Shown piece by piece: positions 1 to 64,000 of a stretch of 64,000 nucleotides of DNA. The notes below the pieces were generated by a model. That model ran no database searches and was not told the DNA's origin. It was given only the letters and a program-made list of their open reading frames with translations. This stretch comes from Adhaeribacter pallidiroseus (GTDB taxonomy: Bacteria > Bacteroidota > Bacteroidia > Cytophagales > Hymenobacteraceae). The first letter of the stretch is position 1. Every line of letters begins with the position of its first letter. The stretch is from NCBI RefSeq assembly GCF_003340495.1, contig NZ_QASA01000001.1, positions 3,596,001 through 3,660,000 of the forward strand, given 5' to 3'. A program made the position numbers and the translations under genes.

Positions 1-2
1 CG

Positions 3-599
3 CCATCTTACCGGCAAAGCCTGGCGCAGGTACCTTATTTACCGCCGCACAGTGCGTTTGATAAAAACACGCTACTCATCGATACCCGACCGCAGCAATT
101 ATTTAAGCAAGGGCATATACCCGGGGCCATTAATTTGCAGGATGGTTTAAAGTTTGAAACTTGGCTAGGGTCGGTTGTTGGGCCCCAGGAAAAATTTTAC
201 GTAATCGCGGAATCAGAAGAAGCTTTAGAAACCATAATTGCCAAAACAGCTAAAATCGGGTACGAACGCCAAATAAAAGGCGGTTTGATAAATCCGGCTA
301 ACCAAACCGAGAAATCAGCCTTAGTTGATGTGGATGTATTTAAAAACAATCCGGATGCCTATACCATTATTGACATCCGAAACCACAACGAAGTAAAAGA
401 AGGTAAGTTTTTCCCTACTGCCCTAGTTATTCCTTTACCGGAATTGCGCGAAGCCGTAAACGCTATTCCCACCAACAAACCAATTCTGGTGCATTGCGCC
501 GGTGGTTATCGTTCGGCCGCTGGGGCCTCTATCATCGCCCGTAAAATTAAAGATCAACCGGTGTACGATTTAAGCGAAGCTGTTAAAGATTTTTCCTAA
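3..599 (+). CDS. Tandem rhodanese-domain protein, C-terminal part (5' end outside the window)
   Basis: The frame is open from the left edge to TAA at 597-599, giving about 198 residues. Two rhodanese-like halves are visible. The first has the LLIDTRP and GHIPGAINL signatures (about bases 78-137) but no visible active-site Cys loop. The second has DIRNHNEV and the loop HCAGGYRS, whose Cys is the expected persulfide-carrying residue. This arrangement is typical of the C-terminus of MBL-fold hydrolases with tandem rhodanese domains (persulfide dioxygenase-like), but the metallo-hydrolase part would lie outside the window, so that identity is inferred. Translating only from the TTG at 135 would cut the first rhodanese domain in half. 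The role is probably sulfane-sulfur handling in the cytoplasm. Confidence 0.8.
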   Translation, partial: PSYRQSLAQVPYLPPHSAFDKNTLLIDTRPQQLFKQGHIPGAINLQDGLKFETWLGSVVGPQEKFYVIAESEEALETIIAKTAKIGYERQIKGGLINPANQTEKSALVDVDVFKNNPDAYTIIDIRNHNEVKEGKFFPTALVIPLPELREAVNAIPTNKPILVHCAGGYRSAAGASIIARKIKDQPVYDLSEAVKDFS

Positions 600-771
600 G
601 GTAGTTTCGGGAAAACGAAAAAAGAAAACAATTAAGGCGCAGCATTTTTAAGCAGAGCCGGTAGCAGAAGCATGGCTGGTCTGGCTTTTATTTTTTCCTC
701 GTTCGTCGATACATTTTGCTTTTTTACCGATACTTAAAAGCGGCTTATCCTGCAATTCTGTTCTTTTACTT

Positions 772-1896
772 ATGTTTCGTTCGAAGGCGTTTACGCTGTT
801 TACCCATGCTTTATGTTGGCTGCTTTTTTTTAGCCTGCCTTTACTTTTTTTAAATCAGCGGTCCGAAACGGAGCAGTTTACCGCTATTATTCAAACACTG
901 GCTTACTGGCTGTTTTACGGGTGTTATATTGGGCTTTTTTACCTACACGGCTACGTGCTCCTGCCCCGTTTTTTCCTGCAAAAAAAATATTTTGCCTACG
1001 CAGGCTTGCTGCTATTACTTTTTACCGCGGTGTACTTTCTCCGGCCTTTCGATAATTTAATCTCACATGTATCGCGAATCGCCCCCGCGAAGCCCGTGAC
1101 CGGTCCTTTTTCGGACAAACGACCCGTTCCTCCGTTAAACCAACCACCGCCCCCACCTTTTCATAATCCGGACCGCCCTAACCCACCCCGTAACGGAGCA
1201 CCGGTACGATTAGATATTGTGAGTATCTTTTTGTTTATCATGATTGTAACTTTAAGCATGGCCGTAGAAATAACCCAACAATGGCGCACTACGCAACAAC
1301 GAGCCTTGCTGGCCGAAACCGATAAAGCCAAGGCCGAGCTATCGTTTTTAAAAGCGCAGATTAATCCGCATTTTTTATTTAATATTTTAAATAATATTTA
1401 TTCCTTAGCCATTACCCAGAACGAAAACACCGCCGAGGCGATTCTGAAACTATCGAATTTGATGCGGTATTTAACGGATGAAGTAACCGCCGATTTTGTA
1501 GATTTAAAAGCCGAAGTAGCTTGCATGCAGGATTATATTGCTTTGCAACAGCTGCGTTTAAGCAAAAAAGTAAAGGTCAACTTTACAGTAACGGGTAATC
1601 TGGCCGAAAAAAAAATTGCGCCGCTGGTGCTTATTCCTTTTATCGAAAACGTTTTTAAATACGGGGTTAGTAACCGCGAAGAATCAAACATAGCTATTAG
1701 CTTACGAGCCGAAGAGCAAACAATTACTTTTTACTGCCAAAACCCGATTTTTCTGCACCAAACCAATCGGGAACGAACCGGCATTGGCCTGGCAAACACC
1801 CGCGAACGCCTGCAGCACTTATACCCGGATAATTACCAGTTAACCATTACCAGCGAAAACCAGCTTTTTACCGTAAGCCTTATTTTACCGGTTTAG
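772..1896 (+). CDS. LytS-type sensor histidine kinase (His_kinase family)
   Basis: A 374-residue membrane kinase. Residues 1-95 contain several hydrophobic segments, then a Pro-rich linker (about 105-150) and another hydrophobic segment (about 150-165). A short coiled region leads into the His_kinase box PHFLFN with phospho-acceptor His200. A HATPase_c domain follows (IPFIENVFKYG as N box, GIGLANTRERL as G box). This is the Bacteroidota LytS/YehU layout, which normally signals to a LytTR regulator, and one starts 11 bp downstream, so the two form an operon. The ligand is unknown. The unusually proline-rich periplasmic or linker segment is not explained by the family. Confidence 0.92.
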   Translation: MFRSKAFTLFTHALCWLLFFSLPLLFLNQRSETEQFTAIIQTLAYWLFYGCYIGLFYLHGYVLLPRFFLQKKYFAYAGLLLLLFTAVYFLRPFDNLISHVSRIAPAKPVTGPFSDKRPVPPLNQPPPPPFHNPDRPNPPRNGAPVRLDIVSIFLFIMIVTLSMAVEITQQWRTTQQRALLAETDKAKAELSFLKAQINPHFLFNILNNIYSLAITQNENTAEAILKLSNLMRYLTDEVTADFVDLKAEVACMQDYIALQQLRLSKKVKVNFTVTGNLAEKKIAPLVLIPFIENVFKYGVSNREESNIAISLRAEEQTITFYCQNPIFLHQTNRERTGIGLANTRERLQHLYPDNYQLTITSENQLFTVSLILPV

Positions 1897-1907
1897 CTTA
1901 CCCACTC

Positions 1908-2648
1908 TTGCTTAAAAAAAATTTAAAAATAGCCTTGAAAAGTGCACCCGTAAGATGTGTCGCGGTAGACGATGAACCATTAGCCTTAGATATTATAACG
2001 GCTTACGTGGCCCGCTTGCCCGCGATTACCTTAATTCAAACGTTTGATGATGCCCTGGCGGCTTCGGAATTTTTACGAACGACAGAGATTGATTTGTTAT
2101 TTGTGGATATTAACATGCCGGATATATCCGGGATTGATCTGGTGCGATCCCTGGCAATTAAACCATTAATTATTTTTACCACCGCTTATAAAAACTTTGC
2201 CTACGAAGGTTTTCAATTGGAAGCAGTAGATTATTTATTAAAGCCAATTGCCTTTGAACCATTCGTGAAAGCCGTAAACAAAGCCATTGATTTTCTGGAA
2301 TTAAAAAATAAACCCAAGTCGGAGCCCGAAGAAAGCTTGTACGTGCATTCGGAATACCGGCTGCTAAAAATAAATTTGCGCGACATAGAATACATCGAAA
2401 GCCTGGAAGATTACATAAAAATTCATGTAACCGGCGCCCGTCCTATTCTGACTTTGCTTTCCATGAAAAAGGTTCTGGAAAAGCTACCCGACGCAAAATT
2501 TAAAAGAATTCACCGCAGTTTTATTGTGCCTATGGCCCAGGTTACCGCTATTCAAAACCGAAAAGCTATTTTGCTATCGGGTAAAGAATTGCCCATCAGC
2601 GATTCCTACACCGGCTTTATCCAGGATTGGCACCAAACAATTTTATAA
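1908..2648 (+). CDS. LytTR-family response regulator
   Basis: A receiver domain (acidic pair DDEP near the N-terminus, phospho-acceptor Asp67 in VDINMP, switch region TTAY, and Lys in the LLKPI motif) is followed by a C-terminal LytTR DNA-binding domain (IEYIESLEDYIKIH through FKRIHRSFIVP). It pairs with the LytS-type kinase just upstream. There is no ATG start: the longest frame begins at TTG 1908, and a second TTG at 1935 would leave only two residues before APVRCVAVDDEP, closer to usual family length. A copy of the recurring AT motif lies at 1919-1929, between the two candidates, which slightly favours 1935. The product probably acts as a dimeric transcription activator; its targets are unknown. 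Confidence 0.92.
   Translation: MLKKNLKIALKSAPVRCVAVDDEPLALDIITAYVARLPAITLIQTFDDALAASEFLRTTEIDLLFVDINMPDISGIDLVRSLAIKPLIIFTTAYKNFAYEGFQLEAVDYLLKPIAFEPFVKAVNKAIDFLELKNKPKSEPEESLYVHSEYRLLKINLRDIEYIESLEDYIKIHVTGARPILTLLSMKKVLEKLPDAKFKRIHRSFIVPMAQVTAIQNRKAILLSGKELPISDSYTGFIQDWHQTIL
1919..1929. repeat. Dispersed 11-bp motif TTTTTAAATTT (family entry, this copy and 27 others)
   Basis: Exact copies in either orientation start at 1919, 2712, 4005, 5794, 7383, 7887, 11052, 12886, 16469, 18127, 18382, 18552, 23891, 24148, 25039, 26353, 27405, 33178, 34730, 42132, 43547, 45029, 46169, 52571, 55435, 57453, 61070 and 62770. Most are in spacers, both upstream and downstream of genes; four are inside genes (7383, 18127, 23891, 62770). 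An 11-bp all-A/T word should occur well under once by chance in this length at about 57% A+T. Function unknown. Confidence 0.8.
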
Positions 2649-2720
2649 GATGCAGTTATTTTTAAAATTACCAGAGCTTATTGTTATCCATAAGATTAGG
2701 CTTAACCTTATTTTTTAAAT

Positions 2721-3443
2721 TTAATTTTCGGCACGTGGCCACTCCAGTATTAAAATAATGGCGTTATTACTTAAAGCTTCCAGTTCTACTTGGGGGGTAT
2801 CCCACAGGGATAACCCGTCTTTTTCGTGCAATAACCGGCCTTCGGCTTCAAAAGCGCCAGCCAGTACAAAAGCAAAGAAAAACTGCTGATTATCCTCTAA
2901 AGGGTAAGTAATTTCTTGTCGCCCGGCAAACCGCCCCAAGCTTAACCTGAATTTATAATCAGGAACATTAGGTACGGAGTTGCCGGGTATTATTTCGGTA
3001 AGGGGGTTGCCGGGATCGTCGAGCGTGAAAGGTATCAGGTTCGTAAAAACTTCTGCAATCCCATTTTTCGCGCGTAGCCGAACTTGTAAGAAACAGATAT
3101 TATCCTGGGCATACGGATTTACCAGCTGAAAGGAATAAGGCGCCGGTGCGGTTAGGATTAGTACCTGACCAACTTCTACGGGCATCAGGGCATTGGCGGG
3201 AGTACTTAGATTTACAGCCCCGGTTACCGGAATAATCAGGATGTGCGAGGCCTGGTCCAGGTGATAGGTTAAATTTTGGGATCCAGCCAAGGTTTCTTCG
3301 TTTACCAGGTACAAATCTCCGTAAGGTTGTTTATGTTCCTGATAAAAATCTTGGTAGTTAAATGTGCTAAACCGTTGCAGGTGGGGCGTTTGCCAGTGGC
3401 CACGTTGGTCAGCGAGGTAAATTTTACCGGGTATTTGCTTCAT
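2721..3443 (-). CDS. Pirin-like bicupin protein
   Basis: 240 residues. The N-terminal half resembles the pirin/YhhW cupin (RGHWQT near the start, then a HILIIPVTG strand and a VEVGQVLILTA strand). The C-terminal half matches the second cupin of quercetinase-type pirins (FFFAFVLAGAFEAEGRLL, then DGLSLWDT). The His/Glu metal ligands usual in the first pirin cupin are not evident, so an oxygenase function is doubtful and a regulatory or binding role is equally possible. It follows a 170-residue unknown gene by 4 bp, so the two are probably cotranscribed. It converges with the LytTR gene. Confidence 0.65.
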   Translation of the reverse strand: MKQIPGKIYLADQRGHWQTPHLQRFSTFNYQDFYQEHKQPYGDLYLVNEETLAGSQNLTYHLDQASHILIIPVTGAVNLSTPANALMPVEVGQVLILTAPAPYSFQLVNPYAQDNICFLQVRLRAKNGIAEVFTNLIPFTLDDPGNPLTEIIPGNSVPNVPDYKFRLSLGRFAGRQEITYPLEDNQQFFFAFVLAGAFEAEGRLLHEKDGLSLWDTPQVELEALSNNAIILILEWPRAEN

Positions 3444-3447
3444 AATT

Positions 3448-3960
3448 TTAGGCTGTTTCGGTTTGAAGCGAGTAAATGGTTAAATAAGGTTGCAGCGCCA
3501 ATAAATGCGTCAGGGTTATTTGCCCGATTGCCCGCTTATCCGAAACCAACAAATACTGGTGAACGGTATCGTGCCAAACCAAAGGTTCGGAATAAAAGTT
3601 AATGGCTACCTGGTGCTTGCTTTTATCCTGAATATCCGAGTTAATGATCTCAAATTGAAAATGATCAAATTGCAGGAAATGCTTGCCGAGGGTATTCAGG
3701 ATATCCGGAACTATCTGGTTTAGCTGCTGCACGTACCCGATAATGGCCGCGCTCACTAAAAAATGCAGTTGTTCGGCACCTGGGGCATGTTGCATTAATT
3801 CGGCAAAAGAGCGGTATTTCTTTTCTGGGTTATACAGCTGAGCCTGCATTTTAAATTCGGCGTAACTATCTTCAAAAACCAGCTTTTCCCAAGGCTTTAC
3901 TGCGGTCGACTGGATGATTTTCCGGTAACACAGCGTAATAATTCTATTGGCCATAACCAT
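3448..3960 (-). CDS. Hypothetical protein, cotranscribed with the pirin-like gene
   Basis: 170 residues with no signal peptide or membrane segment. I do not recognise a family. It is a mixed alpha/beta sequence, hydrophobic in the middle (HFLVSAAIIGYVQQ) and with an amphipathic C-terminus. ATG codons occur at residues 1 and 3. It starts 53 bp after the stop of the dioxygenase gene, from which a hairpin terminator separates it, and ends 4 bp before the pirin-like gene. Tight coupling to a bicupin suggests a shared cytoplasmic role, but nothing in the sequence names it. Confidence 0.6.
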   Translation of the reverse strand: MVMANRIITLCYRKIIQSTAVKPWEKLVFEDSYAEFKMQAQLYNPEKKYRSFAELMQHAPGAEQLHFLVSAAIIGYVQQLNQIVPDILNTLGKHFLQFDHFQFEIINSDIQDKSKHQVAINFYSEPLVWHDTVHQYLLVSDKRAIGQITLTHLLALQPYLTIYSLQTETA

Positions 3961-3967
3961 AAAAAAG

Positions 3968-4001
3968 AAAGCGTTAAAGCCGATCTTTTAACGCTTTTTT
4001 A
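3968..4001 (-). terminator. Intrinsic terminator after the intradiol dioxygenase gene
   Basis: Perfect 11-bp inverted repeat (3968-3978 with 3987-3997, stem AAAGCGTTAAA, 8-nt loop). On the minus strand it is followed by a T-rich run, and it sits 17 bp past the dioxygenase stop. It separates that gene from the downstream pair. Confidence 0.75.
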
Positions 4002-4013
4002 AAATTTTTAAAT

Positions 4014-4751
4014 TTAAGCAGCCACGTTTAGTTTAATGGCCAGTTTAAAGCCATTGGTGGTATCGCCGGTAACGGTGGCTATTTCCACGCCCGCACTATC
4101 GTCGCTAAACACATTATCTTTAGCATTGTAGGTATAGCCATTGAGCCCTTTTTTATAACCATTTACCGCCGCAACGGCACTGTTACTACCTTCCGGAAAA
4201 GCAATTTGCGTTACTTTTAAGGAGGTACCGCTGGCATTGTAGATATGCACGTGCATGTGAGTGGCCCGGCCGTTGTACCATCCCGGAAAAATAGTGGTAA
4301 AAGTAACCAGCCCGTTGGCGTCGGTAACCTGCCGGCCGCGTAAAAAATGGACCGCTTGCAGATTAGTAGATTGCATTCCTGAACCACCGTATTCCGAATA
4401 ATTGCCGTCGGCATCGCAGTGCCAAATGTCCACGATGGCGTTCGCCAACCCCGCGCAGCTATTATTTATATTGCCAATCGTAATTTTCGCCGTTAGTTTA
4501 TAACCAGTGCGGCCATCGGTAATATCGCTGCGCACGTAAGAAGCCGGACTTTTGGTCGGGAAAGGGCCTTCTGTTTCGGAGGGAGCTACCGTGCAAGTGC
4601 CGGAATCAGTACCGGTAGTAGTGTCGGCTCCGGTTCCGGAAGTGTTGGTAGTGGGAGTAACGGTATCGGCCTCTTTATCGCAGGCCGATAAAACTACCGG
4701 AGTAGCAATGGTGCCGAGGAGCAAACTCTTTAAAAAGCTTTTTCTTTCCAT
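4014..4751 (-). CDS. Exported intradiol ring-cleavage dioxygenase (lipoprotein)
   Basis: 245 residues. The N-terminus has a signal segment ending in a lipobox (LSAC, Cys24) and then a Thr/Gly-rich linker (about 26-55). The catalytic domain carries the non-haem Fe(III) ligand pattern of protocatechuate/catechol intradiol dioxygenases: Tyr118 in DADGNYS, Tyr159 in PGWYNGR, His165 and His167 in HMHVH. Family members cleave ortho-dihydroxy aromatics between the two hydroxyl groups. The lipoprotein signal places this copy in the periplasm or outer membrane, unlike the cytoplasmic catabolic enzymes. No other beta-ketoadipate pathway gene is nearby, so degradation of plant or humic phenolics outside the cytoplasm is an inference. 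Confidence 0.88.
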   Translation of the reverse strand: MERKSFLKSLLLGTIATPVVLSACDKEADTVTPTTNTSGTGADTTTGTDSGTCTVAPSETEGPFPTKSPASYVRSDITDGRTGYKLTAKITIGNINNSCAGLANAIVDIWHCDADGNYSEYGGSGMQSTNLQAVHFLRGRQVTDANGLVTFTTIFPGWYNGRATHMHVHIYNASGTSLKVTQIAFPEGSNSAVAAVNGYKKGLNGYTYNAKDNVFSDDSAGVEIATVTGDTTNGFKLAIKLNVAA

Positions 4752-5090
4752 GATACAATTTTGTTATTGCGTTTGTTAATTAGTTAAGCAAATTTGCATC
4801 ACCGGAGCGCTGGTAACAATAAAGTATCGGCCAACAGCACTTTTGTATCGACGAAAGCTTTTGTTTTGCTATCCGGAATAAACGATAAGTACAAAACGCT
4901 ACAAATTTATTGTACCCTCATTTTAAATCACTAGAACATAACTTATTTAAAAATCAAGGTCTTAGCATCGCCACTCTATCTGCTCCCCCTTATGGTTAAT
5001 TTCTAATCCAGCTTAATCATAAGTAAATTTGTATCGGAGTATTAGCCTTAACAAAGATGGCCTGGCACCGGAAAAGACGGGAGTTTAAAC
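4752..5090. other. Intergenic region upstream of the dioxygenase gene
   Basis: AT-rich, with no convincing ORF. A 10-bp perfect palindrome (GCAAATTTGC, 4788-4797) lies about 40 bp upstream of the dioxygenase start and could be an operator; nothing else was recognised. Confidence 0.3.
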
Positions 5091-5096
5091 AAACAA

Positions 5097-5140
5097 AAAG
5101 GCGGAGGAGCAATATAACAATTGCTCCCCCGCCTTTTATT
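5097..5140 (-). terminator. Intrinsic terminator after the 92-residue hypothetical gene
   Basis: Long hairpin with a GC-rich stem (AAAGGCGGAGGAGCAA paired with TTGCTCCCCCGCCTTT, one G-U type mismatch, loop about 5 nt). On the minus strand it is followed by TTTTTG. It lies just past the stop at 5156. Confidence 0.8.
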
Positions 5141-5155
5141 ATTTTATAATTAAAA

Positions 5156-5434
5156 CTAAGCGTTAATCGTCTCTGGTTTAAAAATTACGTAATGTTTGTT
5201 TTCATGGTAAGCCCGGTAGGTAATGCCATTCTGGTTGCAGAAATAGCTTAATTTATCTTCGGTGCTGCGTTTCAAGGGTTGGTGCCCGATTAACCCGAAA
5301 GCCAATAACCGGCTGGTGTCCGTGGAAGGATCGGGGGGAAATAAATCTTGTAAATAATCGCCGCTCACATATACCGGTGATTGATGAGCAGATTTTGCTA
5401 GTTCTCTGGTTTGTTGAAAAGTAAATGAAAACAT
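5156..5434 (-). CDS. Hypothetical small protein (92 aa)
   Basis: A 92-residue soluble protein with no signal or membrane segment and no family that I recognise. ATG start with an AGAAAGGGG-like purine tract upstream on the minus strand, which is a better ribosome-binding site than most genes here have. A strong intrinsic terminator follows the stop, so it is probably a single-gene transcript. The C-terminal part (HYVIFKPE) looks like a beta strand. Confidence 0.55.
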   Translation of the reverse strand: MFSFTFQQTRELAKSAHQSPVYVSGDYLQDLFPPDPSTDTSRLLAFGLIGHQPLKRSTEDKLSYFCNQNGITYRAYHENKHYVIFKPETINA

Positions 5435-5858
5435 TTTTTTACCCCTTTCTATTTTTAGTAATCTGGTTGGTTTAATTGATTAATGCAATTTTAGTTAAAG
5501 TTTCAAATAAGGCGATACACTATTTTACAAAAGGATAGTTCCCCCATTTATGAATAAACAATATTCAATCTTTATCTAAAATAAACAATACTTTTTACCC
5601 ATTTTAAAGGTATATATTCTTGATTATTTTCAAATTTACCAACCATTTTATATATTTGAATTTTTAGATATTTACTAAAAAAGTTTCTGCCTAAGCGGAT
5701 TGCCAAACCAAGCGAACTGTGCAGTTTATATACAAAATATCCTATATTAAAATATTTACCGATACCCCAGTACAGGCTGGGTTTAGCAGATAAAAATTTA
5801 AAAATTATCTTACTCCGACAAAGCTACACGACGCTTACGAACTACTTTAACCTGGTAT
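5435..5858. other. AT-rich intergenic region
   Basis: 424 bp with no ORF, RNA gene or hairpin that I can support. One copy of the recurring AT motif is at 5794-5804. Confidence 0.3.
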
Positions 5859-6110
5859 TTATTTGATGGTAGATTCTATGACCTGGGCAATGGCTTGCAG
5901 CAAACCAATATCTATTTTTGAACTATTGTTTAATTGCGATTCGTCCAGAATGGCGCGGTAATTTTGATCTTCGTCGGGTTCAAAGGAAATCAGGTGGCCA
6001 TCTACTTCTACCTCCAGTTTGTGGGTATATCCGCTCATTAAAAGCCGGGAAGTAAAGTCACGCTCCTCGCCTTGGTAGGTAACGGGTATGGCAAAATATT
6101 CATCGTCCAT
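5859..6110 (-). CDS. Hypothetical small protein (83 aa)
   Basis: 83 residues, acidic, soluble, family not recognised by name. It reads as a beta-rich domain (FAIPVTYQGEERDF, HKLEVEVDGHLISFEPDED) with a C-terminal helix (GLLQAIAQVIESTIK). It starts 42 bp after the 71-residue gene and is probably cotranscribed with it. No function can be assigned. Confidence 0.55.
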   Translation of the reverse strand: MDDEYFAIPVTYQGEERDFTSRLLMSGYTHKLEVEVDGHLISFEPDEDQNYRAILDESQLNNSSKIDIGLLQAIAQVIESTIK

Positions 6111-6152
6111 GCGGATTTGAGTTGATAAGGTTGGTATGAGGTTTAAATAAAG

Positions 6153-6368
6153 TTATTCAATTTCGCGGGCGTGCTCGTAGTCCTGAAAATCATCCAGGTT
6201 CCGGTAATTAGGCAAGTTTCTATCTTTCGGCATAATCGCCCAACCTTCCGCCTGATCCGGCGCTGATTGAATGGTATTACTTTCCAGCCATTGCGCCTGC
6301 TGATCAGCCGGAACATCCCGCAGGGCATAGGCCATATACTCTTCGTAAGTTAATTTATTATCCGGCAT
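6153..6368 (-). CDS. Hypothetical small protein (71 aa)
   Basis: 71 residues from the ATG at 6368. A TTG-initiated extension to 6428 is possible, but the added residues look non-conserved and start on a rare codon. Acidic and Tyr-rich (KLTYEEYMAYALRDVP), no membrane segment, not recognised. It probably forms a two-gene unit with the 83-residue protein downstream. Confidence 0.5.
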   Translation of the reverse strand: MPDNKLTYEEYMAYALRDVPADQQAQWLESNTIQSAPDQAEGWAIMPKDRNLPNYRNLDDFQDYEHAREIE

Positions 6369-6551
6369 AAAGAAGGCTTTTAAATAATCCTTACGTGTAA
6401 ATTTTAGATTTGATTTACCTTCACACAAGCTTTAACAAAACAACTTCTCTGGCAAACCTGGCAAATAAAATTTTTGCGGTTCAACAAGCTAGATGAGTTA
6501 GGCTCATGCAGCTGCATTTAACATTTTTAGTTAACCGCAGAGATAGAAATT

Positions 6552-6613
6552 AAAAAAACAGCCCCTGTAGCTTCACAGCTAAAAGCCGTTTGTACCACTA
6601 AGGCTGTTTTTTT
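6552..6613 (-). terminator. Bidirectional hairpin terminator after the UxuA-like trio
   Basis: Perfect 12-bp inverted repeat AAAAAAACAGCC (6552-6563) with GGCTGTTTTTTT (6602-6613). A smaller hairpin (CTGT/ACAG) sits inside the loop. The A/T-rich ends can give a U tract on either strand. Located 60 bp past the stop of the last dehydratase gene. Confidence 0.7.
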
Positions 6614-6672
6614 AATTTTTACTGTTTTTATCCGGGTACCTTCGCATAAAGTTACAAAACCCAGACTCGCTT

Positions 6673-7833
6673 TTAAGATTTCCGGGCACCTTTGGCTACC
6701 GACTCCATTAAACCACGCATGTAGCCAATCGCGAATAAATTACCCAAAGTCATATAGCCCGGGCGGGTGTTCTCTTCGCCGGCCATGGTGGGCACGTGGT
6801 CCGGGCGAATAGCGCCTTTAAAGCCGATTTCGTAGTAAGCTTTCATAGATTCGTACATATCAATCTGGCCTTCGTCGTGGAAAGTTTCGGTGAACTTGGT
6901 GCTGGGCAGTTTGCCGCTTAAATCCTGTACGTTCCGGAAATGCACAAAATGAATTTTACCGGCTTTGCCCCAGCGCCGCACCAGCGACGGAATATCGGTA
7001 CCCATTAAAGCAAAATTGCCCTGGCACAAGGTTACGCCGTTAAAATCGCTCGGCATAATTTTCAACATCCGGTCGAAGCTTTCGACGGTGTTCATAATCC
7101 GGGAAATACCTTGGATGCTATGCACCTGCGGATCATCGGGGTGCAAAGCCAGCTTCATTTCAATCTTTTCGGCTTCGGGTACTACGGCTTTCAGGAAGTA
7201 CTCCAGGTTCTTCCACATGGTTTCTTTGGTTACTTCGCCGTATTTGGTGAGTGGTTTATTCTTGATGTCGTCGTAATCAAAAGCGGTTACCAGCGCGCCA
7301 CCCCGGGCGGGCCGGTCCATTTGCGTACGGGCCCAGCTAATTACCGGCATCCAGTTGTAGCAAATTACGTTGACACCCGCTTTTTTTAAATTTTTCATGA
7401 ACGTAATGAAGTTGGCAATTTCTTCATCGCGCCCATCTAAACCCAACTTGGTTTTTTCGCCCAAGGACGGTGGACCTTCTACTACCGTGTAATTTAAACC
7501 TACTTTTTTCCAGGCTTCTTTTACGCCGGCAATAGCTTGATATTCCCAAGGTTTTACGTTCGTTAAGCCGGTTAAACGGGTATCTATGCCGGCTACCGCC
7601 CCTAAAGCATCCATTTGCTTCGCCAGTTCTATTAATTGCTTGTTGGCCTCAATACCCGCAAAATAAGCGGTACTCATTTCCATGCCGGCGTCTTTAGCCA
7701 TGGATTGTAAAGCCCCATTCGCTTTGGCATTTTCCGTTACCGAATGAGCTACAGCAGTGCTAATGCCGCCTACCGAAAGTGCGGCAGCCAGCGAAGCACT
7801 TTTTTTAATAAAATCCCTACGATTTTCTTTCAT
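6673..7833 (-). CDS. Tat-exported mannonate dehydratase-like (UxuA family) protein, paralog A
   Basis: 386 residues. Residues 1-30 are a twin-arginine signal (NRRDFIKKSA, then a hydrophobic Ala-rich stretch). The rest is a TIM barrel of the UxuA family, recognised by CYNWMPVISWART, ALHPDDP, LCQGN, HFVHFRN, FHDEGQIDMY and RPDH. The metal and active-site residues expected from UxuA are present: His231, Cys270, His298, Asp345-His346. E. coli UxuA is cytoplasmic and dehydrates D-mannonate to 2-keto-3-deoxygluconate. A Tat signal implies a folded metalloenzyme in the periplasm, so the substrate may be another sugar acid. Last gene of a three-paralog run downstream of susCD. Very similar to paralog C. 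Confidence 0.85.
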   Translation of the reverse strand: MKENRRDFIKKSASLAAALSVGGISTAVAHSVTENAKANGALQSMAKDAGMEMSTAYFAGIEANKQLIELAKQMDALGAVAGIDTRLTGLTNVKPWEYQAIAGVKEAWKKVGLNYTVVEGPPSLGEKTKLGLDGRDEEIANFITFMKNLKKAGVNVICYNWMPVISWARTQMDRPARGGALVTAFDYDDIKNKPLTKYGEVTKETMWKNLEYFLKAVVPEAEKIEMKLALHPDDPQVHSIQGISRIMNTVESFDRMLKIMPSDFNGVTLCQGNFALMGTDIPSLVRRWGKAGKIHFVHFRNVQDLSGKLPSTKFTETFHDEGQIDMYESMKAYYEIGFKGAIRPDHVPTMAGEENTRPGYMTLGNLFAIGYMRGLMESVAKGARKS

Positions 7834-8021
7834 GATGTTTATTCAACTAGTATTTACTTGCTTTTGAGATGGTTATTCTTGGTAGAAAATTTAAAAATGC
7901 CATTTGCTTTGCAGAGGAATCAGATTTCAACAGTTTACTTTAAAAAAGACACCTCGCATCCTTTAAAGCATGCATTTTACGAAATTATCCGTATTTAAGC
8001 AATTATAAATTAATCTAATAA

Positions 8022-9209
8022 TCAAGCACTTACTGCGGCATCTTTTAACGAAACCACCGCTTGCATCATGGCTTTGGTATAGGCTACGTTATAGGCTTGC
8101 GCCGCATAACCGCCGCCACCCGGATATTGGTTTTTAATCCCCCCGGCGTGTTCTTTGTCATAACTAATTTCGCGGGGATGTTCGGGATAAATGCCGAACT
8201 TATAATTTAAACCAAAAATTTCCTGCATAACGGCGAACATGTTTACCTGGCCTTCGTCGAAGAAAACTTCGGAGTATTTTACATAAGGTTTTTCCACGGT
8301 TACATTGCGGTAGTGGATATGGTTGATGCGGTCACGGGAACCCAGGTAACGGAGCACTTCCAAAGGATCTTCGCCGGTTTCGCGGGTTACCCCGCAGTCG
8401 TAGGTCATACCATTGGCGGGGCTGTCCACAATCTGAATTAAGCGTTGCCAATCTTTAAAGGTAGCCATAATCTGGGCATGGCCGTGGCTCACCGGAATCG
8501 GCGGATCGTTGGGGTGCAACGCCATCCGGACGCCGGCTTTTTCGGCTACCGGAATAACAGCTTTTAAGAAATACGTTAAATTTGCCCAGAGCATTTCGGC
8601 GGTTTGCGGGGTACCCAATTTGGGATCGGTAGGCAGATTCCTGCCTTTTTCGTAATCAAAACTGGTGTTGCCAGCCCCACCCCGCGTATCTTCGCGGTAG
8701 TAGCCTTCCATGAGCCGGTGCGCGTAAAAATTATACTCTACTACTGGTAAACCAACCGTGCCGGCAGCTCGCAAAGAGTCCTGAATCTGTTTAATTTCTT
8801 CGTCGCGTCCTTTCCGCCCGTAAATAGTATGCGGGTGGCCGCCAATCATCATGTTAATCACGGTTAAGCCTTCGGCCTTAAACCGGTTTATAATTTTCCG
8901 AAGGCTTTCCTCCGTCCAGGGAATAGGTGGGCCACCCATTAAAACATAATCTACCCCTATTTGCTTCAGTTGCCGCATTTCGGCTACCGAGGCATCATTA
9001 CTTACGCCTACCGTTAACCGGGGCATATTTTCGCCTATCTTTATGGGCCACTCCGCTATTTTCGTCTTACTATTGACGCCGGCGGTTCTAACGGCAGTGC
9101 TGTTTTCTGTTTCCTGATTGCCCGTTTTGGAACAGGCATTTAAGCCTACAACCGAAAGAGCAGCCAAAGTGGTACTTTTTTTTAAAAATTCGCGGCGGTT
9201 ATCATTCAT
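8022..9209 (-). CDS. Tat-exported UxuA-family lipoprotein, divergent paralog B
   Basis: 395 residues from the ATG at 9209; an upstream ATG at 9251 adds 14 residues ahead of the signal and is less likely. The N-terminus combines a twin-arginine motif (NRREFLKKS) with a lipobox (LNAC), so this is a predicted Tat lipoprotein. The barrel keeps ALHPNDPP, YDCG, HIHYRN and FFDEGQVNMF of the UxuA family, but the last acidic ligand is Glu (YPEHP) where paralogs A and C have Asp (RPDH). Overall it is much more divergent, and a Gly-rich stretch occurs near the C-terminus. A different sugar-acid substrate or a structural role is possible. Confidence 0.8.
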   Translation of the reverse strand: MNDNRREFLKKSTTLAALSVVGLNACSKTGNQETENSTAVRTAGVNSKTKIAEWPIKIGENMPRLTVGVSNDASVAEMRQLKQIGVDYVLMGGPPIPWTEESLRKIINRFKAEGLTVINMMIGGHPHTIYGRKGRDEEIKQIQDSLRAAGTVGLPVVEYNFYAHRLMEGYYREDTRGGAGNTSFDYEKGRNLPTDPKLGTPQTAEMLWANLTYFLKAVIPVAEKAGVRMALHPNDPPIPVSHGHAQIMATFKDWQRLIQIVDSPANGMTYDCGVTRETGEDPLEVLRYLGSRDRINHIHYRNVTVEKPYVKYSEVFFDEGQVNMFAVMQEIFGLNYKFGIYPEHPREISYDKEHAGGIKNQYPGGGGYAAQAYNVAYTKAMMQAVVSLKDAAVSA

Positions 9210-9312
9210 GTTTTTCAAATTTAAGGTGGGTAGATGAAAGAATGCATTCATGGAAAAAGAAAGTAGCCGTTGAAAGCCGGACGAACCAGGATGGAAAGTT
9301 TATTACCCCAGA

Positions 9313-9385
9313 AGAGTAGTTAAGCCCTGGTGCCATAAGAAGCATAAAATTAAATGCTCCTTATGGCACCAGAACTTAACTACTG
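9313..9385. repeat. Long near-perfect inverted repeat between paralogs B and C
   Basis: About 30 bp on each side (9313-9343 and 9355-9385) with only a few mismatches and an 11-bp AT-rich loop. The core CTGGTGCCATAAG is perfectly paired. A T run follows only on the plus strand, although both flanking genes are on the minus strand. A processing site, mRNA-stabilising hairpin or small palindromic element fits better than a plain terminator. Confidence 0.75.
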
Positions 9386-9448
9386 CTTTTTATTCAGAGC
9401 ATTAGTAAATATTTAAAATTTCGGATACGGCACATTACTTATAAACGA

Positions 9449-10588
9449 CTAAGCTTTGGCGCTGGCTTTTGCCACCGACTCGGCCAGGCCGCGCATGTAG
9501 CCGATAGCATACAAGGTACCCAGTGTCATGTAGCCCGGGCGGGTGTTTTCTTCGCCGTGCATGGTAGGCACGTGGTCGGGCCGGATGGTGCCTTTAAAGC
9601 CAATGTCGTAGTACGCCTGCATGGCCGCGTGCATATCAATCTGGCCTTCGTCGTGGAAGGTTTCGGTAAACTTGGTGCTGGGCAGTTTGCCGCTTAAATC
9701 CTGTACGTTCCGGAAATGCACGAAATTTATTTTACCGGCCTTGCCCCAGCGCCGGATTAGAGCCGGAATGTCGGCGCCCATCAACGAGAAATTACCCTGG
9801 CACATGGTTAAGCCGCTGTACTTACTGGGTACCAGTTTTAGCATGCGGTCGAAATTCTCCACGGTATTCATAATCCGGGAAATACCCTGGATGCTGTGTA
9901 CCTGCGGATCATCGGGATGCAACGATAAGTTCATACCTATTTTTTCGGCTTCGGGCACTACGGCTTTTAAAAAATATTCTAAGTTCTTCCACATGGCTTC
10001 TTTCGAAACCTCGCCGTACTGCGTTAGCGGTTTGTTTTTAATATCGTCGTAATCAAAAGAAGTAACCAGAGCCCCTCCCCTCCCCGGCCGGTCCATGGTA
10101 GTGCGGGCCCAGCTAATTACCGGCATCCAGTTGTAACAGATCACATCCACGCCGCCGTATTGTTTCAGGTTTTTCATGAACGTGATAAAATTGGCGATTT
10201 CTTCGTCGCGGCCAGCTAAAGCCAGTTTGGTTTGTTCGCCCAAGGAAGGCGGCCCTTCTACCACGGTCCATTTCATGCCTTCTTTTTCCCAGGCGGCTTT
10301 GGTGGCTTTTATCGCTTCCGGATCCCAGGGTTTTAAGTTTGGATTTTTCACGATTCCCGAAACGGCATGCATGACATCTATTTGCTTAGCAAAAGGAACG
10401 CGCGGTGAATCGGGCCCCATGGCTAAGGCGAACTTCATGCCGCCATCCTTTTCAAATGCCTTTGGTGCTTTAGGTTTTTCTTTGGAAACTAGCGGCGGAG
10501 TAGCCATTCCGGTACTTACTCCGCCTATCGATAAGGCAGCAGCCATAGAAGCACTTTTTTTAATAAAATTGCGGCGATTGTCTTTCAT
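9449..10588 (-). CDS. Tat-exported mannonate dehydratase-like (UxuA family) protein, paralog C
   Basis: 379 residues with a Tat signal (NRRNFIKKSASMAAALSIGG). The sequence is near-collinear with paralog A through the whole barrel (CYNWMPVISWART, LHPDDPQVHSIQGISRI, MCQGNFSLMG, VHFRNVQDLSGKLPSTKF, RPDHVPTM), so A and C are a recent duplication. All putative metal ligands are kept. First gene of the dehydratase run, 682 bp downstream of susD across a structured non-coding stretch. The expected activity is dehydration of an aldonic acid in the periplasm (family inference). Confidence 0.85.
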   Translation of the reverse strand: MKDNRRNFIKKSASMAAALSIGGVSTGMATPPLVSKEKPKAPKAFEKDGGMKFALAMGPDSPRVPFAKQIDVMHAVSGIVKNPNLKPWDPEAIKATKAAWEKEGMKWTVVEGPPSLGEQTKLALAGRDEEIANFITFMKNLKQYGGVDVICYNWMPVISWARTTMDRPGRGGALVTSFDYDDIKNKPLTQYGEVSKEAMWKNLEYFLKAVVPEAEKIGMNLSLHPDDPQVHSIQGISRIMNTVENFDRMLKLVPSKYSGLTMCQGNFSLMGADIPALIRRWGKAGKINFVHFRNVQDLSGKLPSTKFTETFHDEGQIDMHAAMQAYYDIGFKGTIRPDHVPTMHGEENTRPGYMTLGTLYAIGYMRGLAESVAKASAKA

Positions 10589-10692
10589 GATTCCTGTTTT
10601 TTTAATTTTCTTTAAAATATTTTGGTGAATGCGTAATGGTTATATCCGGCAAATAGTTAATCCCTTTTAAACACTTTTCCAGCGTTGTTCTG

Positions 10693-10910
10693 TGGAGCCG
10701 GGAACCGGCTCCAGGTGTTGGTGCTATCTAATTTGATCAGTAACCAGTTTGCCTCCTGGCCGGCGGGGCCCGTTTGGCTCTTCCGGGCTGGTCTAAGCTT
10801 GTTTTGTTCGTGCCTCCCAATGCTTCGTTCCTCAGCACCACAACCAAAGGTTCGCAGAACCCAGAAGGCCCTCCTGAGCCAAACTGATGTCGTTTATGCT
10901 TAGCGGCCGC
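10693..10910. other. GC-rich structured non-coding stretch between susD and the dehydratase genes
   Basis: Unlike the AT-rich spacers nearby, this stretch is GC-rich and dense in inverted repeats: GAGCCGG/CCGGCTC (3-nt loop, from 10694), TGGTGCT (10719-10725) with AGCACCA (10834-10840), GTTTGGCTC (10772-10780) with GAGCCAAAC (10876-10884), and GGTTC/GAACC around 10849-10861. The nesting suggests a folded RNA or a dispersed intergenic repeat. The only ORF (72 codons, +) looks random. Confidence 0.5.
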
Positions 10911-11104
10911 TTTTTTAGCTTTTTAAATAAAGCTTAACTAGTAGGTTGACCAATTTTGAAAGCGATATCGTTTCAATAACTTATCATTTAGGAGGAGCCT
11001 TTTTTGATACGTAGCTAACTAGTTTCCTCCTGAATGGCAGCTTCTTATATTTTTTTAAATTTTGATTGCTATGCAATAAATAGCTTGGGCCAGGTGCAAG
11101 ATTT

Positions 11105-11185
11105 GACGCTAAACTGTTCTGTTGTTCCGCGCGTTTTTAGCGTCTTGATTTTCGATGGTTCTTTTTGTATCAAGACAAAAAGAAC
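11105..11185 (-). promoter_or_regulatory. Competing hairpins downstream of susD / in the leader of the dehydratase genes
   Basis: Three inverted repeats are packed together: GACGCTAAA (11105-11113) with TTTAGCGTC (11136-11144); GTCTTGAT (11142-11149) with ATCAAGAC (11169-11176); GTTCTTTTTGT (11158-11168) with ACAAAAAGAAC (11175-11185). The second and third cannot form together. This could be a terminator of the sigma-susCD transcript or an attenuator before the dehydratase genes. Function is inferred from structure only. Confidence 0.45.
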
Positions 11186-11270
11186 AAATACCTCAGCAAT
11201 AAACCAACTTCACTCCGAAACCAAAGCAACTCCGCCAGCTATGCGAACGAGAATCTACTTAGCTACCAGT

Positions 11271-12875
11271 CTACTCTTTATCCCACCACACCCGGGTAGT
11301 ATATAAATCCGGACCCTGGTTTTTAATGGCGTTTTCCACACTAGCCGCATTCAACGATTTTTCCTCGAAGGAATACATTAAGCGCCTTACCGGAGCGCCC
11401 CCGGTAGCGTTTAACGGGTAATTGATGGGCTGCAAGGCCGGCACTCCGGTCCGCCGCCAGTTCGACCAGGCTTCGAAAAAATCCAGGTACATGTAGTGGG
11501 CCAGGTAAAACTGGGTATGGATTTGTTGCATTTGCTCTTGCTGGCTGCCGGTTAAGGTGTGCGCGGCCAGGTAAGTATCTATTTCTTCGGGCGTAATGGC
11601 CACGTTAGCCACGCTGCTGTTCGGGTACAACGTAGCGGATTCCATATTGGCCCGGATGGCTTTCTGGTAGTGTTCCTGGGCATCACCGGTTTCCCAGCCC
11701 CGCAGGGCAGCTTCGGCCCGCAAAAATTCTACTTCGGAGTAACTCAAAATAATGGTAGGCGCCGAAAAGTTGGCGATGGTGGCGGTATTAGGTTCAGAGT
11801 AATCGCGTAGTAATTCGTTCTTCCAGCCCGGGATAGCGGTAGCAATGGTGTTGGGATCGTAGCCATTGGGTAAGGCTTTTTGCTTATCGGCGGCGGTAGT
11901 GGTGGAGATTATCTGGCCTTGCTTGGCATCAATATTTCCTTCCCACAAGGTCATGTAAAAGGGTATGCGCGGGTCCTGGTTGGCTTGCAGTAAATCCAGA
12001 AAAGTTTTACCCATTTTCACCAAACCTAAACCTTGGTTTCCTTCCGGTAAGCTTTCTCTTTTTAACTCCCGAGCATCCCAGTTCCAAGTATTTTCGTTGG
12101 CCGAAATATGCGCCAGTTTCGCAATATCGGCGTTACTTTGCATTACGCCGCCCGCAATGGCTTTTTGTACCCAGGTTTGGGCCAAAGTAGGATCCACCTT
12201 GGTAAGGCGCATGCCTAAGCGCAGCATTAAAGAATAACCAAACGCTTTCCACTTCGGTACGCTGCCGGCGTAAATTACATCGGCGGCGCCAAAAGAAGCT
12301 TTAGCGGCATCCATCTGGTTTAAAGCCGTTTCTAAATCCTGCAGCATCATGGGATAAATTTCCGATTGTTTGTCGTAAGCGGGTTTGTAAATGCCTTCGG
12401 GGGCGCCGCTTGCTTCGCGGTAAGGTACATCGCCGTAAGCATCGGTAACCCGGTGCAGCGCATACACTTTCCAGATTTTAGCAATGGCATTCTGGTTGAT
12501 TAAATCCGGATTGCCTTCGGTTTCCTTAATCACAATCATTAACTCCCGCAAATGCGAGGTATACACCGTTTCGAAAAAGTTACCGGTTTGGGAGTTTACA
12601 ATGCCTTTTTCGCCGTACCAGAAGTTTTGCAGCGTGGCGTGGTACTGCATAATGCCCGACGCGTATTTAATATTAGTCCGGTTGCGGTCGGTGGTGCCGG
12701 TACCCACGGTGCGAATGATGCTGTTAGTGAACAAAGGCTCAATGGCCGGCTCCGTGAACGAGTTTGGGTTCACGTTCATTTCCTCAAAATCCTTATCGCA
12801 GGCCGTTAAGAAGCAGGCTGCAGCCAGGCAGGTTTTTACGGCAAAAGCAGAAAATTTATATCTTATAGAAGTCAT
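11271..12875 (-). CDS. SusD/RagB-family nutrient-binding outer-membrane lipoprotein
   Basis: 534 residues. Signal peptide with lipobox (FLTAC), then DKDFEEMNVNPN, the usual start of the SusD-like group that has a short mature N-terminus. The interior carries TPR-like helices (AKIWKVYALHRVTDAYGDVPY) and the late SusD motifs (SYSEVEFLRAEAALRG, then FEAWSNWRRTGVPAL). It should sit on the cell surface as the lid of the SusC transporter encoded 46 bp upstream. No glycoside hydrolase or surface glycan-binding protein is present, so the ligand is probably a small sugar or sugar acid rather than a polysaccharide. Confidence 0.93.
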   Translation of the reverse strand: MTSIRYKFSAFAVKTCLAAACFLTACDKDFEEMNVNPNSFTEPAIEPLFTNSIIRTVGTGTTDRNRTNIKYASGIMQYHATLQNFWYGEKGIVNSQTGNFFETVYTSHLRELMIVIKETEGNPDLINQNAIAKIWKVYALHRVTDAYGDVPYREASGAPEGIYKPAYDKQSEIYPMMLQDLETALNQMDAAKASFGAADVIYAGSVPKWKAFGYSLMLRLGMRLTKVDPTLAQTWVQKAIAGGVMQSNADIAKLAHISANENTWNWDARELKRESLPEGNQGLGLVKMGKTFLDLLQANQDPRIPFYMTLWEGNIDAKQGQIISTTTAADKQKALPNGYDPNTIATAIPGWKNELLRDYSEPNTATIANFSAPTIILSYSEVEFLRAEAALRGWETGDAQEHYQKAIRANMESATLYPNSSVANVAITPEEIDTYLAAHTLTGSQQEQMQQIHTQFYLAHYMYLDFFEAWSNWRRTGVPALQPINYPLNATGGAPVRRLMYSFEEKSLNAASVENAIKNQGPDLYTTRVWWDKE

Positions 12876-13360
12876 GATTTTTCAAAAATTTAAAAAATGG
12901 AAGAAAATTACCGATCCGGTGTTACAACCGCACACTTAAGTTAATGCCGTAGGTGCGGGTAGCAGGCAAACCAAAGTTTTCCAGGCCTTGGGCATTGCCG
13001 CTGCTGTAATTCGATTCCGGATCAATGTTTTTGGTAGTGCGGTACAAGATCAGCAGGTTCCGGCCCACGAAGGAGATATTCGCCGATTGGAAAGGGGTTT
13101 TCGCCAGCAACGTGGAAGGCAGCGTGTAGCCAATGTTAATGGAACGCAGTTTAATAAAATCGGCTTTCTCCACAAATTCGCTGGTAATGGTGTTCCAGAG
13201 GCCTTTGTAGTAGGTTTCGGCGGGTACTACTTTCGTAAACGCTTCTCCTTTTTCGTTCACGCCGTTTACCGTTACGCCGGTTTCGCGCACGTTATTTTCG
13301 ACGGTGCGTTTATCTAAACCAAACTGGGTACCGTATGCGCTGGTAGCGGAGTAAATACTA

Positions 13361-13366
13361 CCCCCC
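13361..13366 (-). other. Frameshift site 2 in susC (G6 run in the coding strand)
   Basis: The coding strand reads TGG GGG GTA; adding one G gives TGG GGG GGT and rejoins DSRWG to GSIYSATSAYGTQFG, which reads as normal SusC barrel sequence into the last 122-residue frame. One base short of the expected G7. Confidence 0.8.
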
Positions 13367-14857
13367 AGCGGCTATCGAGCAAGAAACCGGCGGTAAAATT
13401 TTTAAAAGTAAAATCGTTGTTTAAGCCTACGGCCAAGGGCGGCACGCCTTTCCCTAAAGGAACCACGGGGCCGGCAATGGGTAAACCGTTCGAGCTGTTG
13501 TAAATAATCTGGCCGCTGGCATTCCGGGAATACGTGCTGCCGGCAATCTGGCCGAAAGGCTGGCCCTGGTAATGCGTGATCCAGCCGTTTTCGGTGCGGG
13601 TAGTAGCGCCGGGCAAACGCAAGCTGGTTAAACCTAACTCGGGAGCAATGCTGATTACTTCGTTTTTATTGTAAGCCGTATTTAAGGTTACGTTCCACGA
13701 CAACCCGTTTTCGGAAGTTACCGGCGAGCCGGTTAACATTAATTCTATGCCCCGGTTTTTCATTTTACCCACGTTTAATGCCACCGCCGTGTACCCACTG
13801 GATTGCGGTAAAGTCGCGTTTACAATGTCGTTGGTGGTGGTGCGATCGTACAGCGTAATATCTACCCCCAGCCGATTATTGAAAATTTTAGTTTCTAAAC
13901 CTAGTTCCGTAGTGGTGGAAGTATAAGGGGTAAGCAGTGTGGGTAAAGTAGGGCTGGTTACGTTCATTAAGGTTTGGCCTAAATGCTGCTGCGACTGCGC
14001 CGAAAACGTTTGGGTAATGGCGTAAGCCGTAGGAGCGCCGCCCCCTACCTGGGCCCACGAAGTTCTTACTTTGGCGTAATCGAGCCAGGCGGGTTTAGAA
14101 GCCCAAGCATCGGAAGCCACAAAACTTAACCCAACCGATGGGTAAAACAAGCTGTTGTTCTTAGGATCTAAAGTGGAGAACCAATCGTTGCGGCCGGTTA
14201 AAGTCAGGTACAAATAATTATTAAAATCAATATCCGCGGAAGCAAACAAAGAGTTGATGCCTACCTGGCTGTAATTAATGCCAAAATTCTGGCTGCGGCC
14301 GTTGGCGATAAAATATTGGAAAGGCCGGTTAAACTGTCCGCTGGACAGGTTAATGCCGTCGAACGTATTGCGCATTTGGTTGCCCCCGGCAAACACGTTT
14401 ACCGAAAAGGCCCCAACGTCTTTCCGGAATCCGATGGTTCCTTCCAGGTTGGTTTCGGATTGCAGGCTTTGGTCGGTGGTCATGGAGCCGGGCTGGTTAA
14501 ACGCTAAACCGGTGGGCTGAATGGCAAAACCGTCGAAGTTCACTTGGTCGATGCCGAAGCGGGCGCGGGCGTAAAACGCGTCGGTAATGTTATAAGTAGT
14601 ACTGAACGAACCAATAAACCGTTTTTTGGTATCGCCGTTCCGGACTTTGTTGATGGCAAAATACGGATTGGTTGCATACTCATAATCGCTCCATTTAAAC
14701 TCGTTGCCGTTCGGTAAATAACCCGGCGATAAGGTTTCGATGGGAATGTTGGAAGCCAGCAGTTGCGCTCCGGTGTTCGGGTTTAATTGAAAATCCGCGA
14801 GGTACGTACGGTTTTTTACGTCTTCGATGTTATACTGGGCATTGCCTTCGAACACAA

Positions 14858-14864
14858 TTTTTTT
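14858..14864 (-). other. Frameshift site 1 in susC (A7 run in the coding strand)
   Basis: The coding strand reads GCA AAA AAA TTG; one more A, or a -1 ribosomal slip on A AAA AAA, rejoins LAKK to IVFEGNAQYN and restores the receptor frame. The phase is exactly that of a -1 slippery heptamer. Confidence 0.8.
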
Positions 14865-16563
14865 GCCAGCGTCGCACTGGCACTCAGGTTAAACGTTTTA
14901 ATGTTCATATCGTTGTGCGGTACAATGGCCTTGTTATCGAGGTTAGAGGCCGAAAAGCGGAACCGGGCAATTTCGTTGCCGCCGCTAAGGGCCAGCGTAT
15001 TCACGAAGTTGGTACCGGTTTGGTAGAAATTTTTAAAATTATTCTTCTGCGCCGAATAAGGCCGGGTCTGACCATCGGGCTGAATAATGGGCGAACCATC
15101 TAACCGGGCTCCCCAGGACATGCGACCGTTCGAAATGGCCTGGGCCTGGGTTGTGGGCGCTGCACCTAGTGAACCGGAGCCGTATTGGTATTGCCAATCG
15201 GTTAAGTTAATGGCTTGCTGAAAGGTAAAGTTAGTGTTATACTCTACACCTAATCCTTTTTGCGCTTTTCCGGATTTTGTGGTGATTAAAATAACGCCGT
15301 TGGCGGCCCGGGCCCCGTACAAAGCCGCCGCCGTACCGCCTTTTAAAACCGAAATACTTTCAATATCGTCGGGATTAATACTGGCTAAACCATCGCCCCG
15401 GTCGATGCCGCCAAAGGTACCCGCGGCGCCTTGGTTATTGTTGGTAATCGGCATGCCGTTAACCACGTACAACGGCTGGTTTTCGCCGTTTAAAGAACCG
15501 TTCCCCCGGATAACAATACGGCTGGAGCCACCTGGTCCACCTGATGTACCAGATGCCGTAACGCCCGCAACCCGGCCGGCCAAAGCATTTCCCACGTTTA
15601 TTTCGCGGGCCTGGGTCAGTTTTTCGCCGCCTACTTCCGATACCGCATAGGTTAAGGCTTTCTTCTCTCTTTTAATACCTAAGGCCGTTACCACTACTTC
15701 GTCCAGGGTTTGGGTATTGTCGAGTAACGTCACATCAATGGTGGCGCTGCCGCTAAAAGCTACTTCTTTGGTAGTATAGCCAATAAAGGAAAAAACGAGA
15801 GTACCATTATCCGCAGGAGCATTGATGGTGTAAGAGCCATCTGCCCCGGAAGCAGTACCGGTAGTAGTGCCTTTTACCAAAACGGTAACCCCGGGAAGGC
15901 CTTCGCCGGTAGCAGCAGTTACTTTACCCGTAATAGTGGCGGCAGCTGCGGGCTTCTTGGCAATGACCAACCTGGAACCAATCTGCTCGGGAGCAGGAGC
16001 AAAACTACTGGCTTTTAATTTTTTAAGTACCACTTCCCCGCCAACCGGTTCAAAATCAATGCGAAGCGGTGTGAGTAAATCAGTGAGTACGTGCGCTAAT
16101 TTTTTGTTCGAAGCTATTACCGTTACTTTGCGGCCCGCATCAATAATTTGAGTACTGTAAATAAAATGAATCCCACTACGATCTTCGATTTCCCTTAAGA
16201 TTACGTTTAACTCCGTATTTTCCATTTGAATAGAAATCTCCCGGTTAAGCATTTCTTTCGCTTTATTTTCTTCGGCGAAGGTTATTTGCGGTTGTAGTAA
16301 AAAAAAGGCTACTACAACAATTAAAGCTGTTCGGCAACACAACAGCCATAGTCTTGGTTTGGTAAGTAGAATTTCCATAGTGGACACGTTTGGTTAAGAT
16401 TATATTGGTTTAAGGTGAGGCAAACTAACAGCAGATTCGGCAGGATAAAATGCATCGGGGACCAAGAAAAATTTAAAAAAACAAACGCCTTAGCCGTAGC
16501 TTTTGGCCTATTTACGAGTAAGTTTTAACGCATAAGCATCTTCTTTCTCATTTATAATTTGCT

Positions 16564-17613
16564 TTACTCTTTACATCCTTCTCCCAAGATCAGGTATTTA
16601 TCTTCTTCAGCGTGGTAAGTGGCCCCGATGGACTTACAAATCATATCGAGCTTCACGGGCAAGGGCTGGCCATGAAAGTAAGCCGTTAAGCTGCAATTTT
16701 TTAATCGGGAATTTTCTAATTTTATAGATACCCGGTGCTGATCTTCCAGGGTCCGGATAACTTCGGCTAAGGAGTTGTCCGTAAAAATCAGGGGCGCTTC
16801 CGGCAATTGTTTTTCCCAGTACTCCTTGTTTATTTTTTGCTTGAGGGCGGTGTGATGCGCCGCATTAAAACTAACTTTTTCGTTTAATTGTAACCGGACG
16901 GTTTTTTTAGCAGATTTTATAAAAGGCAAATAGTCCGTTACACTTTTATCGGTAGAAGTAACCGCTACTTTTCCGGTACGCACTAAAACTTCGGCTACTT
17001 GCTCCGTTTTTTTAAAATTAACGCCAAAACTGGTTCCTAATACTTTTACTTCCACGGCACCCCCATACACCCGGAAAGGGTGTTGTTTATCGCGCGCAAC
17101 CGAGAAAAAAGCTTTACCGTTTAAGAATACATCCCGACTGGCCCCGGTAAACTTTGCCGGGTATTGAATTCGGGAACCAGGTTCTAACCAAACAATGGAG
17201 CCATCGCTAAACGAAATTCTTTCAACTTTTTTTAAATTATTCTGTTTTTCCAGCAGCGCTACGGGTGCTTCCCGCCACAACCGGCCAGGGTATAACGCAA
17301 TGCCAATCAGCAACAAAATAGAAGCGGCTACTCCGAGCCAGCGCGTTTGGTGCCGGCCTATGGTAAACCTCTTTAAATTTATTTCCAGTTCTGTTAATTG
17401 CGGCTGGCTTACCTGCTGCAATTTAGTGTTTATGGCTTCCCAGTTTTCACGTTTTTGGCTTTCCAGCGCTGGTAAAGGAGCTTGGCTGGCAGGCAATTGG
17501 TCGGGTAAGTTATCGTACCATTCCGCCACATAGGCTTCTTCTTCCGGAGATAACTCGCCCGTTAAGTATTTTTTTAAAAGCCGTTGCAGCTTTTCCTGTT
17601 CGTTGTTGTTCAT
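16564..17613 (-). CDS. FecR-family anti-sigma factor
   Basis: 349 residues. N-terminal cytoplasmic sigma-binding helices (LLKKYLTGELSPEEEAYVAEW), one membrane segment (about 95-113, WLGVAASILLLIGIALYPG), then the periplasmic FecR domain (RISFSDGSIVWLEPGSRIQYP, FLNGKAFFSV, VKVLGTSFGVNF) and the DUF4974-like C-terminus (APLIFTDNSLAEVIRTLE). In the Fec paradigm it holds the ECF sigma factor at the membrane until the STN domain of the cognate SusC reports ligand. The sigma gene lies 110 bp upstream and susC 185 bp downstream, all on one strand. Confidence 0.95.
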   Translation of the reverse strand: MNNNEQEKLQRLLKKYLTGELSPEEEAYVAEWYDNLPDQLPASQAPLPALESQKRENWEAINTKLQQVSQPQLTELEINLKRFTIGRHQTRWLGVAASILLLIGIALYPGRLWREAPVALLEKQNNLKKVERISFSDGSIVWLEPGSRIQYPAKFTGASRDVFLNGKAFFSVARDKQHPFRVYGGAVEVKVLGTSFGVNFKKTEQVAEVLVRTGKVAVTSTDKSVTDYLPFIKSAKKTVRLQLNEKVSFNAAHHTALKQKINKEYWEKQLPEAPLIFTDNSLAEVIRTLEDQHRVSIKLENSRLKNCSLTAYFHGQPLPVKLDMICKSIGATYHAEEDKYLILGEGCKE

Positions 17614-17723
17614 GTAACCGCCTAACCTTAATGCCTTAGCTGGTCGTTATTATGTACAAAGCCAAGTAAGCCAGTCGGAACCCTAAAAAATAAATAAAAT
17701 ATTTAAAAAACGAGGGGAGCCGC

Positions 17724-18302
17724 CTAATAACCGGGGATGATGAGCAGCAGCGGAACAACAAAATCTTTGAGAAAGATTTTTAAATGCTTTAACGTTTTGG
17801 TGATATGAAATTCCACGGCCTTATCGGTAAGTTGCAGATCGTGGGCTATTTCTTTATTCGAGAGATTTTGAAACCGGCTTTTTTCAAATACCTGCCGGGT
17901 TTTGGCCGATAATAAAGCCAGCGCGTTTTTTAAAGTAAGGTTTAACTCACTAGTTAAAACACTTTCTTCGGTGTAGTTAGCGGCAACCACGGAACGGTCG
18001 GCGCGGGACTGATATTTGTTCCGGACTAATTGCGCGTGGTAATAATTGATGATGGCGTATTTAACAGCCGTAAAAAGATAGGCTTCCAGGCTGCTGGTAA
18101 TGGTAAGGGTTGTACGCTTCAGCCATAAATTTAAAAATATTTCCTGTACCAATTCTTCGGCTACTTCTTTTTCGCCGGTTTTACGATATGCAACCTGGTA
18201 TAATTTAGCCCAATACTTCTCGTAAATTACCTGAAATGCATCGGCCGATTCATTCCGTAAACCATCTAAAAGTCTGTTATCTCTTAAACTGTTCTGGTTC
18301 AA
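17724..18302 (-). CDS. ECF RNA polymerase sigma-70 factor (FecI/Bacteroidota type)
   Basis: 192 residues. Sigma region 2 (YEKYWAKLYQVAYRKTGE, EELVQEIFLNLW) and region 4 helix-turn-helix (NLSNKEIAHDLQLTDKAVEF). The C-terminus ends in a short hydrophobic tail (FVVPLLLIIPGY) found in some Bacteroidota ECF factors. An in-frame stop lies eight codons upstream and there is no early ATG, so TTG at 18302 is the only plausible start. It should direct RNA polymerase to susCD and perhaps the dehydratase genes when released by FecR. Confidence 0.95.
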   Translation of the reverse strand: MNQNSLRDNRLLDGLRNESADAFQVIYEKYWAKLYQVAYRKTGEKEVAEELVQEIFLNLWLKRTTLTITSSLEAYLFTAVKYAIINYYHAQLVRNKYQSRADRSVVAANYTEESVLTSELNLTLKNALALLSAKTRQVFEKSRFQNLSNKEIAHDLQLTDKAVEFHITKTLKHLKIFLKDFVVPLLLIIPGY

Positions 18303-18324
18303 TGGTTCTGATTTTGGTACTAGT

Positions 18325-18332
18325 CAAATATA
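18325..18332 (-). promoter_or_regulatory. Candidate -7 element of the sigma factor gene
   Basis: TATATTTG on the minus strand fits the Bacteroidota -7 consensus TAnnTTTG, about 20 bp upstream of the TTG start. A TTTG lies further upstream but at a spacing shorter than usual for the -33 element. Confidence 0.45.
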
Positions 18333-18608
18333 ATTTATAATCATATCAAAAAAAAGAGAATTACTTTTGAACAATTTTAAATTTTTAAATTTATTAATGT
18401 ACTACACTATTTAAAATAAAAATATGACAAGACAAAGCTATTTGTTAATCAGAATTGTTTAAGCAGGTTAAAAAAATAGAAATTTTAATTTTATCTTCTT
18501 CAACTTTAATCTTTTTGTACCGGATAGCTGGATTATCTTTGGAGTCGCTCTTTTTTAAATTTATTTTGGTACTTATGAGTTAGCGAAGCACTCTAAGTAC
18601 TTTTGTGC

Positions 18609-18666
18609 AGCCAATCTCTGATTGATGATTAACAAAGTACTTCATTACGCCAATCAGAGATTGGCT
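18609..18666. repeat. Perfect 16-bp inverted repeat
   Basis: AGCCAATCTCTGATTG (18609-18624) is exactly complementary to 18651-18666, with a 26-bp loop. It lies 73 bp beyond the stop of the DUF4274 gene, so it could end that transcript, but no T tract follows on the minus strand. The rest of the 436-bp spacer (18303-18738) is AT-rich with two AT-motif copies. Confidence 0.7.
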
Positions 18667-18738
18667 GTCCGAAAATGGGTAGAGACCGCTGGCACGAACT
18701 CTACCCACAACTGCACCCTATATTTAATCACTGATTAA

Positions 18739-19254
18739 TCACTCTTCAAATTCTTCTCCTTCAGAAGCAATTTTCAATATGCTCGGAATTTTAGAATCTT
18801 CTCTGCTTTCCCAGGAAGCTATGGAAGAAGGGATGAACTTAATTTTAGAAGTTTTAAAATCATTACTTAAGAGTCGTTGTTCCAAACTGTTTAATAGGTT
18901 GTAATCCTCTCTTACATAATTTGGAGCTTCTTCAATGGAGTTATACTTCGTGTAAAAACTAGGATCTAATTGCCAGTATACCATTAAAGCTGTTCCTTTG
19001 TCACAGAGCGGGTGTTCCACAACTTGCTGCGGGATATGGTTTCCTTCATCCCAATTCCAATGTAGCATAAAATAATGAAGTTCTTCTGGTGTTTCTAATC
19101 TTTGAAAGTTCTTCCGGTATAGTTCCGCCATTATTACTTCTTCTTGTTCTTCATTTTCCTCAATGAGTTGCCATTGTTTTTCTGAAAGAGATTCATAAAT
19201 ATCAATAACCTTGTCATTTATAAACTTTTTCCTTTTGGCAGAAAGTGTAATCAT
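18739..19254 (-). CDS. DUF4274-like protein
   Basis: 171 residues, acidic, no signal peptide. The central block (ELHYFMLHWNWDEGNHIPQ, then HPLCDKGTALMVYWQLDP) resembles the DUF4274 signature of a Trp/Asn-Asp-Gly motif followed by HP-C-GTAL. The family has no firm function; it appears in polymorphic-toxin and immunity-like settings but also alone. It sits 37 bp downstream of the PQQ dehydrogenase gene on the same strand. A Glu-rich tail ends the protein. No toxin gene is adjacent. Confidence 0.6.
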   Translation of the reverse strand: MITLSAKRKKFINDKVIDIYESLSEKQWQLIEENEEQEEVIMAELYRKNFQRLETPEELHYFMLHWNWDEGNHIPQQVVEHPLCDKGTALMVYWQLDPSFYTKYNSIEEAPNYVREDYNLLNSLEQRLLSNDFKTSKIKFIPSSIASWESREDSKIPSILKIASEGEEFEE

Positions 19255-19291
19255 TCTTTTCAGTTAGTTAGTACTACATAATACAGCAAAA

Positions 19292-21493
19292 CTAAGGCAG
19301 CGCAAAAGCCACGTAATTACCGCCTCCTTTTAAGCCGCGGGCGCCGCCCGCCGCAATTACCACGTATTGTTTACCGTCTACCATATAGGTAATGGGTGTA
19401 GCAAAACCACCAGCTGGTAATTGGTATTCCCAAACCACCTGACCAGTTTTACGATCAAAGGCCCGGATTTTTTCGTCGCGGGTGCCGGCAATAAACACCA
19501 GGCCACCGCCAGTTACTACCGGACCGCCGTAGCTTTCGGTGCCCGTGGTAGGTACGCCTTTTTTCGCTAATTCCGGGTATTCGCCCAAGGGTACGCGCCA
19601 CAAATATTCGCCGGTATTTAAATCAATGGCGTTTAAGGTACCCCATGGTGGTTTAATGGCCGGATAGCCGTTCTGGTCCGTAAATTTTCTCCAGACTTTA
19701 TTTACGTATTGGGGAACGTACGGGAAACTTTCTTTTTTGGCAGTTTCGGTAGGTCCGGTTTCGCTGTGTTCATCTATAATTTTGTCGGCGACGGTTTCTT
19801 TATTTAATAAAAAGCGCACAATGGCGGCCCGGTTTTCTTTAGGTATGTGGCTAAAAGAAGGCATCCGGCCGCGGCCGGTTTCTAAAATTGCCTGAACGCC
19901 TGCTTCATTATACTTATTTCCCACTTCTACCAAACTCGGAAAATCAGAACCGCTTCCTTTACGGTCGCGGCCGTGGCACACCGCGCAATTAGCCAGGTAA
20001 AAGCCGTTGCCTTTGGTGAGCGAAGCCATTTCTTTTCGGCGGTCTTCCTGCGAAACCATTTGCAAAATCCAAGGATCGTCGTTGGCATTCTGGTAGAATA
20101 TACCATTAGGATCGATGGAATTACCACCCCACTCGGCACCGCCGCTGTAACCAAACAAAATAGTGCCTTTCTCCGTGGGTGGCATAAATTTATGATCGGT
20201 GCGCATGTCGGCGAAGCGCTCTTTCACGTAAGCGTGGGCTTCCGGCGAAATATCGGTAATATCGGCTTCGGTAAAAACCTGGTGCGCAAAGGGCGCCGGC
20301 TTTAACGGAAATTTTTGCGTTGGGAAAGGATGTTCGCCGGGCAAAGCGGGCGAAGTGGGTACGGGCCGTTCTTCTACCGGAAACAAAGAAGTACCCGTAT
20401 CGCGGTCCAGCACATACACCAGGCCGTCTTTGGTAGCCTGCACCACCACGTCTACTTTTTTGCCGTTATGTTTTACCGTAGCTAAATTAGGCGGCGACGG
20501 ATGGTCGCGGTCCCATAAATCGTGGTGAATGGTTTGGTAATGCCATTTTCTTTTGCCGGTTTCCGCATCCAGGGCCATAATGCAGGTAGCAAATAAATTT
20601 TCGCCTTCGCGGTCGCCGCCGTAAAAATCCGAAGCCGGGGAGCCGGTGCCAAAGTAAACGGTACCGCGCTTTTCGTCCACTACCAGGCCGCTCCAGTTAT
20701 TGGTAGCGCCAATGTATTTATAAGCAGTGGGCGGCCAGGTATTGTACCCGTATTCGCCGGGCTGCGGTATGGTGTGAAAAACCCATTTTAACTGGCCCGT
20801 TACCACATCAAAAGCCCGGATATGCCCTGGTGCAGCATCACCCGCTTCGGACACACTAGAGCCGATAATAAAGGTATTTTTAAAAACAACCCCCGGCGTA
20901 GACGCTGTAACGGATAATTTACTCACATCATGGTCCAGGTTGGTTTGGAGGCCTTCGTGTAAATCTATGGTGCCGTTTTGGCCAAAGCTGGTAATATTGG
21001 TGCCGGTTAACGCGTTAATGGCGTACAACTTAGAACCAACGGAATACAAAATGCGCTTATCCGCGCCACTTTCCCAGTAAACTACGCCCCGGCTGGTATT
21101 AAACTTTTGTTCGTCTTTTTGCGGCTCAAAAATCCATAACTTTTCGCCGGTGCCAGCTTTTAAGGCAAACAACTTTAACTCGGCAGTAGTACCATACAAA
21201 ATGCCGTTTACCACAATCGGTTGACATTGAATAGCCTTGGGTCTCTGGGGTTTAGTGCTAGAGGGATCAGGCTTTTCGGAAGTATCGTACATCCAGGCTA
21301 CTTGTAAATTTTTTACATTATCCAGGTTAATCTGGTTTAAAGGGGAATACCGGTTACCCGCTTTATTACCGCCGTAAACCGGGTAATCTAAATTTTTAAT
21401 ATTGGAAACCGCCTGGCTTTTCTCGCGATTCGGATTTAGACAACTACCTAAAACTAACAAGCCTAGCGCTAAAGGCTTAAAAAAGTACTTCAT
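19292..21493 (-). CDS. PQQ-dependent dehydrogenase with inserted cytochrome c domain (lipoprotein)
   Basis: 733 residues. Lipobox near the N-terminus (LGSC). Eight-bladed propeller of the quinoprotein glucose/quinate dehydrogenase group (YGGNKAGNRYSPLNQI; HHDLWDRDHPSPPNLATV; PVEERPVPTSPALPGE). Between propeller segments, at about residues 490-570, lies a cytochrome c domain with haem motif Cys503-Ala-Val-Cys506-His507 and a candidate Met ligand in GRGRMPSF; the last propeller blades follow (WGTLNAIDLNTGEYLW to the C-terminus). It should oxidise a sugar or alcohol in the periplasm and pass electrons through the built-in haem. Same strand and direction as the sigma/susCD/dehydratase genes. No PQQ biosynthesis gene is in the window. 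Confidence 0.9.
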   Translation of the reverse strand: MKYFFKPLALGLLVLGSCLNPNREKSQAVSNIKNLDYPVYGGNKAGNRYSPLNQINLDNVKNLQVAWMYDTSEKPDPSSTKPQRPKAIQCQPIVVNGILYGTTAELKLFALKAGTGEKLWIFEPQKDEQKFNTSRGVVYWESGADKRILYSVGSKLYAINALTGTNITSFGQNGTIDLHEGLQTNLDHDVSKLSVTASTPGVVFKNTFIIGSSVSEAGDAAPGHIRAFDVVTGQLKWVFHTIPQPGEYGYNTWPPTAYKYIGATNNWSGLVVDEKRGTVYFGTGSPASDFYGGDREGENLFATCIMALDAETGKRKWHYQTIHHDLWDRDHPSPPNLATVKHNGKKVDVVVQATKDGLVYVLDRDTGTSLFPVEERPVPTSPALPGEHPFPTQKFPLKPAPFAHQVFTEADITDISPEAHAYVKERFADMRTDHKFMPPTEKGTILFGYSGGAEWGGNSIDPNGIFYQNANDDPWILQMVSQEDRRKEMASLTKGNGFYLANCAVCHGRDRKGSGSDFPSLVEVGNKYNEAGVQAILETGRGRMPSFSHIPKENRAAIVRFLLNKETVADKIIDEHSETGPTETAKKESFPYVPQYVNKVWRKFTDQNGYPAIKPPWGTLNAIDLNTGEYLWRVPLGEYPELAKKGVPTTGTESYGGPVVTGGGLVFIAGTRDEKIRAFDRKTGQVVWEYQLPAGGFATPITYMVDGKQYVVIAAGGARGLKGGGNYVAFALP

Positions 21494-21929
21494 GTACGGG
21501 TTTTAATAAGTAAGAAATTAAAAATGAAGTTTAAAAATAACCTTTATTCCTTTCTGCTAAGGCCCTGTCGATAAAAAAGTGTTGTAAATAGATAAAAAAG
21601 TATTAGCTCCAACGACAGCGTTATTTTTACCCTTATTTAAATTTTTTAGTTCTCCCGGTCATTTTTTTTCTTGTAGGATTGTACTTTGGAGTCGGTTCCC
21701 TTTTTAAGCCATCGTGCTAGCTAACCTAACTCCGTCAAGTCTGTTTTACGGCAAGACATACCGGGATTCTTCCTAACATGATAATGGCTGTGCCAACCAA
21801 AACTCCCTTGACTGCTGCTTTTTCCAAAGCTATGGATTTGCAGTAGGTACTGCTTTTTGTGCTATAGAAACATTTTTTTTGTTAGCGATAGATGCAGCCG
21901 GAATGCTTGTGTGTTGCCGATTAATTATT
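21494..21929. other. Intergenic region upstream of the PQQ dehydrogenase
   Basis: 436 bp, AT-rich. Two near-identical direct repeats (GATAAAAAAGT, near 21570 and 21592) occur about 80-100 bp upstream of the start. No ORF, RNA gene or clear promoter was recognised. Confidence 0.3.
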
Positions 21930-23939
21930 TTAAATAATTGTTTTTGCCGCGAGATGAATCTGTTTTTCCTTTACCTCTTCTGCTTTTGGTTGCAGTGCGT
22001 AGGGCTTTGTTTCAAATTCGAGGTAGGTGCTCACCCCTTGGCCTGGTTCCGAATCAATGTCAATTTTGCCTTGCAGCGCGTGTACCCGCGACTTAATACT
22101 GCTCATGCCCGTGCCCTTCTGCGAAAGTTTGGCCGGGTCGAAGCCTACGCCGTTATCTTCAATGGTAATGGACAGCATGTGGTCTTGTAAAGTTAATTGC
22201 ACCATGGCTTCGCTGGCCTGGGCGTGTTTAATAATATTGTTCAGGAGTTCCTGCACAATCCGGTAAACCGATAATTCAAAGTTAGGCGCAAACCGCTCAA
22301 AATCGCCCCAGGAATAATACGCTACCACCAATAATTTATCGTTACTGATATTGGAACAAAACCGCCGTAACGCCTCGTCCAGGCCATGTTGCATGAGCAC
22401 TTCCGGCATTAGATTATGAGCTGTTTTGCGCACCGAAATGGTAGCTTCGTCGAGTAAATCTACTACTTGGTGGTAGCCTTTGTGCTGGATAATTTCTTTG
22501 GCCTGTAAAACTAAGGCGTTCATGTGCATTTTGGCGGCGGCCAGCATACCGGCTACCTCGTCGTGTAAATCGCGGGCAATGCGGGTGCGCTCTTTTTCTT
22601 CGCCTTGCATTAATGCCTGGAGCACCATAATTTCTTTTTCCTGTTCTACTTCTTTCAGCTGCCGCAAATACGCTTTGTTTTTATGCCGGAAATGCAAATA
22701 CAATAATAAAGCTACCAGTAAGGCAATGACGGCCGCTCCCACGCTATACACAATAAACTGTTGGTTTTTTTGGAGCTGCAGTTGCTTTTGCACCAGTTCT
22801 TTGTCTTTCTGGGCCGTTTGGTATTTTACTTCCAGCTCGTTCAAAAATTTTAATTGTTTTTCGCCCAACATGCTATCCTGGTACTGTTGGGCCAGTTTCT
22901 GATATTTATAAGCCTTCTGATAATCTTTCCGGATGGCATACAGTTCCTGCAAGGCCGCGTACGCGGCCGCCGAAATCTCGGGAGCTTTAATTTTCTCGGA
23001 AACACTAATGGCTTGCAGGTAAAAGGTTTGGGCTTTCTCCGGATTGTTGTTGGCCAGGTATAAATCGCCAATAATTCTTTTGATATCGGCTACATCGTAA
23101 GGGGTGTCTAGTTTTAAGGCCCAGGTTAAGCTTTTCTGGCCGTAGTCGATGGCTTTGGTGTATTGTTTTTTTTGCTTGTAGTAATCGGCCAGGTTGATAT
23201 TGGCCAGGTACAGCGCGTAATAATCATCAATTTTGGCGGCAATTTTTAAGGCTTTATTATACGTGTCCACCGCCTCTTTCATTTTATTTAATTTTATTAA
23301 AACGGTTCCCTGGTTTATTAATGCCCGGCTCACCAGCGAAGAATCCCCGGCTTGTTCGGCGTACAAAAGACCCGGCGTAAAATATAGCTTGGCTTTTTCG
23401 GGTTGCTGCATTTGCATGAATATGCCGCCCGCATTACCATAGGCCAACGCCAGCGCATCCCATTGCCGGTATTTTTTAAAAAAATCAATCGAAAACTGGT
23501 AATGAATTAAGGCGCTGTCGAATTTGCTTTGGTAGCGGTACAGATTACCCATGTTGGTATAACAAGCGCCAATGCCGCGTTTGTAATTAAGTTTGCGGTA
23601 AATTTGCAAGGCTTTGCGGTACCGGATTAAGGCGGCCGGGTAATTGCTGCGGTCGGAATACACGATACCACTGTAATGCAAAGCTTTGGCCTGACCCAGC
23701 GGATAATTTATTTGTTTACTGATTTGATTGATTTGGTTGTACAGTTTAATGGCGGCCTGGGGATTAGAAGTTTCTATAACCGCTCCTGAATCTAACATTT
23801 GCTTTACCCAGTTACTATCGGGTTTAGGTTTGGGCAAGTCCAGGCTAAAACTAAGAAGGGGAACATGGACAAATAGCAGTACAACTAATATTTTTAAATT
23901 TTTGTGGACGTTAGTACAGGATAACCCAAGCAGCCTCAT
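21930..23939 (-). CDS. TPR-repeat sensor histidine kinase (HisKA_3/NarL type)
   Basis: 669 residues. Signal-like N-terminus, then about seven TPR units over residues 60-365 (for example ACYTNMGNLYRYQSKFDSAL), a coiled coil, one membrane span (about 393-415, VIALLVALLLYLHF) and a cytoplasmic kinase. The dimerisation box RIARDLHDEVAGML carries phospho-acceptor His459; a HATPase_c domain follows (ELLNNIIKHA, DNGVGFDP). Such kinases usually pair with a LuxR-type response regulator; none is adjacent, so the partner is elsewhere or the gene is an orphan. The periplasmic TPRs presumably bind a protein or peptide ligand. Confidence 0.9.
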   Translation of the reverse strand: MRLLGLSCTNVHKNLKILVVLLFVHVPLLSFSLDLPKPKPDSNWVKQMLDSGAVIETSNPQAAIKLYNQINQISKQINYPLGQAKALHYSGIVYSDRSNYPAALIRYRKALQIYRKLNYKRGIGACYTNMGNLYRYQSKFDSALIHYQFSIDFFKKYRQWDALALAYGNAGGIFMQMQQPEKAKLYFTPGLLYAEQAGDSSLVSRALINQGTVLIKLNKMKEAVDTYNKALKIAAKIDDYYALYLANINLADYYKQKKQYTKAIDYGQKSLTWALKLDTPYDVADIKRIIGDLYLANNNPEKAQTFYLQAISVSEKIKAPEISAAAYAALQELYAIRKDYQKAYKYQKLAQQYQDSMLGEKQLKFLNELEVKYQTAQKDKELVQKQLQLQKNQQFIVYSVGAAVIALLVALLLYLHFRHKNKAYLRQLKEVEQEKEIMVLQALMQGEEKERTRIARDLHDEVAGMLAAAKMHMNALVLQAKEIIQHKGYHQVVDLLDEATISVRKTAHNLMPEVLMQHGLDEALRRFCSNISNDKLLVVAYYSWGDFERFAPNFELSVYRIVQELLNNIIKHAQASEAMVQLTLQDHMLSITIEDNGVGFDPAKLSQKGTGMSSIKSRVHALQGKIDIDSEPGQGVSTYLEFETKPYALQPKAEEVKEKQIHLAAKTII

Positions 23940-24335
23940 CGTTCATTCTATTAGGTATTGATTAACCTAAAGATATTATATTTTTAAGAATTCTAATAAT
24001 TAATTGATTCTAACCAGTATTCTTTTGGAAAGACAGACCACTAAGTAGTTGGTCGTTATTAGTTGTTCGTTGTTCGACTTATAAACTATTGATAACTAAA
24101 ACATTAACTTAAAATATCCTTACGTTTATTTTTGTCCCGATACTTAATTTTTAAATTTTTATAGTTATTTGTAGCTCAAATTAACATAGCGACTACTTTT
24201 CCGCGTGCTTAAGAGCGCAACATTTAGGTGTACATCTACTTCTCTTTCATTCTTTAGATTTAATTTTAAGACTTGTAACCCGGTTTTCTTATCACTACTT
24301 TGCGCAAGCGGAGCTAACATTAACTAACCAAAACT
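23940..24335. other. Divergent intergenic region, kinase / PNPOx-like gene
   Basis: 396 bp, AT-rich, no ORF. A weak promoter-like TACTTTG (around 24295-24301, one base shorter than TAnnTTTG) lies about 35 bp upstream of the rightward gene. One AT-motif copy at 24148-24158. Confidence 0.3.
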
Positions 24336-24893
24336 ATGGGCAAATTCCACGACTTTATTCAACCGGCGCACCAGGAATTTATACAAAAGCAGCACCTGTT
24401 TTTTGTAAGTACCGCGCCCTTAAGCCCCAACGGCCACATTAATCTTTCCCCGAAAGGACTGGATTGTTTCCGGGTGTTTTCAAAGAACCAGGTGGGTTAC
24501 ATGGATTTAATTAGTAGTGGCAACGAAACTTCGGCGCATACTTTAGAAAATGGTCGCATTACTTTTATGTTTTGTTCTTTTGCCGGAGCGCCGTTGATAC
24601 TAAGATTGTACGGCAAAGGGCACACGGTATTGCCCGACACTCCGGAATGGGAAACGTACGCGCCGCATTTTAAAATTTACCCGAGTACCCGCCAGCTTAT
24701 AATAGCCGATATTACCTTAGTCCAAACTTCCTGCGGTTTTGGCGTGCCGCTATTTAACTACGAGGGCGAACGGGATATTCACTTTGAGTGGGCCGCAAAA
24801 AAAGGTTTGGCGGGTTTAGCAGCCTATAAACAAGAAAAAAATCTAGTGAGCCTCGATGGTTTACCCACCAACCTGGCCGTACAATCCGAGTAA
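24336..24893 (+). CDS. Pyridoxamine 5'-phosphate oxidase-like FMN-binding protein
   Basis: 185 residues, cytoplasmic. The split-barrel pattern of the PNPOx-like superfamily is visible (FFVSTAPLSPNGHINLSPKG, GRITFMFCSFAGAPLILRLYGKG). This subgroup is about 180 residues and is usually annotated as a pyridoxamine 5'-phosphate oxidase family protein; most members are flavin-dependent reductases of unknown substrate rather than true PdxH. Monocistronic, divergent from the TPR kinase. Confidence 0.85.
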   Translation: MGKFHDFIQPAHQEFIQKQHLFFVSTAPLSPNGHINLSPKGLDCFRVFSKNQVGYMDLISSGNETSAHTLENGRITFMFCSFAGAPLILRLYGKGHTVLPDTPEWETYAPHFKIYPSTRQLIIADITLVQTSCGFGVPLFNYEGERDIHFEWAAKKGLAGLAAYKQEKNLVSLDGLPTNLAVQSE

Positions 24894-25057
24894 AATTTTA
24901 TTTAATTATTTAAGCATTAAATTTATATTGTACGCCAACTTCCCCCGTGTTTATTGATTGAGTTATTACTACAGCAGCTCTTTACATGTTGTAAAAAAAT
25001 TGCCCGCTATCGCCTTAATAAGAACAACAGTAAGCCTTTTTTTAAATTTTTAATGCG

Positions 25058-26173
25058 CTACCGCACTTTTTGAAGTACCATTTGTACGGAATCCGGCCCC
25101 AGTAAACCCGCCATGGCATATGCGTTATTTTGGGGCAAATGCTTTAAAGTAGCTTGTAGGGTGTCGGCTTTTTCCCGGGGTCGGTAGTCGCCGGGGCCAA
25201 CGCTTTTTAGTTCAAAAATACTTTTGAACGCGTGTTGCTTCGCATTGTATTCGTAACGGCCAAAGAGCCGGCGCAGGTGGTTATTATACTGCAAAATACA
25301 CACATTACCATCGTCGAAATAAACCCGGTTAAGTATTGAATCTTGAAGCGTACCGGCCAGGTTTATTGGCTTTTGGTTTACCCGCAAACTGGTTACATTA
25401 TACACCCCGTGCAACTCAGATTCGGAGTAACCTTTACTCCGCTGGTAAAACAAAAAGATATAGCCAAAAGCCAGCCCCATTACCAAGAAGCGTACGGTAT
25501 TTTTAATTTTATTACCACCCAGGGTAATGGCCGGCAACGCTTCGCGGGTGCGCAGGAAAATTGCGGAGAGGTAGCCATAATCCGCGAAAAGCAAATAAAT
25601 TAAGCCGGCTGATAATACAATAGATTGATACAATGGCCCAATGCCCAGGTGGTAAAAATAATTAATGCCTAAAATATTGAGCATTACCGGCAACAACATA
25701 AAAACGCCTAGTAAACGCGTAGTCCGGAAGAGCAGCAGAAAAGAACCCATAATCTGCAAAGCGGCTACCATCATCCCGAAGGTGTGCGAGTAGCCGAAAA
25801 AATGCCACATGAGCCAATCACCCGGTTGGTCGGCCATGGGCATATCCGCAATCGATAAAGGCACCGGCCGGAACTGCAAGCCAAACACTTTTTTCCAGCC
25901 AAAACTCACAATATCAAACGCCAGACAATAACTAATAAGCCCCTGCCAAAAAGCTAAAATTCGCGGCGACTCCGTAGGTTGTTGTTTTTCGCGCCGTTGC
26001 CAAAAAAACACATAAGCTAGAGGCAAAACCAAAGGCACCAAGGTAACCAGGTACATCACTAACTCGCCGGGCCGGAGCAGATTGAGTACCACCATCATTA
26101 GAACTGCCGAAATGGCCGCTCCGGCCACAAGCAAGGTAATTAATTTGAAAGGTAAGGCGTAAATAGATTTCAT
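25058..26173 (-). CDS. Multi-pass membrane protein of unknown function (DoxX-like core)
   Basis: 371 residues. Roughly seven membrane helices occupy residues 1-245 (two near the N-terminus, then a group including SYCLAFDIVSFGWKKVFG and MMVAALQIMGSFLLLF), followed by a soluble domain of about 120 residues (HGVYNVTSLRVN, YFDDGNVCILQYNNHLRRLFGRY) that looks like a beta-rich lipocalin-type fold. The helix arrangement recalls DoxX/DoxD-type proteins, but I am not sure of the family. No neighbour suggests a function. Confidence 0.6.
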   Translation of the reverse strand: MKSIYALPFKLITLLVAGAAISAVLMMVVLNLLRPGELVMYLVTLVPLVLPLAYVFFWQRREKQQPTESPRILAFWQGLISYCLAFDIVSFGWKKVFGLQFRPVPLSIADMPMADQPGDWLMWHFFGYSHTFGMMVAALQIMGSFLLLFRTTRLLGVFMLLPVMLNILGINYFYHLGIGPLYQSIVLSAGLIYLLFADYGYLSAIFLRTREALPAITLGGNKIKNTVRFLVMGLAFGYIFLFYQRSKGYSESELHGVYNVTSLRVNQKPINLAGTLQDSILNRVYFDDGNVCILQYNNHLRRLFGRYEYNAKQHAFKSIFELKSVGPGDYRPREKADTLQATLKHLPQNNAYAMAGLLGPDSVQMVLQKVR

Positions 26174-26316
26174 AGCAGCAAGGTTTTAGAAGTTTATTTC
26201 TAAAGGATGTGCTTAGCTGGTAAAATCCATAAAATCAATTTGTTTTGGGAATCAGAATTTAAAATCTAAAACTACTTGCCTGGAACAGCCCTAGATAATA
26301 AGAATTTTACATAAAA

Positions 26317-26346
26317 AAATGAGGCAGATAAATCTGCCTCGTTTTT
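26317..26346. terminator. Bidirectional intrinsic terminator after the SDR gene
   Basis: Perfect 8-bp stem GAGGCAGA / TCTGCCTC with a 4-nt loop (26321-26340), flanked by an A run on the left and a T run on the right. On the minus strand it ends the SDR transcript. Confidence 0.85.
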
Positions 26347-26382
26347 TATAAATTTTTAAATTTTACTCTGGTTCAGGCACTA

Positions 26383-27390
26383 TTAAGGTTGTCCGCCGCC
26401 GCCCATGGCGCCATAAATCTGGCCGGTGGCATAACTAGCGTCACTGGCAGCTAGTTGTACATAAATAGATCCTAATTCCACGGGTTGGCCGGGTCGGCCC
26501 ATGGGCGTATCGCCCCCAAAACTTTTTAATTTTTCCTGGGTAGCGCCGCCGCTTACCTGTAAAGGTGTCCAGATGGGGCCGGGCGCTACACCGTTTACCC
26601 GAATACCTTTGGGCGCGAGTTGTTTGGCCAAGGACCGCACGTAGTTGGTAGTAGCGGCTTTAGTTTGCGCATAATCGTACAGCTCCGCCGAAGGATCGGT
26701 GGCCTGCTCCGAAGTAGTACCAATTATAACCGAGCCGGGTTGTAAATGCGGGAGCGCTGCTTTTATAATCCAAAAAGGTGCGTAAATATTCGTCTTCATG
26801 GTAGCGTCGAAATCCTCGGAGGTTATGTCCAGGATAGAAGGCTTGGTTTGTTGGCGCGCCGCGTTACTTACCAAAATATCTAATCCGCCTAAACCTTTTA
26901 CGGCATCGGCTACCATTTTCTGGCAAAAAGCTTCGTCGCGGATATCGCCCGGAATGGCTATGGCTTTGCGGCCTTCGGCTTTAATAATGGCCACTACTTC
27001 CTGAGCATCCGGTTCTTCGGCCGGCAAATAGTTAATCGCTACATCGGCTCCTTCGCGGGCATACGCAATGGCTGCCGCGCGCCCCATGCCTGAGTCGCCC
27101 CCCGTAATTAAGGCTTTCCGTCCTTTTAAACGACCGGAGCCTTTGTAACTTTTCTCGCCGTGATCGGGCTTTGGGTCCATTTTACTGGCTAGCCCTGGCC
27201 AGGGCTGCGATTGGCCTTTAAAAGGCGGCTTCGGGTATTTACTATTGGGGTTTTCTAATTTGGCTGGTTCGGCTTCGGTAAAGGGGGTAGCGCCTTCGGC
27301 CGCTAAACCGGTTCCTACCGCCGCCGAAGCTAAGCCGGCACCCAGTTTACCTATAACCGAGCGTCTGCTCATTTTTTGTTCTTCTTTCAT
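26383..27390 (-). CDS. Tat-exported SDR-family oxidoreductase
   Basis: 335 residues. Twin-arginine signal (SRRSVIGKLGAG) followed by a Pro/Lys-rich linker and a classical short-chain dehydrogenase: nucleotide motif TGGDSGMG, NAAR strand (VSNAARQQ), catalytic Ser in TTSEQ and YxxxK as YDYAQTK, then VAPGPIWTPLQ. It resembles the general-stress YhdF/YdaD-type SDRs of about 290 residues plus a signal. Tat export would carry the folded, cofactor-bound enzyme. A second ATG at residue 7 would also keep the signal. The substrate is unknown. Confidence 0.88.
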   Translation of the reverse strand: MKEEQKMSRRSVIGKLGAGLASAAVGTGLAAEGATPFTEAEPAKLENPNSKYPKPPFKGQSQPWPGLASKMDPKPDHGEKSYKGSGRLKGRKALITGGDSGMGRAAAIAYAREGADVAINYLPAEEPDAQEVVAIIKAEGRKAIAIPGDIRDEAFCQKMVADAVKGLGGLDILVSNAARQQTKPSILDITSEDFDATMKTNIYAPFWIIKAALPHLQPGSVIIGTTSEQATDPSAELYDYAQTKAATTNYVRSLAKQLAPKGIRVNGVAPGPIWTPLQVSGGATQEKLKSFGGDTPMGRPGQPVELGSIYVQLAASDASYATGQIYGAMGGGGQP

Positions 27391-27716
27391 GGTAAAGCAA
27401 TACTTTTTTAAATTTTTAATTAAATCCGGAACGAGGCTGTAGAAAGAACCCTAAATAGTTAAGTCTGCTTTTACCTGGTTTCCGTTTATCAAACCAATAC
27501 TTTTAGCTGTATCGGGCTCCACTACGGAATACTATACTTTTATTCTCCCAAAACAGTTACTAACTACTTGAATTTAAATTAGTATTACTCACAATCGTTC
27601 GAAAGCAACAGAACATAAATTCCACATTGATTTCCCGAAACCCGCACCAATAAAGATTACAATGTAATTATGGAGGATACAAACCAAACTGGCTATTATC
27701 AGCGTGGAAGTCTTTA
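27391..27716. other. Intergenic region
   Basis: 326 bp upstream of the SDR gene and downstream of the beta-barrel gene. One AT-motif copy 15 bp before the SDR start (27405-27415); no other signal recognised. Confidence 0.3.
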
Positions 27717-28394
27717 TTAGAACGTATAGTTCAGTCCCATGTTAAGCAGGTTAATATCTAAGCCGCGCCTGTTTGGGACCCAACCACCTGTTATATTACG
27801 ATTTACGACGGAATACTCCCCAAATACACGAAAGCGGTTGTTTAAACGGTAGTTTACACCTAAACCAAGGCCCATAGATAAGCTTACTCCAGACGCCTTT
27901 GTTTGGTAACTATCCAGCACAACGCCATCGCGGGTAGCTGTACTTTTTAAAGCAGAATGGGCGTAAACGGTGGTTAAGGTAGCAAAACCATAGGCTCGAA
28001 ATCGCTTGGATACATCTAAAAAATCGTAGCGAAAAGACACCGGAACAATCAGGCCTTTGGTATTTACAGCATCGTAATTACCCTCCAGCACGCCATTGTT
28101 ATCGCGTGTACTCGCCTGTTGGTAGTAGCGGTTAGTAGCATAAGCAGCTCCAATTTGTATCCGCGCTCTTTTACTTACCTGATAACCTACATGTATGCCC
28201 GGATACGGGGTAAAGTTAGTACCATGCAGGATTGGGGGAGATTGATGAGCGTTGTAATTCAGGTAATAAGGAGTAACATTAAAATCGACACCTACATAAA
28301 ATTTTTTAACTGGGTCGCCTGCTGGGTTTAATTGCTGCGCCCAAACCAGTACCGATGTAAAAAGCAGAAAGATAAGAGCAAAGGTAGTTTTCAT
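27717..28394 (-). CDS. Outer-membrane beta-barrel protein
   Basis: 225 residues from the ATG at 28394, which places a clean signal peptide at the N-terminus (FALIFLLFTSVLVWAQ); the frame could start 10 codons upstream but that adds a hydrophilic leader. The mature part is a series of amphipathic strands (FYVGVDFNVTPYYLNY, IHVGYQVSKRARIQIGAAYA) and ends with an aromatic residue (MGLNYTF), typical of small eight-stranded outer-membrane barrels. Single gene; role unknown. Confidence 0.8.
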   Translation of the reverse strand: MKTTFALIFLLFTSVLVWAQQLNPAGDPVKKFYVGVDFNVTPYYLNYNAHQSPPILHGTNFTPYPGIHVGYQVSKRARIQIGAAYATNRYYQQASTRDNNGVLEGNYDAVNTKGLIVPVSFRYDFLDVSKRFRAYGFATLTTVYAHSALKSTATRDGVVLDSYQTKASGVSLSMGLGLGVNYRLNNRFRVFGEYSVVNRNITGGWVPNRRGLDINLLNMGLNYTF

Positions 28395-28710
28395 GAGATG
28401 TTCGTTGAGTAATGTTGGAAACACTTGTCACTACCAGATGTTAAAATCTCTCGACGGGTTGCTCTACTTCCCAACTAATAAAAATAAAAAAAAGCTGCCA
28501 TGGTAGCCGGACACCTTGGCAGATAGAACAAAATTTGCTTTTATCGTGTTTTTACGATAAGTTTACAAAACTTTCTTAAATTTTAAAACTTAATAACTTG
28601 TTTGGAGTTATAGGAAAGTAAGCCGATATGGCAGTAACTGGTATTGGAACCATATTTGAAGCAAATACCCTATTATATATAATTAATTTTAATGCTTAAT
28701 TTTAAAAGTT
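28395..28710. other. Divergent intergenic region, beta-barrel gene / trxA
   Basis: 316 bp between divergent genes, AT-rich towards trxA. It should hold both promoters; CATATTTG near 28653-28660 is one base from the TAnnTTTG consensus. No ORF. Confidence 0.3.
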
Positions 28711-29037
28711 ATGGCACACAAAGCAATTGAAATAACCGATGCAAACTTCGATGAAGTGATCAATTCCGATAAACCCGTACTGGTAGACTTCTGGGCCGAG
28801 TGGTGCGGACCTTGCCGCATGGTAGGCCCCGTAGTGGAGCAATTAGCCGGCGAGTACGAAGGCAAAGTAGTCGTGGGAAAAGTAGACGTGGATGCTAATC
28901 CGCAAACTTCTGCTAAGTTTGGTATTCGCAGTATACCTACCCTGCTGGTATTCAAAAACGGCCAGGTAGTAGATAAGCAAGTAGGTGCCGTACCGAAAGC
29001 GGCCTTAGCTCAGAAATTAGACGCCCAAATTGCCTAA
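28711..29037 (+). CDS. trxA: Thioredoxin
   Basis: 108 residues, the standard length. Redox motif Trp31-Cys32-Gly-Pro-Cys35, cis-proline loop in [10 protein letters not shown], and the buried Asp in VLVDFWAEW. Cytoplasmic protein disulfide reductase that receives electrons from thioredoxin reductase (not in the window). Monocistronic, with a strong terminator directly downstream. Confidence 0.97.
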
Positions 29038-29056
29038 TAATTTTAAATTTTTATTT

Positions 29057-29095
29057 AAAAGCCCTTTTGCTAACTAGCAAAGGGGCTTTTACTTT
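29057..29095 (+). terminator. Intrinsic terminator of trxA
   Basis: Stem AAAAGCCCTTTTGCT with AGCAAAGGGGCTTTT (one G-U pair, loop AACT, 29057-29090), followed by a T-rich stretch, starting 20 bp past the trxA stop. Confidence 0.85.
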
Positions 29096-29248
29096 TTATA
29101 GCTGAATCGAGTAGCCCAATTTTATACCTATCTGCTAACTTGCAGGGCAGCAACTGACCTTTTTTTGTAACGCAATAACTAGATCTGGGTAAGTCGAAAG
29201 AAAATAGCGTCAGAACATTTTAGGAGAATAGCTTGTTAAAGTATACTG

Positions 29249-29656
29249 ATGAAAATAACTGTTTGCCGAAAAGAACACTTTAACGCCGCGCATCGGCTGA
29301 ATAACCCCGCTTGGAGTCCCGAAATGAACCAAAGGGTATTTGGCAAATGCAATAATCCGAACTACCACGGCCATAATTACTCCCTCACGGTTAAATTAAC
29401 GGGCGAGGTAAACCCCGAAACAGGCTACGTGTACGACATGAAATTACTCAGTGACCTGATCCAAGACGAAATTCTAGCCAGATTCGACCATCAAAATTTA
29501 AATTTGGATACGGAGGAGTTTAAAAATCTCAATCCCACAGCTGAAAACATTGCCATCGTTATCTGGAACCGGCTTCGGGAAAAAATTTCGGCGGCTTACG
29601 CGCTATCCGTTACCTTATTCGAAACCGACCGCAATTTTGTTGAATACCATGGATAA
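29249..29656 (+). CDS. queD: 6-carboxy-5,6,7,8-tetrahydropterin synthase (QueD/PTPS family)
   Basis: 135 residues. Zinc ligands His15, His40 and His42 (FNAAHRLNN and NYHGHNY) and a candidate catalytic Cys34. QueD converts 7,8-dihydroneopterin triphosphate, the product of FolE, to 6-carboxytetrahydropterin for queuosine synthesis. The stop overlaps the folE start by 8 bp, so substrate maker and user are translationally coupled. An animal-type 6-pyruvoyl-tetrahydropterin synthase activity cannot be excluded from sequence alone. Confidence 0.9.
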   Translation: MKITVCRKEHFNAAHRLNNPAWSPEMNQRVFGKCNNPNYHGHNYSLTVKLTGEVNPETGYVYDMKLLSDLIQDEILARFDHQNLNLDTEEFKNLNPTAENIAIVIWNRLREKISAAYALSVTLFETDRNFVEYHG

Positions 29657-30326
29657 ACTTACTCCTAATATACCCTTAGATTTGGAACCGGAAGAAACCG
29701 ACCCTATTTCCTCAAACACTTCTATTGAAACGCCGCTGCGGCCCGATGCTTTTGCCCTGAGCGATGCCGAAAAAATAGAACGCATTACCTTTTACTTTCG
29801 CGAGATTATGCACACGTTGGGCTTAGACCTTACCGACGATAGCTTGCAAGGCACGCCACACCGTGTGGCAAAAATGTACGTAAACGAAGTATTCCGGGGA
29901 CTTAATCCCGAAAATAAACCCCAAGCGAAACTGTTTGAGAACCGGTATGCCTATAACCAGATGCTGGTAGAGCGCGATATTACCATTTACTCGTACTGCG
30001 AACACCACTTTGTACCGATCATTGGTAAAGCTCATGTGGCGTATATTCCGGAAAACAACGTGGTGGGCCTTTCTAAATTAAACCGCATTGTGCAGTATTT
30101 TGCCAAACGCCCCCAGGTACAGGAACGCTTAACCATGCAAATAGCCGATGAGTTAAAAAACGTGTTGCATACCCAAAACGTAGCGGTATACATTGAAGCC
30201 GATCACTTATGCGTCATGAGCCGGGGGGTAAACGATGTAGGGAGTAGCACCATTACTACTGAGTTTACTGGTCTTTTTCAGGAAGATAAATACCGGCAAG
30301 AGTTTTTGCAGTACATCCGAAAGTAA
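29649..30326 (+). CDS. folE: GTP cyclohydrolase I
   Basis: 225 residues from the ATG at 29649; a longer frame from 29550 runs inside queD and is not the start. Zinc and active-site residues in SYCEHH (Cys117, His119/His120) and HLCVMSRGV (Cys188), with VGLSKLNRIV and the C-terminal TTEF. It opens GTP to 7,8-dihydroneopterin triphosphate, the first step towards folate and, through QueD, queuosine. The N-terminal 45 residues are an acidic, poorly conserved extension. Overlaps queD by 8 bp. Confidence 0.96.
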   Translation: MDKLTPNIPLDLEPEETDPISSNTSIETPLRPDAFALSDAEKIERITFYFREIMHTLGLDLTDDSLQGTPHRVAKMYVNEVFRGLNPENKPQAKLFENRYAYNQMLVERDITIYSYCEHHFVPIIGKAHVAYIPENNVVGLSKLNRIVQYFAKRPQVQERLTMQIADELKNVLHTQNVAVYIEADHLCVMSRGVNDVGSSTITTEFTGLFQEDKYRQEFLQYIRK

Positions 30327-30486
30327 TCTCGAATTATTTTGAATAATTTACTTATAATATATAGTAATTATAATTTATTTTATAACTTTAAGGCTATTAC
30401 CTCCGATCGCACGTATGGCCTACTTATTGAGTTGTTTCGTTTTAGTAACTCACTTGTTGTTAACTAACGCAACGGAAACAAATTAA

Positions 30487-31404
30487 ATGGCTGGTAAAAT
30501 ATTAATAACCGGCGGCACGGGCCTGATTGGTACCCGACTGTCGGAAATGCTCATAGATTTAGGCTACGAAGTAGCCCATTTAAGCCGGAATAATGGCAAA
30601 CAATCCCATTATCAAACTTTTAAATGGGATATTGAAAATAATTACATCGAAGAAAAAGCCCTTACCTACACCGATTACATTATTAACCTGGCGGGTGCCG
30701 GGGTAGCCGATGGCAAATGGACGGATAAGCGAAAACACGAAATTAGGGACAGCCGCGTTCATGGCACCAACCTGCTCATCGAGCAATTAAAAAAAACGTC
30801 CCACCACGTAAAAGGCTTTATATCAGCTTCAGCGGTTGGCATTTACGGTAACAGCGGGGAGCGCCTGGTAGCCGAAGAAAGCAGTTCGGCCGAAAACGAC
30901 TTTCTGGCGGATGTTTGCCGCGACTGGGAAACGGCTGCCAATCAGGCCCGTAACTTAAATATTCGCACGGTTATTTTCCGGATTGGCATTGTGCTGAGTA
31001 AAGAAGGCGGCGCCTTGCCCCAATTAGCTAAACCTATTAAGCTAATGGTAGGCGCCCCGCTGGGTTCGGGCCGGCAATATATATCCTGGATTCACCTGGA
31101 CGATATGTGCCGTTTACTCATCGCGGCTCTCGAGGATCACCAGTTTCAGGGAGTATACAATGCCGTAGCGCCTCACCCGGTTACCAACGAAGAATTTACC
31201 CACCAATTAGCCGAAGTATTACATAAGCCGCTTACAGGTTTAAAAGTACCGGCATTTGGTTTGAAATTGATGTTGGGCGAAATGAGCGAAACCGTGCTGG
31301 GCGGCTCGCGGGTAAGCGCCAATAAAGTGTTACAAACGGGTTTTACCTACGAATATAATTACCTCGAAGAAGCCTTGGAATCGTTTTACGTAAAAGAAGC
31401 ATAA
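30487..31404 (+). CDS. TIGR01777-family NAD(P)-dependent epimerase (YfcH-like)
   Basis: 305 residues. N-terminal Rossmann motif ILITGGTGLIGTRL; the family blocks INLAGAGVADGKW, FISASAVGIYG and SWIHLDDM; and a C-terminal DUF1731-like part (LKLMLGEMSETVLGGSRV). Extended SDR related to nucleoside-diphosphate-sugar epimerases; the substrate of this subgroup is not established, and some relatives help in cell-division inhibition (SulA-like annotation). Cytoplasmic, monocistronic. Confidence 0.92.
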   Translation: MAGKILITGGTGLIGTRLSEMLIDLGYEVAHLSRNNGKQSHYQTFKWDIENNYIEEKALTYTDYIINLAGAGVADGKWTDKRKHEIRDSRVHGTNLLIEQLKKTSHHVKGFISASAVGIYGNSGERLVAEESSSAENDFLADVCRDWETAANQARNLNIRTVIFRIGIVLSKEGGALPQLAKPIKLMVGAPLGSGRQYISWIHLDDMCRLLIAALEDHQFQGVYNAVAPHPVTNEEFTHQLAEVLHKPLTGLKVPAFGLKLMLGEMSETVLGGSRVSANKVLQTGFTYEYNYLEEALESFYVKEA

Positions 31405-31574
31405 CAATAGGCGTTAAAGCAATTTAGGCTCAACACTGACTTACCGTATTTTAAAAAATTTAAAATTTGGCGTTAAATCTACTTGTTCCTGCCACTAGCT
31501 TATTTGTTTTTAAAATTTAAACTCGAATTTACGTACAGGAAACGTTTTTCCGTTATGGTATTGTTATTTCGATT

Positions 31575-32036
31575 ATGTACACCCGCGAACAAGCCTCTCA
31601 GCTAAGGCAAGCTTTCTGGACCGTCTTTGGACAATACATGCTGCCCGTGCTTTCTGCAGAAGGATTAAAAGCCAACTGGCTCAACTACAATACCGGGTTT
31701 AAGCATTTGTATTTCCGGATGAAAGCCGATAAACAAATGGCCTCCATCGGGATAGAGATTACGCATCCTGATATAGAAATTCAAGAGTTTTTTATGGAGC
31801 AGTTTTTAGCTTTAAAAAACTTATTACACGAAACCGTAGCGGAAGAATGGATTTGGCAACCGCATGTTCCGGACGAGAACAGCAAAATTATTTCGCGCAT
31901 TTACCAGGAAATAACTCCGGTTAATGTTTTTAACCGCGAAGATTGGCCCACGTTGATTTCCTTTTTTAAACCCCGCATCATCGCCCTAGATGCTTTTTGG
32001 AGCGATGCCCAATATGCCTTCGAGGATTTGCGGTAA
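31575..32036 (+). CDS. DUF4268-like protein
   Basis: 153 residues, cytoplasmic. The start REQASQLRQAFWTVFGQY and the motif WLNYNTGFKHLYFRM match the DUF4268 pattern (a domain also seen at the C-terminus of some restriction-related proteins). This copy is a stand-alone short form common in Bacteroidota. No nuclease motif is visible. Function unknown. Confidence 0.75.
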   Translation: MYTREQASQLRQAFWTVFGQYMLPVLSAEGLKANWLNYNTGFKHLYFRMKADKQMASIGIEITHPDIEIQEFFMEQFLALKNLLHETVAEEWIWQPHVPDENSKIISRIYQEITPVNVFNREDWPTLISFFKPRIIALDAFWSDAQYAFEDLR

Positions 32037-32117
32037 CTACTTCGCACTTGCTAGAGCAATTTACTTTCAAACATCGGCCGTGTTTCAGAAGCTTCACAAG
32101 CGGTTTTTTAAATTGAG

Positions 32118-32498
32118 CTAGAACTCCTCCACTTCGGGTATATCTTTCTGGTTGTAAAATATACGTTTACCCTTGGCCTGCCCCATGCTTACCATTTCGT
32201 CGGCCCCCTGAGAGGCACTGCCAATCCGGAGAACGGCATCGCATTTATCGATTAACCGGATGGCTACCGGGTGAAAAATAGCATTAAATACCGCATCGCC
32301 GGTTTGTTTAGAACCAGCGGCTTCCACTAAAGGCAAAGCAAACCACTCCCCCAACACCGGTAAATGGCCGCGTTGATAGAGTTCCAGGGCTACAGTAGTC
32401 ATGTGGTGCACGTTAGCCGCAATTTTGGCAGGATCGTCTTGGGTGCCGGAGCGGTACGGCCCTGCCACTAAAATTAGCAAAGGTTCATCGGTTTTCAT
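32118..32498 (-). CDS. DUF4406 / nucleoside 2-deoxyribosyltransferase-like protein
   Basis: 126 residues. N-terminal ILVAGPYRSG strand-loop and a later CDAVLRIGSASQGADEM block fit the nucleoside 2-deoxyribosyltransferase-like (DUF4406) fold. The gene overlaps the upstream NUDIX gene by 4 bp (ATGA), so both are made together. This suggests shared nucleotide-sugar or damaged-nucleotide housekeeping; the exact substrate is unknown. Confidence 0.75.
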   Translation of the reverse strand: MKTDEPLLILVAGPYRSGTQDDPAKIAANVHHMTTVALELYQRGHLPVLGEWFALPLVEAAGSKQTGDAVFNAIFHPVAIRLIDKCDAVLRIGSASQGADEMVSMGQAKGKRIFYNQKDIPEVEEF

Positions 32499-33076
32499 GC
32501 CAGCAGGTTCTCGAGTTTAGCGTATTGCAGCAACATAATGGTTTTCGCATCTTTTATTTCGCCGGTTTTAATCATGTGCAAAGCCTCATCCAATGGCAAC
32601 TCCAGCACTTCAATATTTTCCTGCTCGTGGGCTACTCCGCCCCCTTCGTTTACTTTCATGTCTTTGGCGTATTCTGCTACAAAAAAATATAAAATCTCGG
32701 TAACGGAGCCCGGCGACATGTAGGCTTCAAAAATCTTTCGTACATCCGATACTTGGTAACCGGTTTCTTCTTCGGTTTCGCGCTTAATGCAGTCTTCGGC
32801 ATTGTCTTTATCTAACAAACCGGCACAAGCTTCGATGAGCATGCCCGTGGGGTTGCCGTTTACAAAGGTGGGTAAGCGAAATTGCCGGGTAAGAATTACC
32901 GTTTTTTGCTCTTGGTTGTACAATAAAATAGTGGCACCATTGCCCCGGTCGTAAGCTTCGCGGCTTTGGGTTTGCCAGGTTCCTTCTTTGGTTAAATAAT
33001 CGTAAGTTACTTTGCGCAGGGTGTACCAATTATCCGACAAAACCTCGGTCTGCCGGATTTTTACGTTGCTGTTCAT
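32495..33076 (-). CDS. NUDIX hydrolase (GDP-mannose/ADP-ribose pyrophosphatase type)
   Basis: 193 residues. Complete Nudix box (GLLDKDNAEDCIKRETEEE, then TGY) after an N-terminal beta domain (VTYDYLTKEGTWQTQSREAY) typical of the NudK/NudF branch. Such enzymes hydrolyse nucleoside diphosphate-sugars to sugar phosphate and NMP and usually act as dimers. First gene of a two-gene overlapping unit with a DUF4406 protein. An ADP-ribose or GDP-mannose substrate is a family inference. Confidence 0.9.
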   Translation of the reverse strand: MNSNVKIRQTEVLSDNWYTLRKVTYDYLTKEGTWQTQSREAYDRGNGATILLYNQEQKTVILTRQFRLPTFVNGNPTGMLIEACAGLLDKDNAEDCIKRETEEETGYQVSDVRKIFEAYMSPGSVTEILYFFVAEYAKDMKVNEGGGVAHEQENIEVLELPLDEALHMIKTGEIKDAKTIMLLQYAKLENLLA

Positions 33077-33303
33077 TTTGGATTTTGTTTAAATTGTAGG
33101 CTTGAAAAATAACATTTTGCTTGTGCGGCAGCAAATTACATATTTCCTGTTATTCAACGGGGCTAAAACAAAGGTAAAAATTTAAAAAAACAGGCTTCTA
33201 ACTACTCCGGAATGCAGGAATACAGTCACTTTTTAAAAGTAAGAATAGTAGCCGATAATGGCAGACTGTTCAGCTGTTACGCCAAAAATCAACCAGCAAT
33301 TAG

Positions 33304-33660
33304 TTAAGCTGTTAATTTAGCCTGAATGACTTGGAGTAGACGAATGATATGATCGGCCCTTTCTTCTAAACCCACTAGGCCGGTAATGGCCTCTTCGTCT
33401 TTATTGGCTTTTTTTAAATTAACCAGGTAAGTAGCGTAATCATGAATTTCTTCGTGCACTTTGCCCAGTTCCTGCATAGCCGGAATGTGCCCATACAGAG
33501 GAAAGCCAAAATCTTTGATCCAAATTCCAAAGTTGCATTGTCGGTGATCCAGAATAGGTTCCAGGGGAGTATCCACGCCGTAAACAAAAGACTTTACCTT
33601 TGATTTAAACAAAAAATGTTTCGTAACGGCAAGTTTAAGCTGGTGATTCAGAAACTCCAT
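33304..33660 (-). CDS. Stand-alone CZB (chemoreceptor zinc-binding) domain protein
   Basis: 118 residues, a single domain. The CZB pattern is present: His15 in the first helix, Cys42 in the CNFGIWI motif, and His69 and His73 in GKVHEEIH, giving the 3His/1Cys zinc site. In other bacteria the domain sits at the C-terminus of chemoreceptors or diguanylate cyclases and senses zinc or hypochlorous acid. Here it is a free-standing protein with no receptor nearby, so it may act as a soluble zinc or oxidant sensor on a separate partner. Confidence 0.75.
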   Translation of the reverse strand: MEFLNHQLKLAVTKHFLFKSKVKSFVYGVDTPLEPILDHRQCNFGIWIKDFGFPLYGHIPAMQELGKVHEEIHDYATYLVNLKKANKDEEAITGLVGLEERADHIIRLLQVIQAKLTA

Positions 33661-33862
33661 ACTTCTTTTTTCTGACCTTTCTTATAAGAAAAAACACAAA
33701 GTAAATGATTTAGCGATTAACCAACAGTTGTTAATATTTAGGCAGATTGCTTTACTACGCTATGATATGAACTATTTTACGTGAAGTACAATTAAAATGG
33801 CCACCTATCACTTTATTTATCTGTTATAAACTTTGCTGCATCTGACCGAGCTGCCAATTATT

Positions 33863-33870
33863 TATCTTTG
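33863..33870 (+). promoter_or_regulatory. Candidate -7 promoter element of elaA
   Basis: TATCTTTG matches TAnnTTTG exactly, 40 bp upstream of the elaA start. No well-spaced -33 TTTG was found. Confidence 0.5.
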
Positions 33871-33910
33871 TTGCTGATAAAATAGGAATTGCTAAAGAAA
33901 TAAAAATTAC

Positions 33911-34357
33911 ATGTTGTTTCATCAAGTTTGTAAACTCTTTGCCGCTCTTACTCCTTACGAATTATACGATGTGTTGCGCTTGCGCAGCGAAGTTTTTGTG
34001 GTAGAGCAGGATTGCGTTTTTCTGGATATGGATAATAAAGACCAGGAATGTTACCATTTGTTGCTTTATCAGAACAACCAGTTAGCGGCTTGCGCCCGTC
34101 TGCTCGCGCCCGGTTTATACTACGACCACATGTCCATCGGGAGGATTGTAACGAGCCCTGCCGCCAGAGGCTCTGGCTTAGGTAAAGAGTTAGTGGCCGC
34201 CGCCATTGCAGCTTGTTACGATTTATATGGCCCCGGCCCAATAAAAATTGGTGCCCAGCTCTACGCCAAAGCTTTTTACGAAAAGTTTAATTTTGTACAA
34301 ACCGGAGAGGTGTACGATGAAGATGGCATTGATCATATTCATATGATTAAAGCCTGA
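33911..34357 (+). CDS. elaA: GNAT-family N-acetyltransferase ElaA
   Basis: 148 residues, the usual ElaA length. Family start (YELYDVLRLRSEVFVVEQ), then the acetyl-CoA binding region IGRIVTSPAARGSGLGKEL (R/QxxGxG/A type) and the C-terminal AFYEKFNFVQTGEVYDEDGI. Cytoplasmic acetyltransferase of unknown acceptor. Monocistronic, promoter element seen upstream. Confidence 0.92.
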   Translation: MLFHQVCKLFAALTPYELYDVLRLRSEVFVVEQDCVFLDMDNKDQECYHLLLYQNNQLAACARLLAPGLYYDHMSIGRIVTSPAARGSGLGKELVAAAIAACYDLYGPGPIKIGAQLYAKAFYEKFNFVQTGEVYDEDGIDHIHMIKA

Positions 34358-34466
34358 AATTAGAATACTCCAACATCAGCCAGTTCTAAAATTAAAAATT
34401 TTTCTGGCCGGCCAATATTACTTACTCGATCAAAAATTTAAAATTACCTGTATCTCATAATCCAAA

Positions 34467-34709
34467 ATGCTGGAACCTACCCAACCCAATTCCGAGATAT
34501 TACTGGATTTAGTGCGTCTGAAAATGCCCTTTGGCAAGTACAAAGGCACTACCCTTTGCGATTTACCCATATCTTACCTGGAGTGGTTATATAAAGAAGG
34601 TTTTCCAACGGGCAAACTAGGCATTCAATTAAATACTTTGTATGAGATAAAACTAAACGGATTAACCTATTTGCTGGAACCTATTAAAAAGCAGCTGAAG
34701 CAAGGCTAA
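34467..34709 (+). CDS. DUF3820-family small protein
   Basis: 80 residues. Signature MPFGKYKG, then DLPISYLEWLYKEGFPTGKLG and YEIKLNGL, as in DUF3820 (putative quorum-sensing-regulated virulence-factor family by database name only). The fold is related to exonuclease-associated modules; function is unknown. Starts 110 bp after elaA on the same strand. Confidence 0.85.
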   Translation: MLEPTQPNSEILLDLVRLKMPFGKYKGTTLCDLPISYLEWLYKEGFPTGKLGIQLNTLYEIKLNGLTYLLEPIKKQLKQG

Positions 34710-35038
34710 ACACCCGATAAAATTTAAAAAAATTAAGGGTTAAACTTACAATCCTAAGTTCTTAATGAACTATGAGGCATTGCCAAGTTTTTGGCTTCTT
34801 TTCCGTACAATCCTGCATAATCCGCCTGTAGCTTAGTATAGTTTGTAGCGATATCTAGCTATAATCAATAGCCATCAAACCTGTCAGCGCGGAGTAATTG
34901 CGGGCACCACTGTATAAATAATTCCTCGGCTTTTTCCACTAAACCGGCTTTTACTAGATTTCTACCGCCAGTTTAGCGCAGCGTAACTGGTGGTAGCGAA
35001 TTATTACTTTTTAAATAAACTAATCTAATTCAATTAGT
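34710..35038. other. Intergenic region with a coding remnant and hairpin
   Basis: 329 bp. On the minus strand about 33 codons (near 34960 to 34865) read GGRNLVKAGLVEKAEELF and onwards to a stop, resembling the end of a REP-associated (IS200-like) transposase. The adjacent hairpin CTACCGCCAGTT (34962-34973) with AACTGGTGGTAG (34985-34996, one G-U type pair) looks REP-like. No intact gene. Confidence 0.3.
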
Positions 35039-35329
35039 TTATTTAAACTTCTTGGTTGGATCTTGCCTAACATCAAAAAAAGTCAGAATTATAATATGAT
35101 CTCCTTTTATTCTATAAAGTACCTGGGTTTGTTTGGTAACCTGAAAACCGTATATTTTCTTATCTGCTACAGCTATAGACCCCATTTCAGGAAAGCTTTT
35201 TAGTAACGCTAAAAAGTCAACTATCTTCTGTTCAAAAGCTTCCGCTACTTTGTCACCCCATTCTTGTTGTATATATTCTCTTATTGCTTTATAACTTCTT
35301 TCTGCTCGTTTAGTTAAAAGGATATTCAT
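35039..35329 (-). CDS. RelE/ParE-family toxin
   Basis: 96 residues. ParE fold signatures: ERSYKAIREYIQQEWGDKVAEAF, FPEMGSIAVADKKIYGF, VLYRIKGDHIIILTFFDVRQDP. ParE toxins inhibit DNA gyrase while RelE toxins cut mRNA; the long first helices and RQDP ending favour the ParE branch. It overlaps the upstream 77-residue gene by 4 bp (ATGA), the usual antitoxin-first layout. Confidence 0.9.
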   Translation of the reverse strand: MNILLTKRAERSYKAIREYIQQEWGDKVAEAFEQKIVDFLALLKSFPEMGSIAVADKKIYGFQVTKQTQVLYRIKGDHIIILTFFDVRQDPTKKFK

Positions 35330-35559
35330 GAAAGCTTTTTGAAAACTGATTTGGCATCTACTAATTTATCTTCATCTTCGGATTCTTCGTAAGCCAACAA
35401 TACTTCATTCTTCTGCTCCTCGGTTAAAGAATTCCAAAACTTACCAGTTTCGCTATTTTCCCGCGATTTTAAAAAATCGAATAGCGATTGTAGTAATTGT
35501 TCACTTTGAATACTATCTATTAGTTGATGAATATTTGATTTCAGTTCGGTTGATTTCAT
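35326..35559 (-). CDS. Candidate antitoxin of the ParE-type module
   Basis: 77 residues, acidic and helical, with no ribbon-helix-helix motif that I can name. The C-terminal half (SLTEEQKNEVLLAYEESEDEDKL... in two pieces) looks like the addiction-module component found beside many Bacteroidota ParE toxins. Function is assigned mainly from the 4-bp overlap with the toxin gene and from size. Confidence 0.7.
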   Translation of the reverse strand: MKSTELKSNIHQLIDSIQSEQLLQSLFDFLKSRENSETGKFWNSLTEEQKNEVLLAYEESEDEDKLVDAKSVFKKLS

Positions 35560-35630
35560 GTTATTAATTTATAAGTTGAGAGATAATCAAAGAGTAGCAA
35601 TAGTTTGTAACTACATCTAGCAGAGAATAC

Positions 35631-36131
35631 TTAGAGTGATATTGGAAAAAACATAATTACTAAAAACAAAAGCAAAAAGACGACTACTCCAATTAGAAGG
35701 AGTGTATTATTGCGTTTCTTTTTCTTAAGGTAAGTATACACATAATGAATATCTGGAAAACGTAAGTTAAACTGGTGTTTTGTCAAATACAGCTTTTCGG
35801 CTTTTTGAATATCATTAGCTTCATATGCTTTTCTAATTCTTTTTTCCCAATTATCTTTTTCTAAGAAAGCCCTTGTACTCTCCTTTCTTTTCATTTGGGA
35901 AATTTCTGCATCTTCCTGTTTCCTTTCTTTCTCTTGCAGTTCTTTAGGGTTCCAACTATTACCACATTTTAAGCAGGAAACAATAATATCTTTACTGCCG
36001 TGGAATCCAGCTAAAAGACCAACTCCTCCGGTTAATACGGCTCCTGCTACTGCTTTACCACTACTAAATCCCTTTTGATTAGCAATTATTTGGTCAGAAT
36101 TACATTTAGGACAAGTTACTTTTTCTTCCAT
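35631..36131 (-). CDS. Tail-anchored zinc-ribbon protein
   Basis: 166 residues. N-terminal zinc ribbon with Cys7-x2-Cys10 and Cys53-x2-Cys56; the two pairs are separated by a Gly/Ala-rich hydrophobic stretch (GKAVAGAVLTGGVGLLAGF). A charged helical middle follows (KEKERKQED type), then one C-terminal membrane span (LLLIGVVVFLLLFLVIMFF). The topology suggests a cytoplasmic domain anchored at its end. Family not recognised; AT-rich base use like its neighbours at 34.9-36.4 kb. Confidence 0.65.
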   Translation of the reverse strand: MEEKVTCPKCNSDQIIANQKGFSSGKAVAGAVLTGGVGLLAGFHGSKDIIVSCLKCGNSWNPKELQEKERKQEDAEISQMKRKESTRAFLEKDNWEKRIRKAYEANDIQKAEKLYLTKHQFNLRFPDIHYVYTYLKKKKRNNTLLLIGVVVFLLLFLVIMFFPISL

Positions 36132-36409
36132 ATCTTAATGTATTTATACTTTAAATGCTGTCAAACACTCAAAGTATATATTTAATTTATAATTTTTAAA
36201 TTATATAATTGATTTTACCAAAGGTTTAAATTACAAACTTCTAAGGATAAGTATTTAACTTTTATGTTATTTAAATCTTATTCTAAAATATTTAAATTTC
36301 ATATAAAGATCTATTATAGTAGTTTCATTTAGCAAAACAGTGATACACATTTTCCTCTAAGTGTTAGCTATTTTTATTACTTCTTTAACATAAAATATTC
36401 TCAACTCTA

Positions 36410-39400
36410 TCACCTTACCCGCACGACTCTCCCACCGCTATACGAATGATACTCAGCGTTATACATGGCATCGGCGCCCACGGGTCCCATCTGGAAAGTG
36501 CCGGGTGATACGGCGCGGACCTGGTAATAAAAGTACTTGGGTTTAGCAGTAGCTGTGGTGTAAATGTTGATGCGGTCATCGCGAATGTCGATGTGGTCGG
36601 GTACGGAGAGGTCCCGGGCCCAGGTAAGTTCGCGTTCGGAGGATAAGCGGGGATTTTCGATCTCGAAGCCGGCCGGCAGCAAATCAGTAATGGCTACGTT
36701 TGGGATGCTGCGGCCATCCTGGGTTTGCAGCGCCAAGCGCACGACCACCAAATCGTTTTGCCGGAATAGATTACCCGTAATTTTGTTGCCGTTGCGGTCC
36801 AGGAAGGTTTTTCGAACCTGCAGGAAACTATCTTCTTCTTTATAACTGCCACTCTGGCTGATGCCTTCTACATCCCAGAAATAATAGAGCGTACCTTGTC
36901 CACTCCCCCGGATCGAGAGATTACCCTGATTTAGTTTATTGGTGATCGTAAGCGGCCTGCCAGTAAACGAAGCGATTAGTTTGCCATTTTGGTATACTTT
37001 GGCGGTAGCATTGCCTTGCCCGCGGCGAGAAAGCTTCCCTAAAGCCAGTAAGGCAAAGGCCCGTTCCTGGGTGTTAAACCACCGGTTCGAGCGCAACTCC
37101 CCCGATAAGTGCCGGGCCAGAATACCCACCTGCGGATTATCCGGATCGGCTTCGAGCAAACTATTCAGGGAAAGCGCCCGGTCGCGCATAGCGGAGTAAA
37201 AACTGCCATCCAAAGCCCTTACAGAAGTTTGGCCCGTAAAGGCAGGTGGTAACAATTGATTAAAACTTTCGCGGTTACCGCTTAGCGCATAGGTGCTGGC
37301 CAAAACGTATTTTTCATCCAGGGCTAATAGATCGGGCTTAGCTTTGTAGTAGTTCATGGTGGCCCAATCGGTTTTGCCTGCCACGCTGAGCACGTACAGC
37401 GAGTACGTAATTTCGTGGGCCGCAATAAATTTGCTCTGCACCTGACGTTTGGCATCGTAAAAGCGGTATTCTTCCATGGCCCGGCCTTTTACTTTGCGTT
37501 GCAGATAAACCAGTACTTTACTGAGTACGGTAGCGTTTACGGGATAACCTGCTTTTTTCGCCTCGAGCAGAAAGTGGGTCGCGTAGGTACTCGTCCACCA
37601 ATGGGTATCGGTTTGGCCAGGCCAATAGGTAAAACCGCCGTCGTACTGCTGCATGGCTTCTATTTTGGTAATAGCTTCCTGCACCAGGTAATTCGGGTTA
37701 AACGTACGGGTCTGACGATCCTGGTTCAAAGCGCGGGCCAAATCAGAGTAATACAATAGCGGGAACGCCGTAGATACTGTTTGCTCCAGGCAGCCGTACG
37801 GGTATTGCAGCAAATAAGTAATATCGTCGGTAAATTGGGTTAAAGGCGATTTACTTATAACCAGGCGCGAGGCCACCGAAGTTGGCAGAAAATCGTGCGT
37901 GGCTTTAATATCGGCGGTAGCCGTATTGTTTAAGGAACCGGAGCCGGTAATTTTGGTGAGTGAAGCGGCCGGCCGCACGGTAATATCGGTACGGTTCCGG
38001 AATGATTCACCTAAAGCTTTTACGTTTACCGTTATTGCCGCCTGCCCGATGGTATTAGCAGCCACTACTTTGTACATTACCCGGGCTTCGCTGTTACCCG
38101 CCAGGTTGGCTGGTTGGCTGGTGGTGCCCACTACCCGTAAGGACCCGGTTACATCTAAGTCGCTGCTGGCGGTGGCACTTCTGGTTGTGGTATTGCTGAG
38201 CGTAACGGGTACCAGAATGGTATCTTTGGGGCTCATAAACCGCGGCAAGGCTGTACTAATAACTACCGGGTCGGCTACCCGCACGGTTTTTTCCGAAGAA
38301 CCAAAAGCATTGTCCTTGTAGGCTACGGCCATTACCCGCAACGCTCCCGAAAACTGCGGAATATTTACTTTTACCGTAGCTTCGCCATTCGAATTGGTTT
38401 TTAAATGGCCGCTCCACTGCGCTACTAATTTTACCCGTTTGGATGTAAGCGGATTAATGCGTTTTTCTAAATCGTAGCCATCGCCGCCAAAGCTGGAACG
38501 CTTACCGGTAAATTCGGGAAATAAGAATGGATACAAATCGTAGGCATTTACTTCTAAAGCCCGCTTCTGGTAAAAGAAGTTGTAAGGGTTGGGCGTTTGG
38601 TAATCTTTTAATTGCAAGATGCCTTCATCCACCACCGCCAAAGTTACTTCGGCATTAGGAGCGGTATTTACTTTAATTTGCTGGGTGCGCTGCGAGCGGG
38701 AAGTTTCGGGAGCCGTAATGGCCACCTCCAGCTTGGTGCTTTTTTGCGTAATGGTTACAGGTTTAAACCCGCGGGCCACCGTGAGCGGCAAACTGTTATC
38801 TTTTACCGGGCGCAAGGCCGTAGCCGTAATGTACAAGGTTGGCAAAAATGTATCTTTAATCGGGAGGGTGAGGGAGGCTGCTTTTTTATCGGTTTTAAGG
38901 TAATGGTAACTAAATACTTTGTCGCGCTCCACGGTTACCAGAATTTTACCGGCAAACGGCGATTTAAACAAGATTTTGGCTTCTTCGCCTACTTCGTACT
39001 CCGGTTTATCCAGCGTAATATCTACTTCGCCTTCGTTGTTTACTTCAAACGAGGTACTCTCGGTATCGCCAAAACCGTAGGCGTAAAAACCCTGGGCCAC
39101 GTAATTACTGGCTCCAGGCCGCAACACCCGGATTTCGTAATCGCCGGAAGCTACGGGCGTAAAAGTAAACGGGGCCCCGCCTATGGGTATATTAATTACA
39201 CGGCTGCTCACCACCGTTTCTTTGCGTTGTGATTTGTAGTTATAAGCTTCATCCGGGGAACGTTCAATAACCGATTCGTACGTAAAACGCACCAGTTGCA
39301 CCCTGGCTGGAGCAGCTACGGGTTGACCGGTTTTATTTACAGCCAGGAGCGGAATGCGCATAGGCTGCCGGGTACTCACGTATTCATCAAAATCGCGGAT

Positions 39401-41842
39401 ACCGTAAAACACGGGTTGGGTGCTTACCTCAAATTTAGCCAGCCGGTTTACCGGGCGGCCCGTTTCATCGAAAACCGTGGCATACACCGAGCCATCGAGT
39501 AAACCTACATCCTGGTAATCGGCCAGCGTAAAACTTTCCTGTCCTTCGCCCTGCGCATTGGTTTGCCCTTGCCGGACGCTGTTCTGAATATCCACTGCTC
39601 CGGAAGTAACAATATCAAAAAGATACTCGGAAAACTTTTTAGCTTCGAATAACTTTTTCTTTAAACTAAGCTGTACTTCGTAATTACGATTAGCCGCGGG
39701 TGGCCCGAATAAGTTTAGAGCCGTAAGCTTGGTGATGACACTTTCGCCGGCGCTAAAACTAAGTTTGTTCAAAGTGGCGGTTACTTTTAAACGGTCCGAA
39801 ATAAATTCTTCGACGCCAATTTTCTGAGAATTCAGCAAAACATCGTTACCGGAATATACTTCTACGGTATACGAGCCCGTTACGGCCGCGGCGGGTAAGG
39901 TAAAACTGGTTTCGGCGGCGCCTTGTTGGTTGAGTTTGGCTTTGGCACTTTTGTATTCTTTGCCGTTGGGCAGTAATAATTTTAATTTTATTGGCAAGCC
40001 GGCTACTGTTTTCCAGTCAGGGGTACGTACCACGGTGTTCAAATGGATCACGTCGCCGGGCCGGTACAAATCGCGGTCGCCGTAAATAAAAGCATCGTAA
40101 GGGATATCGTTGAGCCGCTTGCCACCTACCTCAAAACGGGAAGTATTTACCTGGGTCTGGCTGTAAGGCAAATACGTAAAATCGGCACCCAGGCGGGCGG
40201 TAATTAAACCTACTCTAAAATCCGGCGCTTGTTTATCGATGTCGGCAAACCGAACGACTCCATCCTGGTCGGTAGTGCCTTTGTAAATAACCTGGTTGTT
40301 GGTACTGATAAACCGGATTTCCACGCCCGATAATTCCTTGGCTTCGCGGATAGAGTTTACGAAAACCATTACGTCGTTTTTGCCTTGTTTGGCGATTAAA
40401 CCAATATCCGACACCGCTATAATTTTGGAGTCGCGCAGCCACTTTTGCTCGGTGCTGGTTACGGTGAGCACGTACAAGCCTTTAAATTCGCTGTCGAAAT
40501 CCAAGTCGTTGAGGTCTAAGTTTAGCAAGAAGGCGTTGCCTTGTTTCCGGAGGTTTTTGGTGTCGTATTCGCGTTCAAAAATAACGTTGCCGTTAGTTTC
40601 GTTTACCGGATAAGCGTAGCTTTCGTGGTATTCTTCGGCTTCTTCGTCGTACTCGCCTTCGTACAATTTACCGTCCTGCAAAGCCCGTAAAATATTGTTT
40701 TCGTAAATTTTACCGATACTTACTTTAATGCGGGGCACTTTGTTGATGTTAAGAGCAATGTTGCGGGCTCCCTGGCTACTCAGGTACACGCTGCGGGCGT
40801 TTACAAACCCAATGCCGGGCCGCACCGCCGCAAACGATACCGTATGGGTGTAATCCTGACCCATTTTGGTACCCGCCAGGCCGGTCAGGTTTTTAGAAAT
40901 GGTTAGTTCGTAGGTATTTTCCTGAGGCATATTGCCTTTCAGCATAAAACCACCTTCCATTTCTTCCACGGTAAATGTTACCCGTGGTTCCAGCTTAATC
41001 AAGGTGCTGATGTTATCGGTTTGTACCGGCAAGGTGGTGGCCACGTAGATGTGTTCTTCCCCGTTTTCTACACCGGTGGTTACTTCGGAAATCTGTAAGT
41101 TTTGTCGGCTGGGCAGAATCACTTCTTTTTCGATGGTGGCTTTGGTTCGGTAACGACTGCCGGCTGTGGCTAAACCAGGAGCAATACTCACGCGTACCGG
41201 CAGGGCATCGTCGCGCAGAGCCGCATTTTTCTTTAGCCGCACGGCTACGGCCTCGCCGGTTTTGCCCGGTATTACTTCGGCCGGTAACTCTACGGTACCA
41301 TTATACACGCGTATCCGGTTTTTTAATAAAGCGCGAACTACCGGATAATTAAAATTTAAATCCAGACGGGCTTCCAACTCGGCGGGATTAGTTTCGTTTT
41401 GGGTCCAGAAAGCCCGGGCTTCCTCTAAATCTAAATAGGGCGTGTGAAACCGGATGCTTTGTGCCTTAGGCAAGGGGTACTTTTCGGAACTATGCTGCAA
41501 CAATTTCTCCGTAAACTCCGCCTGAAAATCGGTGCTGGGGGCAAAAGGCTGCAACGGCGAAAATACCAGTTCGTTGGGGGTGTTCCATTTAAAGCGGCCT
41601 TTCACGGTTGGCGTAAACTGGATATAAGCCGCAGTATCCCATTTTTGCAACTGCGCGGGAGTAGCCAAGTCTTTATTAAAAACAAAAACCAGGTTTTGCG
41701 CCGGTTCAATTTGCTCGGTAAAATTTTTACTTTCCAGTTGCAGTTCATTGCTACTGGGGCGGCAACTAAAAAACAAAAAAATTAAAAAAAAGGATCTGGT
41801 TAGCAGAGAACTAACACGACGAGTAAAACAAGAAGCGTTCAT
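36410..41842 (-). CDS. Alpha-2-macroglobulin family lipoprotein (bacterial A2M)
   Basis: 1810 residues, the largest gene here. Lipobox in the signal (FFSC). N-terminal MG-type beta domains, then YIYGDRDLYRPGDVIHL and PYEVYSGNDV-like MG segments, the bait/ANA region LAVVDEGILQLKDYQTPNPY, VAQWSGHLKTNSNGEATVKV, and the thioester domain with Cys1351-Leu-Glu-Gln1354 (YPYGCLEQT) followed by alpha-toroid helices, ending in a receptor-like beta domain. An intact CLEQ implies a reactive thioester that traps attacking proteases in the periplasm. The partner penicillin-binding protein PBP1C, often adjacent in other genomes, is not in this window. Confidence 0.95.
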   Translation of the reverse strand: MNASCFTRRVSSLLTRSFFLIFLFFSCRPSSNELQLESKNFTEQIEPAQNLVFVFNKDLATPAQLQKWDTAAYIQFTPTVKGRFKWNTPNELVFSPLQPFAPSTDFQAEFTEKLLQHSSEKYPLPKAQSIRFHTPYLDLEEARAFWTQNETNPAELEARLDLNFNYPVVRALLKNRIRVYNGTVELPAEVIPGKTGEAVAVRLKKNAALRDDALPVRVSIAPGLATAGSRYRTKATIEKEVILPSRQNLQISEVTTGVENGEEHIYVATTLPVQTDNISTLIKLEPRVTFTVEEMEGGFMLKGNMPQENTYELTISKNLTGLAGTKMGQDYTHTVSFAAVRPGIGFVNARSVYLSSQGARNIALNINKVPRIKVSIGKIYENNILRALQDGKLYEGEYDEEAEEYHESYAYPVNETNGNVIFEREYDTKNLRKQGNAFLLNLDLNDLDFDSEFKGLYVLTVTSTEQKWLRDSKIIAVSDIGLIAKQGKNDVMVFVNSIREAKELSGVEIRFISTNNQVIYKGTTDQDGVVRFADIDKQAPDFRVGLITARLGADFTYLPYSQTQVNTSRFEVGGKRLNDIPYDAFIYGDRDLYRPGDVIHLNTVVRTPDWKTVAGLPIKLKLLLPNGKEYKSAKAKLNQQGAAETSFTLPAAAVTGSYTVEVYSGNDVLLNSQKIGVEEFISDRLKVTATLNKLSFSAGESVITKLTALNLFGPPAANRNYEVQLSLKKKLFEAKKFSEYLFDIVTSGAVDIQNSVRQGQTNAQGEGQESFTLADYQDVGLLDGSVYATVFDETGRPVNRLAKFEVSTQPVFYGIRDFDEYVSTRQPMRIPLLAVNKTGQPVAAPARVQLVRFTYESVIERSPDEAYNYKSQRKETVVSSRVINIPIGGAPFTFTPVASGDYEIRVLRPGASNYVAQGFYAYGFGDTESTSFEVNNEGEVDITLDKPEYEVGEEAKILFKSPFAGKILVTVERDKVFSYHYLKTDKKAASLTLPIKDTFLPTLYITATALRPVKDNSLPLTVARGFKPVTITQKSTKLEVAITAPETSRSQRTQQIKVNTAPNAEVTLAVVDEGILQLKDYQTPNPYNFFYQKRALEVNAYDLYPFLFPEFTGKRSSFGGDGYDLEKRINPLTSKRVKLVAQWSGHLKTNSNGEATVKVNIPQFSGALRVMAVAYKDNAFGSSEKTVRVADPVVISTALPRFMSPKDTILVPVTLSNTTTRSATASSDLDVTGSLRVVGTTSQPANLAGNSEARVMYKVVAANTIGQAAITVNVKALGESFRNRTDITVRPAASLTKITGSGSLNNTATADIKATHDFLPTSVASRLVISKSPLTQFTDDITYLLQYPYGCLEQTVSTAFPLLYYSDLARALNQDRQTRTFNPNYLVQEAITKIEAMQQYDGGFTYWPGQTDTHWWTSTYATHFLLEAKKAGYPVNATVLSKVLVYLQRKVKGRAMEEYRFYDAKRQVQSKFIAAHEITYSLYVLSVAGKTDWATMNYYKAKPDLLALDEKYVLASTYALSGNRESFNQLLPPAFTGQTSVRALDGSFYSAMRDRALSLNSLLEADPDNPQVGILARHLSGELRSNRWFNTQERAFALLALGKLSRRGQGNATAKVYQNGKLIASFTGRPLTITNKLNQGNLSIRGSGQGTLYYFWDVEGISQSGSYKEEDSFLQVRKTFLDRNGNKITGNLFRQNDLVVVRLALQTQDGRSIPNVAITDLLPAGFEIENPRLSSERELTWARDLSVPDHIDIRDDRINIYTTATAKPKYFYYQVRAVSPGTFQMGPVGADAMYNAEYHSYSGGRVVRVR

Positions 41843-42475
41843 AAACAGGCGAAGAAAAGCAAATTGCGTTATGCGTTAAATGTACAAATAGTTTGCAATC
41901 TGCTTAGCTAAACCAAATAATAAATTTTGCTAATATTTGTGGTACCCTTCCGCCTGCGGCACCTTCCCTAAAAACAGGGAAGGAGAAGCAGTTATCTTTT
42001 TTAATAAAAGCGATGTCTACTGATTTAATAAAGCGCTGCTCAAATTTAAAATCTTTAACCCTGGTACTTGGTTAAGCTAATCAAAAGATATTTTTTGAAT
42101 CGGATTATAATTTTGACACACTTATAGGGAAAAATTTAAAAAACGAGTCGTTAGTAGATAATAAGCTAGCCGCAAAAGCGAGAACGAGTTTCCTTTCGGA
42201 GGAAAAATAGAAATAGAAAAAGCTGCCTCTCCTCCCCTTTTTTAACTTTTCCGAAGGGGGAAAGGAATACATTTTCATGCTTTTTTACCTGAACCAACCG
42301 GCACCTGGCATTATAAAAGAAACATCCAGTTTCCCTGGTTCAAATAAGTCCAGGGAACAATTCCGTTTTTAATTAATTTACCTATATTTAAAACTGTTTG
42401 CGGTAGTATAATTTCTATTACTACACTTTTGGTTTTTAGTGAATAACGTTATTCTCCATTTAATACCAAAGTTCT
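41843..42475. other. Intergenic region with small hairpins
   Basis: 633 bp without an ORF. Hairpin CCTTCCCT (41962-41969) with AGGGAAGG (41976-41983), preceded by CCGCCTGCGG; a looser pyrimidine/purine inverted pair near 42228-42265; AT motif at 42132-42142. These resemble dispersed intergenic palindromes. No RNA gene recognised. Confidence 0.4.
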
Positions 42476-43537
42476 ATGGCTAGATTCTGTCTCCTCATTG
42501 GGTTGTTATTTCAAATATCTTTTGGCTGGGCCCAAACCATGGCTACTACCAAAAAAACTACGCTTGCGGCTCCTCAAAATAAAGCCATGCTGCGCGCGGT
42601 AAAAACTTTTATGAGTTCCTTAACGGAAGAGCAGCGAAAGAAAGCCTCCTACCCTTTCACCGACGAAGAGCGTTTTAACTGGCATTTTGTACCCCGCGAC
42701 CGCAAAGGCGTACCTTTGAAGGAAATGACCGCGGAACAACAGAAAAAAGCCCTGGCTATTTTACAAACTTCTTTGAGCGAAAAAGGCTACCAAAAAGCGA
42801 AGGCTATTATGGAATTAGAAGTAGTTCTAAAAGCTTTGGAAAAGCATCCTCCCGAAAATACGTACCGCGATCCGGGCAAGTATTATTTTTCCGTTTTTGG
42901 AGAACCCACCGAGCAGGAACCCTGGGCCTTTCGGGTAGAAGGCCACCACTTATCGCTTAACTTTTCTTCGGTAACGGGGCGATTAGTGGCCGAAACGCCC
43001 GCTTTTATGGGATCTAACCCGGCTATTGTACCCGAAGGACCGGAAAAAGGTAAACAAATTTTAAAAGAAGAAGCTAATTTAGGATTTGCTTTGGTGCAAT
43101 CTTTTACGCCGGAGCAATTAAAAAAAGCCTTAATCAACGAAAAAGCGCCCAACGAGATCGTTACCAGCAACAGCCGCAAAGCCATGCTGGAGAAACCCGA
43201 AGGCATTTTATTTTCGGAGATGAACGCGGCACAACAAAAAACTTTTACGCAGCTTTTAAACGTGTATTTAGGCAAGTACAATCCGGAGTTGGCCACTGAT
43301 TTACGAGCCAAAGTGGAGAAAGCCGGTTTCGCGAAAACGTATTTTGCCTGGGCCGGCAGCCAAACCCAAGAAGTAGGTAAAGCCCATTATTACCGCATCC
43401 ACAACCCGGTTTTATTAATTGAATACGACAACTCCCAGAACAACGCTAACCATGTGCACACGGTAGTCCGTGACTTGACCAATGATTTTGGCGAAGATGC
43501 CTTACAGGCTCATTATAAAATTCACCCGCACGAGTAA
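42476..43537 (+). CDS. Exported DUF3500-family protein
   Basis: 353 residues. Signal peptide (LLIGLLFQISFGWAQ) and a single DUF3500 domain: SLTEEQRKKASYPFTDEERFNW-type start (RFNWHFVPR), YYFSVFGEP, FRVEGHHLSLNFS, NPAIVPEGPEKGKQIL and late HYYRIHNPVLLIEYDN, NHVHTVVRD. The conserved His residues suggest a metal or catalytic site, but the family has no proven activity. Monocistronic, with a terminator downstream. Confidence 0.9.
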   Translation: MARFCLLIGLLFQISFGWAQTMATTKKTTLAAPQNKAMLRAVKTFMSSLTEEQRKKASYPFTDEERFNWHFVPRDRKGVPLKEMTAEQQKKALAILQTSLSEKGYQKAKAIMELEVVLKALEKHPPENTYRDPGKYYFSVFGEPTEQEPWAFRVEGHHLSLNFSSVTGRLVAETPAFMGSNPAIVPEGPEKGKQILKEEANLGFALVQSFTPEQLKKALINEKAPNEIVTSNSRKAMLEKPEGILFSEMNAAQQKTFTQLLNVYLGKYNPELATDLRAKVEKAGFAKTYFAWAGSQTQEVGKAHYYRIHNPVLLIEYDNSQNNANHVHTVVRDLTNDFGEDALQAHYKIHPHE

Positions 43538-43565
43538 AGCGGTTTAAAATTTAAAAAAAATACAG

Positions 43566-43607
43566 AAGCCCGGCTGAAATTTTGTTTTGGCCGGGCTTTG
43601 TTGTTCG
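43566..43607 (+). terminator. Intrinsic terminator of the DUF3500 gene
   Basis: Stem AAGCCCGGC (43566-43574) with GCCGGGCTT (43590-43598), 15-nt loop, then TGTTGTTC. 28 bp past the stop. Confidence 0.7.
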
Positions 43608-43856
43608 TAATAGAACTCTTAACCCGCTGAAATAATCATTACCCCATTTTCCCGCAACATAAATTCCGGCTTCATCCATAGAACCTAATAAGGTAAAGTA
43701 CCGCTCTTAAAAAATTATACAAAGAGTAAGCCAGCCGATATTTATTCTTTTCCAATAAAAATTATATCTAAAAGCCTAAACCAACGTATTTCAGAACGAT
43801 CCGGTAAACAGGTATCCGAAATAGAAATTATTATTTTTCCTTATTTAAGAAATGAC

Positions 43857-44975
43857 ATGACGCAGTCTGAACCCTTTTATAAAAAAAGCACGCTTATTTT
43901 ACTCGGAATAATTCTTTTCGTGTATGTGCTGTATACCCTGGCCGATATGCTCGTGCCCATTGCTTTTTCGGTGCTACTGGCCATTTTGCTGAACCCGTTG
44001 TATACCCGCATCATAAAATGGCGGGTTCCGAAAGTGTTGGCCATTATTTTAACTTTACTTATCGCGATTATTATACTGGCGGGTTTATTATATTTTTTAT
44101 CTTCCCAGATTATTCAGTTCGGCGACATGGCGCCTTTGCTCACCCAAAAGTTCAACCAGATTTCTACTAATTTGCAAACTTGGGTGGAAAGCACTTTTGG
44201 CATAACCCTGGAGAAACAATTACAGCTGTTAAGAGACGCAGCCAGTGGCGGCAAAGCCTTGGCGGGCCGTACGGTTTCGGGTGTATTAGGTATATTCGGT
44301 ATTCTGTTCTTAATTCCGGTTTATATTTTCTTGTTGCTGTTTTATAAGCCGCTTATTTTAAATTTTATCTTTGAAGCTTTTGCCCGAGAAAATTCTGGCC
44401 CTATTGCCGATATTTTGTCGGAAACAAAGTCCGCGATTCAGAGCTACATCGTGGGTTTGTTAATTGAAGCGTCGATAGTAGCGGTTTTAAATTCTATTGC
44501 CCTTACTATTTTGGGCGTGCAATACGGCATTTTATTAGGAGTAATTGGGGCCATCCTTAATTTGATTCCGTACATCGGTGGTTTAATTGCCATTATTTTA
44601 CCGGTGTTAATGGCTACCTTAACCAAAGATGGCTATACTACCCAATTACTTATTATTGCCGCATACGGGCTCATTCAATTTATCGACAACAATATTCTGG
44701 TGCCGCGCATTGTATCGTCTAAAGTAAAGATCAATGCGTTGGCTTCTATCCTGGCCGTGTTGCTGGGCGGTGCCTTGTGGGGATTTTCAGGTATGTTTTT
44801 ATCGATTCCCTTTATTGCCGTACTAAAAATTATCTTCGATCATATTGATTCTTTAAAACCTTGGGGCCGATTACTCGGCGACCAGATTCCAGATTATTAC
44901 GGAAAAATGCAGGTACAAACTACGCATCAAAAAGAAGTAAAAACCCCGCAAAAAGTCGAAGAGCAAAAATCATAA
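43857..44975 (+). CDS. AI-2E family transporter (YdiK/TqsA/PerM-like permease)
   Basis: 372 residues with about eight membrane helices. Family pattern: paired N-terminal helices (LILLGIILFVYVLYTLADML, PIAFSVLLAILLNPLY), a periplasmic loop (about 90-140), then the conserved ILGVQYGILLGVIGAILNLIPYIGG and QFIDNNILVPRIV. Substrates differ across the family (AI-2 export, sodium/proton exchange), so no substrate is assigned. Hydrophilic tail. Followed by a strong terminator. Confidence 0.92.
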   Translation: MTQSEPFYKKSTLILLGIILFVYVLYTLADMLVPIAFSVLLAILLNPLYTRIIKWRVPKVLAIILTLLIAIIILAGLLYFLSSQIIQFGDMAPLLTQKFNQISTNLQTWVESTFGITLEKQLQLLRDAASGGKALAGRTVSGVLGIFGILFLIPVYIFLLLFYKPLILNFIFEAFARENSGPIADILSETKSAIQSYIVGLLIEASIVAVLNSIALTILGVQYGILLGVIGAILNLIPYIGGLIAIILPVLMATLTKDGYTTQLLIIAAYGLIQFIDNNILVPRIVSSKVKINALASILAVLLGGALWGFSGMFLSIPFIAVLKIIFDHIDSLKPWGRLLGDQIPDYYGKMQVQTTHQKEVKTPQKVEEQKS

Positions 44976-45046
44976 AATTGCAATAAGTACGGCCTTTGGC
45001 TCCGGAAAGAAGTTACTAGCTTGCTTATTTTTTAAATTTGTAGCCT

Positions 45047-45101
45047 AAAAGTTACCCCTTAGAACTGCCTAAAGCTTTGTTTTAAGGGGTAACTTTTTGC
45101 C
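45047..45101 (+). terminator. Intrinsic terminator after the AI-2E transporter gene
   Basis: Perfect 15-bp stem AAAAGTTACCCCTTA (45047-45061) with 45083-45097, loop 21 nt, followed by T residues. Confidence 0.75.
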
Positions 45102-45229
45102 AGGTGTTTCCTATTTAAAAATTACTCACTAGTTTTAGAATAAGTAAAGTCGTCGAAATGTTATTTACTTCCGGCGACTAATTACGTAAAATTGGCTATA
45201 AAGAGTTCATCGATAAACGCTACGCAACC

Positions 45230-46150
45230 GTGGATTACAAAGACTATTATAAAATCCTGGAGGTAGATAAAAAAGCCTCGAAAGCAGAAATTAAAAAACA
45301 ATACAAAAAACTCGCGCGCAAATACCACCCCGATGTAAACCCCGGCAATAAAGAAGCCGAGGAAAAATTTAAAGCCATTAACGAAGCGCACGAAGTGCTC
45401 TCCGATGATACTAAACGGCAAAAATACAATACCCTCGGGGCTGATTGGCAACGCTACCAGCAAACCGGCGGCGGAACGGGTAGTTTTGATTGGGGCCAGT
45501 ATGCCCAGAGTGGCAATGCCGGCGGTGGCCGCTATACCTACCAAACAAACGACGAAAGCAGCGATTTTTCCGATTTTTTCAGTTCTATTTTCGGTGATAT
45601 GGGTCGGAGCAGTCGCCGGAGCAGCGTGCGCTCTAAAGGCCAGGATTTCTCCGCCGAACTCACCGTATTTTTGGAAGAAGCCTTCCACGGCGTGAAAAAA
45701 ACTTTTACCCTGAACGATAAAAACCTGCGCATCAATATTAAACCCGGAGTAGAAGATGGTCAGAAAATTAGGCTAAAAGGTAACGGTGGTCCGGGTCGTA
45801 ATGGCAGTGAGCCCGGCGATTTAATCATTACTTTACGCGTACCACCCGATCCCCGCTTTACCCGCCAGGGCAATGACTTATATGTAGAGGCCCAAGTACC
45901 TGTTTACCGGGCGGCGCTGGGCGGTGATTTTTACGTAGATACCCTGGATGGCCAGCTAAAATTAAAAATTAAGCCCGAAACCAAAAATGGCACTTTGCTG
46001 CGGCTCAAAGGCAAAGGTTTTCCGGTGTATAATCAACCGGGGCCATCCGGCGACTTGTACGTAAAAGTAGTGCTGCAATTACCCGAGGCCCTCACTAACA
46101 AAGAGAAAGAGTTGTTTCAGCAGCTAGCGCAGCTACGAAACGATAAGTGA
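45230..46150 (+). CDS. cbpA: CbpA-type DnaJ co-chaperone
   Basis: 306 residues starting at GTG 45230. N-terminal J domain with HPD at residues 33-35 (YHPDVNPG), a Gly/Ser-rich linker with DFSDFFSSIFGDMG, then two C-terminal DnaJ substrate-binding domains and no zinc finger, which defines the CbpA (type II) class. It stimulates DnaK ATPase. In many bacteria cbpM follows cbpA; here only a CbpM-like fragment remains directly downstream. Confidence 0.92.
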   Translation: MDYKDYYKILEVDKKASKAEIKKQYKKLARKYHPDVNPGNKEAEEKFKAINEAHEVLSDDTKRQKYNTLGADWQRYQQTGGGTGSFDWGQYAQSGNAGGGRYTYQTNDESSDFSDFFSSIFGDMGRSSRRSSVRSKGQDFSAELTVFLEEAFHGVKKTFTLNDKNLRINIKPGVEDGQKIRLKGNGGPGRNGSEPGDLIITLRVPPDPRFTRQGNDLYVEAQVPVYRAALGGDFYVDTLDGQLKLKIKPETKNGTLLRLKGKGFPVYNQPGPSGDLYVKVVLQLPEALTNKEKELFQQLAQLRNDK

Positions 46151-46181
46151 TTTTTGGAAAATACTATTTTTTTAAATTTGA

Positions 46182-46298
46182 TTCTTCTTAGATTTAGACT
46201 TGAACCCCAAAGGCCTTGATGTGATTTTAAATATGCGTCAGGAAATACAGCGGCTCAGGTGCCGCGCTTTGCGTTTGCAAAATCGCCTGCGCCATTAG
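46182..46298 (+). pseudogene. CbpM-like chaperone modulator remnant
   Basis: About 38 codons between stops with no start codon. The core NPKGLDVILNMRQEIQRLR resembles the C-terminal helix of CbpM (MerR_2 family, about 100 residues), and the position directly after cbpA is where cbpM normally lies. The N-terminal helix-turn-helix part is missing. An overlapping frame (46259-46369, GTG) gives 36 coding-like residues that I do not recognise. Confidence 0.45.
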
Positions 46299-46382
46299 AA
46301 CAAGAGCGTTATTGGAACTTACTGGAAGGGCCGCAAAGCCGGGGGCACATTAAAGATTTAGGAGAGTAAATACGCACTCATT

Positions 46383-47079
46383 TTAATAAACCTTATTTTT
46401 AACAACAAAGCGCTCGTAGAACGACTTGTAGAAACAACATGCAAGCCGCTGGTTAAAGCCTATTGTTTCTAGTTTGTAGAGCGGCGTAATTTTATGTAAT
46501 AATACATTTTTTAAATTAATCATCGGCAAGGTAGCCCAATAGCCTAATTGCTTTTTTGTTTCTCTTGAAAGATTATTAGGTGGTATAGAGGAAATATCTA
46601 CCAAACGGCATTCCTCTTGAAACTAATTAGAATTGTGTTAGATTCAGATGATTTCTTTGCCCGTTTTTGCTTGAAAAAGGAGCAAATCACTTGGCAGTTT
46701 AATTCTATTTTAACAATTACTTTTCCTTTTCCAGGTTTCGCCAGTTAGTTTATAGATTTCTACATACAAGCTTACAGAACCTTTTCCTAGACCTTTAATA
46801 CCAGAAAGTTATCTGAATTCACCATCTAAATGAAGAATTATTGCATTTACAGTAAATGCTTCCATCATAAAATCTAGTTCAGGGTCTCCGGTTTAAGAAG
46901 ATTATCAGTCAATATTTTTATTAACCTAAAATTGATTTACCAATTCCTACTTCTGACAAGAACAGAAAATTACTGCTAATTCAACCTGTAATAACAAAAA
47001 GAAAAGCCTGGTCATTTTTTATACCATCTAACCCAAGATTTAGGGTAAACTTTTTCAAAATAAGTAAATGCTATTAATT
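46383..47079. other. Apparently decayed region downstream of cbpA
   Basis: No convincing gene. On the minus strand a 73-codon frame (46383-46604) starts only on TTG, and further right short coding-like pieces broken by stops are visible (for example MMEAFTVNAIILHLDGEFR, near 46865-46810, then GSVSLYVEIYKLTGETWKR). This looks like one or two degraded small genes. Confidence 0.4.
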
Positions 47080-48309
47080 TTAAATATTTACTGAATTGCC
47101 GGCAGCATACGCCTTTAAATACGCGTACCGTTCGGTGAGTTGCCCGTTTTTAGAAATAGTAGCCCGGGTTAAGATTCCTTCGGCGTCGTTGTTTAGTAAA
47201 TGCGGAAATACCTCATCGATGAGCTGGCGGCCAAAATCGCGGGAAGCACTGCGGGGCAACTCACAAGGTAAATTATCAACCGCCATCACGGTGATATTCT
47301 CTGGTTTGCTGAAAGCGGGTTCCAGTTCCTGGGTAAAGGGATTGTAGTCGTAAACCGGTTCCGGAATACTGCTGGCCCGTTTGGTACACGGAATAGACCC
47401 TTCTACATCGCAGGTTATATCGGCAATGGTCTTAATTTTAAAATTAGATCGCTGCATATCGGCTGCGGTAAATAAACGCGGCGCGGCCGGATTCCAGTAA
47501 GCGCCGGCCATTAAAATATCGGTAACCGGAGTAAATTTATCGAAAGTAGACTCGTATTCGTGGGGGTTCTGGTAAAAATCCACGTTGTCCCACACGCGGC
47601 CGTCGCGGCGGCGGTTATAATCCGAGGAATGCAGCTGGGTATAAACCGGCTCGGTAAACTTTAAGTACAAGTAATCATACACACTCACCTTCCGGATCCC
47701 CATTTTATCCAGTACTTCCATAATGCCGTGGGCTACGCGACCCCCTCCGGTTACCGCAATTTTAATCGGCGGCAAGGCTTTTACTTTAAAATATTCTTCC
47801 TCCATATCTTCAATATCCAGACACAGATGCGCCGGGTGCAGGTCGAAAATTTTAAATTTTTTACCATAAGCCATTATCCCATTGTAAGCCCCCACGATGC
47901 CGGCGTAGCGCCCAAAAGCTACCGTTCGCTCGCCTTTTACGTTGGTAAGCGTTTCGTAATCAATCAAGGTAATGTTTTTTTGCAGAATGGCCCGGAGCAA
48001 GGCCTGGTTATGCGGCTGCTCTTTAATGGTGTGCGAGAAAAAGAAATACGTTTTATTGGGTATTAACTCCGCTAGAGGTACTTCCTTTACGCCCATTAAC
48101 ACATCACACTGGCGCATATCTTCCCGTACTTCTATGTCTAAATCACGGTATTCCTGGTCGTGGTAGCAACGCACCGTACTCGACTGCACCACTATTTTTA
48201 ATTCCGGAAAAACCGTCATGGCTTCCTGACATTTTAGCGGCGTTAGGGGTACCCGTTTATCGGGTGGCACCTTGCCTTCCCGGATTATTCCTACAGTTAG
48301 TTTACTCAT
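47080..48309 (-). CDS. Saccharopine dehydrogenase / alanine dehydrogenase-like NAD(P)-dependent oxidoreductase
   Basis: 409 residues. The N-terminal AlaDH/PNT-type domain (GIIREGKVPPDKRVPLTP, MGVKEVPLAELIPNKTYFFF) and the Rossmann motif VTGGGRVAHG match lysine-ketoglutarate reductase/saccharopine dehydrogenase (LYS1-like) more than alanine dehydrogenase. TVAFGRYAGIVGAYNG and ADITCDVEGSIPCT are further family blocks. Predicted role is lysine or related amino-acid metabolism in the cytoplasm, with substrate unproven. Divergent from gcvP. Confidence 0.8.
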   Translation of the reverse strand: MSKLTVGIIREGKVPPDKRVPLTPLKCQEAMTVFPELKIVVQSSTVRCYHDQEYRDLDIEVREDMRQCDVLMGVKEVPLAELIPNKTYFFFSHTIKEQPHNQALLRAILQKNITLIDYETLTNVKGERTVAFGRYAGIVGAYNGIMAYGKKFKIFDLHPAHLCLDIEDMEEEYFKVKALPPIKIAVTGGGRVAHGIMEVLDKMGIRKVSVYDYLYLKFTEPVYTQLHSSDYNRRRDGRVWDNVDFYQNPHEYESTFDKFTPVTDILMAGAYWNPAAPRLFTAADMQRSNFKIKTIADITCDVEGSIPCTKRASSIPEPVYDYNPFTQELEPAFSKPENITVMAVDNLPCELPRSASRDFGRQLIDEVFPHLLNNDAEGILTRATISKNGQLTERYAYLKAYAAGNSVNI

Positions 48310-48647
48310 AAAAGCGACGTGTTTGGCAGCTTAATGTAATAATTATTCCGCACCTGTTTTGTTTTTCAATAATTACGCAGTAATCCATTATTTCTAAGCC
48401 ATAGTCCATAGTTGCAACATTCGGAGCAGAAACAGGTTGTAATGAAACACCCCTTTAACTTATAATAGAATTACCACCAGTAAGAACAGCCTGATGCTAC
48501 GATTCCGTTGGTTAAGGTGGTAAATTAACACCGCAATCTAGCTTCGTTAACAGAATAAAAGTACCTTTGCGGCACCATCTTAATCCGAACTTTTTAAGCA
48601 AGCTTCGTCGTTAAAAAGAAGCACCTTCTTACTTCTAAAAAGCAACT
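48310..48647. other. Divergent promoter region, oxidoreductase gene / gcvP
   Basis: 338 bp without an ORF. It contains the gcvP promoter element annotated separately. No glycine riboswitch could be recognised by eye. Confidence 0.35.
48562..48569 (+). promoter_or_regulatory. Candidate -7 promoter element of gcvP
   Basis: TACCTTTG matches TAnnTTTG exactly and predicts a 5' leader of about 70 nt before the gcvP ATG. The -33 region is only a partial match. Confidence 0.55.
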
Positions 48648-51572
48648 ATGTTGATAAAAACCAAGCCCGCCGATATTTTTAAAGAACGACATAATGGCCC
48701 GGTAAAGCAAACCATTCAGGAAATGTTAGAAACCATTGGGGTGTCTTCGCTGGACCAGTTGATTGATGAAACCGTACCCGCGGCGATCCGGCTGAAGCAA
48801 CCTTTAAACATTCCGGCCGCCTTAACGGAACGCGATTTTTTAAAAAAATTCAGTGTTATCGCCAAAAAAAATAAAGTCTGCCGTTCGTACATTGGTTTAG
48901 GCTACCACGATACCGTTACCCCGCCCGTAATACAGCGGAACATTCTGGAAAATCCGGGTTGGTACACGGCCTATACCCCCTACCAGGCCGAAATTGCCCA
49001 GGGCCGTTTAGAAGCCTTGATTAATTACCAAACCCTGGTGATGGATTTAACCGCCATGGAAATTGCCAATGCCTCTTTACTGGATGAGGCTACCGCTGCC
49101 GCCGAAGCCATGAACATGTTTTACGGCCTCCGCAAAGGTACCCGTAAAAATGCTACCCGCTTTTTTGTATCGGAACACGTGCTGCCGCAAACCATTGATG
49201 TTTTAAAAACCCGCGCTACCCCGCTGGGTCTGGAACTGGTTATTGGCGACCACCGCACCGCCGATTTATCTGACGCTACCTTGTTTGGGGCGATGGTACA
49301 ATACCCGGCCGCGGATGGGGAATTGTTTGATTATACCGAATTTATATCTACCGCGCACCAGCAGGACATGTTCGTGGCCGTGGCGGCCGATTTGCTAAGT
49401 TTAACGCTTTTAACCCCTCCCGGCGAAATGGGAGCCGATGCGGTGGTTGGTAACAGCCAGCGTTTCGGGGTGCCTATGGGTTACGGTGGTCCGCACGCTG
49501 GCTTCCTGGCTACCCGCGATGCTTACAAACGTTCTTTACCCGGCCGCATTATTGGTCAATCGGTAGATGCCCACGGTAACAAGGCCTACCGCATGGCTTT
49601 GCAAACCCGCGAGCAGCACATCCGGCGCGAAAAAGCTACTTCCAACATTTGCACCGCGCAAGTATTGCTGGCCGTTATGGCGGGCATGTACGCGGTTTAC
49701 CATGGGCCGCGCCGTTTAAAATACATTGCACTCAACATCTATTTACTCACGCAATTGCTGGAGCAGGGTCTTGCGGATTTAGGTCTGGAACAAGTAAACA
49801 GCAACTACTTCGATACTTTAAAAATTAAAGTAGAAAGTGCAGAATTAAAAAATGCCATCCGGCAAGAAGCAGAACAAGCCGCCATAAACTTCCGGTATTT
49901 TCCAGATAACTATATTGGCATTTCGCTGCACGAAAACACCGATTTAGATGATGTTAAAGCTATTTTATCGGTATTTTCTAAAATAATGAACCAGCCAACG
50001 GCCGTGGTAAATCTGGCGGAACTGCCGCACGAAACCGAGGTAACCTGGCCCGAAAATTTGTTGCGTACCAGCCCGTATTTACAACAGGAAGTATTTAACC
50101 AGCACCATTCGGAACTGGCGATTCTGCGGTACATGAAGTACCTGGAAAATAAAGATATTTCTTTGGTACACAGCATGATTCCGCTGGGTTCCTGTACCAT
50201 GAAACTAAACGCTACCGCCGAAATGACGCCGGTTACCTGGCCCGAAATAGGTGGTTTGCACCCGTTTGTGCCGGCAGATCAGGCCCAAGGATACCAGCAG
50301 ATATTTACCGATTTAGAAGCTTGGCTGTGCGAAATAACCGGTTTTGCGGGCATTTCGTTACAGCCTAATTCCGGGGCCCAAGGCGAGTACGCGGGTTTAA
50401 TGGTGATCCGGGCGTACCACGAAGCGCAGGGCCATCAGCACCGCACTATTGCTTTAATTCCTTCTTCGGCCCACGGCACCAACCCGGCTTCGGCGGTTAT
50501 GGCCGGTATGAAGGTGGTCATTGTAAAATGCGATGATCGCGGCAACATTGATGTAGCGGATTTACGCGCCAAAGCCGAACAGCACCGCAACGATCTTTCC
50601 TGTTTAATGGTAACGTATCCGTCTACCCACGGGGTATACGAGGAAAGCATTATCGAGATTTGCGCTATTATTCACGAAAACGGCGGCCGGGTGTACATGG
50701 ATGGGGCCAACATGAACGCGCAGGTGGGCTTAACTAGTCCGGCCACCATTGGCGCCGATGTGTGCCATTTAAATTTACACAAAACTTTCTGTATTCCGCA
50801 CGGTGGCGGTGGGCCGGGCGTTGGTCCAATTGGCGTAGTAGCGGATTTGGTGCCTTATTTACCGGGTCACGCGGTAGTAAAAACCGGTGGCGAACAAGCC
50901 ATTCCGGCGGTTTCGGCTGCTCCGTGGGGTTCTGCCAGCATTCTGCCGATCTCCTATGCCTACATTGCCCTGATGGGCGGCGAAGGTTTAACCGAAGCTA
51001 CTAAAATGGCAATCTTAAACGCGAACTACATTAAAGCACGGTTAAAAGAACACTATCCGGTTTTATACACGGGTGCCAATGGTCGTTGCGCCCACGAAAT
51101 GATTCTGGATTGCCGTGCTTTTAAAAAAGTAGGCATTGAGGTAGAAGATATGGCCAAACGTTTAATGGACTATTGCTTTCACGCGCCTACTGTATCCTTC
51201 CCGGTAGCCGGTACTTTAATGATTGAGCCTACCGAAAGCGAATCGAAAGAAGAAATTGACCGGTTTTGCGAAGCCATGATTTCTATTCGCCAGGAAATCC
51301 GGGAAATAGAAGAAGGTGCTGCCGATCAGAAGAACAATGTTCTTAAAAATGCGCCGCATACCATGGCTGTAGGCTTAGCGGATAATTGGGTTTTGCCTTA
51401 CAGCCGCGAAAAAGCCGTTTTTCCGTACGCGTTTGCTCGTACGCACAAAATTTGGCCAACCGTTAGCCGCATCGACTCGGCTTACGGCGACCGCAATTTA
51501 ATTTGCTCTTGTACCCCGCTGGAAGCATACGCGCAGCCCGAGGTTGCCCAGATCGCGACTGGTATTGATTAA
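48648..51572 (+). CDS. gcvP: Glycine dehydrogenase (decarboxylating), glycine cleavage P protein
   Basis: 974 residues, the full single-chain length with both halves fused. Opening block FKERHNGP, then [19 protein letters not shown], and the PLP-binding motif [20 protein letters not shown] with Lys712. It decarboxylates glycine and transfers aminomethyl to the H protein lipoyl arm. gcvT and gcvH are not nearby. A perfect terminator follows. Confidence 0.98.
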
Positions 51573-51589
51573 ATAAGTTTATTAAAAAT

Positions 51590-51618
51590 AAAAATCCCGC
51601 AGCTGCGGGATTTTTATT
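51590..51618 (+). terminator. Intrinsic terminator of gcvP
   Basis: Perfect palindromic stem AAAATCCCGCAG/CTGCGGGATTTT (51591-51614 core) followed by a T-rich run, 18 bp past the stop. The next 270 bp, up to the DUF4136 gene, hold no other recognised feature. Confidence 0.9.
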
Positions 51619-51890
51619 TTATTTCGGTTTATAAAGGCCACCCTGTCATACTGACACATCTTCCTTTTAGAATATTTACTAGACCCTGAATTATGTAAAA
51701 CGCAGGGGTGAAAAAATTATTATAATCGGCTTAAACAGGAGAATATCTTGCAAAAAGTACAAGATATTAACGTAAAAACCGTTTAGTGTTTAGCAAGGTT
51801 AATACTTCGAAAAATCACATTATTTTTAAAAATTTGGTACTAAAATTGCCATGTTTATACTACTAACAATTAAAAATTATATAAGTTAAG

Positions 51891-52418
51891 ATGAAGATAA
51901 TTAAGTATATAAGCTTTATTATGTTACTAGGGCTAGCTTCGGCTTGTGCGCCTTACGTTAATGTAAGCACCGACTACGACCATTCTATTAATTTTCAGGG
52001 TTATAAATCTTTTAACTGGTACTCTAGTAAAGCGGGTGTAAAGCGGGATTCCTTGCAATACGATACTTTCTTTGATAAGCGCATGCAAAATGCTATTAAA
52101 GCAAACTTGTCGCAAAGAGGCGTTGAATTTGCCGAGAAACCGGAATTTTACGTTAACTACAACGTTAGCTTTGCCAATCAAACTACCGCGAATGCCGGGC
52201 CGTTTTATCCGTATGGTTACTATGGTGGTTACAGCCGCTTTAACAATACCAGCCAGTACAAAGAAGGCACTATTATCGTGGATTTAATTGATGGCCGGAA
52301 TAACCAGTTAATCTGGCGGGGAGTGGGTGAATCAGAAGTACGGAGCCGTAACATTCCGGAAGATAAAGTAATTGAGATCGTTAACAGCATTTTAAGCAAA
52401 TTTCCACCAAAAAGATAA
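51891..52418 (+). CDS. DUF4136 lipoprotein
   Basis: 175 residues. Signal peptide with lipobox LASAC, then the DUF4136 pattern: VSTDYDHSINFQGYKSFNWY, a FDKRMQNAIKANLSQRGVEF helix-strand unit, YVNYNVSF, and the late DGRNNQLIWRGVGES. Anchored in the periplasm or outer membrane; the family has no defined function. Single gene with its own terminator. Confidence 0.92.
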   Translation: MKIIKYISFIMLLGLASACAPYVNVSTDYDHSINFQGYKSFNWYSSKAGVKRDSLQYDTFFDKRMQNAIKANLSQRGVEFAEKPEFYVNYNVSFANQTTANAGPFYPYGYYGGYSRFNNTSQYKEGTIIVDLIDGRNNQLIWRGVGESEVRSRNIPEDKVIEIVNSILSKFPPKR

Positions 52419-52443
52419 AGTCTGATTTAGCATTTCTGACGCG

Positions 52444-52475
52444 AAAAGCCCGGTACTTACCGGGCTTTTTTGTTT
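52444..52475 (+). terminator. Intrinsic terminator of the DUF4136 gene
   Basis: Stem AAAAGCCCGGTA with TACCGGGCTTTT (loop about 2-3 nt, 52444-52468), then T residues. Confidence 0.85.
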
Positions 52476-52621
52476 TAAATACCTGAACCTAAATACATTT
52501 TTAGCAGATATATCTGGTTGCGGCAATGGTTCCTTAGTGCCTGATCGTTAACTCGGATAATTACTACGGTTTTTTAAATTTATCTGGTATTTTTACTAAT
52601 AACGTTAGTGGTAAATCAGCT

Positions 52622-54496
52622 ATGAACCGGATTTTAACTTTGTGTAGTGTGATAATTATCTGTTTCTGCTGGTTTAAAGCCCCGGCCCAGAATAAAACGC
52701 TCGTTGATTCCCTGCGCCGGGTAATAGCCCGTCCTCTGGCCGATACGGTTAAGGTAATCGCCTTGGGCGAATTAGCTTGGGAATACCACCTTCACGATAA
52801 AAAAGAGGCCTTGCGCTACGCGCACCAAGAATTAGAATTGGCCCGGAAAATAAACTTTAACCGGGGCATTGGTTTAGGTTACATGGATAAAGGCGTAACC
52901 TATAGCTACCACCGGGAATATACCAAAGCCATTGACCATTACTTACAGGCACTTCCTTTTTTAAAAAAAGCGAACAAACCCTTGCTCGTCGCCCTTATGC
53001 ATTACAACATAGCCGTGGCCTACAGCAAGTTTGAAGCTTCCGAAAAAGCGATTGCGTACTTTTTAAAAGCGGTGGATTTACTCGAAAAACAAAAAGATTG
53101 GGCCAATGTTAGTCAAAGTTATACGGGTATTGCCAATAGTTATAACACGCTCAAGCAATTTAGCAATGCCTTAAACTACCACCGGAAAGCCGTGCAGGTG
53201 GCAAAAACCCACGCGGATTACGAAATGTTGGCCGTAGCTTTAACGGATTTTTCGGGTACTTACAATACCTTGTTCGATACCAACCACCAGAAAGCTTACC
53301 TGGATTCGTCGCTGAATTGTCTTTACCAGGTGCAACAGTTGCTGCACAAAAAACTGGTGCGAAATCCCATTATGCAGCCCAGCGTTACTTTTAACATTGC
53401 CAATAATTATTTTCAACAAGAAAAATATTTGCAAGCCATTCCCCTGATTCAGCAAGCTTTAGTGCTGGCCCGGCCCGTAAATTTGGAGGCGGCTATTTGC
53501 CAGGGTCATACCTTATTAGGCAAAATCTACACCCGGCAAAAAAAATATGCTTTAGCCGAAAAGCATTTGCGGCAAGCCTTACCTATAGCCTTAAAAACCA
53601 GTCCTTTGTTTGCCGCCGATACGTACCAAGCCCTACAGGATTGGGCCGCCAATCAGGAAAAATTCCGCGAAGCTTATCAATACCAGCGCGAATGGGCCAC
53701 TTTAAAAGACAGCATCTACAACCGGGAGAAAGTTGAAATTGCCGAAAAATTAGGGCTGCAATACGAAACCGAGAAAAAACAAGCGCGCATTACTACCCTG
53801 GAACAAGAAAACCAATGGGAACGCCAGCTCCAGATTTTTTACCTGATTTTGGCCGGATTGGGTTTACTCTTATCGGGAACAGTGATTTACCTGCTGCGGT
53901 TAAAACAAAAAATATTTACGCAAAAAGCCAACCTGCTGCAAGAAGCCCAGGAGAAAGCTTACCTCCGGCAAGAACTGGCCGAGCAGCAACGCGAAAAGTT
54001 GCGGGAAGAACTGCTGCTGCAAGCGGAATTAAACGCGCTACGGGAAGAGCAGTTCCAAAAAGAAATTGACTACAAAGAGCGCGAATTAACCACCAATGTA
54101 TTGCTCCTGGAACAACAAAGTGCCTTCCTGCAAAAAGTAAAAGTTCGATTGGCTACGCTGCTCCCGCAGGCCAACGGCCTGACTACCGATCTGCAAAAGG
54201 TGTGCAAGCTGATTGATAACCGCCTCGGAAACGAACAGGATTTTGAAAAATTTATGCTGCATTTCGAGAAAGTACACCCTGATTTTTTCAACCATTTGGA
54301 TCAGGTGGCGCTCAATGGCCTTACCCCTGCCGATCAAAAACTAAGCGCGTACATCCGCATGAATTTATCTACGAAAGAAATGGCCCACCTGCTTAACGTA
54401 GAACCCAAGAGCATCCAGATGGCGCGCTACCGGCTCAAGCAAAAGCTAAACCTACCCGAAGAAACCGATTTAATCAGCTTTATTCTGCAACTATAA
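52622..54496 (+). CDS. TPR - membrane span - coiled coil - LuxR-like HTH regulator
   Basis: 624 residues. Signal or first hydrophobic segment, TPR repeats over about residues 45-375 (GIGLGYMDKGVTYSYHREY), a membrane span (about 405-427, IFYLILAGLGLLLSGTVIYL), a long Glu/Gln-rich coiled coil (about 430-500), and a C-terminal helix-turn-helix (LTPADQKLSAYIRMNLSTKE, then HLLNVEPKSIQMARYRLKQK). This is a known Bacteroidota architecture: periplasmic sensing joined directly to DNA binding without a kinase. The next gene downstream encodes an unknown lipoprotein that may be its target or ligand. Confidence 0.88.
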   Translation: MNRILTLCSVIIICFCWFKAPAQNKTLVDSLRRVIARPLADTVKVIALGELAWEYHLHDKKEALRYAHQELELARKINFNRGIGLGYMDKGVTYSYHREYTKAIDHYLQALPFLKKANKPLLVALMHYNIAVAYSKFEASEKAIAYFLKAVDLLEKQKDWANVSQSYTGIANSYNTLKQFSNALNYHRKAVQVAKTHADYEMLAVALTDFSGTYNTLFDTNHQKAYLDSSLNCLYQVQQLLHKKLVRNPIMQPSVTFNIANNYFQQEKYLQAIPLIQQALVLARPVNLEAAICQGHTLLGKIYTRQKKYALAEKHLRQALPIALKTSPLFAADTYQALQDWAANQEKFREAYQYQREWATLKDSIYNREKVEIAEKLGLQYETEKKQARITTLEQENQWERQLQIFYLILAGLGLLLSGTVIYLLRLKQKIFTQKANLLQEAQEKAYLRQELAEQQREKLREELLLQAELNALREEQFQKEIDYKERELTTNVLLLEQQSAFLQKVKVRLATLLPQANGLTTDLQKVCKLIDNRLGNEQDFEKFMLHFEKVHPDFFNHLDQVALNGLTPADQKLSAYIRMNLSTKEMAHLLNVEPKSIQMARYRLKQKLNLPEETDLISFILQL

Positions 54497-54678
54497 AAAT
54501 TGTATTTTTTTAAAAAAATCGTCTAATTCAGGCCATAACTAGTGGTTTTACCAAACGTTAGTAGAAGATTGGTAGAAGGCCTTCTGCGGCCAGTAGTAGT
54601 TTTGTAGTAGGTTAAAAACACCTACACTACCGGCATTCTGCGTTATACAGGCACCAACCAATCATCTAAAATCAGACC

Positions 54679-55398
54679 ATGACACTAACTAAAAAAATTT
54701 TCGCACGCTTTTTACTGGTAAGCAGTATGCTGGTAAATGTAACTTTAACAAGCTGCCAGAAAGACGACGAAGCCCAGCCGGATACTTCCATTAAAGAAGT
54801 TCTGGATGCGGAGGCTATTTACCTGCACGAAGAATACGAGACGGGTGTAGGCGGTTACCTGTACGTGGTATACAATCCGTATTTGTTGTTTAACGATGGC
54901 AGCGTTTACCGAAATCTGGATACCAATGTGGATAAACTGAATGTAGCGCAATCGAAACAGCAGGAACCGGAGGAATGGGGCACCTGGCAAAAGCAAGGCA
55001 GCGAAATAGCCCTTACCTGGCAAGATGGCGATACCGATACCTGGGAAGATAAATCCTGGTTTGTAGCCAGTAAAGCAGCCAAAGGCGAAACCATTGCGGG
55101 CGCTTATTCTTCTATTTCGGGAGGCGGAAATACGGCATTTGGCGGAAGCGTAATTACCTTTTCGTCCTCCAATATTTCTTTTAATGGCAATAAATTTACG
55201 TTCGAATCTACGGGCGGCGGTTCGAGCAGCGACGTAACCGCCTACTCGAGCCAGGAAAAAGCGGGTACCTACGAGTTAGACGGTTATTCCATTACTTTGC
55301 GGTTTAACAACGGTGCCGTCGAGAAAAAATTCTTTTATTTCTATCCGGATAGTAAAGACGTATTCGGAATCGGCGACCAATATTACGTAACAGATTAA
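54679..55398 (+). CDS. Hypothetical lipoprotein
   Basis: 239 residues. Lipobox LTSC, an acidic linker, then beta-rich sequence with repeated aromatic strands (YVVYNPYLLFNDGSVYRN; EWGTWQKQGSEIALTWQDGD) and a Gly/Ser-rich middle (SSISGGGNTAFGGS). The Trp-Gly-Thr/Trp pattern recalls lipocalin-like surface proteins, but no family is recognised. Lies 183 bp after the TPR-HTH regulator on the same strand. Confidence 0.65.
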   Translation: MTLTKKIFARFLLVSSMLVNVTLTSCQKDDEAQPDTSIKEVLDAEAIYLHEEYETGVGGYLYVVYNPYLLFNDGSVYRNLDTNVDKLNVAQSKQQEPEEWGTWQKQGSEIALTWQDGDTDTWEDKSWFVASKAAKGETIAGAYSSISGGGNTAFGGSVITFSSSNISFNGNKFTFESTGGGSSSDVTAYSSQEKAGTYELDGYSITLRFNNGAVEKKFFYFYPDSKDVFGIGDQYYVTD

Positions 55399-55427
55399 AG
55401 CGCCTTAAGACGAAAAAACAAGATAAC

Positions 55428-55482
55428 CGGGTGATTTTTAAATTTTCGAGGCTTCAGCCAGATTAATTTTAAAAATCACCCG
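55428..55482. terminator. Inverted repeat between converging lipoprotein and ABC genes
   Basis: Perfect 15-bp stem CGGGTGATTTTTAAA (55428-55442) with 55468-55482, 25-nt loop. It could end transcripts from both sides but lacks a clear U tract; an AT-motif copy lies inside the left arm. Confidence 0.5.
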
Positions 55483-55573
55483 ACTTCTGAATTTCTATTT
55501 AGACAGATTAAAATCAGTTATGTTTCAACTTTCTAACCTTTCATCTTTCTAACTCTAAACCTGCAACCTGCAA

Positions 55574-57448
55574 CTACTGATACCCTTTCGCCTGCAAACG
55601 AAACAATTCGGCGTAGCGGCCATTCTGGGCTAACAATTCCGCGTGCGAACCAATTTCGATGAGTTGCCCGTTCTCGATTACCAGAATACGGTCGGCCATG
55701 CGCACCGTGGAAAAGCGGTGCGAAATAAGCACGGCGGTTTTGCCATGGGTGAGTTCGGCGAAACGTTGGAAAACTTCGTGTTCGGCGCGGGCGTCTAGCG
55801 CCGCAGTAGGTTCATCCAGAATCAGCAACTGCGCATCGCGCATGTAGGCGCGTCCTAAAGCCATTTTCTGCCATTCGCCCCCGGACAAATCCACGCCTTT
55901 AGCAAAGCGCCGACCAATCATTTGGTCGTAACCGCCCGGTAATTTTTGGATGACCGTATCGGCCAAACTTTGGGCTGCCGAGGTTTGGATGCGGGCAAAA
56001 TTTTCTTTTTCGTCAATACGGCCCACGGCAATATTGTTAGAAGCCGTCATTTGAAAACGCACAAAATCCTGAAATATAACGCCGATTTCTTTGCGTAAAT
56101 CTTCGGGGTTATACTCGCGTAAATCGTAACCATCGAGCAAAATGCGGCCTTCCGTGGGATCGTAGAGGCGCGATAACAATTTCACCAAAGTAGTTTTACC
56201 GGCGCCATTCTCCCCGACTAATGCCAGTTTTTCGCCGGCGGCTAAAGTAAAGTTTAAATGTCGGATAGCCCATTTATCTGGCGAGTTGGCGTATTTAAAG
56301 CCTACGTTTTCAAAAGTAAAACCTTGGCGGATGGGTTTCGGAAACGGCCGGGCATTCGGGTGATTCTCGATGTAGGGTTTAATTTGAAAAAAATCAAAAA
56401 AGTCCTGTAGATACAAAGCGCCTTCGGCAATCCCTGAGAACCGGTTTAAAATGCCTTCCAGCAAACCACGCAAGCGGCCGAAGGAACCGGCCAAAAAAGT
56501 TAGTTGCCCAATGCTGATCTGGTGATTAATGGTTTGGTAAATAATGTACAGGTAAGCGCCGTAATATCCAACGCTGCCCACCGCCGCAAAAATACTGCCC
56601 CAGGCGGCCCGTTTTAAAGCCAGCTTTTTATTATCGGCGTAGAATTTATCGGAGAGTTCTTTGAACCGGGAAATAAGAAAATCGGCTAAGCCGAAAATTT
56701 TAATTTCTTTGGCCGTTTCGTCGCTGGCGCCGGTTAAACGCAGGTAATCCAGTTCGCGGCGTTCCGGGGTCCAGCCGTGTACCAGGGAGTAACTGCGTTC
56801 GTTAAAGTGCGATTCGCCCAGAAAAGCCGGAATTACCGCAACTAATAACAGCAGAATCAGCCAGGGATTAAACGTAATTAAACCTACCGCCAGAAAACCC
56901 ATGGTAATAATATCCTGCATCTGGCCCAGCACCTGCGACATTAAAATAGTGCGGCTTAAAGTTTGCCGGCGGGCCCGCTCCAGTTTATCGTAAAACACCG
57001 AATCTTCGAACTGCGCCATATCCAAGGTGGCGGCATGTTTCATTAAATCCACAGACGTTTGGTTGGCGAACAAATCCCCGAGCAAGCTGTCGAGCAAAGC
57101 GGTGCCCCGGTTTAAAATATCCGACAAAATGGCTAATCCAAACTCTATAGCTACCAGGGTAAGTAAGTAGGAAATATCTTTTTCTGCCGGCGACTGGGCA
57201 ATCCGGATCACTTCGTCAATAATTAATTTGGCCAGGTATAAAGTGGCCAGCGGAATAGCCGACCGAATAAGCCGCAGCAAAATGTTACCGGCCGCCAAAG
57301 CCGGATTGGTTTGCCAGATTAAACGCAGAAAAGCCGGAATATTTTTTAAAGCGGTAAAGCGCTCTTTTAACGTTAATGGGGGTTTATCGGAACCGCGCTG
57401 CGCTTTTTTTAAACCCGTGATTTTTTTTATGCTGGACCAAAAAGACAT
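55574..57448 (-). CDS. ABC transporter, fused permease/ATP-binding protein (exporter type)
   Basis: 624 residues. N-terminal type IV exporter membrane domain with about six spans, then the nucleotide-binding domain: Walker A GENGAGKTT (about 412-420), Q loop in VIFQDFVRF, signature LSGGEWQKMALGRAYM (about 518), Walker B LLILDEPTAALDA and the switch His in ISHRF. It would work as a homodimer exporting lipid or a hydrophobic compound; the substrate is not evident. Divergent from the TetR-RND operon, with about 400 bp between them. Confidence 0.93.
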   Translation of the reverse strand: MSFWSSIKKITGLKKAQRGSDKPPLTLKERFTALKNIPAFLRLIWQTNPALAAGNILLRLIRSAIPLATLYLAKLIIDEVIRIAQSPAEKDISYLLTLVAIEFGLAILSDILNRGTALLDSLLGDLFANQTSVDLMKHAATLDMAQFEDSVFYDKLERARRQTLSRTILMSQVLGQMQDIITMGFLAVGLITFNPWLILLLLVAVIPAFLGESHFNERSYSLVHGWTPERRELDYLRLTGASDETAKEIKIFGLADFLISRFKELSDKFYADNKKLALKRAAWGSIFAAVGSVGYYGAYLYIIYQTINHQISIGQLTFLAGSFGRLRGLLEGILNRFSGIAEGALYLQDFFDFFQIKPYIENHPNARPFPKPIRQGFTFENVGFKYANSPDKWAIRHLNFTLAAGEKLALVGENGAGKTTLVKLLSRLYDPTEGRILLDGYDLREYNPEDLRKEIGVIFQDFVRFQMTASNNIAVGRIDEKENFARIQTSAAQSLADTVIQKLPGGYDQMIGRRFAKGVDLSGGEWQKMALGRAYMRDAQLLILDEPTAALDARAEHEVFQRFAELTHGKTAVLISHRFSTVRMADRILVIENGQLIEIGSHAELLAQNGRYAELFRLQAKGYQ

Positions 57449-57795
57449 GTTAAAATTTAAAAAAATAATATAGATCGCCTATCTGCGCTCCGGAAAGTAG
57501 TATTTACTGAAGTTAAAAGGCTTAACCTGTACGCAACATTTGTCAAAACGATTTATTCATCTGCCGTGCGTCTCCCCTACTTCATGTTTCTTCTTCTTCA
57601 TAGGGCTATTGATAATATTTTAAAGAGGCCTAAATATTTAAACCAGAATTTAAACTAATTGTTATTACCTGAACATCGGGTTCGCTTCTGCCGTAAGCAC
57701 GGGATGGTAACCGGTAGCTTTTAGAAGATTAACAAACAATAAGCTGGTCTGCTAAAAAATTTACATATAATTAAGTAAAAATTAAAAACTCCTGT

Positions 57796-57836
57796 TAGCT
57801 TTGCGCCTTCGAACGAACGTTCGTTCGAAGGCGCAA
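57796..57836 (+). promoter_or_regulatory. TetR operator: perfect 36-bp palindrome overlapping a -7 element
   Basis: Bases 57801-57836 are a perfect palindrome centred between 57818 and 57819, with core GAACGAACGTTCGTTC. TAGCTTTG (57796-57803), an exact TAnnTTTG, runs into its left edge, so transcription should begin inside the palindrome. A bound TetR dimer would block it. The operator ends 15 bp before the GTG start. The rest of the 400-bp spacer (57449-57795) is AT-rich with no other feature besides one AT motif at 57453-57463. Confidence 0.85.
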
Positions 57837-57851
57837 TCAGAAAGGGGAGCT

Positions 57852-58424
57852 GTGGAGAACATTACCGATAAAAAGAAAATTATTTTCGACACCACGCTGG
57901 CTTTGGTCCGGGAGCATGGTTTTCATGGCACCACCATGAGCATGCTCATTAAAAATTCTGGGGTAGCGGCCGGCACTATCTACCATTATTTCGATTCGAA
58001 AGAATCCCTTATTATAGAATTACACGCCTACATTCGCACTATTATAGCCGAAGCTTTACTGGAAAGTGACGACGAGAGTAAAAGTTTTAAAGAACGATTT
58101 ATCACCTTCTGGCACCGCCAATGGCTTTTTTACACCCAAAATCCGGACGCCTTATATTTTATTGAGCAATTTGTTAATTCTCCTTACTACCTGCGGTGTC
58201 CTTATTACCAGAACGATCATTGTCAGAATATCATAATCCGTTTTGTAAAAACGGGCATTGATGCCGCTATCCTAAAACCGATGCATTATAAAACCATGGG
58301 CATAATGGTACACAGCAGTGTGTTAACCGCTGCCAAAATAAAACTAAAAAATCAATTGCCGATGGGTCCGGAAGAAGTAGATCAGGTAATAGAAGTGGTG
58401 TGGGATGGCATCCTAAATAAATAA
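57852..58424 (+). CDS. TetR/AcrR-family repressor of the efflux operon
   Basis: 190 residues from GTG 57852, which has AAAGGGGAG 3-4 bp before it, the clearest Shine-Dalgarno here. A longer TTG frame from 57801 would translate the operator and is rejected. N-terminal TetR helix-turn-helix (FHGTTMSMLIKNSGVAAGTIYHYF) then a helical ligand-binding domain (WHRQWLFYTQNPDALYFIEQ). First gene of a four-gene unit and, from the palindrome at its promoter, probably autoregulated with ligand-triggered release. Confidence 0.92.
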   Translation: MENITDKKKIIFDTTLALVREHGFHGTTMSMLIKNSGVAAGTIYHYFDSKESLIIELHAYIRTIIAEALLESDDESKSFKERFITFWHRQWLFYTQNPDALYFIEQFVNSPYYLRCPYYQNDHCQNIIIRFVKTGIDAAILKPMHYKTMGIMVHSSVLTAAKIKLKNQLPMGPEEVDQVIEVVWDGILNK

Positions 58425-58474
58425 CCGACGATCACTTTACCGCTTTATTTACTGCGGAAAGCTTTTAAATAGCT

Positions 58475-59860
58475 ATGAAAAAGAATGTGTTTCAATCAAT
58501 TAATTGTTTTATGAATAAAAAAATACCTTGGGTATTCCGGTTGGCAGTGGGATACTTGTTTATGCCCTTGCTTTTGAGCGCACAGGTAAAAACCGAAAAT
58601 CCAGGCAGCGGAGGTCTTACGCTGGAGCAGTGTATCGATTTTGCCTTAAAAAATCAGCCGGCCGTGCAGCAAGCCCAACTCGATGAAGAAATTGGCGAAC
58701 GGGAGATTAATATTGGTCTGGCCGGTTGGATGCCCCAGCTAAACGCGCAGTATAATTTTCAGCATTATTTAAAAATGCCGGTTACTTTTTTCCCCAACGA
58801 TGCGGGTGTGCCTACGCCGCGCACCATTGGGGTAGCCAATACCTCTACGCTACAATTGCAAGCCAACCAAACCTTATACAGCAACGATGTACTGCTGGCT
58901 TCGCGGGCGGCCCGGTTTGTACGTTTACAAAACGATCAGAATACGATTAATGTAAAAATCAGCACCGTTGTAAATGTGAGTAAAGCTTTTTACGATATTC
59001 TCCTGAGTCAGGAGCAATTACGCATTCTGGACGAAGCCATTATCCGGCAGGAAAAACAACAAAAAGATGCCCTGGCCCAATACGAGCAAGGAATAGTGGA
59101 TAAAACCGATTACCAACGGGCCAGCATTTCGTTGAGCAATACCCGCAGCGACCGCAAAAGAACCCAGGAATCAATTAAAGCCAAGTTTGCTTTTTTAAGA
59201 GAACTCATCGGCTACCAACCCAACGCCGAACTACAACTGGCCTTTGAACGCACCAAAATGGAACAGAATATTCTGGTGGATACTGCCGAAGCCGTAACTT
59301 TTGCCAACCGCATTGAGTTTCAGCAGCTGCAAACCCAAAAGCAGTTGCAAAATTTAAATATTACGTATTACCGCTGGGGTTTTTTACCTACCGCTTCCGC
59401 TTTTGTAAACTATAACATTGTAAATCAGAATAACCAGTTTTCGGAGGTATTCAGCCAAACGTTTCCAAACTCCCTGGTAGGCTTAAGTGTAGGATTACCT
59501 ATTTTTCAGGGTACCCGTCGCATCCAGAATTTACGTCGCGCCCAATTATTGGATCAACGCCTGGACGTAGACATTGTTAATACCAAAAACATTATTAATA
59601 CCGAATACCAGCAAGCCTTGGCTAATTACAAAAGCGACCTGAACGAGTGGAATACGACCAAAGGCAACGTAGCCGTAGCCGAAGATGTGTACCGAATTTT
59701 AAAACTACAGTACGACGAAGGCATAAAAACCTACCTGGAAGTAATTACCGCCGAGACCGATTTGCGCACTACCCAGCTCAACTATTTCAATGCCTTATAC
59801 CGACTGCTGTCCAGCAAGTTAGACTTGCAACGCGCTCAAGGAACCATTAATGTAAACTAA
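58475..59860 (+). CDS. TolC-family outer-membrane efflux channel
   Basis: 461 residues. Signal peptide (LAVGYLFMPLLLSAQ); a second ATG 12 codons in (58511) would give a more standard signal length. Two OEP repeats: LTLEQCIDFALKNQPAVQQAQ near the start, and EYQQALANYKSDLNEWNT with QLNYFNALYRLLSSKLDLQRAQG at the end. Forms a trimeric channel with the MFP and RND proteins that follow. 50 bp after tetR. Confidence 0.95.
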   Translation: MKKNVFQSINCFMNKKIPWVFRLAVGYLFMPLLLSAQVKTENPGSGGLTLEQCIDFALKNQPAVQQAQLDEEIGEREINIGLAGWMPQLNAQYNFQHYLKMPVTFFPNDAGVPTPRTIGVANTSTLQLQANQTLYSNDVLLASRAARFVRLQNDQNTINVKISTVVNVSKAFYDILLSQEQLRILDEAIIRQEKQQKDALAQYEQGIVDKTDYQRASISLSNTRSDRKRTQESIKAKFAFLRELIGYQPNAELQLAFERTKMEQNILVDTAEAVTFANRIEFQQLQTQKQLQNLNITYYRWGFLPTASAFVNYNIVNQNNQFSEVFSQTFPNSLVGLSVGLPIFQGTRRIQNLRRAQLLDQRLDVDIVNTKNIINTEYQQALANYKSDLNEWNTTKGNVAVAEDVYRILKLQYDEGIKTYLEVITAETDLRTTQLNYFNALYRLLSSKLDLQRAQGTINVN

Positions 59861-59888
59861 TTCTGAAAGCAAAACTTTAAAATTTATC

Positions 59889-61028
59889 ATGAATAGAAAA
59901 TTATATTCGTTGCCGGTGGCGGTAATCTTCGCCCTCTTACTGGTAGCTTGCAATAAATCCAAAGATGCCGCTCAGCAAAACCCCTTGAACGCTCCGGTAC
60001 CTGTTAATGCCTACACCGTTTCGCAGGAACAAGTAGTAGGTACCGATACCTACCCCGGCACCGTAGTAGCTTTAAACGAAGTAGAGTTGCGCCCGCAGGT
60101 AGCTGGTTATATTACCAACATGTATGTGCAGGATGGGCAACAGGTAACTAAAGGCCAAAAGCTGTACGAAATAGACCGGACACAATATCAGGCGACTTAC
60201 AACCAAGCCCAAGCGAACTTACGAAGTGCGCAGGCCAACCTGGAAAGAGCTCGCCAAGATGCCGAACGCTACGAAAATTTAGCTAAGCAAGATGCCGTAG
60301 CTAGGCAACGCGTAGATTACGCCCGCGCCGAATTAGGCACTGCCCAGGCGCAGGTAGCCGCCGCCCAGGCTGGCGTATCCGGAGCCTCTACTAACTTACG
60401 GTATTCGGTTATTACCGCCCCCATGAGTGGCCAAATCGGGATTGCCCAAGTGAAAGTAGGTTCGCAGGTTTCGCCGGGTACCACGCTGATTAATACCATA
60501 TCGGCCGATAACCCGATTGCCGTGGACATGGTGATTAATGAAAGTGAAGTGCCGCGTTTTGCCCGCTTACAAAATAAAGCCGCGAAGGATTCTACCTTTA
60601 CTATCCAGTTTTCGGACGGTAGCGTTTACCCGTACCCCGGCAAAATACAGGCCATTGACCGGGCCATTAACCCACAGACTGGTACCCTAACTGTGCGGGT
60701 AGGTTTTCCGAACAAAGACCGCCAACTTATACCGGGTTTAATTGCTATAGTACGGGTACGCAACGCCGATATCGGTGAGCAGCTGGTAATTCCGAACAAA
60801 GCAGTAACCGAGCAGATGGGTGAATATTACGCCTATGTTATTCAGGGCGATTCGGTGGTACAGAACAAAGTAGCGCTGGGCAGCAAAGTAGCGGATAAAG
60901 TAGTAATCCGGGAAGGGCTAAAAGCCGGCGACAAAGTAGTAGTGGAAGGAACCCAGAAATTACGGCCAGGTGCTAAAATAACATTGGGTACTCCGCAACC
61001 AGCACCGGGTGCTGCTGCCTCCCGGTAA
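59889..61028 (+). CDS. RND efflux periplasmic adaptor (MFP), AcrA-like lipoprotein
   Basis: 379 residues. Lipobox LLVAC. Biotinyl-lipoyl half motifs (VELRPQVAGYITNMYVQDGQ, then PMSGQIGIAQVKVGSQVSPG), an Ala/Gln-rich hairpin (about 105-150), and beta-barrel and membrane-proximal domains (GLIAIVRVRN, VVEGTQKLRPG). Links the RND pump to the TolC channel. 28 bp after the TolC gene. Confidence 0.95.
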   Translation: MNRKLYSLPVAVIFALLLVACNKSKDAAQQNPLNAPVPVNAYTVSQEQVVGTDTYPGTVVALNEVELRPQVAGYITNMYVQDGQQVTKGQKLYEIDRTQYQATYNQAQANLRSAQANLERARQDAERYENLAKQDAVARQRVDYARAELGTAQAQVAAAQAGVSGASTNLRYSVITAPMSGQIGIAQVKVGSQVSPGTTLINTISADNPIAVDMVINESEVPRFARLQNKAAKDSTFTIQFSDGSVYPYPGKIQAIDRAINPQTGTLTVRVGFPNKDRQLIPGLIAIVRVRNADIGEQLVIPNKAVTEQMGEYYAYVIQGDSVVQNKVALGSKVADKVVIREGLKAGDKVVVEGTQKLRPGAKITLGTPQPAPGAAASR

Positions 61029-61226
61029 ATTATCGGTTTAAGCACTCCCCTTAATTGTTTTCCATCTAAAAATTTAAAAAAAGCAGCCGCCAAAAGCCAT
61101 TTTGCTCGAACAGCCAGACTAAAATTTAAAATTTTCAGCAATTAACCATTGATAATTAAGTACGCATCAGGTTAAATACTTGTAATCTGTAACCTGCACC
61201 CTTTAACCTGTAACTTTTAACTCAGC

Positions 61227-64000
61227 ATGATATCAGAAGTATTTATAAGAAGGCCCGTTACCGCTATCGTTATATCCATCGTAATTCTACTGGTAGGAAC
61301 GCTGGCAATTTTAAATTTACCCATCAGCCAATACCCTAATATATCACCGCCGGTGGTTTCGATTACCGGTAACTACACGGGTGCCGATGCGCAAACCGTA
61401 GAGCAAACCGTAACCACGCCCGTAGAAACCCAGGTAAACGGTACGCCCGGTATGACCTATTTGTCGTCGAACAGTACCAGCACCGGGCAAATGTCCATGG
61501 ACGTAAACTTTGACGTGGGCACCGATGTAGACATTGCGACCCTGGACGTGCAAAACCGGGTAAGTATTGCCGAACCCCGCCTACCGGAAGAAGTGCGCCG
61601 CTTGGGTTTAACCGTTCGGAAGCGGAACCCCACCATTATGATGGTAATTACCTTTTATTCCCCTAAAGGTACCCACGACATTAAATTCCTGGATAACTAC
61701 ACCAACATTTACATCCGCGACGCTATTTTACGGGTACCGGGCGTAGGGGATATCAACACGGTAGGGGAAGAATTTAGCATGCGCGTGTGGTTACAGCCTG
61801 ATAAATTGTCGCAATTAGGCGTAGCGCCTACCGAAGTAGCCGCGGCCTTACGGGAACAAAACGTACAAGTAGCCGCTGGTTCGGTGGGCAGCGCTCCGCA
61901 GTATTCTACCCAGGCCTTTGAATATCCGTTAACCGTAAACGGGCGCTTAACTGGTCAGGAACAATTTGAAAATATTATTGTGCGTACCCGGCCCGAAGAT
62001 GGCTCCGTGGTTTACCTGCGCGATGTCGCCCGTTTAGAATTAGGCAGCTTTGGTTACACCCGGCAAGCTTTTATTAATGGCCAACCGGCTACTTTCTTGT
62101 TAGTATACCAGTCGCCGGGTAGTAACGCGTTGGATACTGCCGAAGGTGTTTACAAAGCCTTGGCTAACATGAAAAAAACCTTTCCGGCCGATATGGATTA
62201 CAAAGTTTCTTTCGAAACCGTTTCGGTGGTAGAAGTGTCGATTGAGGAAGTAATTCATACCTTAAGCGAAGCTTTATTGCTGGTAATTCTGGTAGTGTTC
62301 TTGTTCCTGCAAAACTGGCGGGCCACGCTGGTACCTATCTTGGCGATTCCGGTTTCGATTGTGGGTACGTTTATTTTCTTTATCCCGCTCGGGTTTACCA
62401 TTAACACGCTTACTTTATTTGGTTTCGTACTGGCCATTGGTATTGTGGTGGATGATGCCATTGTGGTGGTAGAGGCTGTACAGCATTACATCGACCACGA
62501 GCGGCTGTCGGCGAAAGAAGCTACCCGCAAAGCCATGAAAGATATTACGGCGCCGGTTATTGCTATTGCCTTAATATTAGCGGCGGTATTTATTCCGGTA
62601 GGTTTTATTCCGGGTTTAGTAGGCCGTTTGTACCAGCAATTCGCGATTACCATTGCCATTTCGGTATTAATCTCGGCTTTTGTGGCGCTAACCTTAACGC
62701 CGGCGCTTTGCTCGCTGATGTTGCGCCCCATGAACCTGGATAAAAATTCGCGGGGCCTTAACAAGCTATTTTTTAAATTTAACGAATGGTTCGCGCGGGT
62801 AACCAATGCGTACTCCAATGGGGTGCGCCGCAGCATAAAAGCGGCACCTTTAGTATTAATTTTACTGGTTTGCGTGTATGCCGGTACTTTAGGTTTATTC
62901 CGCACCAAGCCAACCGGCTTTATTCCTACCGAAGACGAAGGCCGTTTGTTCGTGACTTTTGAGCTCCCCCAAGCTGCTTCGAGTAACCGGACCATCGCGG
63001 TTTTAAAAGAAATTTCGGAACACTTACGGACTACGCCGGGCGTGAACAATTACTCGGCCATTGCGGGCTTAAACGTGCTGAACTTTTCCATTAAATCCAA
63101 CAGCGGTACTATTTTCGTGCAGCTTAAACCTTGGGCCGACCGGAAAGAAGCGTCGCAGCAGCTTTTTGCCATTGTGGGTACGTTGCAGCAAAAATTTGCC
63201 ACCGTTAAAGATGCGAATATTGTGGTAGTGCCCCCACCCGCCGTGCCGGGTTTAGGACGCACGGGGGGTTTTAGCTTTATCTTGCAGCAACGCGAAAGTA
63301 CCGATGATATCAAAGCTTTTGAAGGCATCGTGAACAACTTTTTAGCCGAAGTCCGAAAACGGCCCGAAATTACGGGTGCCTTCTCGTTCTTTACGGCCCG
63401 TACGCCGGGTTACCAGTTGCAAGTAGACCGCGAAAAAGTTAAAAAGTTAGGCGTTTCTCTTACGGATGTTTTCTCCACCATGTCCACGTTTATGGGTAGC
63501 CAGTACGTGAACGATTTTACCATGTATGGCCGCAATTTTAGAGTAGTAGCCCAAGCCGATACTTCTTTCCGGGACGATATCCGGGACTTAAGTCAGTATT
63601 ACGTAAAAAACCAGCGAGGAGAGTCGGTACCGCTTAGCGCAGTCGTTTCGCACCAGGTTACCGAAAGTGCCCCGGTAGTATCGCATTATAACTTGTTTCG
63701 GTCGACGGAAATAAACGGTAACCCGGCGCCGGGTTATAGCAGTGGCCAGGCGATTGCGGCTTTGCAAGAAGTGGCGGCCAAAGTACTGCCCGCGGGTTAT
63801 GGTTACGAGTTTTCCGGCCTGAGCCGCGAAGAATTATCGTCGGGGAATACCACTATATTCATTTTTGCCTTATCCATTACCCTGGTGTTTTTGTTGCTAG
63901 CGGCTTTGTACGAAAGTTGGTCGGTGCCGTTCTCGGTATTGCTGGCCGTGCCTTTAGGCGCTTTTGGGGCAATAGTCGCGTTAATTTTCTTGCCTAAGCT
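61227..64000 (+). CDS. RND multidrug efflux permease (AcrB/HAE1 family), 3' end beyond the window
   Basis: About 924 of an expected 1040-1060 residues are present; the frame stays open to the right edge. Start ATG 61227: ISEVFIRRPVTAIVISIVIL, the usual first helix. Porter-domain motifs (NGTPGMTYLSSNSTS), proton-relay Asp409-Asp410 in GIVVDDAIVVVEAV, and TM7 onwards (FRTKPTGFIPTEDEGRLFV). A proton-driven pump for hydrophobic drugs or bile-type compounds, with no substrate evident. Fourth gene of the TetR-controlled operon. Confidence 0.96.
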   Translation, partial: MISEVFIRRPVTAIVISIVILLVGTLAILNLPISQYPNISPPVVSITGNYTGADAQTVEQTVTTPVETQVNGTPGMTYLSSNSTSTGQMSMDVNFDVGTDVDIATLDVQNRVSIAEPRLPEEVRRLGLTVRKRNPTIMMVITFYSPKGTHDIKFLDNYTNIYIRDAILRVPGVGDINTVGEEFSMRVWLQPDKLSQLGVAPTEVAAALREQNVQVAAGSVGSAPQYSTQAFEYPLTVNGRLTGQEQFENIIVRTRPEDGSVVYLRDVARLELGSFGYTRQAFINGQPATFLLVYQSPGSNALDTAEGVYKALANMKKTFPADMDYKVSFETVSVVEVSIEEVIHTLSEALLLVILVVFLFLQNWRATLVPILAIPVSIVGTFIFFIPLGFTINTLTLFGFVLAIGIVVDDAIVVVEAVQHYIDHERLSAKEATRKAMKDITAPVIAIALILAAVFIPVGFIPGLVGRLYQQFAITIAISVLISAFVALTLTPALCSLMLRPMNLDKNSRGLNKLFFKFNEWFARVTNAYSNGVRRSIKAAPLVLILLVCVYAGTLGLFRTKPTGFIPTEDEGRLFVTFELPQAASSNRTIAVLKEISEHLRTTPGVNNYSAIAGLNVLNFSIKSNSGTIFVQLKPWADRKEASQQLFAIVGTLQQKFATVKDANIVVVPPPAVPGLGRTGGFSFILQQRESTDDIKAFEGIVNNFLAEVRKRPEITGAFSFFTARTPGYQLQVDREKVKKLGVSLTDVFSTMSTFMGSQYVNDFTMYGRNFRVVAQADTSFRDDIRDLSQYYVKNQRGESVPLSAVVSHQVTESAPVVSHYNLFRSTEINGNPAPGYSSGQAIAALQEVAAKVLPAGYGYEFSGLSREELSSGNTTIFIFALSITLVFLLLAALYESWSVPFSVLLAVPLGAFGAIVALIFLPK

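What the first reader, a model, noticed from the sequence alone, without database searches (positions are those of the whole stretch)
1919..62780. An 11-bp AT motif, TTTTTAAATTT, repeated at least 28 times, mostly between genes
Found by reading: exact copies at the positions given in the repeat entry, far above a chance expectation well below one for an 11-bp A/T word in 64 kb. Copies lie before starts (12886 before susD, 27405 before the SDR, 57453 before the ABC gene), after stops (43547, 45029, 46169) and in convergent spacers (2712), in both orientations, so a plain promoter or terminator part does not explain them. A binding site for a nucleoid or chromosome-structuring protein, an uptake-type tag, or a mutationally favoured word are all open.
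Basis: seen in the sequence. Interest (0 to 1): 0.72.

Follow-up and report, generated by a model that had tools for sequence, protein, structure and literature searches.

The report
A/T-block tag in gene gaps
In two soil bacteria of the genus Adhaeribacter the chromosome, but hardly the plasmids, carries thousands of copies of a short directional A/T-only word, roughly one in each gap between genes, which looks like a recognition tag for a protein not yet known.

Summary
In detail: 28 exact TTTTTAAATTT in the window (1.3 expected), 2146 in the genome. The 11-mer is part of a 12-15-bp element, A4-5 T3 A5-7, bounded at once by DNA of ordinary composition. It is directional: A4T3A6 has 1201 copies, its mirror 285. 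Of 394 other genomes sampled from the phylum none has more than 53 (A. swui not drawn). In the genus only this genome and A. swui are rich; two sisters show a faint polarised form. Most internal substitutions abolish the excess. Spacers of 40-700 bp hold 0.4-1.0 copies on average, nearly independent of length, and copies avoid each other, unlike other A/T tracts. Plasmids are about 21- and 10-fold poorer. Coding copies exceed synonymous shuffles fourfold. Composition, mutation, promoter and terminator readings are contradicted. I conclude it is a chromosome-specific, sequence-recognised DNA tag kept by selection or biased recombination, most like uptake sequences (DUS/USS); a gene-boundary nucleoid-protein site is almost as likely. 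The reader protein is unknown; no uptake or binding was tested.

The parts
1914..1929 (-). block element with exact 11-mer
   Evidence: orthologous element in G004
2495..2505 (-). block element, in CDS
2711..2722 (+). block element with exact 11-mer, convergent spacer
3995..4015 (+). five-block element with exact 11-mer; overlaps an element in G004
5792..5804 (-). block element with exact 11-mer
7381..7395 (+). block element with exact 11-mer, in CDS
7886..7897 (-). block element with exact 11-mer
11050..11063 (+). block element with exact 11-mer, inside a dispersed repeat
12884..12897 (-). block element with exact 11-mer, before the SusD-like gene
13395..13407 (-). block element (T5 middle), in CDS
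15027..15038 (-). block element (T5 middle), in CDS
16467..16481 (-). block element with exact 11-mer
18127..18137 (-). exact 11-mer in CDS; relatives differ by substitutions
18375..18392 (+). five-block element with exact 11-mer
18551..18562 (+). block element with exact 11-mer
21636..21647 (+). block element (mirror-type run lengths)
23891..23903 (+). block element with exact 11-mer, in CDS
24148..24160 (+). block element with exact 11-mer
24668..24678 (+). block element, in CDS
25037..25051 (+). block element with exact 11-mer
26350..26364 (+). four-block element with exact 11-mer
27404..27417 (+). block element with exact 11-mer; overlaps an element in G004
28578..28588 (-). block element
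29041..29052 (+). block element (mirror-type run lengths)
29493..29505 (.). four-block element
31449..31468 (.). five-block element
31507..31521 (+). four-block element; overlaps an element in G004
33176..33190 (-). block element with exact 11-mer
34432..34443 (-). block element (mirror-type run lengths)
34719..34732 (-). block element with exact 11-mer
42130..42143 (-). block element with exact 11-mer
43056..43066 (-). block element, in CDS
43543..43560 (-). four-block element with exact 11-mer
44356..44366 (+). block element, in CDS
45028..45039 (+). block element with exact 11-mer
45363..45373 (-). block element (mirror-type run lengths), in CDS
46167..46179 (+). block element with exact 11-mer
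47846..47862 (.). four-block element, in CDS
51823..51835 (+). block element (A5 middle); aligned G004 spacer is 10 bases shorter here
52570..52581 (+). block element with exact 11-mer
55435..55446 (+). block element with exact 11-mer
57452..57465 (-). block element with exact 11-mer
61068..61082 (-). block element with exact 11-mer; same place in G004 with a 4-bp middle
61121..61135 (.). four-block element
62769..62780 (+). exact 11-mer in CDS; relatives differ by substitutions

Best explanation
The copies are one family of directional 12-15-bp double-stranded DNA elements (A4-5 T3 A5-7, with a T3-to-T5 dialect in A. swui), maintained on the chromosome at roughly one per intergenic spacer by recognition of the word. 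I put about 0.85 on that general class (sequence-recognised and maintained, not a by-product of composition or mutation); this is inferred from statistics, and the recognising protein has not been seen. My most likely specific mechanism is a self-DNA tag of the uptake-sequence kind: cells preferentially take up or recombine conspecific fragments that carry the word, so alleles with the word spread (molecular drive and/or selection for conspecific DNA). Copies then fill permissive DNA, turn over, space themselves out because a second copy on the same fragment gains little, and stay rare in DNA that does not travel this way, such as plasmids. Shown here: word, polarity, specificity, spacing, chromosome bias, lineage and dialect. 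Inferred: a reader protein and a role in uptake or recombination.
For: Copy number and uniqueness: A4T3A6 1201 copies, the other 394 of 395 sampled phylum genomes at most 53. Polarity against the mirror word 1201:285 and 723:276. Specificity: AAAATTTAAAAA 44-fold, G/C substitutions 0-6-fold, A/T substitutions 0-8-fold except at block edges (13- and 9-fold; in G004 26- and 22-fold, its dialect); the outermost bases of the 14-mer are loose. Spacing: intergenic pairs within 300 bp 27 against 73.0 +- 8.6 (G000) and 38 against 82.0 +- 9.9 (G004), while other A/T tracts of 9 bp or more are not spaced out (2341 against 2181; 1252 against 1197). Coding copies exceed synonymous shuffles, 43 against 9.7; three aligned coding copies show no gaps against relatives. 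133 of 352 elements (38%) are coding, near the 35% cited for N. gonorrhoeae and below the 65% for H. influenzae (PMC1939737). Plasmids 0.30 against 6.24 elements per 10 kb (G000) and 0.64 against 6.57 (G004). No overall orientation to genes and no significant replichore bias. Turnover with equal density at saturated divergence. Dialects. Uptake sequences share many of these: thousands of copies and dialects (PMC3630211, passages), about 1-kb and relatively even spacing, under-representation in newly acquired segments (PMC7811141, passages), absence from recently acquired genes, permissive core locations (PMC2397512, passages). Riemerella columbina, also Bacteroidota, prefers its own DNA; its authors list abundant k-mers as untested candidates (PMC7965970, passages).
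Against: The avoidance is mainly within a spacer: pairs in different spacers do not avoid each other, and coding-intergenic pairs do so only in G000 (8 against 20 within 300 bp), not in G004 (20 against 17); a fragment-length effect should cross gene edges. Neisserial DUS are described as highly conserved and as seldom made by point mutation (PMC2397512); here sites turn over. One paper holds uptake sequences not as evenly spaced as a compaction role would ask (PMC1939737), so even spacing is not their privilege. One region low in exact copies (L104, 1.0 per 10 kb) carries clpX-, clpP- and spoT-type genes, so 'absent only from foreign DNA' is not clean. Shared occupancy of syntenic spacers is barely above chance (36 against 32.0 +- 1.9). 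An A/T-only uptake word would be without precedent known to me (recalled).
Confidence: 0.42

Rival explanations
1. Gene-boundary or nucleoid element: a chromosome-structuring or insulating protein, reading the narrow minor groove of the A/T blocks, needs about one site in each intergenic spacer.
For: Elements per spacer nearly independent of length, 0.46 at 40-80 bp and 1.02 at 400-700 bp, variance/mean 0.51-0.65 up to 700 bp; 219 of 352 elements intergenic; convergent spacers under 120 bp occupied 11 of 20 and 9 of 15 against tandem 15 of 55 and 21 of 44 (counts rebuilt from the fractions; pooled p 0.046).
Against: Plasmid genes have gaps too but few elements; the single-base cliff is sharper than I recall for nucleoid proteins; HU is one copy in 7 of 8 genus genomes, rich and poor alike, and AT-hook matches stay under cut-off in all 8; high turnover of sites; under-dispersion in spacers under 250 bp is shared by other A/T tracts in G000.
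Confidence: 0.35
2. HIP1-like by-product: an orphan methyltransferase or repair bias makes the word accumulate without a function of its own.
For: HIP1 is the nearest example of a lineage-specific hyper-abundant word; methyltransferase-directed repair is one proposed origin of such words (PMC4390886, passages). GATC-containing words also differ between these species.
Against: A repair bias does not predict mutual avoidance in spacers or scarcity on plasmids of the same cell; the element is directional, not a palindrome.
Confidence: 0.1
3. Transcription or RNA signal: promoter, terminator or RNA-processing site.
For: Peaks just after stops and near starts; within 20 bp after stops the gene strand more often reads AAATTTAAAAA-like (31 of 45, G000 and G004 pooled), perhaps because TAA stops overlap the word; a hairpin directly upstream is twice as common as at other T runs, though rare.
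Against: Overall both orientations are equal: 60:63 after stops, 52:55 before starts in G000; hairpin in 6 of 355 elements against 92 of 11301 other T runs; the G required by TAnnTTTG (motif recalled) follows in 7 of 205, with no TTG peak upstream; divergent spacers are occupied too.
Confidence: 0.08
4. Composition or mutational run-length bias makes A/T blocks.
For: Many related block words are raised, and W-only 11-mers are commoner in G000 and G004, 37 and 36 per kb against 21-32.
Against: Congeners with equal intergenic GC lack it; Markov orders 1-5 fail; peak in run-length space and polarity; two-block tracts not raised; spacing and plasmids.
Confidence: 0.05

Closest known systems
DNA uptake sequences DUS (Neisseriaceae) and USS (Pasteurellaceae)
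   Same: Short word in up to thousands of copies, in genes and gaps, permissive places, relatively even spacing, dialects among relatives, rare in newly acquired DNA.
   Different: Here the word is A/T only, without a GC-containing core; host is Bacteroidota; avoidance is per intergenic spacer; sites turn over, while DUS are called highly conserved; no uptake shown.
HIP1 (GCGATCGC) of cyanobacteria
   Same: Lineage-specific, hyper-abundant, function uncertain.
   Different: HIP1 is a GC-rich palindrome linked to methyltransferases; here a directional A/T word with avoidance between copies.
A-tract clusters / phased A-tracts of bacterial nucleoids
   Same: Built of A and T runs, may act through DNA shape.
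   Different: Elements are single and avoid each other, and composition falls to background right outside 13-15 bp. Helical phasing with other A-tracts was not tested; the flank profile has weak unassessed maxima at -24, -34 and -46.
Chi and KOPS/AIMS oriented words
   Same: Short over-represented chromosomal words.
   Different: No significant strand bias along the chromosome.

Membership tests
DUS/USS uptake sequences | Promotes uptake or transformation of DNA that carries it | not testable with these tools
   needs an assay
DUS/USS uptake sequences | Hundreds to thousands of copies, far above chance | tested here: met
   2146 exact 11-mers; 1201 A4T3A6
DUS/USS uptake sequences | Strict core, mismatches strongly reduced | tested here: met
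   block-edge shifts and end positions tolerated
DUS/USS uptake sequences | Relatively even spacing | tested here: met
   but mainly within spacers
DUS/USS uptake sequences | Rare in recently acquired DNA | tested here: inconclusive
   plasmids poor, their age unknown; chromosomal islands not resolved, a region with core-type genes is poor in exact copies
DUS/USS uptake sequences | Dialects follow the phylogeny | tested here: inconclusive
   two dialects in two species, a faint form in two sisters; too few species, one gene tree disagrees
DUS/USS uptake sequences | Competence machinery with a DNA receptor | not tested
HIP1-type words | Palindromic word | tested here: not met
   word is directional
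HIP1-type words | Cognate methyltransferase | not tested
   not searched
Intrinsic terminators | GC-rich hairpin before a T run, oriented with the gene | tested here: not met
   6 of 355; overall orientation equal
Bacteroidota promoter -7/-33 | TAnnTTTG with TTG upstream (recalled) | tested here: not met
   G in 7 of 205; no TTG peak
KOPS/Chi-type oriented words | Strand bias by replichore | tested here: not met
   stretches with positive GC skew 32:39, negative 57:46, p 0.22; whole genome 1078:1068
A-tract clusters | Several A-tracts clustered together | tested here: not met
   elements avoid each other; sharp single island
A-tract clusters | Phasing at about 10-11 bp | not tested
   no phasing statistic was computed

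The most novel reading that the evidence does not exclude
A self-DNA recognition tag in Bacteroidota made only of A and T, read by DNA shape and polarity, that marks the chromosome at roughly one copy per gene gap, leaves plasmids unmarked, and has begun to split into dialects between sister species.
Probability: 0.35. Interest if true: 0.9.

Novelty: new variant of a known kind. Interest (0 to 1): 0.74.

Why it matters
Hyper-abundant recognised words are known in few lineages. One that is A/T only, directional, kept at roughly one per intergenic gap and scarce on plasmids in the same cell gives a clean natural contrast (four related species, two dialects, a mirror-word control) to ask how such tags arise. 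If it is an uptake tag it would bear on why some Bacteroidota prefer their own DNA; if it is a chromatin site it would be a per-gap bacterial punctuation mark.

Tried and rejected
Base composition: five congeners with intergenic GC 0.331-0.368 have 0-3 intergenic copies in their samples (G007 not sampled). Low-order Markov models. Equal excess of all A/T words. Promoter and terminator parts. Replichore-oriented word. HU copy number and AT-hook proteins as correlates: none. Insertion of a ready-made short element: coding copies at 7383, 18127 and 62770 align without gaps to relatives, but for gaps between genes insertion is not excluded; at 51822 the G004 spacer lacks 10 bases between well-matching flanks. 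Foreign-island explanation of the poor region at 420-460 kb: no transposase or conjugation family among the 10 proteins scanned. Naming the host through its own plasmid: no match. Tree: gcvP alone grouped G000 with G006 (91/94) inside a four-species clade of support 100 (8 genomes); 15 genes of those four species group G000 with G004 (100), with 881, 496 and 274 sites for the three groupings. Literature: 10 searches, listings partly capped; nothing on this word or on uptake words in Adhaeribacter was in the listings seen. Passages of six papers were read, no whole text.
Full report
WHAT WAS GIVEN AND WHETHER IT HOLDS. The 28 exact copies are there (mean 1.30 and maximum 6 in 100 dinucleotide shuffles). 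The whole genome (G000, 6,425,974 bases, 3 contigs) has 1078 + 1068 copies against 622 + 615 of the reversed word. The window is therefore not special: at the genome's density it would hold about 21.

WHAT THE UNIT IS. In a sample of 464 kb (the window and 20 stretches of 20 kb), the table of maximal A-run, T-run, A-run lengths between genes has a separate peak at A4-5 T3 A5-7 (for example 4,3,6: 19; 5,3,6: 16), not a smooth decline. Tracts of three or more A/T blocks, each at least 3 bp, number 196, against 36-110 expected by Markov models of order 1-5; two-block tracts are not in excess (388 against 436-585), and total lengths have a second mode at 13-14 bp (list). Just outside the core the A+T content is back at background (0.57 at -8, 0.58 at +10). 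So the 11-mer is a sub-word of a 12-15-bp island. substitutes each position of AAAATTTAAAAA: the consensus is 44-fold over an order-2 model (98 against 2.23), G/C changes are 0-6-fold, and A/T changes are 0-8-fold except at block edges (13-fold and 9-fold), which shift a run length; in G004 these edge shifts stay at 26- and 22-fold. In the 14-mer the first and last positions are loose.

POLARITY. Short-then-long against long-then-short blocks: 102:9 (T3), 26:2 (T4), 12:0 (T5) in G000; 34:10, 17:6, 16:1 in G004; single digits, about 1:1, in five other congeners. Genome-wide A4T3A6 against its mirror: 1201:285 in G000, 723:276 in G004, 83:39 in G003, 73:21 in G006, and 15:13, 11:9, 13:11, 8:5 in G005, G001, G002, G007. 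A3T5A5: 213:42 in G000, 646:79 in G004, 43:11 in G003, 27:17 in G006: two dialects. Polarity in G003 and G006 is significant for A4T3A6 (p 8e-5 and 7e-8, copies taken as independent).

WHO HAS IT. G004 is Adhaeribacter swui by an exact 20-kb plasmid match and two equal plasmid lengths, and G003 A. radiodurans by an equal plasmid length; G000 is an unnamed congener. Among 59 genomes (G000 and 58 relatives) the 11-mer is 1587 in G004, 306 and 274 in G003 and G006 (reversed word 256 and 231), 52-95 in the other four congeners, and 0-185 elsewhere. Of 395 genomes drawn from the phylum, G000 included, the 13-mer count is 1201 in G000 and at most 53 in any other listed (the congeners were not in that draw). 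Intergenic GC is alike: 0.348 and 0.339 in the rich genomes, 0.331-0.368 in five poor ones, with 121 and 40 against 0-3 intergenic copies in the samples. A 15-gene alignment of four species joins G000 with G004 (support 100), third-position identity 0.60; gcvP alone disagreed.

WHERE IT SITS. My gene calls are mechanical (ORFs of at least 80 aa, codon score), not annotation. In 564 kb of the G000 chromosome, 219 of 352 elements are intergenic (1.85 per kb) and 133 coding (0.30 per kb). Coding copies exceed synonymous-codon shuffles (43 against 9.7 +- 3.5 in G000; 5 against 1.0 in G004); in the other five the numbers are 0-4 against 0.7-2.0, highest in the faintly polarised G006 (4 against 1.2). 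Aligned coding copies at 7383, 18127 and 62770 show no gaps against relatives. Overall there is no orientation relative to genes, except in the first 20 bp after stops, where the gene strand reads A-first (AAATTTAAAAA-like) in 31 of 45. Stretches of positive and negative GC skew give 32:39 and 57:46 forward:reverse copies (p 0.22).

ROUGHLY ONE PER GAP. Elements per spacer in G000 are 0.46, 0.38, 0.57, 0.83, 1.02, 1.18 for spacers of 40-80, 80-150, 150-250, 250-400, 400-700 and over 700 bp; variance/mean is 0.51-0.65 up to 700 bp and 1.0 above; in G004 the means are 0.45, 0.56, 1.0, 0.88, 1.02, 0.75 with variance/mean 0.51-0.75. Intergenic pairs within 300 bp: 27 against 73.0 +- 8.6 in G000, 38 against 82.0 +- 9.9 in G004. 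Control: other A/T tracts of 9 bp or more in the same spacers scale with length (9-15 per kb in G000) and are slightly clustered at short range; but in G000 spacers under 250 bp they are under-dispersed too (0.65-0.88), so the contrast in dispersion rests on spacers of 250-700 bp (0.57 and 0.51 against 1.36 and 1.40) (all). The avoidance is within spacers; between spacers it is not seen, and between coding and intergenic copies it is seen in G000 only. Tandem spacers of 15-60 bp are seldom occupied (0.14 and 0.26). A mutational account would hardly give this pattern.

CHROMOSOME RATHER THAN PLASMIDS. Plasmids of G000 (166,047 of 169,193 bases read): 0 exact copies and 5 elements, 0.30 per 10 kb against 6.24 on the chromosome sample. 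Plasmids of G004 (141,098 of 257,801 bases read): 2 exact and 9 elements, 0.64 against 6.57 per 10 kb. Per intergenic kb the figures are 0.04 against 1.84 and 0.13 against 2.45 at similar intergenic GC, but my caller leaves 44-48% of the G000 plasmid sequence uncalled, so the whole-sequence ratios, about 21 and 10, are safer. Plasmids may be newcomers; this weakens but does not remove the inference. Against a simple 'foreign DNA lacks it' rule, the region at 420-460 kb is poor in exact copies (1.0 and 0.5 per 10 kb), yet L104 carries clpX-, clpP- and spoT-type genes.

TURNOVER. In 77 syntenic spacer pairs of G000 and G004, 36 have an element in both, 17 only in G000, 10 only in G004, 14 in neither (32.0 +- 1.9 expected in both). 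18 of 61 G000 elements overlap a G004 element in the spacer alignment against 5.9% of random positions, at 51% spacer identity; aligners favour matching A/T tracts, so this is an upper bound. Density is kept while single sites come and go, as drive or genome-level selection would give. Neisserial DUS are instead described as highly conserved (PMC2397512).

WHAT IT IS NOT. Terminator: a hairpin just upstream in 6 of 355. Promoter: the base after the word is G in 7 of 205, no TTG peak. A-tract cluster: elements avoid each other; phasing was not tested. A longer repeat: no conserved flank. Insertion of the short element itself is excluded for three coding copies only; between genes it stays possible (51822).

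READING. I infer a protein that reads the word on double-stranded DNA. Uptake sequences are the closest known set of properties (PMC3630211, PMC7811141, PMC2397512, PMC1939737, passages only), and self-preference in DNA uptake is reported in Riemerella columbina without an established tag (PMC7965970, passages). The per-spacer rule speaks for a gene-boundary site. I commit to the uptake/recombination tag at 0.42, gene-boundary site 0.35. No reader protein is proposed: HU copy number does not follow the word and no AT-hook match passed its cut-off. Membership in DUS/USS is not claimed, because the defining uptake test was not possible.

Noticed in passing
window 10684-11260: A dispersed intergenic repeat in two halves (10684-10920, 10984-11260) with dozens of 68-91% identical copies in G000, G004, G003 and G006; in most copies aligned through that point an A/T tract of differing sequence lies at the same place, before GCTATGCAACAAA or a near match.
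   Followed up: partly
window 55523-55576: A roughly 50-bp dispersed repeat with many 77-94% identical copies in G000, G004, G003 and G006; other dispersed repeats of about 50 bp appear in L004 11825-11882 and, as an inverted pair, L020 3299-3350 and 3511-3566.
   Followed up: no
window 51585-51620 and 57801-57836: Two 36-bp perfect palindromes, each equal to its own reverse complement.
   Followed up: partly
G000 and G004 intergenic samples: TGATCA (3-fold and 5-fold) and, in G004, AGATCT (4-fold) are commoner than in the pooled other congeners; a restriction-modification difference is possible.
   Followed up: no
G000 C1 420-460 kb (L104, L115): Exact word at 1.0 and 0.5 per 10 kb although core-type genes lie in L104.
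   Followed up: partly
G004 sample: A. swui has multi-block tracts up to 28 bp (A4T3A5T4A5T3A4), a longer form than the longest (22 bp) in the G000 list.
   Followed up: no
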